Notes under the pieces: model-generated
Seen by the model: the letters and a program-made list of their open reading frames with translations, nothing else
The model's database searches: none
What the model was told of the DNA's origin: nothing
Shown: positions 1-64,000 of the stretch, in pieces
How the letters are laid out: every line of letters begins with the position of its first letter
Numbering within the stretch: position 1 is the stretch's first letter
Assembly (NCBI RefSeq): GCF_035083965.1
Contig: NC_089724.1
Location: 2,666,001 to 2,730,000 of the forward strand
Length of the DNA: 64,000 nucleotides
Direction: 5' to 3'
Source of the DNA: Branchiostoma lanceolatum
Lineage: Eukaryota; Chordata; Leptocardii; Amphioxiformes; Branchiostomatidae
Made by a program: the position numbers and the translations under genes

Positions 1-467
1 TTTTTTTTTGGTTGTCGTTGGTTCAGGAATAATAGAAGAGGCCAATCTGAGAGCAAACAAAATAGATTTGTGTGGCCTAAGTTGCTACCAATTATGCATG
101 CTAGTAAAAGTAGTATCGCATTCACATTGATTACCTATAGTACATATGCATGGACATTTTTTGCTCATTGAATTACATCGCAAACCACTACATACAGTAG
201 ACGTCATTGCCATTACTGAATCTACATCTGTAGTAGACAAGACCCTAGAAATTGAAATTTATGTTAAGGCAACGCGTCCAGGTTAGATGTTACAAAATGT
301 TTGTACCCTCTAGTCGCACACTAGGGTTCATTTATTTGTTTTATGAGAAGAATCTCTCAGGTACCTGGCATACATGTAGAACCCAAAAATACAACAACAA
401 AAAACTGAGGATATGCCATGGCCACAGTCTTAAACTTGAGCCTAAGCATGCCATGTTTGTTTTACAG
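1..467. other. Upstream/intronic sequence of zinc-finger gene 1
   Basis: No convincing coding exon. The stretch ends in a pyrimidine-rich tract and TTTTACAG, read as the 3' splice site of the intron before the long zinc-finger exon. Any 5' untranslated exon would be here or outside the window. Confidence 0.5.
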
Positions 468-475
468 ATTATAAG

Positions 476-3400
476 ATGGCAGCTGGCCGTGACCCTGGTA
501 CAGAGATGTCGCAGCACAGATCTGTCGGTGAGTTCTCAACTGAAAAACAACAGCAGCTAGAGGCCCACATCTTCAATCATGCAAGCCCCTCTAGTTATGA
601 ACAATATGGCCACAGTCAGGACAAGATGGCTACCTGCAGAGACCCCAGTCAAGACAAAATGACCACCAAAAGTGAGCCCAGTAAAGACATTATGGCTGCC
701 AAAAGTGGGCCCAGTCAGGACAAGATGGCCATTAAAACTGAGCCCAGTCAGGGCAAGATGGCCATTAAAACTGAGCCCAGTCAGGACAAAATGGCCACCA
801 ACAGTGAGCCCAGTCAGGACAAGATGGCCGCCAACAGTGAGCCCAGTCAGGACAAGATGTCTGCCAACAGAGACTACAGAGAAAAGGACAAAAGCACAGA
901 GGACACTCATTATTTGAAACACACTGGAGAGAAACCCTGTTCCTTTGGTGAATGTGAGAGCAGATCTAATCAAGAGGGTGAGTTGGGCAGGCATCCTAAG
1001 ACTCCCAAAATCTACCTGTGTGGGGAATGCGAGTACAGGACGACTAGCAGCGGTGACTTGGTCAGGCACTTGAAGGCTCACAGCGGTGAGAAAATCTACG
1101 CCTGCGGACAATGCGGGTACCGGTCGAATCGCAAGTACAACTTACATCTCCACATGAAGAGACACGCAGGAGAGAAACCGCTGACATGCGGGATGTGCGG
1201 CCACAGGGCATCCAACAGGAGCCTCATGGCCAAGCACATGAAGATTCACACAGGAGAGAAACCCCACGTGTGCGGGGAGTGCGGGTACAGGGCTCACTAC
1301 AAGAGCATACTGCTGGTCCACTTGAAAACTCACACTGGGGAGAAGCCCTTCGTGTGTGTGGAATGTGACCACAGGACCGGCACCAAGGATGCGATGGAGA
1401 AGCACGTTTCTAGAGTCCACACCAGTTACAACATGCTGACATGGAAGGTGTGTGGTAATAAATATAGGGTAAGTGTGAAAACACTCAATCAGGGCAAGAT
1501 GGCTGCCAACAGTGGGCCCAGTCAGGACACAATGGCCACCAACAGTGAGCCCAGTCAGAACAAGGTGGCCACCAACAGTGAGCTCAGTCAGGACAAGATG
1601 GCCACCAACAGTGAGCCCAGTCAGGAGAAGATGCATATGGCCACTGACAGTGATGAGCCCAGTCAGGACAACATGGCCACTAACAGTGGGCCAAGTCAGA
1701 ACAAAATGGCCACCAACACTGGGGCCAGTCAGGACAAGATGGCCGCCAACGGCGATGAGCCCAGCCAAAACAAGATGGCCATTGAAAATGAGCCGAGTCA
1801 GGACAAGACAGCAGTGGCCAATACCAAGCCCAGAAGTGAGGGGGGCCAGAACAGTTGTCCTCTCTGTGAGTTCACCACAGCAGACAAACAGGTGCTTAAG
1901 TCCCACGTTTCCAAACATTTGAGCTACAAAAATACATCCCCAAGCCACACAAAAACTCCCACTGGCAAAGACCCCTTCATGTGCGGGAAATGTGGCTTCA
2001 GAACATCCGTAGCCACCGAACTGAGGAATCACATAAAAACCCACATTACAGTTCATACTACCAGTATGATTCGTGAACAACGGGGTGTACGAGGGAAGCA
2101 TGTAGTAGCCAACGAGCTACAAATCCAGTCTTTGGACGAACCGTTCACCTGTGCGCTGTGTGGGTTCAAGACAGCTTCGGGTTGCGAAATGAAGAAGCAC
2201 TTGACGGCTCACGCCAAACTGCTCGTGTGTGCCGAGTGCAGGTACAGAGCTAGTAGCCAGGCCAGGTTGGATGCACACATGAGAAAGCACACTGGGGAGA
2301 AACGCTACGTCTGCAGACAGTGCGGCTACAGGGCTGACCGAAAGAGTCGCATGATCCGACACCTCAATACTCGAACACACAGAGCCGAGAAGTATTTCGT
2401 CTGTAAAGACTGTGACTATACGGCGGTTAGCAAGTACACATTAGAGAAACATGTTTTCTTAGCTCACGCCTCTGGAAATATGCTGACACGGAATGTATGT
2501 GGTGATAAAGCGGCTGAAAATAGCTGTACAACTAGTCGGGACAAGATGGCCGCCACCAGTGAGCCCGATCAGAACAAGATGGCCACCAACAGTGAGCCCG
2601 GTCAGGACAACATGGCCACCAACAGTGAGCCCAATCAGAACAAGATGGCCGCCAACAGTGAGCCCAGTCAGGACAAGATGGCCGCCAACAGTGAGCCCAG
2701 TCAGGACAAGATGGCCACCAACAGTGAGCCCAGTCAGGACAAGATGGCCACCAACAGTGAGCCCAGTCAGAACAAGATGGCCACCAACAGTGGGCCCAGT
2801 CAGGATAAGATGGCCACCAACAGTGAGCCCAGTCAGAACAAGATGGCCACCAACAGTGGGCCCAGTCAGGATAAGATGGCTGGTAGCTGTGACTCCAGTG
2901 CAGAGCTGTCCCATTGCAGCACTAATTATCGATCCCGTAAGTTTACTTCATCAGCCCAACAGCAGGTGTTCACACATGCAACTCACAAGGTTAAACCAAA
3001 TAAATGCAAAGAGAGCAGCTACAGAACTCCTTCCAAGTGCACACTTGAGAAGAATCTGGAAACTCAGCCCGATGAATTGTCCCGGATCGGTCCCGAAAAA
3101 CCCTTTCTGTGTGGAAAATGCAGTTACAGGACATCACTGAAGAGCTCGCTGAGGAAACACGTCATGATTCACACAAAGCCGTTCATATGCGGAGAGTGCG
3201 GCTACCGAGAAATATCCAAGAGCAAGCTGGAGGCACACATGAGGATTCACACTGGAGAGAAACCCTATGCCTGCGGGGAGTGTGGCTACAGGACGGCTTT
3301 CAGGGGCAACCTCGACAAACACATCAAAACTCACAGTGGTGAGAAACCCTACTTATGTGACGAGTGTGGCTACAAGGCTACCGTCAAGAGAACGCTGATC

Positions 3401-3772
3401 AGACATATGAGGACTCACACAGGAGAGAAACCGCTTGACTGCGAGGAATGCGGGTACAGCGCGGTTGACAAGGGCGACTTTGATCGACACTCTAGAACCC
3501 ACACAGGAGAGAAACCATTCAAGTGTGAACAATGCGACTACCGTGCAGCCCAGAAGAGTGCGTTGACTAACCACCTGAGGACCCACACAGGGGAGAGACC
3601 CTACGCTTGCGGGGAGTGTGACTACAGGGCGGCTCAGAAGAGTGCTCTGAGGAATCACATGGACATTCACAAGGGAGAGATACTTTTCATGTGCACAGAG
3701 TGCGGCTTTCGGGCAGCCTGCAAGAACACTATGGCCGCCCATATGAAAAACCACACAGGAGAGAAACCCTGA
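476..3772 (+). CDS. C2H2 zinc-finger protein with three finger clusters and 11-residue repeat blocks
   Basis: A single uninterrupted 1,098-residue reading frame. The exon begins at about 468 after TTTTACAG, and ATG at 476 is the first start codon after it. I count about 19 C2H2 fingers: five at residues about 179-318, six at about 459-664 and eight at about 876-1094, many joined by TGEKP-type linkers. Two more finger-like stretches are degenerate (just before cluster 1 and just before cluster 3). The usual core is CGECGYR. Before each cluster lies a block of an 11-residue repeat of the SQDKMATNSEP type. Clusters 1 and 2 both end in a similar NMLT-x2-VCG segment, so the protein looks like an internally triplicated module. 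It ends abruptly in HTGEKP, a finger linker. Known of the family: DNA or RNA binding in the nucleus; the target cannot be read from sequence. An AGG/GTAAGT donor-like site at 1468-1474 inside the exon could allow an alternative splice. Confidence 0.9.
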   Translation: MAAGRDPGTEMSQHRSVGEFSTEKQQQLEAHIFNHASPSSYEQYGHSQDKMATCRDPSQDKMTTKSEPSKDIMAAKSGPSQDKMAIKTEPSQGKMAIKTEPSQDKMATNSEPSQDKMAANSEPSQDKMSANRDYREKDKSTEDTHYLKHTGEKPCSFGECESRSNQEGELGRHPKTPKIYLCGECEYRTTSSGDLVRHLKAHSGEKIYACGQCGYRSNRKYNLHLHMKRHAGEKPLTCGMCGHRASNRSLMAKHMKIHTGEKPHVCGECGYRAHYKSILLVHLKTHTGEKPFVCVECDHRTGTKDAMEKHVSRVHTSYNMLTWKVCGNKYRVSVKTLNQGKMAANSGPSQDTMATNSEPSQNKVATNSELSQDKMATNSEPSQEKMHMATDSDEPSQDNMATNSGPSQNKMATNTGASQDKMAANGDEPSQNKMAIENEPSQDKTAVANTKPRSEGGQNSCPLCEFTTADKQVLKSHVSKHLSYKNTSPSHTKTPTGKDPFMCGKCGFRTSVATELRNHIKTHITVHTTSMIREQRGVRGKHVVANELQIQSLDEPFTCALCGFKTASGCEMKKHLTAHAKLLVCAECRYRASSQARLDAHMRKHTGEKRYVCRQCGYRADRKSRMIRHLNTRTHRAEKYFVCKDCDYTAVSKYTLEKHVFLAHASGNMLTRNVCGDKAAENSCTTSRDKMAATSEPDQNKMATNSEPGQDNMATNSEPNQNKMAANSEPSQDKMAANSEPSQDKMATNSEPSQDKMATNSEPSQNKMATNSGPSQDKMATNSEPSQNKMATNSGPSQDKMAGSCDSSAELSHCSTNYRSRKFTSSAQQQVFTHATHKVKPNKCKESSYRTPSKCTLEKNLETQPDELSRIGPEKPFLCGKCSYRTSLKSSLRKHVMIHTKPFICGECGYREISKSKLEAHMRIHTGEKPYACGECGYRTAFRGNLDKHIKTHSGEKPYLCDECGYKATVKRTLIRHMRTHTGEKPLDCEECGYSAVDKGDFDRHSRTHTGEKPFKCEQCDYRAAQKSALTNHLRTHTGERPYACGECDYRAAQKSALRNHMDIHKGEILFMCTECGFRAACKNTMAAHMKNHTGEKP
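611..880 (+). repeat. Coding minisatellite block 1 (33-bp unit, about 8 copies)
   Basis: Tandem 33-bp units encoding variants of SQDKMATNSEP, in frame, before finger cluster 1. Units differ at several codons (AIKTEP, TTKSEP, AAKSGP), so this block is more diverged than block 3. Confidence 0.9.
1487..1832 (+). repeat. Coding minisatellite block 2 (33-bp unit, about 10 copies)
   Basis: Same unit as block 1, between finger clusters 1 and 2. Two or three units carry 3-bp or 9-bp insertions that keep the frame (for example EKMHMATDSDEP). Confidence 0.9.
2534..2890 (+). repeat. Coding minisatellite block 3 (33-bp unit, about 11 copies)
   Basis: The most homogeneous block, between clusters 2 and 3. 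Because 33 is divisible by three and the unit lacks stops in several frames, it produces spurious open frames on both strands. Confidence 0.9.
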
Positions 3773-3801
3773 GCTGCCAGGGAATGGGAGTACTATAAAT
3801 G

Positions 3802-3807
3802 AATAAA
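3802..3807 (+). promoter_or_regulatory. Polyadenylation signal of zinc-finger gene 1
   Basis: AATAAA 30 bases after the stop codon. The sequence that follows (GCGGTGGTTTTATGTTC and a matching inverted stretch near 3880) looks like an inserted repeat. Confidence 0.5.
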
Positions 3808-3809
3808 TG

Positions 3810-4340
3810 TTCGCGGTGGTTTTATGTTCACGGTTTTCGTGACAACTATTTCACCGCAAAATTAGATCCACCACGAACACTCCATTTTCCCCTTAGCGCG
3901 AAAAAAAACAACACACAAACTTAAATGCATTTACAGTATATTGCACCTCAGTGGAGTTTTATCAAGTACTTTGCATGTCTTAAATTTGTAATTGACTACT
4001 ACATGATATCTCCTTATAAAATTTACAAAGGCTATGTCCATGAAGAACCTACAAATATGATGTACTGGCTCATGGAAGAAAAACATTAACAAGAAGCCAT
4101 ATGTGCGAAGAGAATGTTGTTTGTTACACAGCATCTTGTAAAGTTGCAACTGTCTACCATGTATAACTTTATACACACCATGTACAGAGACGTCGATGAA
4201 GGTTAGACATCCAGGTAATCCAAAAAATAGCAGTTACTCAAACAACTTGATATGATTTTGGAAACGGTAATTGTCTCCACTTTATTTTAATATCGATTCA
4301 TAGTTCGCGGTTAAAAACCTTCTGTTCAAAACAAATCTTG
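3810..4340. other. Intergenic, repeat-derived
   Basis: No gene seen. Holds GACATCCAGG-type fragments near 4208 that recur at about 8270, 19335 and 33900, next to the hammerhead-like repeats. Confidence 0.4.
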
Positions 4341-4344
4341 CTCT

Positions 4345-4406
4345 GTGTCACTGAAGAAAAGTGGATGCTACTTGAAACGTCTGTTTTCAAAATTATATCC
4401 AGTTGC
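4345..4406 (+). ncRNA. Hammerhead-like hairpin, copy 1
   Basis: CTGAAGA at 4351, a short stem (AAGT/ACTT), then GAAACGTC at 4374-4381, followed by TATCCAGTTG, which could form helix I. The stem is short here. Probably a Penelope-like retroelement remnant. Confidence 0.4.
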
Positions 4407-4639
4407 TCGATTAACTGATTTTTATCATGTATAGAGACTTTGACTCTCCCCGGATGTTGAGTGCCAGACGTGCTCCCACATAGATGTGTTGAAAAGAAAC
4501 ATCTTGTTGATATGCGTAGAGACTTAAACAGCGTATTGTAATTTTGTAACGCGAGTACAACGCGATAACTGTTATCAAGTGTAGAGGCTGTGTTTGTGAA
4601 ACGATCCACAAATACGATGTACTTGCTGATTAACTTAAG

Positions 4640-4840
4640 CCTCCCTCTCACTGGACCCGCGGCGCGCTGGCGGCGTTGATGCCGATCGAATTGACAAAGC
4701 ACTCAACGTGTTGTGTGTTCTGTTGTCATTTTGGTCATACTTGTACGTTTTGAATGATATTCCAATTATAAAGTCAAGGGTAACACAAATCCAGTTTAGG
4801 GCGCAGCAACGCCGCCAGCGTGCCGCGGGTCATGTGAGAG
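4640..4840. mobile_element. MITE family with GGACCCGCGGC inverted ends, copy 1
   Basis: Inverted repeats of about 25 bp (one mismatch) face each other at about 4652-4678 and 4807-4832. Internal sequence matches the copy at 11691-11918. No coding capacity. Confidence 0.6.
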
Positions 4841-5171
4841 GGTCCGGCTTTACTATCCGGTTTGTCGTCTGTTTTTCTCCGACTCCGAGTGTCAGACATG
4901 CTTGCACATAGATGTGGTGGAAAATATATTGTGGATATGTGTAGACTGTAGAGAGTGGTTACACATCTTTTAATTTTGTAACGGTAGGGCATGACTACTA
5001 TCATGTATATAGGCTATGCTCACGAAATAGCCAACAAGTATGATGGGCTGTTTTGGGGCTCTACTAGGCCCCCATCATTTTAACTCGTAGTTAAAATCAA
5101 CACGGTTCCCGGTGACACCCTCTACGAACACCGGCGTAAAATGGCACACACCGTGTCACATAAATCATCCA

Positions 5172-5262
5172 GTCATGCGCGCGCAAACACACACACTGGC
5201 GCGCACACTGTCACACATAAAAACACACACACGAACGCTGACAAAAACACACCCTTCTCGGC
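5172..5262. repeat. Imperfect CA-rich tract
   Basis: Degenerate (CA)n/(ACACGC) simple sequence. Short frames across it are artefacts. Confidence 0.6.
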
Positions 5263-5392
5263 GGAGGTAAAGAACGATCCTGGATATTGGTTAAAGCGTC
5301 GCATCAAGAGAAACCTTAAAGGTGCAGTCCATTTGGCGTTTTCATGTGGGCCAAACTGAATTCTACTTAAGCATGGATTATCATTTGTGTAC

Positions 5393-5756
5393 TTAAAAGG
5401 AAACCCAAGCAATATAAGGGCCCGAAAATTGTGAATTTTGAAAGTCTGTTTATTTAGTCATTTCTATACATGATTATTTCAAACAACACTATCACAATGT
5501 ATAGCTAGCAACGTCCATGATGCAAAAATACGCTGTCCTTGTGATGTGAGAACTCACTAATAATCGTCGCTGTTTTTTTTTTGTAGGCTCGCAAAACTAA
5601 GGGGATCATCGTACGGCACTTTTGTGCATGGTTTTAAAATGCTCAAAGTATGAAGTTACTACACAAATGTGCTAGACAGTGTTAGTAAATGTTAAAAATT
5701 TCAGCATTTTTTCATTTCCATTTTTGGGGCACTAATATTTCTTTGGTTGCCTTTAA
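5393..5756. mobile_element. MITE with AAGCAATATTAGGGCCC ends, possible TTAA target
   Basis: The ends are imperfect inverted repeats of about 37 bp (left TTAAAAGGAAACCC..., right ...GGTTGCCTTTAAA). A TTAA sits at both outer ends, as for piggyBac-type targets. A second copy is at about 15815-16110, in the last intron of the fibrinogen-domain gene. Confidence 0.6.
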
Positions 5757-5954
5757 ACATATGAGATGTTGTAGAGTATCATGGTACCATTGAGTAGAAT
5801 ATACTGTAATGTTGTGCAACATCCAAATCACATTACAGAAATCAGTAATATTGCCACGAATGCCACCCTATGTTATCCCGGCACCATAGCCGATGCTGTA
5901 GGGCTGTTGTGAAGCAGGATTTTTACCATGGTCAATACTCAATACTGGCCGACG

Positions 5955-6385
5955 GAGGCTACATATGATATGATCAAAGGTTTTGTCCATTCTGCCCAAA
6001 TGAGATTGAAGATGAAAATCACTTTATCATGAATTGTTCAAGATATGAGGATAAACGCTCAAAGCTATTCACCTTTATCTCCACTTGTTCAAATGAATTC
6101 AATGCGCTCCGTTCTGTCGATAGATTCAATTACATACTAGGAGATGATAATCCCTACTGTGTACAGATAGGTATATACATCAAAGAATGTTTGGACATTA
6201 GAACAAGCAATGTATAAGTATATGACATATGATATTTCGATATGTTGCTCTATCCCATATGACTGTGTGTAATCAAACTCATTTGTATCCACTTATTCGT
6301 TTGTATGTATGTACAGATGTAGTAGACCTTACGAAAGTCGCTGTACTTTTGTTGTGTCAATAAAGATCTTCTATAATGTCATCTC
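5955..6385 (+). mobile_element. 3' remnant of a non-LTR retrotransposon
   Basis: A reading frame from about 5966 to the TAA at 6215-6217 encodes a CPFC...ENHF...NC motif, the cysteine/histidine knuckle found after the reverse transcriptase of many LINEs. It is followed by a 3' UTR-like stretch with AATAAAGATC near 6359. Only the extreme 3' end is present. Confidence 0.55.
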
Positions 6386-6389
6386 GGTA

Positions 6390-7280
6390 ACGCTACATGC
6401 TGTGAACAACATGCAAAGGTTCAGTGGCTTATCAACTCCGCCAGAAAGGTCACAATTTACTACGAGTAAATTCATACGGCTTTGATGTGCAGCTAAGCGA
6501 AAACAAGATCATTTTAAGAACATGATTTGATACTCGGTTAACTCAGACAATTTGTTGAAATTATCATGCATGAATTCTTGCGCATGTTTAGACTTACCGA
6601 CTTTGCTTTGAGAATGCCGAAATCTACTTTAATTATTTTCTGAATCGTGATGTTTTTGTGTTTCTGATCAGAAAGCGCCTACCATCTGAATTTGGATGCT
6701 CCCTGAAATATTACACTTAAGAGCAGAGCAGAGACTCATATATTCTTAAGGGTACCATGGCAGCGTTATGTAGCTTAAACTAGCGATAGTCTTTTTTTTT
6801 TTAAGAGGTCCGTGTCCGTCTACGGCACTTTATTTTTCTGGATTAACACCAGTAACAAAGCTTAGTGTTCACAACAGTTTTGGTAACACCTTAGCACTAA
6901 GTCGTCTATAGTGTACATTTTAAGAGTTTGAAATTCAGGGATATTGCAGTACATTTTTTTTTTGTGTATATAACGTTTCATCAACATTACAATATTACAC
7001 AATATGGATAACATCGTGGTGAACAATTTTGAGGATTTATTTTATACAAATCAGTGTAAGGTAATACACAGTATAGGCTCTGACGCTAAGTCCCCTGCAG
7101 GGCTTCTCCTAGAGTTTGCAATGCAGGGATCTTACAATATACGATAGTGTTTTTAATATCGGTTAGCGATAGTCTTATTGAAAATTAACCACTGGTTCGA
7201 GCTGAGAAAGCGGGCGGAATAAGAGACGCGTCCTTCGTCCTTCGTGCGAGAATTTCATATCAAAGCCGGTACCGCGTTTA
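6390..7280. other. AT-rich intergenic DNA
   Basis: No gene, array or clear inverted-repeat element seen. Confidence 0.4.
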
Positions 7281-7292
7281 CATATGTATGAC

Positions 7293-7518
7293 TAGCCTGG
7301 GTACCAGACCACCGCGCTACAGTCGCTAATCCTTCGGCCGGGGAAGCAACTTGCCCCGCCACCACAGATTGCACACGGACCCCTGATTATCGCGCGATAA
7401 GTATCAGAGATCGGCTGCCAAGTGAGACTGGGTGCAAACTCTATATCGTGTATATGATGTCCTCACCCAGCCAAAAAGGGGTTATCGTCTTGCGCGAAAG
7501 GTCTGGTATCCAGGCTAA
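7293..7518. mobile_element. hAT-type MITE with 8-bp target duplication TGTATGAC
   Basis: Element of 226 bp with inverted ends TAGCCTGGGTACCAGACC / TAGCCTGGATACCAGACC. The 8-bp TGTATGAC occurs immediately outside both ends (7285-7292 and 7519-7526). Eight-base target duplications are typical of hAT transposons. No open frame. Confidence 0.8.
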
Positions 7519-7535
7519 TGTATGACGTATTTGTT

Positions 7536-7645
7536 GCGCACATTCCCAATTGTCGCTCCCCCAGCGAGAGGGTTCGACTACAGTTTATTTGCCAACCAGG
7601 TCCGGAGTTGGGCTAAGAATGCGACAGTCGGCAGAAGTACGGACA
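7536..7645 (+). pseudogene. Decayed duplicate of fibrinogen-domain gene exon 1
   Basis: Closely parallels 7781-7880 (TGTCGCTCCC, GAGGGTTCG, TCCGGAGT, AGAAGTACGGAC in the same order) but the start codon and frame are lost. It lies about 240 bp upstream of the intact exon, so a local tandem duplication followed by decay is the simplest reading. Confidence 0.65.
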
Positions 7646-7780
7646 GATCCATCGGTTTATACACGGCGGGGTCCATCGAAATCTAGCTACTGTTTCCTGC
7701 TAAAAATCCAAGAATAATAGTGGACGCTTCGTGACGTCTACGTATCCGACATACGCCTTTGTTGTAGCGCAGATTCTAAC

Positions 7781-9284
7781 ATGTCGCTCCCACAGCGCGA
7801 GGGTTCGGCTACAGTTATCTACCAAGCAGATCCGGAGTCTGGCAAAGAATTCGACAATCCGAAGTACGGACGGGCCCCTGATTTGAGCCGCGTTGCTATG
7901 GCGACGTATGCTACTACGGGACCGTCCAGCAGAGCCGGTCAGGATGGGGATCAAAACTACACGGATCTTCGCAGCGATGGGGGAACGGTCTGTGGTACAG
8001 AGGAGTCCAGACAGGGAGCTCGCAACCAGGACTACGAGCCAAGAGCGGAGTTGGGGGGTGGCGATACGGAATTCGCAACGAGTCCAACACTGGATTGGGG
8101 CGATATAGGTATGAGTTTCTATTCTTGTATGAGGTTCTATTCTGATTTATATTTTAAACTCGTTTAATACATCATGTTAGAAATAGAAGATGATAGTGTC
8201 AGAAAGTTTTGAAAAACTTTATCCAGTTGCTTGAGTAATTATCTTTGGCGTATCTTACTACCTGGATGTCTAACTTTCATCAACGTACGTAAGACATGTT
8301 AAAAAAAAGTGGAATTCATTTTCAAAAATATATTGCAAGTAAGACAGGTCTCTGGCTGGTATATTATTACAACGATTTTTTTTTATTTATAAACAGTGTG
8401 CGCTGATTCGCAGTTTGGTTATGTTAACAACAAATGATTTATTTTGGATTGATGAAAGGTACTTTTCAAATCACAGGAGACGACAGAAATCAGCGGCACA
8501 ACAATGCCGATGCTTCGCTTGCCACGAATGACACCCAAAGCGATAAAAATGGTGTACAAGACGAGAAAGACGACCCATACGACCACACGTACGAACGGTG
8601 CTCAGAGGGCGACCCCGAAAATCACACAAACAACCGGCTGTCACAAGCGGCGGAAGACGGGCCCGAAAACCACACATACTACAACCGATGGTCAGAGGGC
8701 AACCCCGAAAACCACACATACAAAAACCACGCGTACAAATGCTCGGAGGGCGACCGCGAAAGCCGCACATACAACCAAGGACAAGCGACGGAAGACGGCC
8801 TCGAAAACCACACGAATAACCGGTGCTCAGAGGGCGACTCCGAAAACCACACGTCAGAGGGCGATCCCGAAAGTCACACGAACAGCCGATGGTCAGAGGG
8901 CGACCCGTACGTGCCTATGAGATCTTTAGACGCGACTGAAGAGTCCACGCCCCACAGTGACCAACAGGAGCAAGTGGAACGTCGGATCCCAAACAGGAGT
9001 TCTGACCAGTCTACTCAACATCAGCCATCTGGTAAGTGTTTAATGATAATAAGTAATGATAGATTTATTGCAGCCCATTGCAATCATATTGCAGCCCACC
9101 CCTAGTGGCGTCCAATGGTCGATTGGCTAGGCTAGCGTACACATGATCGGGTTATGTGTGTGTGTGTGTCGTGTGTGTCGTGTGGTTGTGTATGTGTGTC
9201 AGTGTATGAGTGTGTGTGTGTGTATGTATGTATATGTGTGTGTCTTTGTGTGTCTGTCTGTGTGTGTGTGTGTCTGTCTGTGTG

Positions 9285-9325
<41 letters not shown>

Positions 9326-12180
9326 ATGTGTGTGTGCGAGTGTATATGAGCGAGTGCGTGTGTGTGCGTCACGGTGTGGGAGGCTGACACTGCGACGGGT
9401 TTTCCTTTCGTTGTGAAGAAAACGAGCCCAGTTCAGTAGAAATTAAGTTTTTTTCAGGTAAATGAGTGAATAAATCGATATGCGACTAATCAAATAACAT
9501 ATCGAGGTTATATTCGTGAGATCAAACGACCTTTCAGGCAGTCGTATCAAAACATGAAAAAAGAATGTTTGGATCAAACGTCTGCCATTCACAAGGGAAT
9601 GAAAATTGTTTTTCAGCAAAAATCAAGCAAGCGTAGAAAGACCGAGTGTGGCAGCCAGTTATCTATATCAAACATAGCAGATTTCGTCCTCCAGAAAGTT
9701 TAATAAGAGTGATTTTTTACCAGTTTAACCTGTCAGCCTGTCTACTTAGCTGCTATATAATAATAGCTTTATTGCAAAACAATTGTACATGGTACAAACT
9801 ATGGAATCCACTGGTACATAGATGAAGTTCTATTAGGCTAATCAATCTATCTAATAACAATATGGTGTAGTATTATGGGATGACAATGGGATTTTACAAT
9901 CATTGGAGGGGTTTCTAATGTCTAGATATTCTTTAATATATTTTCCAATCTATACCATGAGTTTCACCGCAACCGGGAGCGATCTAGTTAAGCTAAGGCC
10001 GTAAACCACCCCCGAGCGGGCTAATCTGTCTGGGCGGGCGGGCACCACACCCAGCGCCGTAGAGATACCGGGGAGCTCCCGATGGTATGCTAGACAGCCT
10101 GTGGTGACAACCTTTTCCTGTCACTCTACTATATCCAAATGACTACGGACACACACCAGCACAAACAAACACACACCGAAAACAATTCATCCGTTTACAC
10201 GTTACAACTTTTATTTACTTTCTTTGTGATACTGGTTCTTCCATTGTTTGTGTAAACTGGGCCCCGTTGAAAATCAATTAGGTCGAATGGCGCAACCCAG
10301 TTGACTTTGTCTGAATTTCAAATGATTAGATAGATGTAATTATGCACTTTTACAGGCAGGCGCAGTAGCGCCAAGGCCGACGAGGACAAAGCCGAAGACC
10401 ATGGACGAATGACTTTCCTTGCCCGGATCCAACAGGCGGTGAAGCGTTCCCGTGTTCTTCTCGTGGCCACCGCTGCCCTCATCACTGCCGTCGTGGTCAC
10501 CTTGGTCTTCGTCGCGATTTTTAGCACTTCCCGACCACAAGCATTTCAGACACAGGTTAGTTCATCGTCATCATCATCTCATTGTGTGGTTGTCTGGCGC
10601 AACGGCAGAGTGTTCTGCTCTGAACCAAGTGGTCCCGAGTTCGAACCCTAGCATATGTCATCGATGTTAGATTTGTCACGTATAGATATGTATATATACA
10701 GTACATGTACATGTATTCGAATCTGCTTTTGACATCGAGTATCTTGAAAGTTATTGTACTTAAGCAAAGAAATGCTACTTACTACTTAAAGTAAACGTAT
10801 CATGTAAAGTCATGTGTAGATCATACTTAAGGCAAAATGAAATTAAGCAAAACCACAACCACATATTCAACAAGAGCCAACGTTTCGGGGACTGTCTCTG
10901 TCATCTTCATCATGGCAAGACTGGCTGGTTTCACTGGTTTCCCTGTGCACTGAAGCTAGGTGTTACTGCTAACAATTAATACGTTTGGGACTTCATTTAC
11001 AGAGCAGTGAGAAGGACCAGTTAAACACGGTTTCAACGCCCTCCAGTCTCTCTCCTCCAACAACTCTTCAGACTTCCTCTAACGGAATTAAGACGGTTAG
11101 AAACGCCGTTCTGTTTCTATCTAGCACACCATGATTCACATGAGTAAGGCCACAGCAAATAAACTGTATGAATGCCATCCCCTGCAGACTCCAAATCCAA
11201 TGCGAGAGTGCAAAAGAAAAAAAAAGTATGCCAAGATTTTCAAGATAGAGACCATCAACACTGTAACAAGAACTGCAGGGACAAAACTTTGTTTTGCAGC
11301 CAACAAGTCTTTCATTCTTGTATTCAAGAAGTGCAGAAAGTGATGCTAGACGTGCTTGAGACTCCCGTGCTTAGTGTACGGGAAACCTTGTCCGCTTTTT
11401 CTTTTCGTCCGTGCTCACTACAGTTGAAGTCTGCAGAGGATTTCGTACATAAAATTTACTTGCTGTAGCCTTAGTTAGTATCAATACTACAAGTGCACTA
11501 ACGGCTATCTCGATCACGACATGCATGGTCTTCATTCAGTTTTGGTATTTTCTTGTGGATATGGCACATCGCCGAAGGGGGGCGATGTTTCTGTACGATA
11601 TACTCGCTGTTGCCTGATTTAAAAGTTGTATTTTTTCATGTAAGAAAGATCGTTTTCGCAAAGATAAAAGAGAGCATAAAGATCACTTAGGCCCCTGTCG
11701 ATCTCATTGGACCCGTGGCACGTTGGCGGCCTCACTGCGTTCTAAATTGGATTTGTGTTACCTTGACATTATAATGGGAATATCATGCAAAACGTTCAAC
11801 AAAACACACACATCTTAAAAAGATCCGTTTTTGATCGATGAAATATGTTGAGGGCTCTGTGACATCGTCAGGCCGCAGTGAGGTCACCATCGTGCCGCGG
11901 GTCCAGCGAGATAGGGGCTTTTGTGTCGCGCAATGTCACCAATGTTTTTTTCTTCTTTTCTATTCTCTGCAAAGGGTACGCTTGGGACTGAGAGTGACAT
12001 GACAAGCCGCCAGGAAACAATCCCTACACGTGGGTCTTACATATCGTTTGAGGCATCCTTTGTTATTTACCGGCTTTTCTTTACGGTACCCGTACAGTTA
12101 GCCTTCGGGCATGGATTTGAACCTAAGAATGACACATACACACGGGCACAAAATTAACGTGCGCGCGCACACACAAACAA

Positions 12181-12263
<83 letters not shown>

Positions 12264-15200
12264 CTTCAGTAAACAGTCTACGTTGGAAATAAGAGTACTG
12301 GTCTCTTCAAAAGCGCTCATGTTTGTTTCCTTTGGACTCCAGACTCCTTCAGCTCCTCCACCGTTGCCATGGAAACGGTGACGTCGGCCCCGCCCCTGCT
12401 GGCTGGCTACAGGACTACAGGGGTCCACACCATCCGTCCTCCGGGCGTGGAACGGCCAATCCAGGTTCTTAGAGCAGCCTCCAGTTTAATTTGGGAATTT
12501 CCTTCCTTCCTTCCTTCCTTCCTTCCTTCCTTCCTTCCTTCCTTCCTTCCTCCCTCCCTCCCTCCCTCCCTCCCTCCCTCCCTCCCTCCCTCCCTCCCTC
12601 CCTCCCTCCCTCCCTCCCTCCCTCCCTCCCTCCCTCCCTCCCTTCCTTCCTTCCTTCCTTCCTTCCTTTATGCCTTATTCTTTCCTTCCTTCGTTCATTT
12701 ATCTATTCATTCATTCATCCAGGTTCTTGAAGCAGCCTCGAGTTTAATTTGGGAATTTTAGTTTAATTTGGGACTACCTCCCTTGTTTCATGTAGTCTTA
12801 AATCCAAATGGTTTAATATCACAGTTATCATTGTTGCCCTCTGCTAGTTTTATGCAGGTAATGTAAAATGTATGCAATTCAGTCTGCGGCAGTGATGCAC
12901 TTTCAATAGTTTATCATAATAAACTTCCTTCCTTCCCTCCTTCTTTCTATCCTTTCTTCCTTCCTTCCTTCCTTCCTTCCTTCCTTCCTTCCTTCCTTCC
13001 TTCCTTCCTTCCTTCCTTCCTTCCTTCCTTCCTTCCTTCCTTCCTTCCTTCCTTCCTTCCATCCATCCTTCCTTCCTGCATTCCTTCCTTTATTCCTTTC
13101 TTCCTTATTCCTTCCTTCGTTCATTTATCTGTTCATTCATTCATTCATTCAGGTTCCCTGCGAAACGGACACCTCGGGTAGTGGCTGGACAGTAATTCAG
13201 CGCAGGTTTTTATTTATTTTCTTTTTTTATTCATTTACATCTAGGCCATGTTGATTTGATTATATGGATAATATCCCATGGGCAGCCCAAAACTGATGCG
13301 AGCATGCGAAAAAAATTGAATTCTTAATGGTTAGGAAGGTTAACGTTGAAAAATGACCAAACACTAATAATAAACTATATTTCTGTTCTGTCATATTTTT
13401 GATTTCGCTCATTAGTATCCATTTTCTGGTGTGTTTTGTTTTGTGTTGCATTTATTTGCTTATTCTGCAGCTTCTTTGTCGCAAATCCTCTCTTTTTGCA
13501 AATGGACGAAAAGTGATGCTCGCGTGGATGCCATCCATATGATTAAGTCAGTGTACATATGGCACTGCACTCTAGTTGGTAACTTATGTTAACAGCAACA
13601 TAGATGAACAAAATTAACCTAATGATTAAAAATATAATAACAATGATTAATAACGTCATGGAAACGCCCAAGAAGTCGCCCTAGAGGAAGATGGGAAGAC
13701 CAGATCTTCGACACGCTCCAAGGGCTGGGGGTCACCAGAACCGACTGGATAGTCTACACCGAGCAAACCTTGATTTATTCTAAGATTCATTTGGGAACGA
13801 ATAACCATTATACGAATGTTAACAAAAAGATAACCTAGCCCTCTACATAATGGAACGGTCGAACGGGTGTGTTATGACGTCATAACACATGGGCAATGGA
13901 GGCTTCTGATTGGTCGATGCCATCTGGCCATGTGATAATGATTGATAACATTTATTAGTCAATAGGGATTGATGTGAATTCTGAAACAAGTTTTAACTTT
14001 TAAATTTCCAACACAAAAATTGGACTTACCCCAATTTTCGACTGCACAACACCAGTCTTTGTCAATATGTGAGCAATCCACCGCTGAGATGACGTCACGT
14101 TATGCAAACGCCACACGTGACTCGGTGAGCAGTTGATCTTGAGTTGTAGAAAGTCTGTGGCGCCCCCCGTCTCTATTGAGAGATGGTTGTAAGACCCTGA
14201 TGTAAATGGCTTCCTTAATTCCTCTTGCAAGAAAGTCCGGTATTATTTGTTTATTAGCTTAGCTGTTTTGGACACACAGCCAACTAACCTGAGGCTTTTA
14301 CAAAGGGCTAGCCCTGCTGACAAGGACAAGGCAGTACAAATGCATAACGAGCTACAACAATATTCTAAATACATGAACATATTAAAAACTATCCTACATA
14401 ATAATTCAAAATATTAATAACGTCTATAATGGTGTCTACATCGGGAGGTCAGGATCAGTACGTCACAAACTACGTGTACATTGTGTGTATATATATATAA
14501 ATGGTTTTCTTCAGGAATTGACATACAGAAATTAAAACAGCATTGCAGGCGATGTTACCTTCTTTCAAGTAAACCGGCTGAATTACGCAGATTTAAGATT
14601 AAAAGTACAAAAGACCACACTCAAACAATCGGAAAATATATACAAAAGACAAAATGTACAACCAACAGTAGCATATATAACAGATTACACCTTACAAATT
14701 GGTGTTCAGTAGTTGAACACCAATTTGTCAGGTGTAATCTGTTATATATGCTACTGTTGGTTGTACCGGCTTTCATGTAACTCCTGTTTCTGCGCAGGTT
14801 TGACGGGAGTGTGAGTTTTGAGCGGCCATGGCGCGACTGCAGGGACGGGTTTGATGTAACTCCTGTTCCTGCCCAGGTTTGACGGGAGCGTGAGTTTTGA
14901 GCGGCCATGGCGCGACTACAGGGACGGGTTTGATGTAACTCCTGTTCCTGCCCAGGTTTGACGGGAGCGTGAGTTTTGAGCGGCCATGGCGCGACTACAG
15001 GGACGGGTTTGATGTAACTCCTGTTCCTGCCCAGGTTTGACGGGAGCGTGAGTTTTGAGCGGCCATGGCGCGACTACAGGGACGGGTTTGATGTAACTCC
15101 TGTTCCTGCCCAGGTTTGACGGGAGCGTGAGTTTTGAGCGGCCATGGCGCGACTACAGGGACGGGTTTGATGTAACTCCTGTTTCTGCCCAGGTTTGACG

Positions 15201-16552
15201 GGAGCGTGAGTTTTGAGCGGCCATGGCGCGACTACAGGGACGGGTTTGGTGACCCACAGGGCGAATTCTGGCTGGGGTTAGAGGTCATCCATCAGCTGGT
15301 AAGCCGAGTGGCTACAATTATATTTATGCTATCTAGGACCCCGTTCACGCACAAAAAAGTGAACCGGATCAAACATTGAGTCCGATAGAAATGATCCGAT
15401 CGCGATTGATTTTTGCAGTGTGAACGCTCCCAATCAGATTGGGTCTGGTCCAAGCGCCACTTACTGACCAGTCTAACGGATCCGAACCTTTTAAATAGCC
15501 TAGTGGTATTTAAGTGAGTTACTTGAAGCACGCTATTACAATGGGAGGATTGGACCGGCCCTTGGACTGACCCTACAAACAGTTTGGTTTATGCAAACTA
15601 TCCTTTTGTACTGTATCATTATGTACAGTAAATTGTATTCTAATGTATATTGTAATGATTCTTTACTCCATTTATTGTAGGTTCACAAGTTGTATGTCCG
15701 TCTGTACTTTTGTGGGTCAGCTGTTACCAGCGAGAGCTGCCCAGGCTGACCCAGTGTAACAACTTGTTATCATTGTCAATAGATACCAACTGCGTTGATT
15801 TATAATCAGCATATTAATCGAAGCAATAGTAGGGCCCGAAAATTGGATTTTGAAAGTCAGCTTATTTAGTCATTTCTATGCATGATTAGTTCAAACAGAA
15901 CTATGCCCGTGTATAGCGACATCCATGATGCAAAAATATGATGACGGTGTGATGTGAGAACTCACTGAAAATCGTCTCGTTTTTTTTTGTTTTTTTTGTT
16001 AAAACAGTTTTAGCAGAAACCTCCTTGGTTTTAGTAAATGTCCCTACCATATAGATTTCAGCATTTTTTTTATTTCCATTTTTTGGGCCCTAATATTGCT
16101 TTGGTTGCCTTTAAAATATATGCGATCTTCTATCACAGGTGAGCCGGGAGACTCACGACCTGCGGATCGAGCTGGGCGACTGGGAGGGGAAGGAGGCGCA
16201 TGCGCAGTACAGCCGGTTCAACGTCAGCGACGAGGCGGATGGATATCGGCTCGACTTCGGTGATTACACCGGGACCGCGGGAGACGGTCTGGCCGCTTAT
16301 GAGAAATATTCTGCCGCGGGGTCGGAAACGCAGCTGGACTATCACAAGGGCCGCGCGTTCAAGGTTTCGAAAGAAAGACAGGGCTGGTGGTACGGGGATT
16401 TCACATTGTCCAACCTGAACGGACCTTACATCAACTCATCGGTTAGTGCAGATGTACACTCTACTATTTACTGGATGCCTTGGTCGAGATGCTCCTTGAA
16501 GACCACCTGCATGATGGTACGACCAGCGACATTCGTATCTGGACGGGGGTAG
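7781..16552 (+). CDS. Type II transmembrane protein with fibrinogen C-terminal domain
   Basis: Exons read from sequence: 7781-8108, 8477-9031, 10356-10555, 11003-11095, about 12343-12464, 13153-13205, 15193-15298, 16139-16552. All junction phases agree except 11095 to 12343, where an exon is missed or a boundary is wrong. The predicted cytoplasmic part (about 330 residues) carries DNPKY (NPxY), NYTDL (YxxL) and DPYVPM (YxxM), plus about eight copies of a SEGDPENHT-type repeat. Exon 3 holds one hydrophobic segment (about 23 residues, [10 protein letters not shown] onward) preceded by KRSR, which suggests an N-in orientation. A Ser/Thr/Pro stalk follows. The ectodomain is a fibrinogen-related domain: [25 protein letters not shown] and a terminal SLKTT-x2-MVRP. 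Known of the family: ligand recognition by ficolin/FREP-type lectins. The usual NC...WWY-x2-C cysteine pair is absent. Role as a signalling receptor is inference. Confidence 0.75.
8590..8915 (+). repeat. Degenerate coding repeat, SEGDPENHT type
   Basis: About eight units of 12-18 residues around [13 protein letters not shown] inside exon 2 of the fibrinogen-domain gene. Acidic, Asn/His/Thr-rich and probably disordered; it carries several tyrosines. Confidence 0.7.
9145..9372. repeat. TG microsatellite in intron 2 of the fibrinogen-domain gene
   Basis: Interrupted (TG)n of about 220 bp, one of the longest simple repeats in the window. The Cys/Val open frames across it are artefacts. Confidence 0.9.
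9373..10355. other. Rest of intron 2, with a fragment related to the hAT MITE at 18709
   Basis: About 9990-10105 (GGCCGTAAAC, GAGCGGGCTAA, CTGTCTGGGCGGG, GCCGTAGAGATA in order) matches the interior of the MITE at 18709-18973 but lacks the terminal repeats. Otherwise nothing recognisable. Confidence 0.5.
10580..10655 (+). mobile_element. tRNA-derived SINE fragment (family B)
   Basis: TGGCGCAACGGCAGAGTGTT (A-box-like) and GAGTTCGAACCCT (B box). The same head is at 40185 and 61858 on this strand and in reverse at about 27480, 36785, 49375 and 57495. Confidence 0.6.
11096..12260. other. Intron 4 of the fibrinogen-domain gene, with a MITE
   Basis: Holds the MITE at 11691-11918 and the CA tract at about 12160-12260. 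A short exon needed to correct the phase between 11095 and 12343 may be hidden here; I could not place it. Confidence 0.4.
11691..11918. mobile_element. MITE family with GCCCCT...GGACCCG ends, copy 2
   Basis: About 40-bp inverted repeats (GGACCCGTGGCACG and CTCACTGCG matched by GTCCAGCGAGATAGGGGC and CGCAGTGAG). Internal sequence such as GGATTTGTGTTACC is the reverse of the copy at 4640-4840. Confidence 0.65.
12160..12262. repeat. CA microsatellite
   Basis: Nearly pure (CA)n of about 100 bp. Confidence 0.9.
12500..12670. repeat. CCTT/CCTC tetranucleotide tract
   Basis: (CCTT)n switching to (CCTC)n and back, bracketed by two copies of CCAGGTTCTT-x-AAGCAGCCT-type sequence at about 12461 and 12719. 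The first copy overlaps the donor of a fibrinogen-domain exon (12464), so this is another exon-edge duplication. Confidence 0.85.
12925..13150. repeat. CCTT tetranucleotide tract abutting an acceptor
   Basis: (CCTT)n ending in (ATTC)n that runs directly into the AG of the acceptor at 13151-13152. The microsatellite therefore serves as the polypyrimidine tract of the next exon. Confidence 0.85.
13247..13559. mobile_element. MITE with TTGATTTGATTATATGGAT ends, copy 1
   Basis: The left end and the right end (CCATCCATATGATTAAGTCA) are inverted repeats. A second copy is at 31027-31394, just upstream of big defensin 1. Confidence 0.6.
13652..13800 (+). mobile_element. Possible LINE C-terminal fragment
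   Basis: A frame reading [14 protein letters not shown] then [11 protein letters not shown] resembles the basic-plus-Trp C-terminus after the reverse transcriptase of RTE-like elements. Too short for a family call. Confidence 0.3.
14656..14766. repeat. 111-bp near-perfect palindrome
   Basis: Two 53-base arms pair with one mismatch around a 5-base loop (GTAGT at 14709-14713). It lies in the intron just upstream of the 79-bp acceptor array. Probably a foldback element; no clear target duplication. Confidence 0.85.
14770..15245 (+). repeat. 79-bp array repeating a 3' splice site plus 5' exon part (6 copies)
   Basis: Exon starts at 14798, 14877, 14956, 15035, 15114 and 15193, exactly 79 bp apart. 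Each unit has CTCCTGTTCCTGCCCAG (acceptor) and about 55 bases of exon encoding [18 protein letters not shown]. Only the last unit runs into the complete exon (15193-15298). As 79 is not a multiple of three, read-through from an earlier acceptor shifts frame and meets TGA at the next unit start. The first unit encodes RDCRD where the others have RDYRD. Confidence 0.9.
15299..15815. other. Last intron of the fibrinogen-domain gene, left part
   Basis: No gene. A GATCCGATCG / CCAATCAGATTGG-rich stretch at 15370-15450 may be a repeat; otherwise plain. Confidence 0.35.
15815..16110. mobile_element. MITE with AGGGCCC ends, second copy
   Basis: Same family as 5393-5756: AAGCAATAGTAGGGCCCG at the left and TGGGCCCTAATATTGCTTT at the right, with matching internal order. 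It ends about 30 bp before the terminal exon acceptor (16137-16138). Confidence 0.65.
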
Positions 16553-16754
16553 GGCTTCTTTTTGTCTGAACAAACTCTCTCAGTGCAAGGCCGTAGCATC
16601 TAAGCACTGACTAATTCTAACTGTACCAGCATCTCTTCACCCTAGATCAGAAACATCAATGCTCGAGACAAGCATCACTTCACTGACCCATTAGGAGAAG
16701 CAGGGCTTACGAAGGCTTGTGCCTTAACCTCCTTGCCCATTCACACCGCAAGCT

Positions 16755-16910
16755 CGAGAGAACCATTCCTAATCTCTGAACGGCCCGTACATCAACTCAT
16801 CACTCCCTGCACATGTTAGCTCTATTCACTGGAGATCTAGGTCGAGATAATCCCTGAAGTGCATCTGTATGATGGTGCGACCAGCCACAGTCCTACCTCT
16901 GTAACATATT
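16755..16910 (+). pseudogene. Decayed copy of the fibrinogen-domain terminal exon end
   Basis: CTGAACGGCCCGTACATCAA, CTATTCACTGGAGATC, CATCTGTATGATGGT and GACCAGCCAC follow the order of 16420-16540 with frameshifts and substitutions. A downstream tandem duplicate no longer able to encode the domain. Confidence 0.65.
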
Positions 16911-17084
16911 GTGGGTTCAAAACCCTCCAGAACTCAAAATAACCCTGGGAATCAGTCCAATAGGAGGTCAGGATTCTCTGTCACCATGGAAACCAGTCAT
17001 TAAAGCCTCCGACACCATGGTAACAGACAGTTCTCATTCTGACAGTAGTAGGTCGATGTTAGTTCAAGCTTTCTATAGCAAGAC

Positions 17085-17280
17085 AGTATGGGGACTTCAC
17101 GTTATCCAATCTGAACGTCCCGTACATCAATTCATTAGTCCCTGCAAATGTAAGCTCTATTCATTGGAGATCTTGGTCGGGATTTTCCCTGAAGTCTACC
17201 TGTATGATGGCACGACCAGCGACATTCGTATGTGGACAGGAGTAGGGCTTTTTTTTTTAACGAACTCGCTCAGGGCAAGG
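17085..17280 (+). pseudogene. Second decayed copy of the terminal exon end
   Basis: Matches the end of the terminal exon: GGGACTTCACGTTATCCAAT, CCCGTACATCAATTC, CTGTATGATGG, GACCAGCGACATTCGTATG, GTAGGGCTT. It is about 330 bp from the first decayed copy, so the end of the gene has been tandemly duplicated twice. Confidence 0.65.
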
Positions 17281-17519
17281 CCGTAGGGGGGCACTCATCT
17301 AAGCACTGAACTAATTGTCACTGTAGCAGCATCTCTTTACCCTAGGTCAGAAACATCGATGAATGAGACATGACTTCAATGACTCATTAGGAGAAGCAGG
17401 GGTTACGAAGGCTTGTGCCCGTACCAAGAAGGCTAAAATAAGATCTCATTTTAACACCTCGCTAGCTCGAGAGAACCATTCCTAATCCCAGAACTACCAA
17501 TAGGAGCTGTGGATTTTTT

Positions 17520-17640
17520 ATCACTATGAAAAACGGTCCAATGGGAGGTCAGGATTCTTTATCACTGTGAAAATCAGACCAATAGGAGCTCAGGATTCTT
17601 TATCACTGTGAAAATCAGACCAATAGGAGCTCCTAGGAGG
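17520..17640. repeat. Short tandem repeat (about 45 bp, 3 copies)
   Basis: Units of CAATAGGAGCTCAGGATTC...TTTATCACTGTGAAAA arranged head to tail. Confidence 0.6.
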
Positions 17641-17689
17641 TAGGCCTCAGACACTTCAGTATTTTTATCTGTATATAGCCGGTATAACC

Positions 17690-18305
17690 GAACTTTAGCG
17701 CAATACATCAGCTTCTGTATCTGTAGTATCTATAAAGCTGGTAGAAACGCCTTCGGTGTAACACACCAGTCACCAGCTTCTGTATCTTTATATAGCCGGT
17801 ATAAACGCCCTTTGGTGTAACACACCAGCTTCTATATCTGTATCTGAATAGCCAGTATAAACGCCCTTTGGTGTAACACACCAGCTTCTATATCTGTATC
17901 TGAATAGCCGGGTATAAACGCCCTTTGGTGTAACACACCAGCTTCTATATCTGTATCTGAATAGCCGGTATAAACGCCCTTTGGTGTAACACACCAGCTT
18001 CTATATCTGTATCTGAATAGCCGGGTATAAACGCCCTTTGGTGTAACACACCAGCATCTATATCTGTATCTGAATAGCCGGGTATAAACGCCCTTTGGTG
18101 TAACACACCAGCATCTATATCTGTATCTGAATAGCCGGGTATAAACGCCCTTTGGTGTAACACACCAGCTTCTATATCTGTATCTGAATAGCCGGGTATA
18201 AACGCCCTTTGGTGTAACATACCAGCTTCTATATCTGTATCTGAATAGCCGGTATAAACGCCCTTTGGTGTAACACACCAGCTTCTGTATCTGTATCTGG
18301 CCAAC
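17690..18305. repeat. 57/58-bp tandem array, about 10 copies
   Basis: Unit contains TATAAACGCCCTTTGGTGTA, ACACACCAGC and TCTATATCTGTATCTGAAT. Units alternate 57 and 58 bp (GCCGG or GCCGGG). Open in antisense, but no codon or product evidence; a minisatellite. Confidence 0.9.
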
Positions 18306-18708
18306 CACTAGGATTCAGTATCTGTAACGTGTAAGTTACCGGCCTGTTAAACGGAACATACCAGCTTCAGTATCTGTACCTTCTGTGATTCTGTATCTGT
18401 ATCGTCGTATTTCATTGATGGACATTAAGACCTTGAGGGCTTAAGTCTGTTAACACAAGTCTGTTGTCAGAATTAAAAGCGGAAATAGAAACAAAGTATA
18501 CGTACAGCACACTGTTTCCTTAGTAGCTTTACTGCACAAATACATTTTACAACATTATCGTTATACCCAATGATAATTCCATTGGATAACTTATTACATG
18601 TGATTCCAGTTTTAACTTCTGCATGAAGTAACAGTTCATTATTCCTAGACTTAGCTTCAGTGTAGTTGCCACCAACTTGGTAAGTGATGTTAATCTACCA
18701 CACTAGTG

Positions 18709-18973
18709 TAGCCTGGTCCCAGTCTCTAGGGTCGGCTTAGTGGTGTTTTACCGGGCCAGTCAGTTTCTGATGGCCTTTCTACCTCTGGCTGCCACCCTAC
18801 TTCCGCTATACCCTACTTCCGCTGCCATCCTACTTTGCCGCCCTAGGTGGCGAGCTAATTAATCCAAGGCCGTAAACAACATCCCGAGCGGGCTAAGCTG
18901 TCTGGGCGGGTGGGGGTCACTCACAGTGCCGTAGAGATATCGGGGAGCCACCGAGGGTATGGATTCCAGGCTA
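18709..18973. mobile_element. hAT-type MITE with 8-bp target duplication CACTAGTG
   Basis: 265-bp element with TAGCCTGG...CCAGGCTA ends, flanked on both sides by CACTAGTG (18701-18708 and 18974-18981). The interior includes the GAGCGGGCTAAGCTGTCTGG segment also found at about 9990. Confidence 0.8.
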
Positions 18974-18981
18974 CACTAGTG

Positions 18982-19569
18982 TCGCTTTGTGCACTTCTTG
19001 AAATACAGGAATAAAACACTTTTTGGCTGTGATACCATGTTTTGTTGTTTCAATTCTTGTTACAACATTTCTGGTCTCTAGTTTGAAAAATTAGGCCCAT
19101 CTAGGCTCTTGGATTAGATTTGGAACCTGCAAAGATGTCATCCATAAAACTTACTTGCAGTGGTCTTTATCAAAAGAACAACACTTCAGCACCTAATATA
19201 AAAGTTATCCAAGCAGCTGGATGTATACATTAAGTTTACTGATGTTTCAGACAGAATCCGCTGTCTTTTGTCAGAGACTGATCAAACTTATCCAGTTGCT
19301 TGAGTAACTTTCGCTTTGAGTATCTCATTATCTGGATGTCAATGTTTCAAAAGAACAACAAATGAAATTGGTGTGGCATTATCATCAGAGTTTGTCTGCA
19401 CAGCAAGTTTACACTGTAGGTACCGGTATCTATTTGTACCCATCTTGGGGTTTTTTCTTGCCTTTGCATTAGATTTGGAGCCAGAAGAGGTCCGGATGTA
19501 ATCCATGAAGTTTACTTTCTGTGGCCTAAATCAAAAGAGCAACAAAAAATTGAATGGGTGGCATTATCA
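18982..19569. other. Downstream flank of zinc-finger gene 2
   Basis: No gene. Contains a hammerhead-like hairpin (19241-19274) and two copies of an AAATTGGTGTGGCATTATCA / GAATGGGTGGCATTATCA segment near 19362 and 19550. Confidence 0.4.
19241..19274 (-). ncRNA. Hammerhead-like hairpin, copy on the minus strand
   Basis: On the minus strand CTGACAA, a six-pair stem AGACAG/CTGTCT, then GAAACATC. The G of the CTGANGA box is mutated, so ribozyme activity would not be expected, but the stem is intact. TATCCAGTTG follows on the plus strand, as in the other copies. Confidence 0.4.
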
Positions 19570-21891
19570 TCAGAGCTTGTCTGCACAGCACGTTTGCATG
19601 TGCTCTCCAATCTTACCGGCGCACGTTGTCCAGTACCGGCGACACTTTCCACACATGATCGCTGCCGCGCCTCCCGCATGAGTGTCGGCCATGTGTGCGT
19701 CTATGTCCTCCATGGTGGTCGCTACAAAGTCGCAGTCCCCACAAGTGAAGCGCTTCACGTGCTGCTTGGCGTGGTCGTCCATGCTTTTCTCTTCATCTGT
19801 TCCATAACCGCACTCGAGGCACCGGAACGTCTTTTTGTGCTTGTTCGCGATGTGGATCCTGAGGGTGGCCTTTGCCTTGGCCCGGTAGCTGCACTCCGAG
19901 CAAGCGAAGGGCTTCTCACCCGTGTGTTTACGCAAGTGGACTTCGAGACAGGGCCTGCTGATGGCCTTATAGCCACACACTTCACAAGTCAATGCCTTCT
20001 CCGATTCTTCCTTCCGATGGTTTCTCATGTGCTTCTCGAATTCCTCTTTCGAGTTCAGAACGGCGTCGCACGTCTTGCACGTGTAGGTGTGGTTCTTGAG
20101 ATGCATCCGCATGCCTCTCTTACAGGTCGTGCTATAGTCGCAATCCTGGCACGCCAAGGGCTTCTCGCACCTGTTGGTCTTGAGGTGCAGCGTCAGCGAG
20201 TTCTTAAAGGCCGTCTTGTAGTCGCACTGTCCGCAAGAGAAGGGTTTCTCCCCCGTGTGGAGTCTGAAGTGCGAGACCAGGTTGTCTTTTCTAGTCGTCT
20301 GGTAGCCGCATTTCCGGCACACCAGGGGGGGTGTCTTGGTGTTGGTGTGAGTCTGCCTATGTTTACGCATCGCCACCTTGCAGGAGACAGTGTAACTGCA
20401 CTTTTTGCACTCGAGTGGACGCTCCCCTGTGTGAGCCTTGATGGCCAGGTCGTCCCAGGCCTTGAAGCCGCACTTCTCGCAAACGAACGCTTCGTTGTAG
20501 TGAATTTTCAAGTGGTTGCGCAGTTCGTTTTCGTACTTCGCCTTGTACCCACACTCCCCGCACAACAGCGTCTTTTCCACGGTTTGAGCGTTCTGAGCTG
20601 TTTTTTTACTTTTTGTTGACTCCCCATCCTTAGGAAGTCTCCTGCTTGCCCTCTTGTAGTGAGTTTTCAAGTGGCTGCTCAGTTCCTTCCTGGTCCGTGC
20701 AGTGTACCCGCACTCCCCACACCACAGAGGTTTTTCCCTGGATCTCTGAGCTGTTTTTCTGCCTCTTCTAACAACTCTTTTGCTTGCTCGGACTGCCGCC
20801 AGTCCTTTTGTGTTACTATCGCTACCCGTAAGGTCCACAAAGCCGTCACCGTCTCGGCACAGCAAGCCATCAGCAAGCTTTTCCGCGTGAGCATACCCAG
20901 CGTGAGCATTTTGAGCTGTCCTACCGCTTCCTTGAACCGACACCAGTTCTTCTGCTTTGCCGTCGCTAAGTATAATGTCCGTGAGGCCGTTGTCGTCGCG
21001 GCACAGTAAGAGATCGCCGAGTGTCTCTGTGTGGGTGAACATGTGGAACTCGAGCTCGAGTCTGTCGGCCGCTGCGAACTCGCACAGGAGGCATCTCGGC
21101 TTCGATGACGCCGCCTTCCTGTTGGTTTTCCTGGTCTTGTGCATCTCCACGTGATCCTCCATACTACTGCGGGACACCGTGTGGTACCTGGAACAGGGCA
21201 AAGAACACCAATCAAAATCTGTGTTTGTTTGCTTGTTTGTATTGCCTACCTTAGGTAAACCGCCTCATGGCGTAACACACCAGGTTTGTACTGAAGAGTA
21301 CAAGATGCACATCCAGACAGATTTATTTGATCCACTCACACCGGGAAGGACCCTGCTCTTTTTAATATGCGTGATGGGTTCTTTAATGTGCTTGTGGTGT
21401 GGCTCTCCTCAAAATACAGGACCTGATTGACTGAGGCCCAACTGTTAATAATTTCATCAGGTTGGTAGAACATAGGATATAGGAGATTCGCGACTCCACA
21501 AGCAGGTAATCTCACCTGGTAACGTTTCGAGGGGGGATACAAGCTTAGCCACGTTTGGGATTGTGTTCTCGCCGCAAAAGCGCCAACTACATCGGCTACT
21601 TATAGAGGCGAGAAGCAGTACTCCAGTCAGAAGCTCTGAAGAAGGTGTCTGACAGACACCGAAACGTCAGCAGGTGATATTACCTGGTTGTGGACAAAGA
21701 TTCTCCTATATCCTGATAGTGATACCAAATTCTACGTACCCGCAAATCCGGCAGGTGAACTGTTCTGGCTTGCTTCTCACGTGACTCGACATGTGGGACT
21801 CTAGCGCCCCCTGGCACGCTGAGGCGAAATCGCAGAGAGGGCAGCACAGCGGAGACATCTTCGCGCTGGGACCACTGTTGGCAGCTGCCAT
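19570..21891 (-). CDS. C2H2 zinc-finger protein, two exons
   Basis: Exon 1 is 21891-21740 and exon 2 is 21187-19570, about 589 residues in total. The start is ATG at 21891 (MAAANSGPSAKM). The donor GTACGT and the acceptor TTCCAG give matching phase and rebuild a finger across the junction (FTCRICGY/HTVSRSSMEDH). I count about 16 fingers. Most are standard, with TGEKP linkers only in places. Three are odd: one (FVCEKCGFKAWDD...) lacks four residues so the second His is lost; one has LKTNRCEKP in place of the last His; and the C-terminal one ends in Cys (CCHC). The N-terminus has a single copy of the motif that is amplified in zinc-finger gene 1. Nuclear nucleic-acid binding is the family role; the target is unknown. 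Confidence 0.85.
21188..21739 (-). other. Intron of zinc-finger gene 2
   Basis: About 550 bp. It carries the best-paired hammerhead-like hairpin of the window (21636-21668). No other gene seen. Confidence 0.6.
21636..21668 (+). ncRNA. Hammerhead-like hairpin, best-paired copy
   Basis: CTGAAGA, then one A, a seven-pair stem GGTGTCT/AGACACC with a 3-base loop, then GAAACGTC. These are the boxes of a hammerhead core, but with one additional A before the stem. It sits in the intron of zinc-finger gene 2, antisense to it. Confidence 0.5.
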
Positions 21892-21899
21892 CTCCTTCA

Positions 21900-22880
21900 C
21901 TATAGCACACATTACAAAGGATTGAAATACTGAGGACATATGATCACTATGCATGTATACCCGAGCATGCAGAAACATCTTTCAAAGTTTGCACTGGGAC
22001 CAAGTTGTTGGACCACTGTTTCTCGAATAAATCGAAATTAGTCGGCATGAAACACAATCTTTATCTTGCAAGATATCAGGACCAACACCCCAGGTGACGC
22101 TTTCCCTAGGTGAGATCATGTAGTAAATGAATCTAAATCATAGTAAATGCAAACTGAATAGAATTGAATATATAACATACTAGTTAGTTATATATACTAG
22201 TTGTGTGACTGGAAAAACGGACGACGAAAGTCGTTCCCTGGTATGAAACCATCCGCAAAACTTTAACCCGGGACACTGAGGGATATATGATTACGAACCA
22301 TATATGAACCATATAGATAACCATGCATTATGATCTCACGGGGCCGGGAAGGGACTATATCATAACTTTATTCATTTCAGGAAGCGCCCCCCTCCCACCT
22401 ATCAAAATATAAGCTTGATTGCCGCCATTATCACAACGATTACTTTACCATTCCCTTTTCCTTTCTGGTCATAAGAAGTTACTAAAACACCCTGTAGCCT
22501 GTACCCTTACCTTGGATTTGGAAGACCAAAAGGTGCAAGAAAACGTCAAATAAATCGGGCCGGAGCGGATATTCCGGCGCCTCAAAATTATGACAGAACC
22601 GGTAGGTCACCAACTCTGGTTCAAAGGTCAAAGGTAATATTTGAGCCTGATGACCCTGTACTCCTCGCACAGTCACTTAAGTTTGAACCGTTAGAATATG
22701 ATAACTATTTAATGCATTGGTTATATGTTCTAAATTCCTTATGTCTTCATGAATTTCAAAAATTTTAGAGGCCTGGATTCAACATGATTTTCTCCCTTTT
22801 AGATAAAGAGGAGAGTGGAACTATTTTCCGTGCAGTAGAGCCCCCTGTTGGATTCCAATAGTTTTGCACATCATATTTAG
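21900..22880. other. Upstream flank of zinc-finger gene 2
   Basis: No gene recognised. Contains the likely 5' region of the minus-strand gene and AT-rich sequence. Confidence 0.35.
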
Positions 22881-23222
22881 TTTCCTATTTGTCATGCGCA
22901 GTCATAGGTCCTCCGGAATGGGTGATGCGGAAATTGCCGTCTGGAGCCTAAAGATTCATATCGGCTGATTCGAACGCCCCTGAGCGGATATCTATGCCCC
23001 CGGAGAAAATGTCCAGGGGTTTGGGTGGGTGGGTCGCTTCAGACTCCATCGGCGGGCGGAGGCCTATAACTAACACCCGGGTGTGGTTACACGCTGCCTT
23101 ATATAGTGTGAAGGTATCATCTGATTCCTTCTGACCAATGGCTGCGCTTGACAAATAGTTTCCTATTTGTCATGCGCAGTCATAGGTCCTCCGGAATGGA
23201 TGATGCGGAAATTGCCGTCTTC
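22881..23222. repeat. About 63-bp direct repeats around a promoter-like segment shared with 27230-27358
   Basis: TTTCCTATTTGTCATGCGCA and the 40 bases after it occur at 22881 and again at 23157. Between them, about 23045-23152 is nearly identical to 27235-27355 (GGCGGGCGGAGGCCTATAAC, CACCCGGGTGTGGTTACACG). Read on the minus strand it has CTATATAAGG, a TATA-like box. Possibly LTR or terminal-repeat remnants of one element; no polymerase is found between. Confidence 0.45.
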
Positions 23223-24320
23223 CGCCAATGCTGTGTCTGTCAGTCTACCTACCTTTTACTTTCATCACAACGTCACATATATCCCTTACTGACTCTATCT
23301 AATGCTATCCTTCTGCAACTGATATCTCATTCCTTCCCCTCACTCATCCTCTATTCTTCGCCCCTTTTGCTCAAAGTACATATTGCCATCCCCTTTGATA
23401 AATTGATAAAGACTCATGTTCAATGTGCCTTAATCTCACTCGAATTACTTCAACAACTTCAGCAATAAGTTAACCTTGATATTGCTTTCTATTTTTCTTC
23501 CCATTCTCAATTCTCCATTATAACATCAAATATGTCTTAATCCAAAATTGAAGGGAGGGAATGAATATTACTGTTTCCCTTAAAGGTGAAGAAAAATAAG
23601 CGATGACGAAAATTTTTGGCTGATGACTATCGAACGTTGAATAAACTAAATCAAGTTAGTTAACAAATCACTAATTACAGTATACTTATAAACGTGTACA
23701 CGTACCCACAGCCAAACCAAAACATATATATATAACTATACATAAATACGCGTAAACGTACCTCAGTACAAATGCGTACAATTATTGATGACAAAATATA
23801 GAATACCACAGGCAGATAAACAGACTTTTAATAAGTATGCCCAAGGAAGGACAAACATGATGCGAATTTATAAACTCATCAAATATAATTATATGTTATC
23901 AAGCCCTTGAAAAGACTAGACCTCCCTCAGTAGCCGCATGGTGGTTTGTTCTGTTTCTCTTTGCTCAAGATGTTCCGTGCGTTCCCATTAACGCTTGCAT
24001 TTCCTGTTAAAACCATGCAAATAAAAGAAAACAAGAATACAAAACACCTCCTGTTATCATTACACATTATACAACAATGCACTTTTGCTAATCTAACGCC
24101 GGGCAAAAAGAATTACTGAAACTTTCTCGACAAAGCATTGTCAGTCTCTAAATACCGGAACAAAAACTCAAAATCTCATCACATAACACTCGGCCAAAAC
24201 GTAAATAAAATAACACTGTGTCGAACAGGTAACACTTCACCTGGTGAAACGTCTTGCTAACAACGCTCATTCACAGCTGAATAAACGTTAATACTGAAAA
24301 AAAAAGACACACAAACATAA
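23223..24320. other. AT-rich, no gene
   Basis: Nothing recognisable; pyrimidine-rich around 23240-23470. Confidence 0.4.
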
Positions 24321-24324
24321 AAAT

Positions 24325-25060
24325 TACTGCCTTAACGGGAACACATGCACACCGCAACACGTACCCCGTTCGACCAAGTGTCGAATCGGGAAATAATACA
24401 ACACTCCCACTTGGCTTAATGCCTTACCGGGAACACATGTACACAACAACACATACCCTGTTCGACAAAGTGCCGAACCCGGGAAATAACACTCCCACTT
24501 GGCTTAAACTGCCTTACCGGGAACACATGTACACAACAACACATACCCTGTTCGACCAAGTGTCGAACCCGGAAAAAACACTCCCACTTGGCTTAATGCC
24601 TTACCGGGAACACATGTACACAACAACACATACCCTGTTCGACAAAGTGCCGAACCCGGGAAATAACACTCCCACTTGGCTTAATGCCTTACCGGGAACA
24701 CATGTACACAACAACACATACCCTGTTCAACAAAGTGCCGAACCCGGGAAATAACACTCCCGCTTGGCTTAATGCCTTACCGGGAACACATGTACACAAC
24801 AACACATACCCTGTTCAACAAAGTGCCGAACCCGGGAAATAACACTCCCGCTTGGCTTAATGCCTTACCGGGAACACATGTACACAACAACACATACCCT
24901 GTTCAACAAAGTGCCGAACCCGGGAAATAACACTCCCGCTTGGCTTAATGCCTTACCGGGAACACATGTACGCAACAACACATACCCTGTTCGACAAAGT
25001 GCCGAACCCGGAAAATAACACTCCCGCTTGGCTTAATGCCTTACCGGGAACACATGCACA
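24325..25060. repeat. About 88-bp tandem array, about 8 copies
   Basis: Unit contains CTTACCGGGAACACATGTAC, AACACATACCCTGTTC, AAAGTGCCGAACCCGG and CACTCCCGCTTGGCTTAATG. Outer copies are more diverged. It lies between the two shared segments at about 23.1 and 27.3 kb. Confidence 0.9.
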
Positions 25061-25359
25061 CATTAACACATACACAAAATAACACATACTCACCTGCCAA
25101 AACCGGGACACACAACAGGGAAAATTACGAAATGCAGAAGTAAATAAACAACAACGAAAACATTCACAACGTAAAAGGGGAAAGCAAAACAACAATCAAA
25201 TATTTTGTCAAAACATTAGAGAAACGCAATCACGACAAAAAAATATATTACAGAGCTCAACAAAGCAATGATAATTTCGTCATAACTCATGTAAATCAAA
25301 ACTAGAGAGGGCGACACGAAACTGTAGGGATCTCTTGTGAGAAAGCGTACACCTGTGTA

Positions 25360-25675
25360 GCGTGCGTAGTCCAGTGGTTAGCGATCTTGCCTCTGGAACT
25401 AAAAGCCCCGGGTTCGATCCCGGCTGTGTCGCTCACCCGACATGCACGCTACCGTTAAAGATCGCAGTCCTTAGGACAGGACGTTAAGCCGTGGTCCACT
25501 GCTCATTGTGCTTGTCGAAAAGAGCTAGGGGAATTTCCCCGGTACAATGAACCTGTAAATACTGTACATAGCGTCTGTCTTCTCTGTCACGACCAGTGGA
25601 AGAGTAGCTCATCTGTTCATTGAGTTCATTTGAGCTAAACTGGTTCGAGATTCCTTTCCTTTCCTTTCCTTTCCA
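25360..25675 (+). mobile_element. tRNA-derived SINE (family A), near full length
   Basis: The tRNA-like head has TAGTCCAGTGGTTAGCG (A box) and GGGTTCGATCCCGG (B box). It is followed by an unrelated body (GAGCTAGGGGAATTTCC, CTGTAAATACTGTACAT) and a (CCTTT)n tail. Truncated relatives lie in ANKS1 introns at 47163-47439, 50036-50228 and 53745-53990. Confidence 0.7.
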
Positions 25676-25764
25676 AACCCTTGGAATATACCAACAAGGA
25701 AACCAAACTACCAGGTGTGCACAAAAAACTGGCTACCACTAGGGTGAGACTGGCGTGATAGGGA

Positions 25765-25975
25765 CGTCAGACACCTTGGGTTGCCTCGTCGCATGTCGAT
25801 GGAAATGCCTGAGGTAGAGCGGGCTCATGGGACGGTGAAGCTCTTGCATGATGCCTGCATGGCGCTTGGTAGCCGTTGGCAGGATCCCTTGGGTTGCCCG
25901 GGCGCATCATCGGTCGAGGGAACTGCCGGAGGTAGAACGGGCTCGTGGGACAGTGAAGCCTGCATAGCCAAAACA
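25765..25975. repeat. Tandem duplication of about 110 bp
   Basis: CCTTGGGTTGCC...GGTAGAGCGGGCTCATGGGA and CCTTGGGTTGCC...GGTAGAACGGGCTCGTGGGA in tandem. No coding evidence. Confidence 0.6.
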
Positions 25976-27060
25976 CATTGAAGAGAACTGAGAGATGTGT
26001 CCCAAAACACAAGGTAACAAGACAAAGGAAAACAATGTCAAATCCTTGCATGTCCTGAACCACACTGCCCGGGCCTCAAGGGACCACAACGTGCCGATTA
26101 CATGACTATCCCGGGCCAGCCATACAACATCCAGCACCCATACACAATCTCACAATCAATCGTGTAACGTCTGAAATAAATTCAACCGAAAACAAACAAA
26201 AGAAATCCTCGAGAACGGGAAGTGTTTACCGCCTACTCTACCGGGAAATCGGGAATCTGAGTGAGGGCGCACGGCTCCACTGCTTGCCGGATGGCCAAGG
26301 TGACTCCTCGTTAAGGTCCCGCAGTGTAACGACCTGGTCTAACGCCTGAGCTGTCCCTCGCTGGACCAGACCACTCGTCGCCGCCGTCGGACCCGGGGCT
26401 GGTGCCTGATGTACCGGAGCCGCTATTACCTGACTGGAGCCGTTCGAGAGGCCAGGCTTGACATTGCTGTACCTCGCACACAAACACCTGAATAATAACA
26501 GACATGAGGAAGAAAAACAATGGCATTCCCACGTGCAGCCAGGTGTCGCATACCTGTAACCAGTTTGCAGGAACAGACTACACAAGGAAACAAAACGCCC
26601 GTAAAATGCAACGAACAAGTGCACGAAAAAATGGAATAGTCCTGGCCTCGTGGCAGTAGCTTTCCGAAGTTTAACCTGCTAAGTTCCTAAAATATCTACA
26701 AACAAACGTAGATTAGACATATCCCGCTATCCAAACATTCAGCGAGTGTCTACGAGTAAGCGGCGTCCACTGAAAAAAGAACGTAAATTAATTAGGCCAC
26801 ACGTGTTGGAGCACCTGGCCGCGTGTCAGCGTGGCTGGAAGAGAACAAAGGAGGACAAAGGAAATGACCAAATAGCACGAGAATATAACTCCGGCTGTCT
26901 CTAATCAAGCAAAAATCTTGCGCAACTGTTGAACAACAAATAAAAAACCCACCAAAGACTAGAGTCTCTCGAACACAGCTTTTCAAAGATAGGATAAAGC
27001 AACACGTGGACAAGCAAAAAAATTCGACACAACTAGAAAATAAATGCTTAAACTTTCACC
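25976..27060. other. Unassigned; possible body of a degraded element
   Basis: A minus-strand frame at 26238-26624 is open but matches nothing I recognise. It could be a decayed retroelement gene, given the shared segments on both sides; support is weak. Confidence 0.25.
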
Positions 27061-27229
27061 CCTACCAGTTCATATAACCACTAACAAACCTATCCTTCCC
27101 CTTCGAAAAGAAGGGACAACGGAGAGCAAGCTGCCGTACAGACGTGCCCGAACGCATTCGCGGCTTGCAGACAAATTTCCTCGGCTTCGCTTGCTGGACA
27201 TTTTCTCCGGGTGGTTGATCTCGTAGACG

Positions 27230-27358
27230 AAGAGCTAGGGACTCCGTCGGCGGGCGGAGGCCTATAACTAACACCCGGGTGTGGTTACACGCTGCCTTAT
27301 ATAGTGTGAAGGTATCACCTGATTCCTTCTGACCAATGGCTGTGCTTGACAAATATTT
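27230..27358 (-). repeat. Promoter-like segment shared with 23045-23152
   Basis: About 120 bp almost identical to the copy near 23.1 kb and in the same orientation, including CTATATAAGG on the minus strand. The boundary at TTGACAAATA is common to both copies. Confidence 0.5.
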
Positions 27359-27479
27359 CATTTATTTTGTTTTATTTTATTTTATTTCATTTTATTGGAA
27401 TTGCAACAGCGCAATACACGTAGGACACAGGCAGCTATTGCTGATGTCGTGGCCCACACATAATGCACCCGTTTTTTAC

Positions 27480-27590
27480 ACTTGGCTAGAGTGGGGAAAG
27501 TCGTGTAAAGTGCCTTTTTCCAAAGGACACAAGATCGGTGGCGTCAGGGGATTCGAACCTGGGACCCTTGGGTCACATCATATCTACATC
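27480..27590 (-). mobile_element. SINE family B fragment, reverse orientation
   Basis: AAGTCGTGTAAAGTGCCTTT and GGGGATTCGAACCTGGGACC: the complement of a B box and the conserved body. Confidence 0.6.
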
Positions 27591-27839
27591 ATCATAACTT
27601 CATCATCATATCATTTCTCGATGATTTCAATCCATAGGTATTTGTTGCTCAATTCATTGTGATCGGAATAGGTCCCAAATATTGCTTTACAGACTACGCT
27701 ATCTAGAACAGAATCTCCTACTTAAAAAGCTAAAACACCTGATAAGACACATATCCTGAGGGCGAGATGTACACTTCCAATAGAGCTTGCCAAGAGCTGT
27801 GTCGTAATCAGTGATTTTTGCCTATTTGCCTCTTTCACT

Positions 27840-28045
27840 ACTCTCCGAGCAAAAGAGTGGGTCCGGCTGGTTTTTGACGCGTTTTATGCGTTTTTGTCGG
27901 GCTTTCTATTTTGTTTCTATTTTGTTTTATCAGTATGTCGCCAACCCACATCAAGAGAACGGGACAAAATGGAAAGCTCGACAAAAACGCATAAAAACAC
28001 GTCAAAAAACAGCCGCACCCACCCCTCTGCATGGAGAGAACTCTT
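27840..28045. mobile_element. Foldback element (CTCTCC...GTGGGTCCGGCTG arms)
   Basis: Arms of about 80 bp pair imperfectly (GTTTTTGACGCGTTTTATGC with GCATAAAAACACGTCAAAAA). The same family lies at 29190-29485, where another element is inserted, and partly at 32665-32760. Confidence 0.65.
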
Positions 28046-28432
28046 TCACTGCATGGACGTGCGGGCATTCACTGTGCCAACACACTGGAACACTGCATGC
28101 CAGAACTACATGACCTCGTATATCGGCGGCGTCGATCAAGGGCCAGGTTGCCACAAAATAGTCACAATAGAGCGCCCGGCGACGTGTCGGCGTCCCCAGT
28201 AGACTAGTTTTGCCATCCACTGCCCCAGGATAACACATAGTGGACATAGTGAAACAATCCAAGATCCATGGAACCCGTTCCTGATCGCTATCGCGGCATC
28301 GCTAAAACCTTTCCCGGTAGTAACCATGTCAATTTACCGGTCCTCCTGAATTTAACGTAGAGGTTGATTATCGGAAGATTACCATTACCGCCACCTTGCC
28401 GCTAGGCGTTGCCGTTTTCAATATAAGTTGCC

Positions 28433-28543
28433 AGTAGCCGTGGCGACTATTAACGAAGGGCATTTTTCCTTGATATTGCATATACTAGGATAGTATATCA
28501 ATTTATTCAAGCAAAAACGCCCCGCTCGTTAATCGCCACGGCT
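28433..28543. mobile_element. Short foldback element with AAGTTGCC duplication
   Basis: AGCCGTGGCG...CATATACTA pairs with TAGTATATCAA...CGCCACGGCT. The 8-bp AAGTTGCC lies just outside both ends (28425-28432, 28544-28551). Confidence 0.65.
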
Positions 28544-29189
28544 AAGTTGCCGTACCCCATACGCATGCCCCCACTCAAAGGGTTGGTAGCACTAGCAGGC
28601 TATTTCCTATGTACTAAACTTGACCTTGTAGCCAAAACACACCATGGCGTGAACCGTGCCACTAGACACGTCTCCTCCCTGACAAACAAGGTTCAAACAA
28701 AAGGTATCAAGTAACCTGGTCAGCAGTTTCTACAGGTTGGCTTAGGGGTGTTCTGCCGGGCCCAGTCTGTATTTTAGCCTGCTTCTGTTAGCCTATATTT
28801 TATACTTTTTTTTATCTTGGCAAACGATCAAAACCGGCCTCGCGGCAGTGCAAAGTCTGCACCTTGTATTGACAGAACTGGAATGAGAGGGGTCGCAAAG
28901 ATGAACTTGGGTAACCCTCCGATGTTTAAACAAGGGCAGAGGTCAAAATTGACACATTCAATACTCTCCAAGCAGAGGTTGGTTGGGAAAATTGTGACCA
29001 CAAGAGCGGACAAAAACGGGGTATATGATAAAACGGTCACAATCTTCCCAACCAACGAGAACATTCAAGTCGATTGAGCCTCGCGTACGGTTTGTGCAGA
29101 ATGTAATAGAGCACTTATTACCTCCACATGTGAACTGAGAATGTCAGACCACCGGCTAGATTTCCAAGAAACCTCACAAATACACGACT

Positions 29190-29485
29190 CTGTACGCTCC
29201 AAGCAGAGGTTCGGTTCCGCCTGTTTTTTTTACGTGTTTTAATGCGTTTGTGTCCTAGCCTGGGTGCCATCCTATTTCTACCGGGGCTCCTACACTCGCT
29301 ACCCTCAAAAAATATGAGCTAGGGTAGCGAGTGTAGGAGCCCCGGTAGAAATAGGATGGCACCCAGGCTATTTGTGTCAGGCTTTCTACTTTGTACCGAT
29401 TTCTTTATAAAAGAGAAAACGACAAAAAAGCCAACAACACGTAAAGAAACCAGCCCGTGCTGTCGAAGCTCTGGTTGGAGAGTAT
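29190..29485. mobile_element. Foldback element interrupted by a later insertion
   Basis: Second copy of the 27840 family: CTCCAAGCAGAGGTTCGG on the left and GAAGCTCTGGTTGGAGAG on the right. It is split at TTTGTGTC by the palindrome at 29255-29370. Confidence 0.6.
29255..29370. mobile_element. hAT-type foldback element, 50-bp perfect arms, TTTGTGTC duplication
   Basis: Arms 29256-29305 and 29321-29370 pair without a mismatch around a 15-base loop. TTTGTGTC is present on both sides (29247-29254 and 29371-29378). Ends are TAGCCTGGGTGCCATCC, the same start as the MITEs at 7293 and 18709. Perfect arms suggest a recent insertion. Confidence 0.85.
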
Positions 29486-29884
29486 CTTCTGACTGTGCCC
29501 TGAGACTGAGATAAGGAAGTAAGGACCGAAGAGAGGAGGGCTAAATCAGCTGAAGAACGTAAGATATCACTTGCCTTTTTTTAATTTACGTTACCAGGAG
29601 CACCCCCCCCCCCCCCAACACACACACACGCACATACACGCAGACACTCACAACAGGGTTGGAACCCAGGCTATCCCTTGTATACCAAACTTGATCTTGC
29701 TACAAAAAAACACAGTACTGTACGTGCCACTAGCCACGTCTCCTCCCTGACAAACAAAAGTGACCTTGGCAAAAAAGCATAGCCAGATTCAGGGCTTTTC
29801 TTGATCACAACTGTAAGGAGGGCATGAAGGATGAAGATGAACTCGAGTAGCCCCCCGATCTTTAAACTTTAGACATGCAAGTCA

Positions 29885-30110
29885 ATGAAGGCGACTAAAC
29901 CTTGGCCGCGGATCCGATAGCTGAAAAAAATAGTAGAAATTGGCCAATAGAGTGCATAGTATGCTAAGGGAGTCGGTTACGGAGAGAGGGTCCAATATGC
30001 AAACTGTAACTTCTATAGCGGGCTAACTTCTCTGGCATGTTATCCGTCTATTCGGCCAATTTCTACGATTTTTCCAGCGACCTGTGAAGCCTGGTAGAGG
30101 CTAACTAAAC
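29885..30110. mobile_element. Probable MITE (GTAGAAATTGGCC inverted repeats)
   Basis: TAGTAGAAATTGGCCAATAG near 29930 faces CTATTCGGCCAATTTCTACG near 30050. The right end CCTGGTAGAGGCTAA resembles the elements at 34649 and 49789. Confidence 0.5.
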
Positions 30111-30668
30111 CTCGTATAGCTTGCTGTAGAACACTCGGTGAGATCGGACACGAAGAAGGGTTAAACGTTTTCTTATTATTTTCTGGAAACCGCTGACGCG
30201 GTTTCTTGGTTTTCTTCATACTGGAAGAAAATTTGCGATAGCCAGCAAAATCGGACAACACAAGGACGTTTCCTTGTTGGTATAGTACTGCCGGCTGGCT
30301 ACCAAGAAGCGCCCAGAAGTGCTGATGTTTGCTCCAAAGCTTAAATCGTTTTGGCAGCAGAGAGGAGGGTCTGCATGCTCTTTTCCGTAAGGCGTAGGCA
30401 GCCCATTTTTATTTCTCGTAATTCCTAGGGAAAGTCTTATTCACGTAATTCGTAGTGAGTGGACCAAATTTTGCGTAATTACCTTCCTTGATTTTAGCGT
30501 ATTACGTAGGGGGTTCTTCTGAATCCAGCGCAAAGCGTTGTCTGGATCCCCCATACAGACCCTCAGAGAGGGTTCGAACTGGTCAATGGGAAAATTTGCA
30601 TTTCCGCAGGGACAAGGCAACTGGCGGAAGTTCTGCCTGTGTGTATTGCTAAGTTTACATACAGGAAG

Positions 30669-30676
30669 TATAAAAG
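30669..30676 (+). promoter_or_regulatory. TATA box of big defensin 1
   Basis: TATAAAAG about 90 bp before the donor (AG/GTTGGTG at 30767/30768) of the presumed untranslated exon 1. The same arrangement occurs before big defensin 2 (TATAAATA at 37441). Confidence 0.6.
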
Positions 30677-31026
30677 GCTGAGGACTGTCTCACGGGTTTC
30701 CAGTGGTTGAGAGACAGGTGACAGCGCAGTTCAGCTTTTCACGTTGATTCGCTACTCTGACAGACAGGTTGGTGTGTTTCTATTTCTTTATCGTCTTGCT
30801 TTTCTTTTAATCTTATCGTACTTTCTTCACCTTCGCTAAGGTACTTATGTTGTCCTAGCCTCCTTTGCAGGCTGTTGGTCGCCGTCGGTGTTTATTTTTG
30901 GGCGGTGGTGTGTTTTTTTTTTTGGGGGGGGGGGGCACAGCCGTCAATTAAGATTTCTCCTGCAATAGAACCTGGCCCCGATATGTTGAGAATCGCGAAT
31001 CAGCCCCCGATAGTTTTGAATCAGAT

Positions 31027-31394
31027 CATGCTGATTTGATTATGTGGATGACATCCTCTGGAAACCCCAAAACTGAAGTTTGGCAAAAAATTTGCCTTCG
31101 TTGTGAAATTTGGTCAGGAAGTTAGACCAAATGAATAAACACAGTGTATGGTCTACCGAAAAATACATTCTAATCATTTTTTCTTGCACATTTTCTTCTT
31201 TGTCTTTGGAATTTACTTTTGCATACTACGATATAACCATCCATTTCCCTAAATATTTTTTTTGCAATTCACGGCATATATTTGCTACTTTGCAGCTGTT
31301 TTGTACCATGTACAGTTTAGTCGAAAACTTTTTTTGGGAAACGCACGAAAATTGGTGCGCGCGCGGATGTCATCCATATGATCAAATCAACATG
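31027..31394. mobile_element. MITE with TGATTTGATTATGTGGATG ends, copy 2
   Basis: Left and right (CATCCATATGATCAAATCAACA) ends are inverted repeats. Same family as 13247-13559. Its right end is 28 bp from the first exon-2 unit of big defensin 1, in intron 1. Confidence 0.65.
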
Positions 31395-31398
31395 GCAT

Positions 31399-32380
31399 TA
31401 TTTGTCAGTTATTCTTTTCAGGACAAACGATGGAGAAAAAGGCGAGGTACTGTCTGTTCTTCCTGCTACTGCTGGTTCCCTACACCGTCCTGCGGGCCGT
31501 CCCGAAAAGCGCACCTCCGAAGCCGAAGCCGGAAAACAAGCGCATACTTATACTGTACTTATCTTTGTTATAAACCCGATATTATGTCTTATTTTCAGGA
31601 CGAACGATGGAGAAAAAGACGGGGTACTGTCTGTTCTTCCTGCTACTACTGGTTCCCTACACTGTCCTGGGCGCCATCCCGAAAAGCGCACCATCCAAGC
31701 CGAAGCCGGAAAACAAGCGCATAGACTTATCTTATCATAAACTCGATATTATGTCTTGTTTTCAGGACGAACGATGGAGAAAAAGACGGGGTACTGCCTG
31801 TTCTTCCTGCTACTACTGGTGCCCTACACTGTCCTGGGCGCCATCCCGAAAAGCGCGCCGTCCAAGCCTTCGCGGGAAAACAAGCGCATAGTCTTATCTT
31901 ATTATAAACTCGACATTATGTCTTGTTTTCAGGACGAACGATGGAGAAAAAGACGGGGTACTGTCTGTTCTTCCTGCTACTACTGGTTCCCTACACCGTC
32001 CTGGGGGCCATCCCGAAAAGCGCGCCGTCCAAGCCGAAGCCGGAAAACAAGCGCATAGACTTATCTTATCATAAACTCGATATTATGTCTTGTTTTCAGG
32101 ACGAACGATGGAGAAAAAGACGGGGTACTGCCTGTTCTTCCTGCTACTACTGGTTCCCTACACTGTCCTGGGCGCCATCCCGAAAAGCGCACCATCCAAG
32201 CCGAAGCCGGAAAACAAGCGCATAGACTTATCTTATCATAAACTCGATATTATGTCTTGTTTTCAGGACGAACGATGGAGAAAAAGACGGGGTACTGTCT
32301 GTTCTTCCTGCTACTACTGGTTCCCTACACTGTCCTGGGCGCCATCCCGAAAAGCGCGCCGTCCAAGCCGAAGCGGGAGA
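31399..32380 (+). repeat. Array of acceptor plus signal-peptide exon, 6 copies, period about 167 bp
   Basis: Exon-2 starts at 31422, 31599, 31766, 31933, 32100 and 32267 (first spacing 177, then 167 each). Each unit has TTTTCAG, GACGAACG, an ATG, the complete signal peptide and KSAPSKPKPENKR. Only the last unit continues into the hydrophobic domain. The first unit is the most diverged (MEKKARYC...VLRAVP). 167 is not a multiple of three, so read-through changes frame in the next unit. Confidence 0.9.
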
Positions 32381-33148
32381 AGCGTGTGGCCTTCGCCATC
32401 CCCGTGGTGTACTGGGGCGCTACCGTCTCCCCGTCGGTGTGGGCTTGGCTGGCCGCCGCCTTCGGTGCTGCTGCCCTGGCGGAGAGGGAAATCAGCCGAG
32501 CCAGTATCCTTTACGTTGCAGACAATAAACCGATAGCTTTCTTTTGATAGGACGCATTTGAACCACGTGCACAAACTGTTTTATAGTTACAAACTGTCTT
32601 TTTCATCGCACACGTTTCTTAATAGAACGCGTACGCGTTCGAACGACATTGTTGTAGCCTTTTAGTCTACTTCCCAAGCAGAGGAGCGGTTCCGGCTGCT
32701 TTTTGACGTGGTTTTAGGTGTTTGTGTCGGGCTTTCTACTTTGATATTATTTTTGTCTCTCTAAACCACACTTCCATTAACATTAATCCGCCGGGTTACA
32801 TGAATCCGACACTTTGAAAAACAGTGCGTTTGAGAGATCTGTAGTGCAGCTCCTCCCAGGTATGCACAGCTTAGATATACATGTACAGGAGTGCATCATA
32901 CTAGGGTGTGTCGTGTTGGAGGTCTATTTGGACGTATCTTTAGTAGATTTCAGATTATCTCATCAGTGAGCTAAACAAGTACGATATGACTCTCACTGTT
33001 TACCTTGACCGCTGCACCAGACAGTGACAGCCACTCCTGCGCGAACAACCGCGGGTGGTGCCGCCGCACGTGCTTCTCCCACGAGTACATCGACGGCTAC
33101 CACTCGGATGTCTGCGGGAGCTACCGGTGCTGCCGTTCACGTATTTGA
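32275..33148 (+). CDS. Big defensin 1
   Basis: Coding exons 32275-32503 and 33021-33148 (118 residues); the donor GTATCC and acceptor CACCAG agree in phase. Order: signal peptide (residues 1 to about 22, MEKKTGYCLFFLLLLVPYTV), a short Lys/Pro propeptide ending REKR (a furin-type site), a hydrophobic big-defensin N-terminal domain of about 38 residues, then a six-cysteine domain spaced C-x6-C-x3-C-x13-C-x4-CC, the big-defensin pattern. Secreted antimicrobial peptide is the known family role. Exon 1 (to 30767) and exon 4 (34326 to about 34485, with AATAAA at 34469) are untranslated. Five upstream partial exon-2 copies offer alternative acceptors and start codons. Confidence 0.85.
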
Positions 33149-33189
33149 TAAGGTACCTCATCCTCCCGTTAACGTTAGCTCCCATAGTG

Positions 33190-33433
33190 GGCTCGGTCTC
33201 ATTTAAATGTGCACATTTTGTAATCTCCGTTACCGATTGAAATAAGACGTTCCTGGCATTAGGATATGCCACATACAAGATGTCAAACTGTAGTTTTTAT
33301 GACGACATGAAATTTTCTAGCTTTTAAAAACGGCACTTGCGTACCTTGTATGTGGCATATCTTAATGTCAGGAACGTCTTACTTTTAACGGTAACGGAGA
33401 TTACAAAATGTGTACATTTAAATGAGAACGAGC
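33190..33433. mobile_element. Foldback element in big defensin 1 intron 3
   Basis: Arms of about 90 bp: TCGGTCTCATTTAAATGTGC...GACGTTCCTGGCATTAGG pair with TTAATGTCAGGAACGTC...CATTTAAATGAGAACGAG. Confidence 0.7.
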
Positions 33434-33435
33434 GA

Positions 33436-33692
33436 GTGGCCCTGCCCTTTCAAGCCGGAAAAAATCGCTTCTGGCGACGTCGCCACCAAAACAGCTTTCA
33501 GCCAATCAGAGGATTGGCTTAAGCTCATCTAGAGCAAAAGCGCAACTTGCGGGGCGCTGGGATGCTATCAACCAATCAGGTTACGTCGTTATACATAGCT
33601 ACTTTGGGTTCAGGGCAAACATAACGGCTGTTTGTGCCAAATAACGTCGCCAGAAGCGATTTTACCGACTTGAAAGGCAGGGCCGCTATGGC
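33436..33692. mobile_element. Second inverted-repeat element, directly adjoining
   Basis: GCCCTGCCCTTTCAAGCCGG...AATCGCTTCTGGCGACGT on the left matches the reverse complement of 33640-33690. It abuts the previous foldback. Confidence 0.65.
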
Positions 33693-33756
33693 AGGTAACG
33701 TTACCGAGGGATCAACCTCCACAAACTGACCAGTCTAAGTGGGGCGTACTTTTTAG

Positions 33757-33835
33757 CCTAGTGGTTAGTGTGTTGGATTGACAAGCCGTGCGAATCCGGG
33801 ATCGGCGCGGGTTCGAATCCCGGGAGCGGCGTTTT
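33757..33835 (+). mobile_element. tRNA-like sequence
   Basis: TAGCCTAGTGGTTAGTGTG resembles an A box and GGGTTCGAATCCCGG a B box. The ends do not pair as an acceptor stem, so it is scored as a tRNA-derived fragment. Confidence 0.4.
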
Positions 33836-33954
33836 TACAGTGTGTATCAGATACCAGTATATGACTAAACTATTGTTTGTGTCGCCGATATGAAGAATTA
33901 GACATCCAGGTAATAAGATCCGCTAGATAACGGCTACTCATTGACAAACAACGT

Positions 33955-34036
33955 TAACCGGATAGATATCACTGAAGAAGAGTGACGAATGTCACTCGAA
34001 ACGTCCGGAAATAAATCTCCGAATCTATATCCAGTT
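33955..34036 (+). ncRNA. Hammerhead-like hairpin with helix I flanks
   Basis: CTGAAGA at 33972, one A, stem GAGTGAC/GTCACTC with loop GAAT, then GAAACGTC to 34005. Upstream AACCGGATAG and downstream TATCCAGTTG could pair as helix I. Confidence 0.5.
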
Positions 34037-34088
34037 GTAGAGTTTGAAATCTCTTTAACGTTAACTGGATAGATTTTCGAAACGGCCA

Positions 34089-34122
34089 GACGTTTCAGGT
34101 AGCATCTTTTACCTTTCGTCAG
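34089..34122 (-). ncRNA. Hammerhead-like hairpin on the minus strand
   Basis: On the minus strand CTGACGA, one A, stem AGGTA/TACCT, then GAAACGTC. It faces the plus-strand copy 85 bp away, with AACTGGATAG between them. Confidence 0.45.
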
Positions 34123-34325
34123 AGGTCAGTGACTGTAGCATCTACTGCCTTTCACTAACCGTCGACGAAGATTACCTTGCGTACTGTGCTATGTAAGTCG
34201 ACTCAAAAACACGTGTGCAAATCGGACCATATAGTGTGCATTTGATTGAGGGATAAATAATCAACGTATTTTTGTATTTAATTGTCTCAAGTCTCCTAAC
34301 ATCTTTTATGTTTCCTTGATTTCAG

Positions 34326-34485
34326 CCCATGGCCACGCCACTTCAGCAGATGGACCTCTGCACCCCGGTAGTCCATGGCCCTTCCTCGCTGTGATCATGA
34401 TGACACCCTAGCCACTCTTAACATCCTGGGCCTCCACTAGATTATAGATTTGTACCACAAAAGTTTACAATAAAGGTCATGGCAT
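34326..34485 (+). other. Big defensin 1 exon 4 (3' UTR)
   Basis: Follows TTGATTTCAG; contains CCACTTCAGCAGATGGACCT and AATAAA at 34469-34474. The counterpart after big defensin 2 (39476-39640) is closely similar, which supports exon status. Confidence 0.6.
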
Positions 34486-34648
34486 CTGTGCCTAGTGGCA
34501 GATAATGAAAACGCATTTGTGTCGTCTTTGTGTACACTTTGTCATAGCTGTCAGCAATATAAAAACAAGATTCATTCCCATGTTTTGTTTGCAAAACCGC
34601 TCAACTTTGACAACTACCTCAAGGCGCAGCACATCAGCTATTTATTAG

Positions 34649-34858
34649 CCTCCACCAGGCCTCCTCATGGAATGGATCGTAGAAATCGGCAGAAAAAGCA
34701 AGGACATTATATTATATAGGATGTCCTCGGAAAAAGGAATGATTAGCCAGTAGAGTCAGTCCACGGTGAAGATCACATTTCGCCCGCGAAGGAGCCTGCA
34801 AATGAAACCCTGGCAAATATTCCCCCTATAGTCGGCGTAGTTAGTCTGGTAGAGACTA
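34649..34858. mobile_element. MITE with TAGCCTCCACCAGGC ends, copy 1
   Basis: Ends TAGCCTCCACCAGG and (reverse) TAGTCTCTACCAGA. Interior TTAGCCAGTAGAGTCAGTCC is shared with the copy at 49789-49944. Confidence 0.65.
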
Positions 34859-34944
34859 GTTCTGTATACTAAGACCGTGTACAACGATAGAAATTTGATT
34901 TATGTAATCATTAATTTCGTTATCAAAAATATGATGCAAAATAT

Positions 34945-35075
34945 AAACGCATGATTTAAAAGACAGCAAAACACACAAAACGTCAAAGACTCGTTCTTTA
35001 TCTGTGAAAATCGTTAAGCGATCTGTCAAATGTTTGGTCGCTCGGAGGTCGCTCAACAGTCGCATCCTCTGGTGG
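34945..35075. repeat. Segment conserved downstream of both big defensin genes, copy 1
   Basis: AAGACAGCAAAACACACAAA, CGTCAAAGACTCGTTC, ATCGTTAAGCGATCTGTCAA and GGTCGCTCGGAGGTCGCTC match 39888-40015 almost base for base. Confidence 0.75.
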
Positions 35076-35374
35076 AAAGTACAAGCTGTGTAAGACCAGC
35101 ATAATGGATTTGATCCACTCACAGTGAATAGACGAAGGACTCCTATTCTACTTCAACTGAGTTTCAGCGGAGGAAATTGCAGTCAAGTGCCTCTCCAAAG
35201 GACACAGCACTAGGGCCGGGCCTGCTATGGATTAGACCTTTAGGTTCTAAGTAACAGCCTAAGCTACAAGGCCATCATGTCACTCTCTTTCTCCCACCAT
35301 ACTTTTTAAAGTACCAACGTGTAAAATGACTTATTCCAGACATTCGTAGGCATAAGCAAAACCCAGTGCGTCCT

Positions 35375-35440
35375 TGCGTTTATGTGTACGCGCGCGCGCG
35401 CGGTGTGTGTACGTGTGTGCGTGTGCGTGTGTGTATTCAT
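35375..35440. repeat. GC/GT simple repeat
   Basis: Alternating purine-pyrimidine (CG then TG), potentially Z-DNA forming. Confidence 0.7.
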
Positions 35441-35784
35441 TCATACCTGCCTTAGCTTCGATGGGGCTATTATTGATTTCTCAACACCTGCAAGCGCAAG
35501 CGTTATAAAGGTGGAACCAACATGACCTATAGCCTTAAGTAAGTATTTTCCCTACCACTTAGATAACAGTCAGCACTACGGATCGGAAGTCTTTGATGTA
35601 TTTTAAACCAACAGGCTCCGTGTTTTGATCGTTAATGCGATAGACTGTCCAAACATCCTGTTCATACCTAGGTAGTTACAATTAAATATGTAGTCTCTAT
35701 GTTACAGTCAGTAAAGGGGTTTTTTGATAGCATAAATACCGTTTGTTTAAACAAAACGTGTTGTAACATCGGCACGTAAGGAGG

Positions 35785-36255
35785 AAGCATTAAGTAAGGA
35801 CAAGTCTCGGTTTGGGGTTCAACGATACTGTTAATGATTGGACGGTTATCAGTTTACTTGCGCACTGTACTTTCTAACATAACACACAGATATTGTCATT
35901 GGTAGGTGCACGCACACTAATATAACAGTGTTGTAATATCTAAATAAGTCATGAGGAGCTGGGCCGTGTCTGATTTCATGTTATATAGCCCAAATACTGA
36001 ACGTAGAAACATTATTCGATCCTGCCTAAAAACGTGAATATGCAACTCTAATGACAACGTGACACTAATTTGACATCGTTTTGAAAACCAGAGGAAGCAT
36101 TCAGTAAGGACAAGTCTTGGTTTTTAATGATACTGGTAATGACTGGTATTCAGTTTGCTCGCGGATATCTTTCTAACAAAACACACAGATGTTGACATTT
36201 GTAAGTACATGCACATTTCTAACACAGTGCTATATCTGAATATGTTATACGGTCC
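35785..36255. repeat. Tandem duplication of about 310 bp
   Basis: TAAGGACAAGTCTCGGTTT...ACACACAGATATTG and TAAGGACAAGTCTTGGTTT...ACACACAGATGTTG, in the same order. No coding evidence. Confidence 0.6.
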
Positions 36256-36462
36256 TGGGCCCTGTCTGATTTCTATCGGTCGTCGTTAGTCATTAATACA
36301 AAGAAACGATGTACGATGCACAGTCCACCGGAAGTATAGTACTTGAACTTTTAAGAGATACCAAAAGAATGTGAAATGTTTTAGTACATTTTCGCTTTAA
36401 TAATACTTTACACAAACTTACAGCCAACCCCTCAGTTGCGCACATTCGACAGCAGGCTTTCA

Positions 36463-36733
36463 ACCGGTTACAGGTTGTTTCGCTACATTGTCAGTTCGCT
36501 ACAGTACAGTACTCGCTAGATGGCAAGTCGTTTCGCTACATGGCACAAAGTTCTTTCGCTACATGGTACAAGTTGTTTCGCTACATGGTTAGTTGTTTCG
36601 CTATTTCTCTAGATAGACTAGTAACATAACAAATGTAGCGAAACAACTAACAATGTAGCGAAACAACTTATGCCATGTAGCGAAACGACTGTAGCGAACT
36701 GACAATGTAGCGAAACAACCGGTTACCTTTCAA
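36463..36733. mobile_element. Foldback element with internal TTGTTTCGCTACATGG repeats
   Basis: The ends AACCGGTTACAGGTTGTTTC and their complement face each other. Each arm contains several 17-bp subrepeats GTTGTTTCGCTACATGG, so the element is both an inverted and a direct repeat. Confidence 0.75.
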
Positions 36734-36784
36734 CCACCTACACGTCCTCAACCGAAGCTAGGTGCTCATTTTCACCTGTGAGTC

Positions 36785-36885
36785 GTGTAAAGTGCCTTTC
36801 TCAAAGGCGCAATATCGGTAGCATGTCACTGGATTTGAACCCAGGACCTCTGGGTTCTGGGCCAAACACATTCCGTTACGCCGAC
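36785..36885 (-). mobile_element. SINE family B fragment, reverse orientation
   Basis: GTCGTGTAAAGTGCCTTTC and GATTTGAACCCAGGACC, as at 27480. Confidence 0.55.
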
Positions 36886-37440
36886 ACGATCGATGACACC
36901 ATTTGGCCAGCCATCAGGATAACTCAAGAATTTGTAGGGAGTTTGCTTTTGCTGACGTGCTGCTCAAAGAAAGAAATGGGGAGTTGGTTGCAGAGGAATG
37001 TCTTCATCTTTCCTGTAGTGCGATGCTGTAGCGAACCGATGTCTGTTGAAGTGGTACAACCTTTTTCAATTTATTTCTATTTTTCGAGACAGCTCAGTGC
37101 TCACAAAACCAACCACGCTCCAAAATGTTATCTAAAGATGTATAGTCTACAAAGGGCCTGCGCCAAAAGAAATTGTACATGGAAATCATCAAAATAGGCC
37201 ATTTGGAAGATCATAGATGGCTATTATTTACCTCCTCTGGTGTCATAAAACTTCATGAACTACTGGTGACCTAACAAAAGGGCTGTTTAGCAACGATATG
37301 ATATCTGTTTTTCGACCTCTCTACTGGCATGCTTCCTGAAAAACAACGACGTACGTTTGCTTAAACTATCATTTCTCAACTGCGTCATAATCTACATGTG
37401 TTTTATTTCTCACGGGTTGACCGCATACTTTAAAAGATGG

Positions 37441-37448
37441 TATAAATA
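37441..37448 (+). promoter_or_regulatory. TATA box of big defensin 2
   Basis: TATAAATA followed about 90 bp later by the donor AAAG/GTGAGG (37539/37540) of the presumed untranslated exon 1. Confidence 0.6.
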
Positions 37449-38178
37449 AACGCCGGGTTTGCAGGTCTGGATTTCAGAAACGTACAACGTACAAATACTA
37501 GACAAGAACAGATCGCAACAAGCAGAGCTACAGAGAAAGGTGAGGCATTTTATCTCAAGTTCAAGCTAGGTTTCTTTAAGTTAGGTTCTTATTCTATGAA
37601 TACCATACTTGTAGCATCTTAGATAAGTAACAGAAATCACTTTCAGTTTGTCGCAGGGAATTGGCGAATCAAACTGTGATCCTACGCAACAGAGAACAAC
37701 GGGCCGGATATTTGGCGGTCTGTACTATGGTTCACGACAACTTGTTTCAACGAACTTAACCAGAGGAACTTAACAGAAGTTTGCAACACAAGGCAGACAA
37801 TTGATTCAGAGTTCACTTGGTATCAGTTTCCTCGGGGTCTCATAAGACCGGGGCTAAAGTCGAGGGACGGGCAGGGTTTTTTTTTTGTGGGGGGGGGGGC
37901 GGCGTGAAGCTCTTCAAGGGCACTACCGCTGAGGCCGAGAGCTGGGCGTGCGCTTGAGGAGACTGGCACTTGGGGTACTTTCGCGGGTTTCGGGGTTCAT
38001 TTTTATGTATTTCCAACAGTTACCTATCTACTTGGTATCTACTTGGCATTCAGTGTTTAAACTCTTCTTTTGAAAATGCAACTATTCTAACGTGCCATCA
38101 TGTCCCGGAGAAACTACGGTGACTACAATTTTAAGTTGTTAGATTTAAATATTTGACACTCTCATGTCCGGACAGATG

Positions 38179-38956
38179 ATGGAGAAAAAGACGGGGTACT
38201 GCCTGTTCTTCTTGCTACTGCTAGTGCCCTACACCGTCCTGGGGGCCGTCCCGAAAAGCGCACCGCCGAAGCCGAAGAAGGAGGAGCGGGCGGCCTTCCT
38301 TGTACTGCCCGCCGTCTACTATGGCGCCACAGTGTCCGTTGCAGTGTGGGATTATATTCTGCTTACCTTCGCCGTTACGGCCGCCGCGGCCGCGACAATC
38401 ACCGTAGTCAGTATCCTTTGTGTTGCAGACAACCTGCTAGCTTTCATTTAATTCGGACACGTATAAGGAGACACTTAGCCCTTAAAAACTTCAAACTTAA
38501 ACTTCGATGCATTGCTCATAGAATGGCAATCGTCGAAATGTTATGCAAAATTGATATCATCATAAACAAAATCATAAATATCTTTGCTTCGACATTAAAC
38601 TCATTGCGGCAGACTATGTACAGTGCAAGTTATACAGCGTTTTTTTCAACGCATACCTTTTAATGGCAATGTTTCAGGCATCAAAACCATATTGAAGTAC
38701 ACTTGGTAAGCAATGATTGAAACGTCTTTCAACTTGCCTATTCAATACCAGTGCCAGATGGGTAATGTTGTGTGTTTCAAGCAAGATTCCACGAAATGTT
38801 GATGTCATGAATGCTACCTTGACTGCTGCACCAGACAGTGATAACCACTCCTGCAGGGGCAACAGCGGTTGGTGCCGCCCCACGTGCAATCCCGGGGAGT
38901 TTATCGACCACAACTACTCGGATGTTTGTGGGAACTACCACTGCTGCCGTTATTGA
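38179..38956 (+). CDS. Big defensin 2
   Basis: Coding exons 38179-38410 and 38835-38956 (117 residues; a second ATG three bases upstream at 38176 would add one Met). Same plan as big defensin 1: an almost identical signal peptide, short Lys/Pro linker, hydrophobic N-terminal domain of about 40 residues (rich in Ala/Thr/Val), and a six-Cys domain with the same C-x6-C-x3-C-x13-C-x4-CC spacing. The linker ends KKEER instead of REKR, so the furin-type site is missing. Donor GTATCC and phase are as in gene 1. Exon 2 is single here; there is no acceptor array. The 3' UTR exon is 39476 to about 39640, with AATAAA at 39616. Confidence 0.85.
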
Positions 38957-39475
38957 AGGTTACTAGACATCCAGTTACAGGTGTCTACGTTTTTATTCGA
39001 TCCTTTAATACGAAAAACATACAATCCTTGTGGAATTCATACGATCCAGTACTAAGGAACATGCGATCCTTACAGAATGCCTACAATCTCGTGTTATGAA
39101 TAAGATTTGCTATCCGCCCGCGCTCGTTCAGCCATTAATACGGTATGGCGAACAGCACGTCTGTAATTTATTCTGCGCACATACTTAATCAAATAGTGCC
39201 TAAACTTTTGTTGAACTTTGTGATGCGCCTACGGCGGCAACTAGATGAAACTTTGTGGTTAGACTTACCCACAGATTGAAATTAAGAATTCTCCTTTTCG
39301 TCCAGATGACTTGTCACTTGTTGCTTCCAAATCTCTTACAGCAATACTCAATGTTGTTCCACGATCACATACTGTAAGATGCACTATGCGTTTGAGTAAA
39401 AGATCAATCATTAATGAACTTTGGTATTGTCGCACGCCAGCTGAACTGACATGTTCGTTGTTTCCTTGTTTTCAG

Positions 39476-39640
39476 CCCAAGGCCACGGCACTTCAGCAGA
39501 AGAACCTCTGCACTCCGGTAGTCCATGACCCCGAAGCGCTGTGATCATGATGACACTCCAACCGCTGATTGGAAACACTCTGGGCCTCCACTAGATTACG
39601 ACAAAAGTCGTTTACAATAAAGGGTCATGGCACCTGTGCC
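39476..39640 (+). other. Big defensin 2 exon 4 (3' UTR)
   Basis: Follows TTGTTTTCAG and is closely similar to 34326-34485, including CCACTAGATTA and the AATAAAGGTCATGGC-like end. Confidence 0.6.
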
Positions 39641-39887
39641 TTGTGGCAGAAAAAGCCTCCATGTCGTCTTTGAGTCGCCCCTTTACACAGCTGGTAGCAT
39701 GAAGATTCCACGGTGAAGATTCATTCCCCCTGTTTTGTCTGACTTCCAAAGTACCGCGAACCAATCCAGGTTTAGAGGCAAGGCCCCCTTTCAACAGACT
39801 GCGATCACCCAGCGACGACGATGAAACATTGAATTAATCAAAGTGTGACCCTTGCTTTTATAATTGTAATATGATAAAAAAGCATGA

Positions 39888-40015
39888 CTTAGAAGACAGC
39901 AAAACACACAAAACGTCAAAGACTCGTTCCTTATCTGTGAAAATCGTTAAGCGATCTGTCAAATATTTGGTCGCTCGGAGGTCGCTCATTGGTCTCAGCC
40001 CCTAGTGGAAAGGAG
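39888..40015. repeat. Segment conserved downstream of both big defensin genes, copy 2
   Basis: See 34945-35075; the block lies about 250-460 bp after each gene's polyadenylation signal. Confidence 0.75.
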
Positions 40016-40184
40016 TGTAGAGTACAGCCTGATAGATTGGATTCACGAACAGTGGATAGACTAAGGAGATGCAATACATTTCATACGACAATTACGGATA
40101 TGATCGATTGAAATTAAGTTTCTGCACTTTTTGTGGCATGTTTATATATAGATTTTTATAACACAACCAACATGCACGTGCACG

Positions 40185-40345
40185 AGTGCGTGTGGCACTT
40201 GTTTAGGGTTGTGTGGCGTAACAGCAGGGTGTTCGGCTCAGAACCCAGCAGTCCCGGGTTCGAATCCCCAGACGCAACCGATGATATGTGCCCTTGGGAA
40301 ATTGGGAAATGCACTTTACACGACTTTTATCACTCCACCCAGGTG
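40185..40345 (+). mobile_element. SINE family B copy
   Basis: TGGCGTAACAGCAGGGTGTT, GGGTTCGAATCCCC, then TGTGCCCTTGGGAAAT and CACTTTACACGACTTT, as in the other copies. Confidence 0.6.
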
Positions 40346-40680
40346 TAGAAATGGGTATATTGTTCTCTGTAAGTGGCACTGTTGAAATACCTTATGAAAA
40401 ACTTGAGTGCAGTGCCACGCCGTCCTTGTCTGTCCAAAAACGACGTAAAAAACTTGTTTAGGATCAAAGTCCCCTACAAATGATCAATTCCCGACTCATT
40501 CAGACTGGTTTTCTCACCTTTTATTGTTACATGTATAATTATGGTGTGAACAAGGAAAATATTATTAAGTATCACAGCAAAAATAAACGTATCTTTGTAA
40601 GCAATACTATTCTTTCTAATCAGCATAGTCATAACCGTGTTAGCGCGTAGTAGTAGAAGCAATAATTCCATCGTACTCGT

Positions 40681-41077
40681 GCACCCCGACCAATCGATCG
40701 CATTTAAACTCAGATTCGTATCAGCCATGACCCGATAAATCGCTTTCTAACTTGCGTTAACGACTGAATCTGACAAAACTGAAAAAATGTTTTCAGATTG
40801 ACAATTTTGGCACTTGACTGGATCCGCCCGCGATTTGACGTTTAGAAAAAAAAAAGTTTCTATTACTTTTCTCTAAACGTTAAATCGCCGACGCATTCAA
40901 TCACTTCCAAAGTGCCAAAATTGTTAATCTGAAAACATCTTTTGGAAGCTGACACCTTCCACCATCTCACTGGTGAGTTTGTTTTGTCAGATTCAGTCGT
41001 TAACGCAAGTTAGAAAGCGATTTGTCGGGTCATGGCTGATACGAATCTGAGTTTCAATGCGATCGATTGGTCGGGGT
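40681..41077. mobile_element. MITE with long (about 98-bp) inverted ends, copy 1
   Basis: CACCCCGACCAATCGATCGC...GCGTTAACGACTGAATCTGA on the left is the reverse complement of the right end. An inner pair (GATTTGACGTTTAGA) adds a second hairpin. A 3'-part copy lies in an ANKS1 intron at 60085-60395. Confidence 0.8.
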
Positions 41078-43380
41078 GTTGTGATATACATGTAAATATT
41101 CAGTGCTCTGGAATGCATAGAAAAAACTTCATCATCCTTCCACAATTTTCTCTGAATAATTGCACCCCTTATAACCAATGGTACCATCCTACTTTATCCC
41201 ACTATAATCATATTCTAAACGGTCATGGAACATCACATCTCATTTACGGGGGTGTTACTTTTACTGCAGCAACTTTTTCCAACTAGAAAGCACTTTAAGT
41301 TCTGATAATACATGTACATAATTATACATGATAATACATGTACATAATTATACATGATAATACATGTACATATACATTTGTGTGTATTGCACAGAAACAC
41401 TCTTTATACACAAGCATAGCACCCTCTATAGCATAAATGTAGCTTTGCCATACAATTTATACAATGCATTATCTACATGATCATATAACTTCTTCAAATA
41501 CACGTGAGCGAGCAAGGAGTGTTAAAAAATTCTACCTGTGTTAGTTAGTGCTATTCAAGAGTATCACCTGATTGGAATACAAATTCAACTTACCAAGTGT
41601 TGTGCCATAAAGGTAAAGTTTCTTGGATCCTGCATTTTGTAGTATATAAATCATCATAATGGCGCACGCAGTAGATATTTAAAAAAAAAGGTTTCCAGAG
41701 CCAAAATCACCCAAAATGCAACCACAAGAGTCCCAAAGTCAACACACCGGGCTAAGATTCCACCAATAAGTTTTCAACTTTTGATGCAGGAATAAACGGG
41801 AAAACTTTGATAACTTGGAAAATAAGACTTTTCTTAAAACTGATTGTGTCAAAAAATGAGCATTTTGGGATTTTGCTTTACCTTCCAGAATTATCATTTT
41901 TTCAATCAGAAAAAAAATAATTAGAGGACGAATCTAAAAGCTACATGTGTATGATTTCAAATTAGTATGGCATTAGTATGATGATTATATCAAAACACAG
42001 AAAAATGTTTTCGAAAGTCAAAAAAAGGAACATATAATTTTGCTGGATTGACAGCCTGAGAACCTCTTGGTTACATAGCTCTGTTCAAGTTAGTTTACAG
42101 TTATTAAAACAAGTGCTAGATATTTGATTATCATGGAATGTATGTGTCAATGGCATTAATGTACAATTCATAAGACTTACTCATTCAGAGCCCTAATTTC
42201 TTTGTACCTATCAGACAAAAGAGTTGTGTGGTTAAGTTTTCAATTACAACTTTTGATTCCACATTCAATTAGTGTATAGTAAGTGTTGGTGAAAAAAATA
42301 AAGTGCATAATATACATTATATTACATGGTATGGATATGTTGAAAAGTTTTAAAATGTTACAAAATGAACCCAAATTCATATAAGTACAGAAAATCTACA
42401 AAAAGCAAAGCTAACTCATGAAACACAACTAATCCTACATTTGAATACTAAGTGCTTAAAAAAAATGAGCAATTCATTTCACTATTCTAAAAGCTGACAC
42501 TACAGCAACAAGGGTAAAAAATGAATGCATATTCTAGGTCAATCTCTAATATTTTCTCAGGCTTGCCTTAGCTTTACATCTATTGTGTATTATTACATCT
42601 TAACCAAACCTATACAGTAAGTTGTCACTTAATACAACTTAAGCTACACTAATTGAAGCTTTTGGGTCTCGGAATTTAAAAAAAAAAATTCCTCACTGGA
42701 AAATACCAAGAAAACAAAGCCTGAGGACTAGCTTCGTGCCTCGGTGCAACTTTTACTCCCTGACCTCTGCTTTGACGTTTGCCAGATTTTTTTCAAGTTA
42801 AAATGATAGAGAAACGAGGAAATATATTGGTGTGGCCTTAGCGTACTGAGTTATATTCAGTATATGTACAGGACAACTGTGTGATTAAGAAAAAAATCAG
42901 AATCATCCAATGGTTAATATACACAATATGATCAGTTCAGTTAACACAACTTACATTAAATTTTGTACCCTGTGCTAGATGATACACATACATGAGGTGA
43001 TTTTAGGGATGCACTTACTAATAGCTTTCGTGAAGTGCATCACATACAGTTGCACCGTGTGCTTTTCCATGTACATTTTGTACATGTCAGTCTATTTACA
43101 GTTATTGCTTGTTAGTGTTAGTGGTCCTGTTATAGTACTGAAATCTGTATCATAATAATCATTGCAAACACCATTGCTGTTCACACATACATGAGTCCTT
43201 GGCTTAACTAAAACGTATCTTATGACAGCTTTACTGTGGCACATGATGTATTTTTCTAACATATCCTAAAATCGAGGTGTATTTCACATGTTGATATAGA
43301 CTGCATCAGTTCACTGTTATCTTTTGAAAATGCTACTTATTAATAAGTTCACCCCACCCACCCACCTAAAATAGTAATAA
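41078..43380. other. AT-rich intergenic DNA
   Basis: No gene, RNA or coding signal seen. Short (ATACATGTACATAATTAT)n repeats at about 41310-41370. Confidence 0.45.
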
Positions 43381-43394
43381 CAACTTGAATGTGT

Positions 43395-43730
43395 ACAACC
43401 AATCAGAATGCTCATCTGTGAAATAAGGTGAGCTGATTGGTCAGGTCAAAATTGCAGCGTATTAAACATAACACCTGCAAAAGCTGGTAGATGCATTTTT
43501 TGTTCCGAATAGTATAATGCAATGACCTATTTCCCAATAGCCAATCACCATGTTCAATGGGGAAATGAAGTGAGCCAATTGGTTAGCTGTCATTGAAGTG
43601 TAACATAACACCAACCTATAGGCATATGCATATGCAAATTTGTTCTGTACAGTACAATAGTTGACAACTAAATCAGAGCCAATCAAAATGCTCCTTTGAG
43701 CAATATGGACAGTTCATTGGTCAGTACATA
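43395..43730. repeat. Three diverged about 140-bp repeats with paired CCAAT/ATTGG
   Basis: CCAATCAGAATGCTC...TGATTGGTCAG, CCAATCACCATGTTC...CAATTGGTTAG and CCAATCAAAATGCTCC...TCATTGGTCAG, each followed by a TAACACAA-type stretch. Confidence 0.55.
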
Positions 43731-43734
43731 TCCC

Positions 43735-44360
43735 TGTGTAACACAATACCCTACTATATTTGCATGTTCTAAGGGATACAGCCATAATGTTGCGACAGCA
43801 CTACTTGGTTTCGACAGCCCTACGTGTATGTTCTGACGGCCCCATAACCCTTACATATGGCTAACCCTTACATATGGCTGTCAGCACGTAGGGGTTTTAG
43901 CAACATATGGCTACGAAATATAGGGCTCTCTCCATCCTAAGAGCTATCAAAGTATGCCACGTTGATGGCAATTTTCCCCGATGTTAGAGCATGGTGCACC
44001 TGTAACAGAGGACAGCTTTTCTCCCCGGTTTGGTCGCGAAGCCCAGCCTTCGTTTCTTCACGTCTTGGACATGTTCAGGCCGGCAAACTCTGGCGGAACC
44101 TCCGGCATCATCGTAGTGGAGGACTGGAACACAAAACCACAACCAAGAGTTGTAATTCTCACTGGCGGATTTTATCAATTTGAGCGACAGATAACATACA
44201 TTGTGGATCTGAACATGAGTCTTATACAGAGCATGTGTGTTTGCAGGTACAGTCAAACCTGTACTAGAGACCACCCCTCAAGAAGGACCATTTGGCCATT
44301 AATGTTGCCACAGTGGTCACTTTTTCGTGGTCCCTTAGATTAGTTGTGGCTTTTTGTGTG
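43735..44360. other. Intergenic with repeat fragments
   Basis: A CTTACATATGGCTAAC duplication near 43850 and a CAGTGGTCACTTTTTCGTGG fragment near 44310. No gene supported. Confidence 0.35.
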
Positions 44361-44363
44361 GTG

Positions 44364-44545
44364 CACCACACCGGCTTTTGCTTCTTGGTGCTCGGATTTT
44401 TATTTTCCAAAAAAAAAAAATTTTAGAAAAAAAAAAATCATGAAAACGGGTCAACCTTCTGTTTTCATGATTTTTTTTTCCAACTTTTTTTTTTTTCAAA
44501 ATAAAAATCCGTTAACCAAGAAATTAAATTGGTGTGGCCTTAGTT
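44364..44545. mobile_element. MITE/foldback with poly-A/poly-T arms
   Basis: Ends CACACCGGCTTTTGCTTCTTGG versus CCAAGAAATTAAATTGGTGTGG (inverted), and inner arms GGATTTTTATTTT...ATCATGAAAAC that pair across a 13-base loop. Confidence 0.65.
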
Positions 44546-45423
44546 AGTTATATACTTCACCAGATGATGAGCTGTTTCTATCATGTTCATGTTTTCATTT
44601 TACATTCAATTGGTATATACATGTATCTCGTACATGTTCCATATACCAGTACTTACATGTATTAATAATCGAAAGTCATGAACTTCTAAATCCGTGTCTA
44701 TGTCTTGTCGTCCCTCTGCTTCAAATTTGTTTGCAAAGAGAAAGAAGACCGAACCCTACAGGTCCCCTGGGTCGTTGTGGGCAAGTTTGACTGTATTACA
44801 ACTAAGTACATTGTATTAGACAGACAGCAAAGGTACATTTATACATTGGCGCCAAGTACCTCTAAACGGGGCAGCAGGAGATTGAAAAGGAAGGAAAAAA
44901 AAAATGCACACAGTATTTCGAAGCGGACAGGACAACAGTGCATGTTTCAGAACAAGCCACTTGAGCAGGACGTTGGACCAGGGTTTTCTCCAGTCTCAGA
45001 TTTTTACAGAGGACCATGCGACTCAGAGCCAATCAGAGCTCTCGCTTTTATTTCAGTCAAATATAATCAAATGCCAATCAATCCTCCACTAACGAGTGCC
45101 ATACTTCTGGTATTCTTCATGGAGACGATTGACGGACTTGATTGGAGCTAGTCTTTGACCCGATTCACAGTAATAAAAATTTTCTGTATGTACGACAACG
45201 ACGTATGTCTTTGGTGCATGGCACCTTTTCATCCTGGGTGTGAATTGGCTCCATGCGTCGCATGGCAGGCATTCTTATGGCCCGTACAGCACCTTGGATG
45301 TAACGTACAATGAAGCCGTATGCGCCATATAAATGCCTGTTGTAGGACACGCAGGGCTGACTCATACCCAGGAAAAGACGTTGTTGTCGTATGTCAAGAC
45401 TATTTCCCAGTGTGAATCGGGTC

Positions 45424-45576
45424 TTATAGGACGGGTCCCAGGCTGGAGAGAGGAATCTTGGAGAAAACCCGGCGTGGGACACATACTGTAGAACACCTGA
45501 AACGACTACCTTCGACGCTCCGCCCGACTTGTTGACTGCCGTTCGGAGGGGAGGGACTGGGAACACTACAGGGGAA
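45424..45576 (-). CDS. Possible C-terminal exon of the ANKS1 gene
   Basis: On the minus strand CCCGTCACCAG precedes an open phase-0 frame of 50 codons (FPCSVPSPSPPNGSQQ...) to TAA. Phase 0 fits the end of the exon at 46885. The acceptor and about 100 bases of the intron before it are duplicated at about 45690-45800, as seen for other exons of this gene. No homology recognised; the alternative is read-through of the 46885 donor to a stop at 46729. Confidence 0.3.
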   Translation of the reverse strand, partial: FPCSVPSPSPPNGSQQVGRSVEGSRFRCSTVCVPRRVFSKIPLSSLGPVL

Positions 45577-45824
45577 CTGGTGACGGGTTTAACTACCGTT
45601 AGTACAACAGTCCAAGTGTGGTACGTAACAATTCCTAAACATACAGGGTACACTTCTGTGTGAGAAAAGATAGATGATAATATGTATGGTTGCTGGTGAC
45701 GGGTTTACCTAATCATTAGTACAACAGCCCAACAGTCCAAGTGTGGTACGTAACATCCTAAACATACATGTAGAGTTCCATGTGAGAAAAGATAGATGAT
45801 ACACTGTAGATTAGATAGATAGAA

Positions 45825-46728
45825 AGGCTGACTTTACAGAACTTTTGGCATTTTTGCATGAGGGGCTAATGTGAGCCACTGTCCTTTTAAAAATGCAGAA
45901 AATTGGAGACTGGATAATACTGTAAAAAAAATGAGTACAAATTCACATTATCAAAAAAGCTTTGATGATGAAAAAAGCTTTTAAAGGCTGAAAAATTCAA
46001 AGTCCTTGCCAAACTCAAAGTCCTTGCATCTGTGAATAGTTTTGCTGAAGTTCTTGCCGTTTTGTACAGGCAGTAAACAGTAAAAACTCTGCATAGTCAA
46101 CATGTAACTGTAAGAAGTACTTAAACAGGTAATGAAGAAGTTACAGGACAGTTCTATCTTCCATGATGGAAGTTGTTAAGAAGGGAGAAAGTTAAAATTG
46201 TTATAATCATGCACAAGTTATAGGAGTTAAAATGCACTGAGGCAACATGTGAGGTGTCCAAGACAAGACTGGCTGAGAAAAAAGGGGCAAAAATTCACTA
46301 CAATTTGATGTAAGCAAATCAGGAACCCCGAGAAATATGTAATTTTTTTGAGAAGATACTTTTTTTTCAATATTTCTTGTGTTTATCTATCAATTTGACA
46401 ACACAAATAGCTTAATCTAGAAACCTTGAATTTGTTTTCCTTTTTGTAAATGTTTTATAAACGTTTAGTTAAAATCTTACAGTTGCTCCGAGGCTTCCTT
46501 GGGTTGGAAGGGAAATCTACATATTAAATTTTGTAAATTCTGTTCAGAATTTGTTAGTGAAACATCTGAAATAATCTCAATGGAGTACACCGGACTTTGT
46601 AGTAGTTGGCAATGTGTTACAAGCTCCCTCTCCTTGAGTGCCCGAGCTGTTTTCTTTTTAATGCAGCCAATGCAGTGGAAAACCTGTCACAGATATACGT
46701 ACCCGGCTTAACACGTGCCATTTCTGTC
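45825..46728. other. Probable last intron or 3' flank of ANKS1
   Basis: AT-rich, no coding signal seen. Confidence 0.35.
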
Positions 46729-46884
46729 CTACTTGCGCCTTTTTTGACGAAGGTGTTCCAAATAGAACAGGCCTGGGGTTTTATATGTTCGATATGGTGT
46801 TGATGGGAACACCAATTCAGCTACGATCTCTAACCCTAACCCCCGTGCTGCCTCAGTGCTTGCAACCAGAGGTTCCGTGCGTAC

Positions 46885-49800
46885 CTGCGACCCCTGTGAC
46901 CCCTGGCTGCTGGTGGACCACTTGGCGGACCGGTCGCTCCCACTGCTCAGCTGGCGTTCCATCGCCAGCGCCGACCGCTTCGCCTTCTCGCGCTGGATCA
47001 TCTGGAAGGCGATCTCGAACGCCTGGCCCAGCGTCAGGATTATCTCGTACCCGAGGTCCTGCGGGCGGGAGAAAGGTTTTTGATTTAAGCCACGCTGACT
47101 TACTCACCAATTCACTTACTCTGTCTCACTCACTCACTTTGATACAATCGCTCTGACTCACTCACTCACTCTGACTGTAAATACTGTACATAGCATCTTC
47201 CTTCTCTGTCACGGGGGCAGAAAAAAGGGTTTTGATTTAAGCCATGCTGACTCACTCACTCTGACTGACTTGCAGTCCTTGTTCATTGTGCTTGCCGAAA
47301 TGAGCTAGGGGAATTTCCCTTTCAATCTTGTAAATACTGTACATAGAGTCTGCCTTCCCTGTCACCACCAGTGGAAGAATACAACATGTAGCTCTTCAGT
47401 GAGCTAAAACTGGATCAACATCACTTTCCTTTCCCTTTATTTCTAGCAATTTGAAAACAGATGAACTTGCAAGTGAAAACCTACCTGGCTGTTGACGCTG
47501 AAGACGTGACAGTAGTGCTTCCCCGTCTTCATGTCCTTGGTGATGTAGGCGAACACGTGAAGGTCGTTCGCGTCCTGTGCGGCGCAGGAGATGTTCCGAA
47601 TCTCGTGTTCGCTCACCATCATCTGCGGACATCAACATTGAGTAAGGCCAGGTAAACAGATGTTTGCTGACTGAAGACAATCATTTTTACTATACAAACT
47701 AACAAACGATTGTCTCCAAAAACTCTGACAACTGTAACCCCAATAAAGGTACAGCATCCATGCAGTAAACAGATGTCTGCTGAACAAGGTTACAGATCTA
47801 GAACACAGTATTTATCCGCTACCCCCGGGTGTCTATGATGCGGGTACAAAATGGAGTAATGTAGAACCAAAACTCTTGAAGATGGGTTAGAAAGTCGCAT
47901 GTGACAGGAATCCATGTTTTAACTTCACTGTGTGGTGAAGGAATATGTTGGCCTTTAGACTGTTTGATTTGGATAGTGAACCTTTTCCAGTCCGTGTATA
48001 AATGCGCTATTGGGAAGGTTCTGAAGGGCTTAAGAGGAGTGGTCGGGAGTATTCAAGCCATTGGCACTTAATAAGGTCAAACACAACTACAGATGTCAAA
48101 CTTAGACAATGCTACTGTACATATCCAGACTGACCTTGGACTTGGCGTCGATGAACTTGACGCCCTTGTAGGAGATGGAGAGGATGATGGTCGGCACCTT
48201 CTGCATCTGCTCAGTCGATTTCTGTGGATAAAAGAAATCAAATCAATTTTGCAGCAAACTAAGGCCTACTTTTTCTTAAATACTGCTCTCATAGCTATCC
48301 CAATTTCTCTAAGCTTACAGACAAAGAAAAGACTATTCTTCTTTTAACTACCAAAAAGCCATAAATTATAGAAAAGGTGGGACTGTCACATTACAAATGT
48401 ACATCTTCCATTGCTTACAAAAGAGAAGTCAAACCCTTCACTAGTTATAGACGTTTTTATGATTTAGTTTAGCCGCTTTTATACTGATTTTGTACCCTGT
48501 TCTTTTATCTAATAGTATGTTATTTGCAATTAGCCTTCGGGCAAGAATTTGCAATAAACTTATTATATTCTGAGTGTAAACAGAAAATTAATGACGCTAA
48601 GTCTATTACTGTAACTTACAGTCACTGTAACTGTTACAGAAGTCTCCTATAGCCTCTGAGGTTAAAGTACTACACTTCAGCAGGGGTTAGTAGACTACTC
48701 TCACAGGCGACAGCCATGTTCGATCTGACATGATTCAAGCAGAACGTGCGTAGCATTTGGTGACACCTGAGGCCACCTACAAGTTTTATCTGGCTGAGAT
48801 AGAAAGCTAATCCGTTACTCACCTTCATTTTTGCACAGGCCTGTTTGGTGGACACCGTTCCTCTCACGTCGGTCACCAGCATCGACCCCAAATACTGGCA
48901 CCAAACAGAAAAATACAACATCTTCATACATGTATAATTGAGTTTTTACGTACATGTACAGAATATATAGCTCGTTATGCTGTCCATGTCAAATTTCCAT
49001 TGTGATGTCCTGTCCTTGTCAGCAGGGCTAGCCCTTTGTAATAGCAACAGGCTAGTTGGACAGCCCTGCATGGCTGTGTGTCCAAAACAGCCAAACCAAT
49101 TAATAAATAAAATGTCATGGTTTGGAATAGTGGCAGAGACTGTCAGTCTGATATAGGACAGTTTAGCCATAGCTGAAGCTGTAGTACTACTAATTACTGG
49201 TATTACTTCTGAGCTTCATCACTAATGGTGATTCATTGCTTTGTGTACAGGGGGGTACCCTAACATACTTTTTTTGTGTCCTCTTATACATACAGCGGTT
49301 TGTTGCCTAAGGCTGATGACTGAAGCTCCCAGGGCTGTACATGTCTCTCTCTCAAACCCTACTGTTGGGCTTAGGACATGGGAAATATGTGTTAGAAGTG
49401 CCTTTCCCAAGGGCACAACGTCTGGGTGCATGTCCGGGCATGTTTGGGTACTCCACTGGGGATTGAACCTGGGTCTTATTGGTTCATAGCCGGATGCTCT
49501 GCCACTATGCCACACAGACGCCACATGTGACAAATACAATCCCTTACAACCGAGCTGTGCCCACAGATCTATCGGATCAAGTTTTGTGACCTACATGAGC
49601 CATGTAGTTACAGTGCCCCTTGATGAGAACGTCCGGGGTGTGTCTCCAGCTACGAATCGGCGCGGTCGTTGTGGCCTCGTTTGGCGCTCTCAGGACCAAC
49701 TCCGGGTCTTCCGCTGGCAGGGGGGCCTGGGGGAAACATTCAAGTTAACAAACACTTGTTGTTCATTTGTTCTTTGGTGTGTTAACTTTAGCCTCCACCA

Positions 49801-50739
49801 GGCCCTCTTACGGGCGTTTGAATCGTAGAATTCGGCAGCAAAAGGAATAATTAGCCAGTAGAGTCAGTCCACAGTGAAGATCACATTTCGCCCGTTTAGG
49901 GCCTTGCAAGTGAAACCCTGGCGTAGTTAGTCTGGTAGAGACTATGTTAACTTTATTTGCACGCACAAAATGATATACTCAGGTAAATAAGAAAGGAGCA
50001 GGGGGCAGGACGAAAACCTGTCAAAAGGCTTGAACACCCGACATGCACGCTATCAGAAAGGGTCGCAGACATTATAAAGGGACGTTAAAACGTGGTCCAC
50101 TGTTCGTTGTGCTTGTCAAAAAGAGCTAGGGGAATTTCCCTGTAAATACTGTACAAAAGTACTTCTTGGTCACGACCAGGGGAAGAACAGCTCTTCAGTG
50201 AGCTAAACTGGATCGAGATCACTTTCTTTCACTTAATTTGTCCTTACCTGTTTCCTGGTGGGTAAGGGGGGATGCGGAGCCATGTTCGACTATGTGTATC
50301 CGGGGCTTTAAGAACTTTTATAGTCGTGCGTGTCAGTATTAATTCTCTATGCTTAATACATGTATTGGTCTAATAAAACAAAACATCAACTGGGCAGGAT
50401 CAGGTCCAGGTTCAGGTCCGGACCTGAACCTAAATGTCTGGACCTTAACTTGGACTTGGACCTTATTAAGCCGAACCGGTATCCACCCCTAGTGTATGTG
50501 TATCCGGGGCTTTAAGAACTTTGCTATCCTGTCCTTACCTGTCTCCTGGAGGGTTTGGGTGGGATGGGTGGACGCGGCGACGTGTTACCCCCGGAAGTCG
50601 GCCGGGGCGGAACGGTGGGCTGGTACTTGGACTTGACATTGGTGTAGTCCTTGAAGAGGTCGACCTCCTGGATGGGGGAGGGGGGCGGGGAGGGCAGGGA
50701 CTCGGTCGCCGTCTTGGAAAGAGGACTTGTGCTCCACAC
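46885..50739 (-). CDS. ANKS1: ANKS1 proline-rich linker and PTB-domain exons
   Basis: Exons 50739-50539 ([20 protein letters not shown]), 49726-49595 ([21 protein letters not shown]), 48894-48823, 48221-48135, 47622-47485 and 47058-46885 ([20 protein letters not shown]). The PTB fold runs from YLGSM to the last helix, the usual position at the ANKS1 C-terminus. PTB domains bind NPxY peptides. The proline run suggests SH3 partners (inference). Confidence 0.9.
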
Positions 50740-53700
50740 CTGAAGGAGGTCCAAGGGTTTTGGAGACATTTAGAGAGCAAGTCTATATATTGAAAGTCAT
50801 AGATGACTGGAATATCAAACAAATGCTGAGTCAAAAATCTTTACAAAGGACAACAATCAGAGATAGCAGGCTCAAGCCCCTTCGTTATACTGTATAATGT
50901 CTTAACTTCATTATGAATTGCATATACGCACTCAGCACTTATCTCAACATCTGAAGGAGACCATAGTTTGTGAAGACATTTTGAGATGGCGGCAATTCTA
51001 AATATTGAAAGTCGCAGATGATTGCAATATCGAACAAATGCTGCATCCAAAAACAATCAGAGATACAACTGTAGCAGGCTTAAGCCCCTTTGATACACTG
51101 CAGTATCAACGTAATGTCTTGTTCTATATGAATCATCATAATTAAGTTCTTTTTTTTTTACTTTTTAAAAAAAGTCAAAGCAAAAATTGGGGTACTAAGG
51201 TACTAAGGGATTTACCGTGGTCTCCTCAGGTGACATCTCCTCAGGCATCTCGTCCCGTTCGCGCTCGCCAATAGACGCCAGGATTCTCTTCCTGTGGCCC
51301 AACGTAGTGATCTCCAACACCTGCAAAACATAACAAAAAGTACTGCTACGGTGACCAAAATCACCATCTTTCCTAATATACATAATGGGACCTCTGAGTC
51401 AGTACCTATGTACCCACACACCATATATATATATATATATTATATGATATATAGAGATGACTCTGTGTTTGGTGTATTTCCAACATCTAAAATACTACCC
51501 CAGGTCCTGTAAATCTTGAACAAATAAATCTACAATATCATGAGCAAAAAAACAACAACAAAAAACAATCTTCACTTACGTTGAGTTCCACCTCCCACAT
51601 TTTGCGCACCCTGTCCATGGAGATGACACCATTTTTGGTGAAGTATTCCCCACATTTAACATACTACACTTAAGTCTTGTAAATCTTGAACAAATGAATC
51701 TACAATATATATATATATATATCAGGCGCAAAAAAAACCAACTTACGTTGAGTTCCACCTCCCACATTTTGCGCACCCTGTCCATGGAGATGACGCCATA
51801 TTTGGTGAAGCACTCCCCTCATTTAACATACTACACTTAAGTCTTGTAAATCTTGAATAAAAATGAATCTACAATATATAATATATTATATATTAGGCAC
51901 AAAAAAATCCACCTCCCACATTTTGCGCACCCTGTCCATGGAGATGACGCCAATATTTGGTGAAGTACTCCCCATATTTAACCTACTACACTTACCTTGT
52001 AAATCTTGAACAAAATTAATGAATCTACAATATAATATATATATCAGGCATAAAAAAAAAACTTACGTTGAGTTTGACCTCCCACATTTTGCGCACCCTG
52101 TCCATGGAGATGACACCATACTTGGTGAAGTACTCCCCATATTTAACCTACTACACTTAAGTCTTGTAAATCTTGAACAAATGAATCTACAATATAATAT
52201 ATATATCAGGCATTAAAAAAAAACTTACGTTGAGTTCGACCTCCCACATTTTGCGCACCCTGTCCATGGAGATGACACCATACTTGGTGAAGTACTCCCC
52301 ATATTTAACCTACTACACTTACCTTGTAAATCTTGAACAAATGAATCTACAATATAATATATATATCAGGCATAAAAAAAAAACTTACGTTGAGTTCGAC
52401 CTCCCACATTTTGCGCACCCTGTCCATGGAGATGACACCATACTTGGTGAAGTACTCCCCATATTTAACCTACTACACTTAAGTCTTGTAAATCTTGAAT
52501 AAATGAATCTACAATATATATATATATTAGGCACAAAAAAAACAACTTACGTTGAGTTCCACCTCCCATATTTTGCGCACCCTGTCCATGGAGATGACGC
52601 CATATTTGGTGAAGTATTCCCCACATTTAACATACTACACTTAAGTCTTGTAAATCTTGAATAAATGAATCTACAATAGGCACAAAAAAAACAACTCACG
52701 TTGAGTTCGACCTCCCACATTTTGCGTACCCTTTCCATGGAGATGACGCCATGCTTGGTGAAGTACTCCCCGTATTCCAACAGCTCTAGGGACTCCAACC
52801 ACTCCTCTATGCTCTCTGGGACGGGGGAGTGGTGCTCCCCCTCCCCCTCCCCCATGGGCAGCAGGGTGGGGAGGGACGCCGTGGCCGAGAGGATGGCTTC
52901 GCGGTGGGCGGGGTCGACCACGCCCATTTCTACCAAGTCCTGGTCCTCCAAGATGCTTCCTCCCTAAATAACAATTCAAGAGTCACTTTTAACTGTCATA
53001 ATAGGGAACTGTTCACTTACTATTGACAGTCACCAAACCACGTTTTGTGGTTTCCTCGCTTCAAGAATGGACTGTACAGTTTGTGTACTTCTGATATTAA
53101 TTGCTTGGTACGTGATGTGTATATTTTGCTTTTGTTTCATGTTCAAAATTGTCAGCAAACTCTGCAATCATTATTCAGGGTGTTTTTCCCCTGCCCATGT
53201 ACATTTGAGCTTGGTGGTGATGATAATAAATGTATCAAAAAGAGGGAAAATTAGGTGAACACGCTAAAAGCTAACATGCGCAATGTCTGACCCTTTGGAA
53301 AAGCACTCTATACCTATTTCTTCACATGACTCACTGACAGGTAAAATTGAGTACGGTGAAATTGAATAGCTTTGGCTAGGGGCATCCTCTTGGATGGGAC
53401 ATTAAGGTGGTTTACCAGTTGTGCGAAACAAACAAAATGGTCTGCCCTGCCTAGGAGGATGTGAAATTTACTGACCATGAACTTGAGGTTGTCGAAGCCG
53501 TGGCTGACGAATACGTTTTCGTACTGCTGCAGGTCCAGCAGCTGCAGCCACTCGCCGACCGTGCGGGGGTTGGAGACACCTGCGGGAGGGCGGGAATCAG
53601 AAACGTGTCACACAAATGTACGCACACACATGCTTAGCTGCCACTCGCCGGGGGTTGGAAACGCCTGCGCGGGGGCAAGAACCGAAAAGGTGTCTAGTTC

Positions 53701-56700
53701 AACATATTACTGTAACAGTGCTTACTGTATCTCCCAATGCTCATAGCTTGTGCGGATTTGGTTGAATCCCAGCTGTGTCGCTCATCCAACATGCATTATG
53801 CTACTGGAAAGGGTTGCAGTACTTATAAGGACAGGATGTAAAGCCATGGTCAACTGTTGATTGTTTCTCTCAGGCTGGTACAATGAACCTGTAAATACTG
53901 TACATACATGCATCGTCTGTCTTCTCTGTCAACACCAGTGGAAGAACAGCTCTTCTGTGAGCTAAACTGGTTTGAGATAACAATCACTTTCAAAAATATC
54001 AGAAACTCTTCTCACCTCGGATGAGCTGCTGGAAGTTGCCCTCCAGCTTAGCGGAGTAGAAGGACTCCCTCACCAGGCCACCGCCAAACGACGACATGAT
54101 GTTGGCAATCTAAGAAATAAACAGTAAAAAACCTAGCAAAGGTAACATTTGCAAGCAAACACATGGTCAACCCTTTTTTCCTAGCTCTCAGGCCCTTACA
54201 ACCATTCCATCCACAGGCATTAGAGCTGTGTACCTAAACAAATTTTAGGTACAGGTACAGGTACACGGGTTAAGGTACAGGTCCGGACCTGAACCTGTAC
54301 CTAAACTGCTTGTTCGGAAAATGCTAGATTTTCAATAGGGACAAAAGCATGTTTGAACCGGTAAAAACATAATATTTGATCGTGCTAGGTATTATTTTCA
54401 GGGAAACACAGATGAAAATTTTACTCCAGCCTTGCAAATGTGTTTTCTGTGCTTCAGAGTGGCTTTAGAGCACTGCCACGGTAATTTCATAGTAATTTTA
54501 TCTGTCAAAGTGGCCATCCCCTGAGTCAGGTCCAGTACCGATACAGCAGGGTCAGGTATTTTGGACCTGTACCTAATTGATTGTACCCGGTACTGTATCG
54601 GTACAGTGTACCGGTACACAGCTCTAACAGGCATACATGTACATTTTCAGGCCTAAGTTTCCTACACGTACAGACTATTGAAACCAAAAAGACTTGACAT
54701 GTACAGGTCCATATCTATATTTTGTATATGGAACAGTTTGCCTTATAGTGTTCAATCTGCTAGTAAGTCTGAGTTTTGGCAGGAGCTTCTCAATGTACAT
54801 AAACCAGTCGATTTGATCTGATGTACAAAATGTAGAATGTCAATATTAGGCTGGCTGTAATGACTTTTATGTAGTTTGTATGTCTTATGTGTTTTATGTC
54901 CAGGAAGATTAGCTGCTTGCAAATCTTGTATGTTGGCTAATTCTCTAAATGAATGAATGAATGAAGACCTTTATTGCACATTTCTGCCACACTTGGCTAA
55001 GTAAAGGTCACAATAAAACAAAATAACAAGTACAAAAGAATATGACTATCATTAGATAAATTCTACTTCTCCTCGCTTTTCGGTTATAGTAAGTATAAAA
55101 GAACAGACATGTTTTCAATGGGAGGTTTGTCTAGTCGCATTAGGAATATGAATTTTTGTACAGTACTTAAATGTGTGAAGTAGGGAAATAGGTTTTCTAC
55201 AAGCTTATACTGTAACAGTTCATTTCTTTCTTATACAGTTCATTTCTTAATGAAGAATCAAAGTATCCAAGTTTCCTACCTGGTCCCATTCGGCTGTTTC
55301 GTCCACGGGCTGCTCGAACCCGCTGTCCTCCCGTTCCCTGGCGCCGTTGCTGTCGGCATTGAGCTCCGCCGTCTCCGTGATGATGGCGTCGAAGTCCGGC
55401 ATGCTCGGGGAGCTCGGGCTGGGGGAGGGGAACGGCGACGCGTCGGAACTCGCGCTGTCCCGATCTTCCGTGGACGTCAGCTCCGATTCAGAGTCTTCAG
55501 AGGAAAAGGAGATAAAGTAAGTTACCGTTAAGCTGCAAGGCCTGGTTATATCAGGGATACAGAAAACTGCATTGCGTGTGTGTAGCGCACGAAACGTGGA
55601 ATTCAGGGGGGTTAGGGCCGCCGGCCGTTTCGCGGGTTTAGTGAGGGAGGTCAGGGGTCAAACATTTATGAAATTTATTTTCGAATTTGGGTGATGATGG
55701 CGTCGAAGTCTGGCATGCCCGGGGACGTCGGGCTGGGGGAGGGGAAGGGCGACGCGTCGGAACTCGCGCTGTCCCGATCTTCGGTGGACGTCAGCTCTGA
55801 TTCAGACCCTGCCCAGGAAAGGAGATCATTACAAATTAAAACCCTTAAGTTGCCAGGCCCAGATATATCAGGGATACAGAAGCATGCCCTGTGTACCGTG
55901 CCCGGTTATAACCGGGATAGAGTATTCCCTGGAAAAAAATAGCATTGTGTGTGTGTATAGCACGCAAAGGCCGGCTGTTTCGCGGGTTTTGTGAGGGAGG
56001 TCAGGCCAAACAGTCACACACACAGAACTTTAAGTCCAGTTCAGATCCGGTGTTTAGGTACGCAGCCCTACACACACAACCACACTCACATGCACTCACG
56101 TACACACAGAGACGTGGATTAATACTCTACTTGGGGTTAACTGAAAAGCAAACGAGACATGAATCGTACCTTCGTTTGCCATCTCCTGCTTCAGCACTGA
56201 CTCATACAGGATCGACGAGACGCGGCTCTGCGTCTTGGGGTTGGAGCCGTGGCATAGGGCTGGGGAGAACACAGGAGAATAAGCTACAATAAATTATTGT
56301 AGTTCATAGTACAAAATATGCATGCCCTGTGTGATACATACACAATGTATTGCACTGGTAACATAATGTCTAAGTTGAAGGCATGACACGGCTCACAGAA
56401 ACATTAGCAGAGAAAAACAATGAATTGTGGTTGTGTAACTCAAATAAGAAGAACTCAATATAAATAAAAACAACCATGATTATTGTCAGCTTTTGTAGCT
56501 TGTTCTATTGCACGCACAAGCACACATGTACAAAGAATTGACAGCAAGAAACAGAAAGATATAAACAGTAGGAATTAGAAATACCCACAAAATTTTAGAA
56601 GATCATCGACATACACCATACACCACAGAGAGATCTTGAGACTGAGAGATATTTGTTTTGCTAAAAAGGCCTCTGATGCTGGTCAAAGTAGCAAAATAAG

Positions 56701-59700
56701 GGCAACATGGGTACCAAACTGGAGAAAGTGTTGGACAGAAAAAGGCAGACTGAATAAGAGAGTTGATCTTTCCCAGTAATTGGCCGTCCTGTGATGTTTG
56801 TTGTCACACTTGTGACTTCAGGTAAACATGACACACAAAGACTTTTGGCTTTCCTGACCACAAAAAAAAGTTTACCCAGGCCAGGGCTCGAAATTCATCT
56901 TTGGGAATAGGTGCACTGGTGCACCCAAGTCAAGAAATTGGGTGCACAGAAAGAATTTTGGGTGCACCAGATAAAATAAAGTTGAATGTTCTTCAGAACA
57001 TAATTACAAGTTTAACGCTGCTGCCTTTCTTAGAACTTCAATCTGTAATTCTATAGCTAACTTCAAAATTTCAAACAAATAATTCATTAAATAAAGTACA
57101 GCAAAAAGTTATGCTGTTTTTTATATTTACATTTCAAGAATATTCTGTATACTAGTGTACAATAGTGCCTTTACCCTATTGGCTACAAAAAATATTTAGG
57201 TGCACCAGTGCACCCACAGTCAAAAATTGGGTGCACAGCTCCAATTTTGGGTGCACTGGGTGCACATGCACCCACTATTTCGAGCCCTGCAGGCGCAGAC
57301 CAATTTATCTTGCTTCTTGTCTGAATTTTAGAAAGATACTGAACTGGAACATATAATGTATACAGGAAAATCAAGTCAAAGGGGAAAGTCTGTATCGAAT
57401 GTTTGTCTGGACAGACAGACAGACAAGGATGGTGTGGCACTGCACTCAAGTTTTCATAACTGATAGAGCCACGTACAGAGAACAACATACCCATTTCTAC
57501 ACCTGGGTGGGGTAAGGAAAGTCGTATAAAGTGTCTTTCCCTATTCAGCGTACAATAGTGGTGGCGTCAGGGGATTCGAACCCGGGACCACTGGGTTACA
57601 CCACATGATCCCACCTAATGGTTCACAGTCATGTATAGTTACGTAGTTTCAGGAGAAAACATAATGATTTAGTCAGTTTTCCTCCCAACCCTCTATTTTC
57701 ACCTTCAGAAACCATAACCATAGAACTCTACCTACTCGTAGGACCGAACGGCTGAAGAACTCGTTTCTGTTTCATGCCACAAAACTGTACAACCAGTCAC
57801 TTTCCTGAACTTATAAACGTGTAATGTGGTAAAAACCATCGTTTTTAAATTGTATTGAACTTTAAATTGTCCTAACATGTATATTTATGGCTATCTAAAC
57901 TCGTCATTCCTGTCCGACGGTTTATTCTTGATGCCACGCACACAAGCTTGCAATTATTTTATAGTTCAAGGACATTTTAGATCAAATTGAACTGTGACCG
58001 GTATTTTGTATATAATGACTAGTGAACCGACAATTGTTATTGTCAGAACAGTTCAGGATATCCAGTGGGATATCCTGCCAGTCTGCATATTTGAATAAAG
58101 TTGTAAAGTTGTAAAGTTGTAGTTGGCTTCAGTTCTTGCATTGTTACATGTTCACCGCTACTAAGACACTCAGTCTGATCACAGAGTAAGAAGAAGGTGA
58201 CGATGGAGAAGTGGGGAACTTGTAAATACTTACATTCACTCTCTCCTAGGTTGTTTACAAGATGAAAGTGGAAGAGACAGGTGAAAACATGTGTCACATT
58301 AAGCTTTTACTAATTACATGATACGAAAAGACTGCACATGCAAGTTAAGGTTAAACAAAACATATAACAGCACATGCATACATTTGGACTCTAAGTTAAA
58401 GTCAATGTAAGATTTTGGTAAACGTCGGAAAACTGGAAACATCCATTATGTTACAGCAAAGAAACTTGGTTTAGTACTTGTTCACCACCATCAACTCATA
58501 ATAACTAGACATGGTGACATTTTTTCCACCCATGATAGACACTGAGAAATTCAATGTATGTTCTACCAACCTGATGACATTACATTCGGAGGTCTCAACC
58601 TAACGATCTCCTCACCAGCGAATGGCTAGAGACAGCCACGCTACTTAACGGTATCACAGTACTGTAATTCACTTTAAGTTCACGGTAGCAAAATTTCACA
58701 GTGTAAAAATAATGGACATTATTCACTGAACTTTAACTTCACAGTGGCGTCAAGTGATTTACAGAACGGATGTGTGAAGGAATCATAAATAATAACAGGC
58801 TTTTTCACTGTGATGATAAGGTCACGGTACAGAGGTGACAGTGAACTTAAAGTTACAGTGAAAGAAACAAGAATTACAGTATCTGAAACAAAAATGACCC
58901 CCTTAATAATTACCGGCGAATGGCTGCAGGTCCTGCAGTAGCTTCTCCGTGCTGGCCGGCAAGATCTCTCCCTCCGCGGCGCCCGCGCCACGTCTTCGAA
59001 CGATCTCCGCCGACTCAGGACGGTACTCCACCACCATCGTCTTCTCCACATGCACCGAGTTTGTTTCCGTGGCAACCGTCTCCATGGCAACCGTCTCCGC
59101 GGCAACCGCGAGATCCTCGGCGGCGGGGCTGGACAGGGCGCTGAGGCTGTCCATGCTCGTCACGCTGGTCAGATCCGTCAAGGTCGTGTCTTGCAGCTCA
59201 CCTTCAGATAACCTATGACCTACGACTTGACCCTCGGCCTCCGACCTGTCACTCTCTGCGTTCAACCCTACTCTCGATATCTGGAGGCTGACTGCGCTCT
59301 TGTCATCTGGGATTTCGCTGTCGGAGCGTTCTGTAGTCCTGGAGAGTTCAGCCAAGTTTTCCACTGTCTCTGACCTTGAGCCCGACCTTGAGGAGGCTGA
59401 CTCGCTGGTGCTGTCCCACTGGTGGCCCGGGATGTTCTCGAAGCTCGTGGAGGAGCTTGCCGAGCTCAGGTCAGAGGGAGTGAGCCCACTTGCTGGAACA
59501 GCCTCCTTCCTGGGAGAGCCCTGATTGGTTGGAGCTTCCTCAGGAATTTGTGCTAAAGAATTCTCCTCAGCCAGATTCAAACCTAACTTTTCTTTCTCTG
59601 ACTCTTCCACCGTATCCCCTTCATCCCCGTCCGTCCTCTCGCGGCTGTCCGCTGCTTTCTGTGCCTGCTTCTTTGCAAGTGTTTCTTTAAGTTTCTGCTT

Positions 59701-62700
59701 GGCTTCCTCCTGGGACAACCTTTTCCACACAGGGCTCACCTCGGGCGGTGCGAGGCTGTCCTTTGCACCATTGTTCTTGTGCCTGTCTAATGGCTGACTT
59801 CCATCTGTACCCTCTGTTACTTCACTCCTGCCCATTGCAACTGAATCCTCGTGCCTGCTTGTGTCTGACTGCTCTGTCTGCTCATAGCTGCCCTGCGCAG
59901 GGATATCCCTGTGCCCGTCTGTGACAGTCCCTGCGTTTCCTGACGCCCTTTCCTGGAGTTTGCCGTTTCCCGGGAGGGGGAAGAACCTCTGATGGATGGT
60001 GTTCTCGGCGGTGTTGGCCGAGGGCGGGGGGTGGTCCGGCGTCGGAGGCTGATGAAGATGAATGATTTATTTTGTCAATACATTGCTCAAAAATACAATT
60101 TTTGCACTTTGCAAATGATAGAAGAGGACCGTGATTTAACGTTTAAAGAAAAGTTACTGTTAGTAGTAGAAACATTTTTTTTCAAACGTTATATCGCGGT
60201 CAGCTCCTATCATTTCCAAAGTGCAAAAAGTGTCAATCTGAAAACATCTTTTAAAAGCTGACACCTTCCAGCATCTCACTGGCTGTTTGTTTTGCCAGAT
60301 TTAGTCGTTAAAGCAAGCTAGGAAGCAATTTGTCGGGTCATGGCTGATTCGAATCTGAGTTTCAAAGAGGTTTGATTGGTCGGGGTGTATTTAGTGACAA
60401 AGAGATGAACCATAAGAGAATTTACGGAACATATTCTTCTGAGACCTAAAAGAATTCTTTGACATCATATGCCAACCTGGCTGTAACCCGTTGGACTGAG
60501 CGGTGTGGATGCCCCGCCGTCCGAGGTCGGTGACTGGTCGAACTTGAAGACGAGGCTTCGCCGCGGCTGCCCGGACATCGCTTCGGACAGGAGCTCGTAG
60601 GCGCTTCCCGAGGAGCTCCCGCTGTGGCGCTCCTCGACCTGCTGGAGAAGACAGAATAAGTGAAAGTGGTCTTGATGTCTGAAAGTGGCCTTGAGAAGAC
60701 ACAAAAAGTGACATCGCTTCAGACAGGAGCTCGTAGGCGCTTCCCAAGGAGCTCTCGCTGTGGCGATCCTCGACCTGCTGGAGAAGATACAAAAAGTGAA
60801 GGTGGACTTGAACCTTGAGTAGACAAAAAAAATTGGCAGTGCCCTTTAAGTGGTCTTGAGGTCTGAAGGTGGCCTTGAGAAGACAAAAAAAGTGAAACTG
60901 ATCTCAAACCTTGAAAAGACCAAGAAAAGTGAAAATGATCTCGGACCTGAAGAAAACATTAGAAAGTAAAAAATTCTAAAACTGGAGAACTTCAAGACAA
61001 AATTAGTGAAAGTGGTCTCGTACCTTGAGAAGACAAAATAAGTGAAAGTGGTCTCGAACCTTGAGAAGACAAAATAAGTGAAAGTGGTCTCGGGAAGACA
61101 ATAGAAAGATGTGCGTTTATCAATTACCTTGTCTTCCCTGCCCCTGAAGAGTTCGATCGGTGGTTCGTCGTACAAGTTCTCGTCATCCGAAGACGACAGC
61201 GTTCGCGGGGGAGGCCCGGGAACGCCGTCATCGTCTCCCAGGTTGTGGTATGGGCTGGGGAGAGGCTGCGGCACATTGTCGTACGGACTCTGAACCTGTA
61301 TTTGTATTAATTTTGTATTTATTGACAATGAGACAAATCATTACACTGGGTAAGCCTAGGCAGCTCTCGCTGGTAACGGCTGACCCACAAATACAGACAA
61401 ACATACAACAGTACATAACCTGCAATAGAATCATTACACTATCATAATACATACATAGTTAATACAATACAATACAATGCATAATAATACAGTATAAAAT
61501 CATTGGACTCAATAACTACCATGCAAATATATAAAAACATTGTCATAATGAAATCGTAGGGGGAATGGTCTAGTATAATCTATAGCATTGTGGTGGAATA
61601 GATGGAAGGTTGACCTGTTCCGGCGAGCTGTCCGTCACGGCGTCGCGGGCGGAGTCCAGGCTTCCGATCGGTAGGCACAGCTTGTTCATGTGGTCTGGGG
61701 GGAACCGATCAAGTTACATTTTGTTACCTAATACAAAAACAGTGGACTACTACTACACCTGGTGTCCAGTTTTCTCATGATTTGTAAGATCAACACAATT
61801 CATGAGTACATATAGCAAATTCTTACATATAAATTATGTGTATTTCAGAATCTGGGGTCGTGTGGCGCAACGGCAGCGTGTTCCGCTCAGAACCAAGTGG
61901 TCCCGGGTTCGAATCCTGCCGTGTCAACGATCTTGTGCCCTTAGGAGAGGCACTTTACATGACTTTCCCAACATGCCAAAATGGTCGCCATCACGACCGT
62001 GGGCACTAAAGGCAAGAAGAATCTGCAATGTTGGTTTTAAACGAATAAAGACTGAAAGATTGAAGATCCAGCACTTCAAAAAACTAAGGGAGAAAAAGAA
62101 GCTGATTTCAAAGACTATCTAGGGGAAACAGATCAAGTTACTTGTTTGAAAGCATGGATCAGTGTCCCCTTAGCTTGGAGCTACAGACTGTACAACAAAA
62201 TTCTCTCTTCAATTGCAGACTGTGTTATAGTGTTGTTGTGTTAAATGTGTCCAGTTTTCTACTTGGTTCTTGCACGATTTGTAAGATCAACACAATTCAT
62301 GAGTATATGTACATTCTTGAATAAATTATGTGTATTTCTACAATGTCATTTTAAACGAATAAAGATCGAAAGACTGAAGATTGAAAGCATGCTAGTTAGA
62401 AGACTGAGAACGGAAGAGAGCAGACTTACGCAGACTGGGCTTGGAAGGTGGATCATTATTGTTAGATCTGACTTCTGTGCAGCGAAGAAGAGTTCAGGAG
62501 AGACAGAGACTGAGTGATGATGTGAGAATGACTGTGACTTTGTCTGATTTGATGTTAGATATGGAAAGACATGAGAAGTTGCAAGGAACAGAATACTGTT
62601 ATCTAATCTAATAGTATACACTTTGTGCAAAGTCATCAGAGAATTCGAAGACGCCCTGTAGAGGTCGTGAAAAATCCCTGTAGAGGTCGTACAAATGTAC

Positions 62701-64000
62701 CTTTGATCAGCTTGGTGATCTCAGAAGCTTTGGGGATCCCCGCCAGCAGATCCAGAACCGTCTGTGCAGATTTGTCCTGGATCAGGGGATCCACACCTGG
62801 AGCAGAAAGGGGAAGATAAAATATAAATAGATTAAAGATGATTCAAGATGTCTACAAGTCATGTTTATTGGTTTGTTGCAGTTTAACAAACTGAATTAAA
62901 AACCATTAGTTAAGTTGGAGGATGGAGGCCCCGTGTTTGAGGAGAGTCACACCTTGGGCACTTAAAAGAACCCACTACATCTTTCGAAAAAGGGTAGGGG
63001 CATGCTCGATTTGAGTGGATCGACACATACTGGCCTAAATGGGGTAGGGAATTTCCCAAGTAGCCTTAGTTCGTAACCCCTTCTTCTCCTAATGGGTCAG
63101 TGAAGTCATGCTTGTCTCGAGCAGTGATGTCTCTGGCCTAGGGCGAAGAGATACTGCTACAGTAACAATTAGTTCAGTGCTTAGAGGAGTGGCCGCCTTC
63201 GGCCTTGCACTGAGCGAGTTTGTTAAAATAAAGTCTCCTGTATGACCTACCACAGTCCAGCAGAAGTTGGATTGATTTATTTATTTATTTATTTATTGAT
63301 TTATTGATTGGTTGATTGATTGATTGATTGATCGGTTGATTGATTGATACCTACCACAGTCCAGCAGCAGTCTGACTATGTCCACCTTCCCACAGAGAGC
63401 AGCCTCGTGCAGGGCAGAGCCGTTCTCAGTCTGAAACACAACAGTTTTGTAACGTTAACACAGAAAACTTTATTGCCCGACAATTGTACATGGTACAATG
63501 TTCATGTATGGCAATGACTATTAAACAAAGTACAAAATAGAGGTATAGAATTAAAACTTATTATAGTAACATCCTAATTACTTAATTAAATACAATAAGG
63601 GCGAGCAAAAGTCTTTGATATACAAGTCATGTACTGGTACAATCCAGTGGGGTTAATCATGTATTGAGTTTCTGTATTTTTTCTAATGACAAAGCAGTAT
63701 TTTAAATATCTTCCTTATAAATTCCAAAACATTCCGGGGGAGGATGCCTTAGACCCCCCCTATAACACTCGCCCCTGCAGTCCTCACCTTTCCAGCGCTC
63801 GCCATGCGGCGTTGGCGCAATAAGATGTCTCCAGACTACGCTGTGAAAAAATCCTGGTGAGAACCCTCGATACCGAAACTTACCGTCTTGTTGACGTCGA
63901 TGCCGGCCTCCAGCAAGACCTGCACCACAGGTTTGTGTCCGTTGCGCGAAGCCAGGTGCAGGGGGGTGGACTGGCCCCCCGGCCGATCGAGCAGGGTGGG
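46885..64000 (-). CDS. ANKS1: ANKS1-family protein (ankyrin repeats, two SAM domains, PTB), 5' partial
   Basis: Nineteen coding exons on the minus strand, all phases consistent: >64000-63884, 63430-63355, 62796-62701, 61694-61615, 61295-61128, 60641-60477, 60048-58914, 56259-56170, 55494-55280, 54109-54016, 53579-53476, 52963-52700, 51320-51216, 50739-50539, 49726-49595, 48894-48823, 48221-48135, 47622-47485, 47058-46885. Together about 1,170 residues. Order: C-terminal part of the ankyrin array, a long low-complexity linker, SAM1, SAM2, proline-rich linker, PTB domain. Diagnostic stretches: [18 protein letters not shown] (SAM1), [14 protein letters not shown] (SAM2), [12 protein letters not shown] and [13 protein letters not shown] (PTB). 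Vertebrate relatives ANKS1A (Odin) and ANKS1B (AIDA-1) are cytoplasmic or postsynaptic scaffolds acting with receptor tyrosine kinases such as Eph receptors. A single gene would fit the pre-duplication state. The 3' end is uncertain (46729 or 45424). Confidence 0.9.
47163..47439 (+). mobile_element. SINE family A fragments in an ANKS1 intron
   Basis: Two truncated copies: CTGTAAATACTGTACATAGC at 47174 and GAGCTAGGGGAATTTCC...CTTTCCTTTCC at 47301-47439. A duplicated acceptor-side intron segment (TTTTTGATTTAAGCCACGCT, again at 47228) lies between the exon at 47058 and these fragments. Confidence 0.6.
49375..49530 (-). mobile_element. SINE family B fragment, reverse orientation
   Basis: AGTGCCTTTCCCAAGGGCAC and GGGGATTGAACCTGGGTC, ending CTGCCACTATGCCACAC (A-box complement). 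Confidence 0.6.
49789..49944. mobile_element. MITE with TAGCCTCCACCAGGC ends, copy 2, TGTTAACTT duplication
   Basis: Same family as 34649-34858. TGTTAACTT flanks both ends (49780-49788 and 49945-49953). Confidence 0.75.
50036..50228 (+). mobile_element. SINE family A, 5'-truncated
   Basis: CACCCGACATGCACGCTATC onward through GAGCTAGGGGAATTTCCCTG to the CTTT tail; the tRNA-like head is missing. Confidence 0.65.
50245..50322 (-). pseudogene. Duplicate of an ANKS1 donor edge
   Basis: CAGGAAACAG/GTAAGGACAA copies the end and donor of the exon ending at 50539 (CCAGGAGACAG/GTAAGGACAG). The flanking TGTATCCGGGGCTTTAAGAA also occurs at 50297 and 50497. An ATG (50284) followed by an open stretch of 12 codons precedes the donor, so a short alternative exon is possible. 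Confidence 0.55.
51575..52700 (-). repeat. Array of SAM2 exon end plus 5' splice site, 7 extra copies, period about 160 bp
   Basis: The true exon ends at 52700 (GAACTCAAC/GTGAGT). Partial copies with about 80 bases of exon end at 52551, 52389, 52229, 52067, about 51908, 51747 and 51580. Six keep a GTAAGT donor; the one at 51908 has lost it. All copies encode [15 protein letters not shown] whereas the true exon has [15 protein letters not shown]. Each unit also contains an intron part with (TA)n and ACACTTAAGTCTTGTAAATC. Confidence 0.9.
52700..56259 (-). CDS. ANKS1: ANKS1 SAM-domain region exons
   Basis: Exons 56259-56170, 55494-55280, 54109-54016, 53579-53476 and 52963-52700. SAM1 spans the 53579 and 52963 exons ([14 protein letters not shown] ... 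[17 protein letters not shown]). SAM2 starts in the latter ([17 protein letters not shown]) and finishes in 51320-51216. Phases run 2/1, 2/0, 0/1, 2/0, 0/0 and all match. Confidence 0.85.
53634..53695 (-). pseudogene. Duplicate of the SAM1 exon acceptor edge
   Basis: GGGGGTTGGAAACGCCTGCG resembles GGGGGTTGGAGACACCTGCG at 53564, the first bases of the exon starting at 53579 with its acceptor. Confidence 0.65.
53745..53990 (+). mobile_element. SINE family A, diverged
   Basis: GGTTGAATCCCAGCTGTGTC (B box), ACATGCATTATGCTACTGG, CTGTAAATACTGTACATAC and the GAGCTAAACTGGTTTGAGAT end. Confidence 0.65.
54115..55275. other. ANKS1 intron
   Basis: About 1.2 kb. Contains a self-complementary GGTACAGGTACAGG / GTACCGGTAC-rich stretch at about 54245-54625. 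No exon seen. Confidence 0.45.
55691..55815 (-). pseudogene. Duplicate of an ANKS1 acceptor and 5' exon part
   Basis: From 55808 downward this repeats about 115 bases of the exon starting at 55494 (TCTGAATC-GAGCTGACGTC ... GACTTCGACGCCATCATCAC). An acceptor CTGGGCAG and the same phase are kept; a stop codon follows and there is no donor. The flanking intron is duplicated too (unit about 310-380 bp). Confidence 0.75.
56265..58900. other. Long ANKS1 intron
   Basis: About 2.65 kb. Contains a duplicated GGTGCACC(A/C)... segment near 56910 and 57200, a SINE B fragment at 57495-57605 (reverse), and otherwise AT-rich sequence. No coding exon seen. Confidence 0.5.
58914..61694 (-). CDS. ANKS1: ANKS1 linker exons, including one of 1,135 bases
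   Basis: Exons 61694-61615, 61295-61128, 60641-60477 and 60048-58914. The first three encode YDNV and YDEPP tyrosine motifs and a Ser/Pro-rich stretch. The large exon (378 codons) is acidic and Ser/Thr-rich, with a Lys/Gln-rich helix-like run ([17 protein letters not shown]). Probably disordered. The tyrosine motifs could be phosphorylation or adaptor sites; that is inference. Confidence 0.8.
60085..60395. mobile_element. MITE related to 40681-41077, in an ANKS1 intron
   Basis: GTGCAAAAAGTGTCAATCTG, GCTGACACCTTCCAGCATCT and TTTGTCGGGTCATGGCTGAT match the right half of the 40681 element. The outer left arm is lost; the inner hairpin remains. Confidence 0.7.
60713..60783 (-). pseudogene. Duplicate of an ANKS1 acceptor and 5' exon part
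   Basis: CCAG/CAGGTCGAGGATCGCC...CTGTCTGAAGCGATGTC repeats the first about 70 bases of the exon starting at 60641 (with its acceptor), 140 bp upstream of it. Homology stops inside the exon, so no donor follows. Confidence 0.75.
61700..62695. other. ANKS1 intron
   Basis: Holds SINE B (61858-61990) and a partial duplication (TTTGTAAGATCAACACAATTC at about 61781 and 62277). No exon seen. Confidence 0.45.
61858..61990 (+). mobile_element. SINE family B copy in an ANKS1 intron
   Basis: TGGCGCAACGGCAGCGTGTT, GGGTTCGAATCCTGCC, TTGTGCCCTTAGGAGAGGCA and CACTTTACATGACTTTCC: the most complete head in the window. Confidence 0.65.
62701..64000 (-). CDS. ANKS1: ANKS1 ankyrin-repeat exons
   Basis: Exons >64000-63884, 63430-63355 and 62796-62701. 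They encode [20 protein letters not shown] and [19 protein letters not shown], two typical ankyrin repeats, then the end of the array ([18 protein letters not shown]). Earlier repeats lie beyond the right edge. The phases (0, 1, 1) carry through to the linker exon at 61694. Confidence 0.85.
63244..63352. repeat. Duplicate of an ANKS1 donor edge plus TTGA/TTTA simple repeat
   Basis: GACCTACCACAGTCCAGCAG at 63246 repeats the last exon bases and donor of the exon ending at 63355. The gap between the copies is filled by (ATTT)n/(TTGA)n. Confidence 0.7.

Follow-up and report, generated by a model that had tools for sequence, protein, structure and literature searches.

The window, by which we mean the whole 64-kb stretch of Branchiostoma lanceolatum DNA analysed here, lies on a 34.4-Mb contig, has a GC content of 0.441 and was put forward since the pattern described below was already visible in it. 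Three of its genes are considered: a fibrinogen-domain gene on the plus strand (7781-16552; Fibrinogen_C domain match), big defensin 1, also on the plus strand (30717-33150; Defensin_big match), which has a paralogue at 38 kb, and an ANKS1 orthologue on the minus strand (43990-64000), which encodes ankyrin, SAM and PTB domains and has introns with a GC content of 0.397. The 5' part of ANKS1 falls outside the window, and 40 of its junctions lie inside. The ANKS1 model of 20 exons, the splice sites of which were read by eye, runs for more than 1170 codons without a stop and matches the predicted protein P0001 (1417 aa) at a rounded 100% over the query, one residue being different; exon 21 was supplied by P0001, which also places the exon 6 acceptor 3 bases upstream of the site initially chosen. 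This acceptor is of the NAGNAG type (CCAGCAG/G, 60638-60646; a slash in a motif marks the splice site), and the use of its upstream AG by P0001 yields one extra glutamine; CCAGCAG is also present in the intronic copy of the same acceptor. Big defensin 1 is identical to the B. lanceolatum protein P0223 at 118 of 118 residues. The fibrinogen-domain gene was compared with two B. floridae x B. belcheri proteins: at least one of them aligns with each of exons x1-x3 and x6-x9, and neither aligns with exon x4 (11003-11095). The B. lanceolatum protein Hypp1670 (P0121) matches the first three exons of this gene (7781-10555) at 84-87% and is perhaps encoded by a tandem paralogue.

Comparison of the window with itself (gapped alignment, score of at least 30, offsets 12-500) returned 112 matches. 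Control bands of the same width, placed at offsets between 3 and 40 kb, yielded 0.95 matches on average with a mean of 0.67 times the number of position pairs, so that nearly all of the 112 matches represent real local duplications. Three long head-to-tail arrays at exon/intron junctions, described in a sequence-only reading that preceded this analysis, were recovered by TRF with units of 79, 167 and 162 bp. The array of the fibrinogen-domain gene (14767-15251, plus strand) consists of six 79-bp units (TRF: 6.1 copies, 14767-15248), each comprising the acceptor CAG/G and the first 59 bp of the exon, and the last copy, with its acceptor at 15192/15193, runs on into the exon. Big defensin 1 carries six units of 167 bp (31412-32381, plus strand; TRF: 5.7 copies, 31415-32378), composed of the acceptor TTTTCAG/GAC and 115 bp of exon that hold the start codon and signal-peptide codons; its last copy, with the acceptor at 32266/32267, is the one represented in P0223. 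At ANKS1 exon 12 (51451-52776, minus strand), eight copies of approximately 162 bp and a degenerate ninth (TRF: 7.5 copies, 51574-52776) each contain the last 77 bp of the exon, the donor and the start of the intron. The first exon of the second big defensin gene (38165-38956) is 89-92% alike to the array copies of big defensin 1, and the self-comparison scan finds no local duplication in that gene.

ANKS1 additionally contains smaller duplications, all on the minus strand, and each of the seven single ones listed in the sequence-only reading (63355, 60641, 55494, 53579, 50539, 47058 and 45576) was found in the self-comparison. The exon 2 donor (site 63355; 63245-63371) has one extra copy of 23 bp at offset 104 (96%). 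The exon 6 acceptor (site 60641; 60574-61108) was copied together with 68 bp of exon (offset 136, 91%), and intron 5 also holds, upstream of exon 6, a 36-bp array of acceptor-tract units that had escaped the earlier reading. The acceptor of exon 9 (site 55494; 55377-56005) was copied along with bases 3-118 of the exon, a stretch of 116 bp (offset 314, 85%), and that of exon 11 (site 53579; 53544-53694) recurs at offset 85 (78%). The exon 14 donor (site 50539; 50239-50566) was duplicated at offset 291, along with a 28-bp intron stretch at offset 204. For exons 19 (site 47058; 47063-47365; offset 152) and 20 (site 45576; 45577-45801; offset 116, 82%) the intron side of the acceptor was copied, the right edge lying no more than 5 bp from the AG in the former and at the AG in the latter. 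Two further ANKS1 events were absent from the earlier reading: the exon 14 acceptor (50739) with approximately 18 bp of exon (50722-51120; offset 212, 70-74%), and one extra copy of the intron side of the exon 4 acceptor (61694-62381), the right edge of which at the AG depends on a 24-bp pair with a score of 33 against the cut-off of 30. We read the 61694 and 62022 pairs as one exon 4 event split by a SINE-like insert. By eye, a tRNA-like SINE sequence is visible inside one of the exon 4 acceptor copies, at approximately 61850-62010 in intron 3.

In the fibrinogen-domain gene, a whole intron, from the exon end at 12464 to the exon start at 13153, was tandemly duplicated (12459-13152, plus strand), and its copies join at ATCCAG/GTTC, which by eye resembles both splice sites. 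A ATCCAGGTTC-like stretch is, again by eye, clearly shared at the breakpoints of this intron only, the other copies being too diverged. In the same gene, an 18-bp repeat starts at the donor GT that follows the first coding exon (8109-8143, plus strand). Neither was listed in the sequence-only reading. Across events, the duplicated units range from 18 to approximately 280 bp. Donors as well as acceptors are affected, as the sequence-only reading had stated, and the asymmetry between the 9 acceptors and 3 donors is not significant (P 0.15).

Exon edges that have no splice site are copied as well, in two cases that the sequence-only reading had not listed. In the fibrinogen-domain gene, the first coding exon has a degenerate copy of its start (7762-7871) upstream, at 7531-7644 (81%; 7531-7871 overall, plus strand), and the end of the last exon, the stop codon region (16415-16541), has two degenerate copies downstream (16415-17230 overall, plus strand). 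These edges bear on the proposal that exon edges and intron ends reach the adjacent intron through a copying process that is RNA-templated or coupled to splicing. Three acceptor duplications that end at the AG or no more than 5 bp away, and the whole duplicated intron, the copies of which meet at AG/GT, are consistent with such a process. However, the placement of unit edges at the splice site is no commoner than expected by chance (5 of 13 within 6 bp versus 3.0 expected, P 0.14), and the junction copies are unspliced, local and inclusive of intron sequence. Since the unspliced outer edges at 7531-7871 and 16415-17230 show the same behaviour, RNA-templated repair, which the earlier reading had offered as an explanation, is not needed, and we regard it as very improbable. 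Two long minisatellites with 57-bp and 88-bp units and copies 92-94% identical (17651-18381 and 24324-25073, respectively) sit in no recognised gene, so the arrays in the window are not all located at junctions. A zinc-finger gene (446-3769) contains in-frame 33-bp repeats (SQDKMATNSEP-like) within a coding exon.

Duplications of this type have a precedent in amphioxus, where such minisatellite-like copies are called mirages, as the sequence-only reading had pointed out. Mirages in amphioxus Adh3 are said to have been described by Canestro et al. in 2002, and troponin C, as cited elsewhere, is reportedly a further mirage gene. The precedent is borne out by PMC3087553 and PMC3902484. According to passages of the former, tandem duplications at exon/intron boundaries in amphioxus were named mirages and occur in Adh3, globins and other loci; one globin gene carries units of 150-160 bp, of which one haplotype has 6 and another 3, and normal mRNA was reported for the Adh3 and globin mirages. 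Passages of the two papers together describe units of 10-160 bp in one to several copies, and amphioxus PGBD5 is stated to contain 60- and 108-bp splice-site repeats, the copy number of which varies between two assembly versions (PMC3902484). The duplications in the window share with mirages the genus, the cephalochordate host (B. lanceolatum), the anatomy and the involvement of both donors and acceptors. The window differs from the published cases in that three genes are affected within 64 kb, two-copy and array forms stand side by side, and unspliced gene edges are also copied.

The splice sites within the intronic copies are mostly intact, which would be expected if the copies were decoy or regulatory sites maintained by selection. 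In the exon 12 array, six of the seven full intronic copies keep AAC/GTAAGT, the real donor being AAC/GTGAGT, and GTAAGT is nearer to the donor consensus than GTGAGT; in the fibrinogen and big defensin 1 arrays, all five upstream copies in each retain the CAG/G acceptor. Against this, one full exon 12 copy lacks its donor, and splicing to a decoy would disrupt the reading frame in every case that was scored, with a frameshift or stop in 10 of 10 ANKS1 events examined (for exon 12, the first decoy only) and in 5 of 5 fibrinogen decoys. P0001 and P0223, the two predicted proteins of this genome that span such sites, both follow the exon-proximal copy; splice-site use and array copy number are in this sense apparent values, as read from the assembly and the predicted proteins. 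Moreover, the parts of the copies that stem from the exon have diverged about as much as those that stem from the intron. Divergence amounts to 4.5% in the exon-derived and 4.6% in the unique intron-derived part of copies 1-6 of the exon 12 array (4.8% versus 11.7% in an earlier count that included a low-complexity stretch and the last copy), and to 4.5% and 3.8%, respectively, in copies 2-5 of the big defensin 1 array. No constraint on intronic copies is thus seen in the two arrays compared, and the copies change as neutral intron would, which argues against the decoy sites under selection that had been suggested; we find such selection hardly credible. By eye, intronic copies of ANKS1 exons 6, 9 and 12 sometimes keep the residue of other lancelets at positions where the functional exon has changed (60574-60711, 55377-55494 and 52700-52776). 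This is not predicted by plain neutrality, although the numbers are tiny, and other sites show the opposite, leaving too few to judge.

The claim that tandem duplications are enriched at junctions stands for the window when duplications are counted as events, and falls when they are counted base by base. Duplicated sequence covers 11 of the 58 junctions tested, or 19%, which equals the coverage of intron interiors (shift test P 0.43), and seven further thresholds likewise gave no base-level excess at junctions (P 0.41-0.77). The null of this comparison is inflated because the intronic copies of junctions count as intron: an eight-copy junction array scores as one junction and more than 1 kb of 'intron'. 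By event, 13 of the 16 duplications counted in the three genes touch a junction or come to within 6 bp of it (expected 4.46, P 4e-6), and 10 extend across one by 5 bp or more in both directions, as mirages do (expected 3.92, P 6e-4). In all, 14 of the 58 junctions are touched and 44 are not.

The event count involved decisions set by hand, namely unit lengths, the copies to be collapsed and the edges counted as junctional. Arrays inside coding exons (8556-8906 and those of the zinc-finger genes), simple repeats of 1-6 bp and the TG repeat at 9179-9348 were excluded. The main count also omits the outer edges at 7531 and 16415, the 18-bp repeat at the donor near 8109, and the donor of fibrinogen exon x7, to which the sole link was a 70% match that runs across a microsatellite. 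A conservative version, in which four weaker junction events were dropped and the outer-edge events at 7531 and 16415 were added as misses, still places 9 of 14 events at junctions (expected 3.73, P 2e-3). Addition of six short tandem repeats, including the one at 8109, gives 14 of 22 (expected 4.88, P 7e-6), and with the ANKS1 exon 4 event left out the count is 12 of 15 (expected 3.96, P 8e-6). The junction excess is taken as real within the window, which was chosen for the pattern.

That choice gives room to an account by ascertainment and survivorship alone, whereby duplications arise at random, those in intron interiors decay or break up, and a junction-rich window was picked. Junction events stay visible for longer because selection holds one exon copy, and the presence of intergenic duplications of 71-81% identity indicates that random duplication is common. 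The equal raw coverage of junctions and introns points in the same direction, as does the remainder of ANKS1 once the junctions named in the earlier reading are set aside, with 2 of 9 events at junctions versus 1.5 expected, a count biased downward by construction since hits were removed. The detection bias was simulated for ANKS1 alone, by aligning just the two known copies instead of scanning the whole sequence, and over per-copy divergences of 0-0.5 it averaged 1.52-fold, or 1.19-fold when size-matched. It is large for very old copies, reaching 2.7-fold at divergences of 0.2-0.3 and more than 10-fold beyond 0.3, but its average of 1.2-1.5 fold is too small to produce the observed counts: the event excess persists when junctions are given a weight of 3 (P 0.008) or even 4 (P 0.031). 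It also remains among copies at least 90% identical, with 5 of 6 events at junctions when judged by the top pair (expected 1.18, P 9e-4) and 8 of 9 when any stretch of that identity is accepted (expected 2.47, P 8e-5). Ascertainment and survivorship alone are a possible but doubtful account, and tolerance by itself does not account for the higher frequency of events at junctions than in intron interiors.

A different account is that exon edges are a mutational hot spot for tandem duplication, owing to the GC step, a nucleosome boundary, G4-forming exons or transcription-linked nicks. The maximum-likelihood estimate of the junction excess is 15-fold (support interval 4.6-68), and the excess persists among the most alike copies. 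Intron interiors contain fewer events (3 in 14.9 kb) than intergenic sequence (14 in 26.7 kb), at P 0.09, or at P 0.04 if the 62022 pair is merged into 61694 to leave 2 interior events; this count omits an inverted repeat at 36469 and the zinc-finger coding repeats. A strict G4 motif occurs in 3 of 33 exons (ANKS1 9, 12 and 14), every one of which has a mirage (Fisher P 0.052). On the other hand, the window was picked post hoc, and the five events absent from the earlier reading are not significant by themselves (3 of 5 at junctions, expected 1.54, P 0.16). Exon-side GC, intron-side GC, the GC step, the G4Hunter score and exon length fail to separate the 14 touched from the 44 untouched junctions (lowest P 0.07), breakpoints are not clustered at the junction, as given above, and a similar excess could arise if mobile elements rapidly replace the sequence of intron interiors. 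The sequence-driven hot spot previously put forward thus keeps the strict-G4 exons on its side and loses composition, G4Hunter score and exon length. These counts suggest that duplication may hit junctions at a higher rate than intron interiors, while a hot spot at exon edges as their cause seems to us rather unlikely. No structured RNA was detected as an Rfam match at the gathering threshold.

The duplications are probably best understood as mirages in the sense of local tandem DNA duplications that include one exon edge and are tolerated as the exon-proximal splice site stays usable. They would originate by ordinary tandem duplication of DNA, through slippage or end-filling repair, and some may grow into arrays through unequal exchange. 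Duplications within coding exons would mostly be purged, while those that cross an edge would survive because the copy joined to the exon body still gives normal mRNA. Exon definition, which picks the exon-proximal splice site, would select that copy and leave the remaining ones to become neutral intron. The lack of constraint on the copies and the duplications at unspliced gene edges argue against selected decoys and splicing chemistry. The window is confirmed as a dense example of already known mirages, with a junction excess that is unexplained. Mirages have so far been reported gene by gene, and no estimate of their density in amphioxus was found in the titles, abstract openings and passages of the literature surveyed. 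This window, which is not random, provides one (14 of 58 junctions, or 5 of 30 introns by the cut-off used in birds), together with a test based on events instead of bases.

That cut-off stems from work on exon stuttering, which was described by Hron et al. (2026) on chicken dot chromosomes in 115 genes and 236 introns. According to passages of this paper, 190 of 5,572 dot-chromosome introns (3.4%) contain exon stuttering, more than 90% of the copied exon pieces lie no more than 1 base from the exon border, and the causes proposed, GC-rich replication stress or meiotic exchange, are speculative (PMC12954441). The words 'mirage', 'lancelet' and 'Branchiostoma' are absent from its main text, and the literatures on lancelet mirages and bird stuttering are linked here. 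As in the bird passages, part of an exon and the adjacent donor or acceptor are copied locally through the intron as imperfect tandem repeats that measure tens to hundreds of bp, with the coding exons intact (PMC12954441). Comparison of exons with adjacent introns by BLAST, under our own settings, gave 19 hits of at least 42.1 bits, the bird cut-off, against a shuffled maximum of 30.1; 17 of them have their source at distance 0 from the exon border and the other two at 2 and 7. The hits fall within 5 of 30 introns of a chosen window, as compared with the 3.4% given in the passages on birds. The host chromosome differs, the window, with a GC content of 0.441, lying on a 34.4-Mb contig of ordinary GC rather than on a GC-rich dot microchromosome, and intron-only stuttering, common in birds according to the same passages (PMC12954441), is represented in the window by few events.

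If mirages and bird stuttering were one process, the explanation of the latter by GC-rich chromosomes would be insufficient. A broader reading takes exon edges as a splicing-independent duplication hot spot of chordates, with mirages and stuttering as a single process that does not require GC-rich microchromosomes; we consider this unlikely. Any tandem duplication that includes part of an exon and persists without damage to the coding exons must cross the border, and border sources alone are therefore no evidence for a hot spot. Such evidence lies in the rate of events in intron interiors, that is, in their deficit, and this is relevant to the bird result too.

Other systems in which exon sequence is found in introns are less similar. 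In amphioxus VCBP3, introns were noted ('data not shown') to contain whole exons or parts of exons that resemble adjacent exons and in some cases have canonical splice sites, and, unlike mirages, these pieces are neither called tandem nor named in the passages concerned (PMC2632668). Introners and other dispersed elements are rejected within the window: unlike introners, the duplications have no similar copies scattered among introns of unrelated genes in the four genes tested, where the five distal exon-to-intron hits of at least 30 bits all involve big-defensin paralogues. Internal gene duplication has reportedly been connected with intron gain by Gao and Lynch in 2009. Intron gain by tandem genomic duplication is described for potato RdRp in passages of PMC4974935, and there, as in the window, the duplicated piece lies inside a gene and carries splice signals. 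In the intron gain described in these passages, a duplicated proto-splice site gives rise to a new intron, whereas in the window an existing junction is copied and the position of the intron is unchanged.
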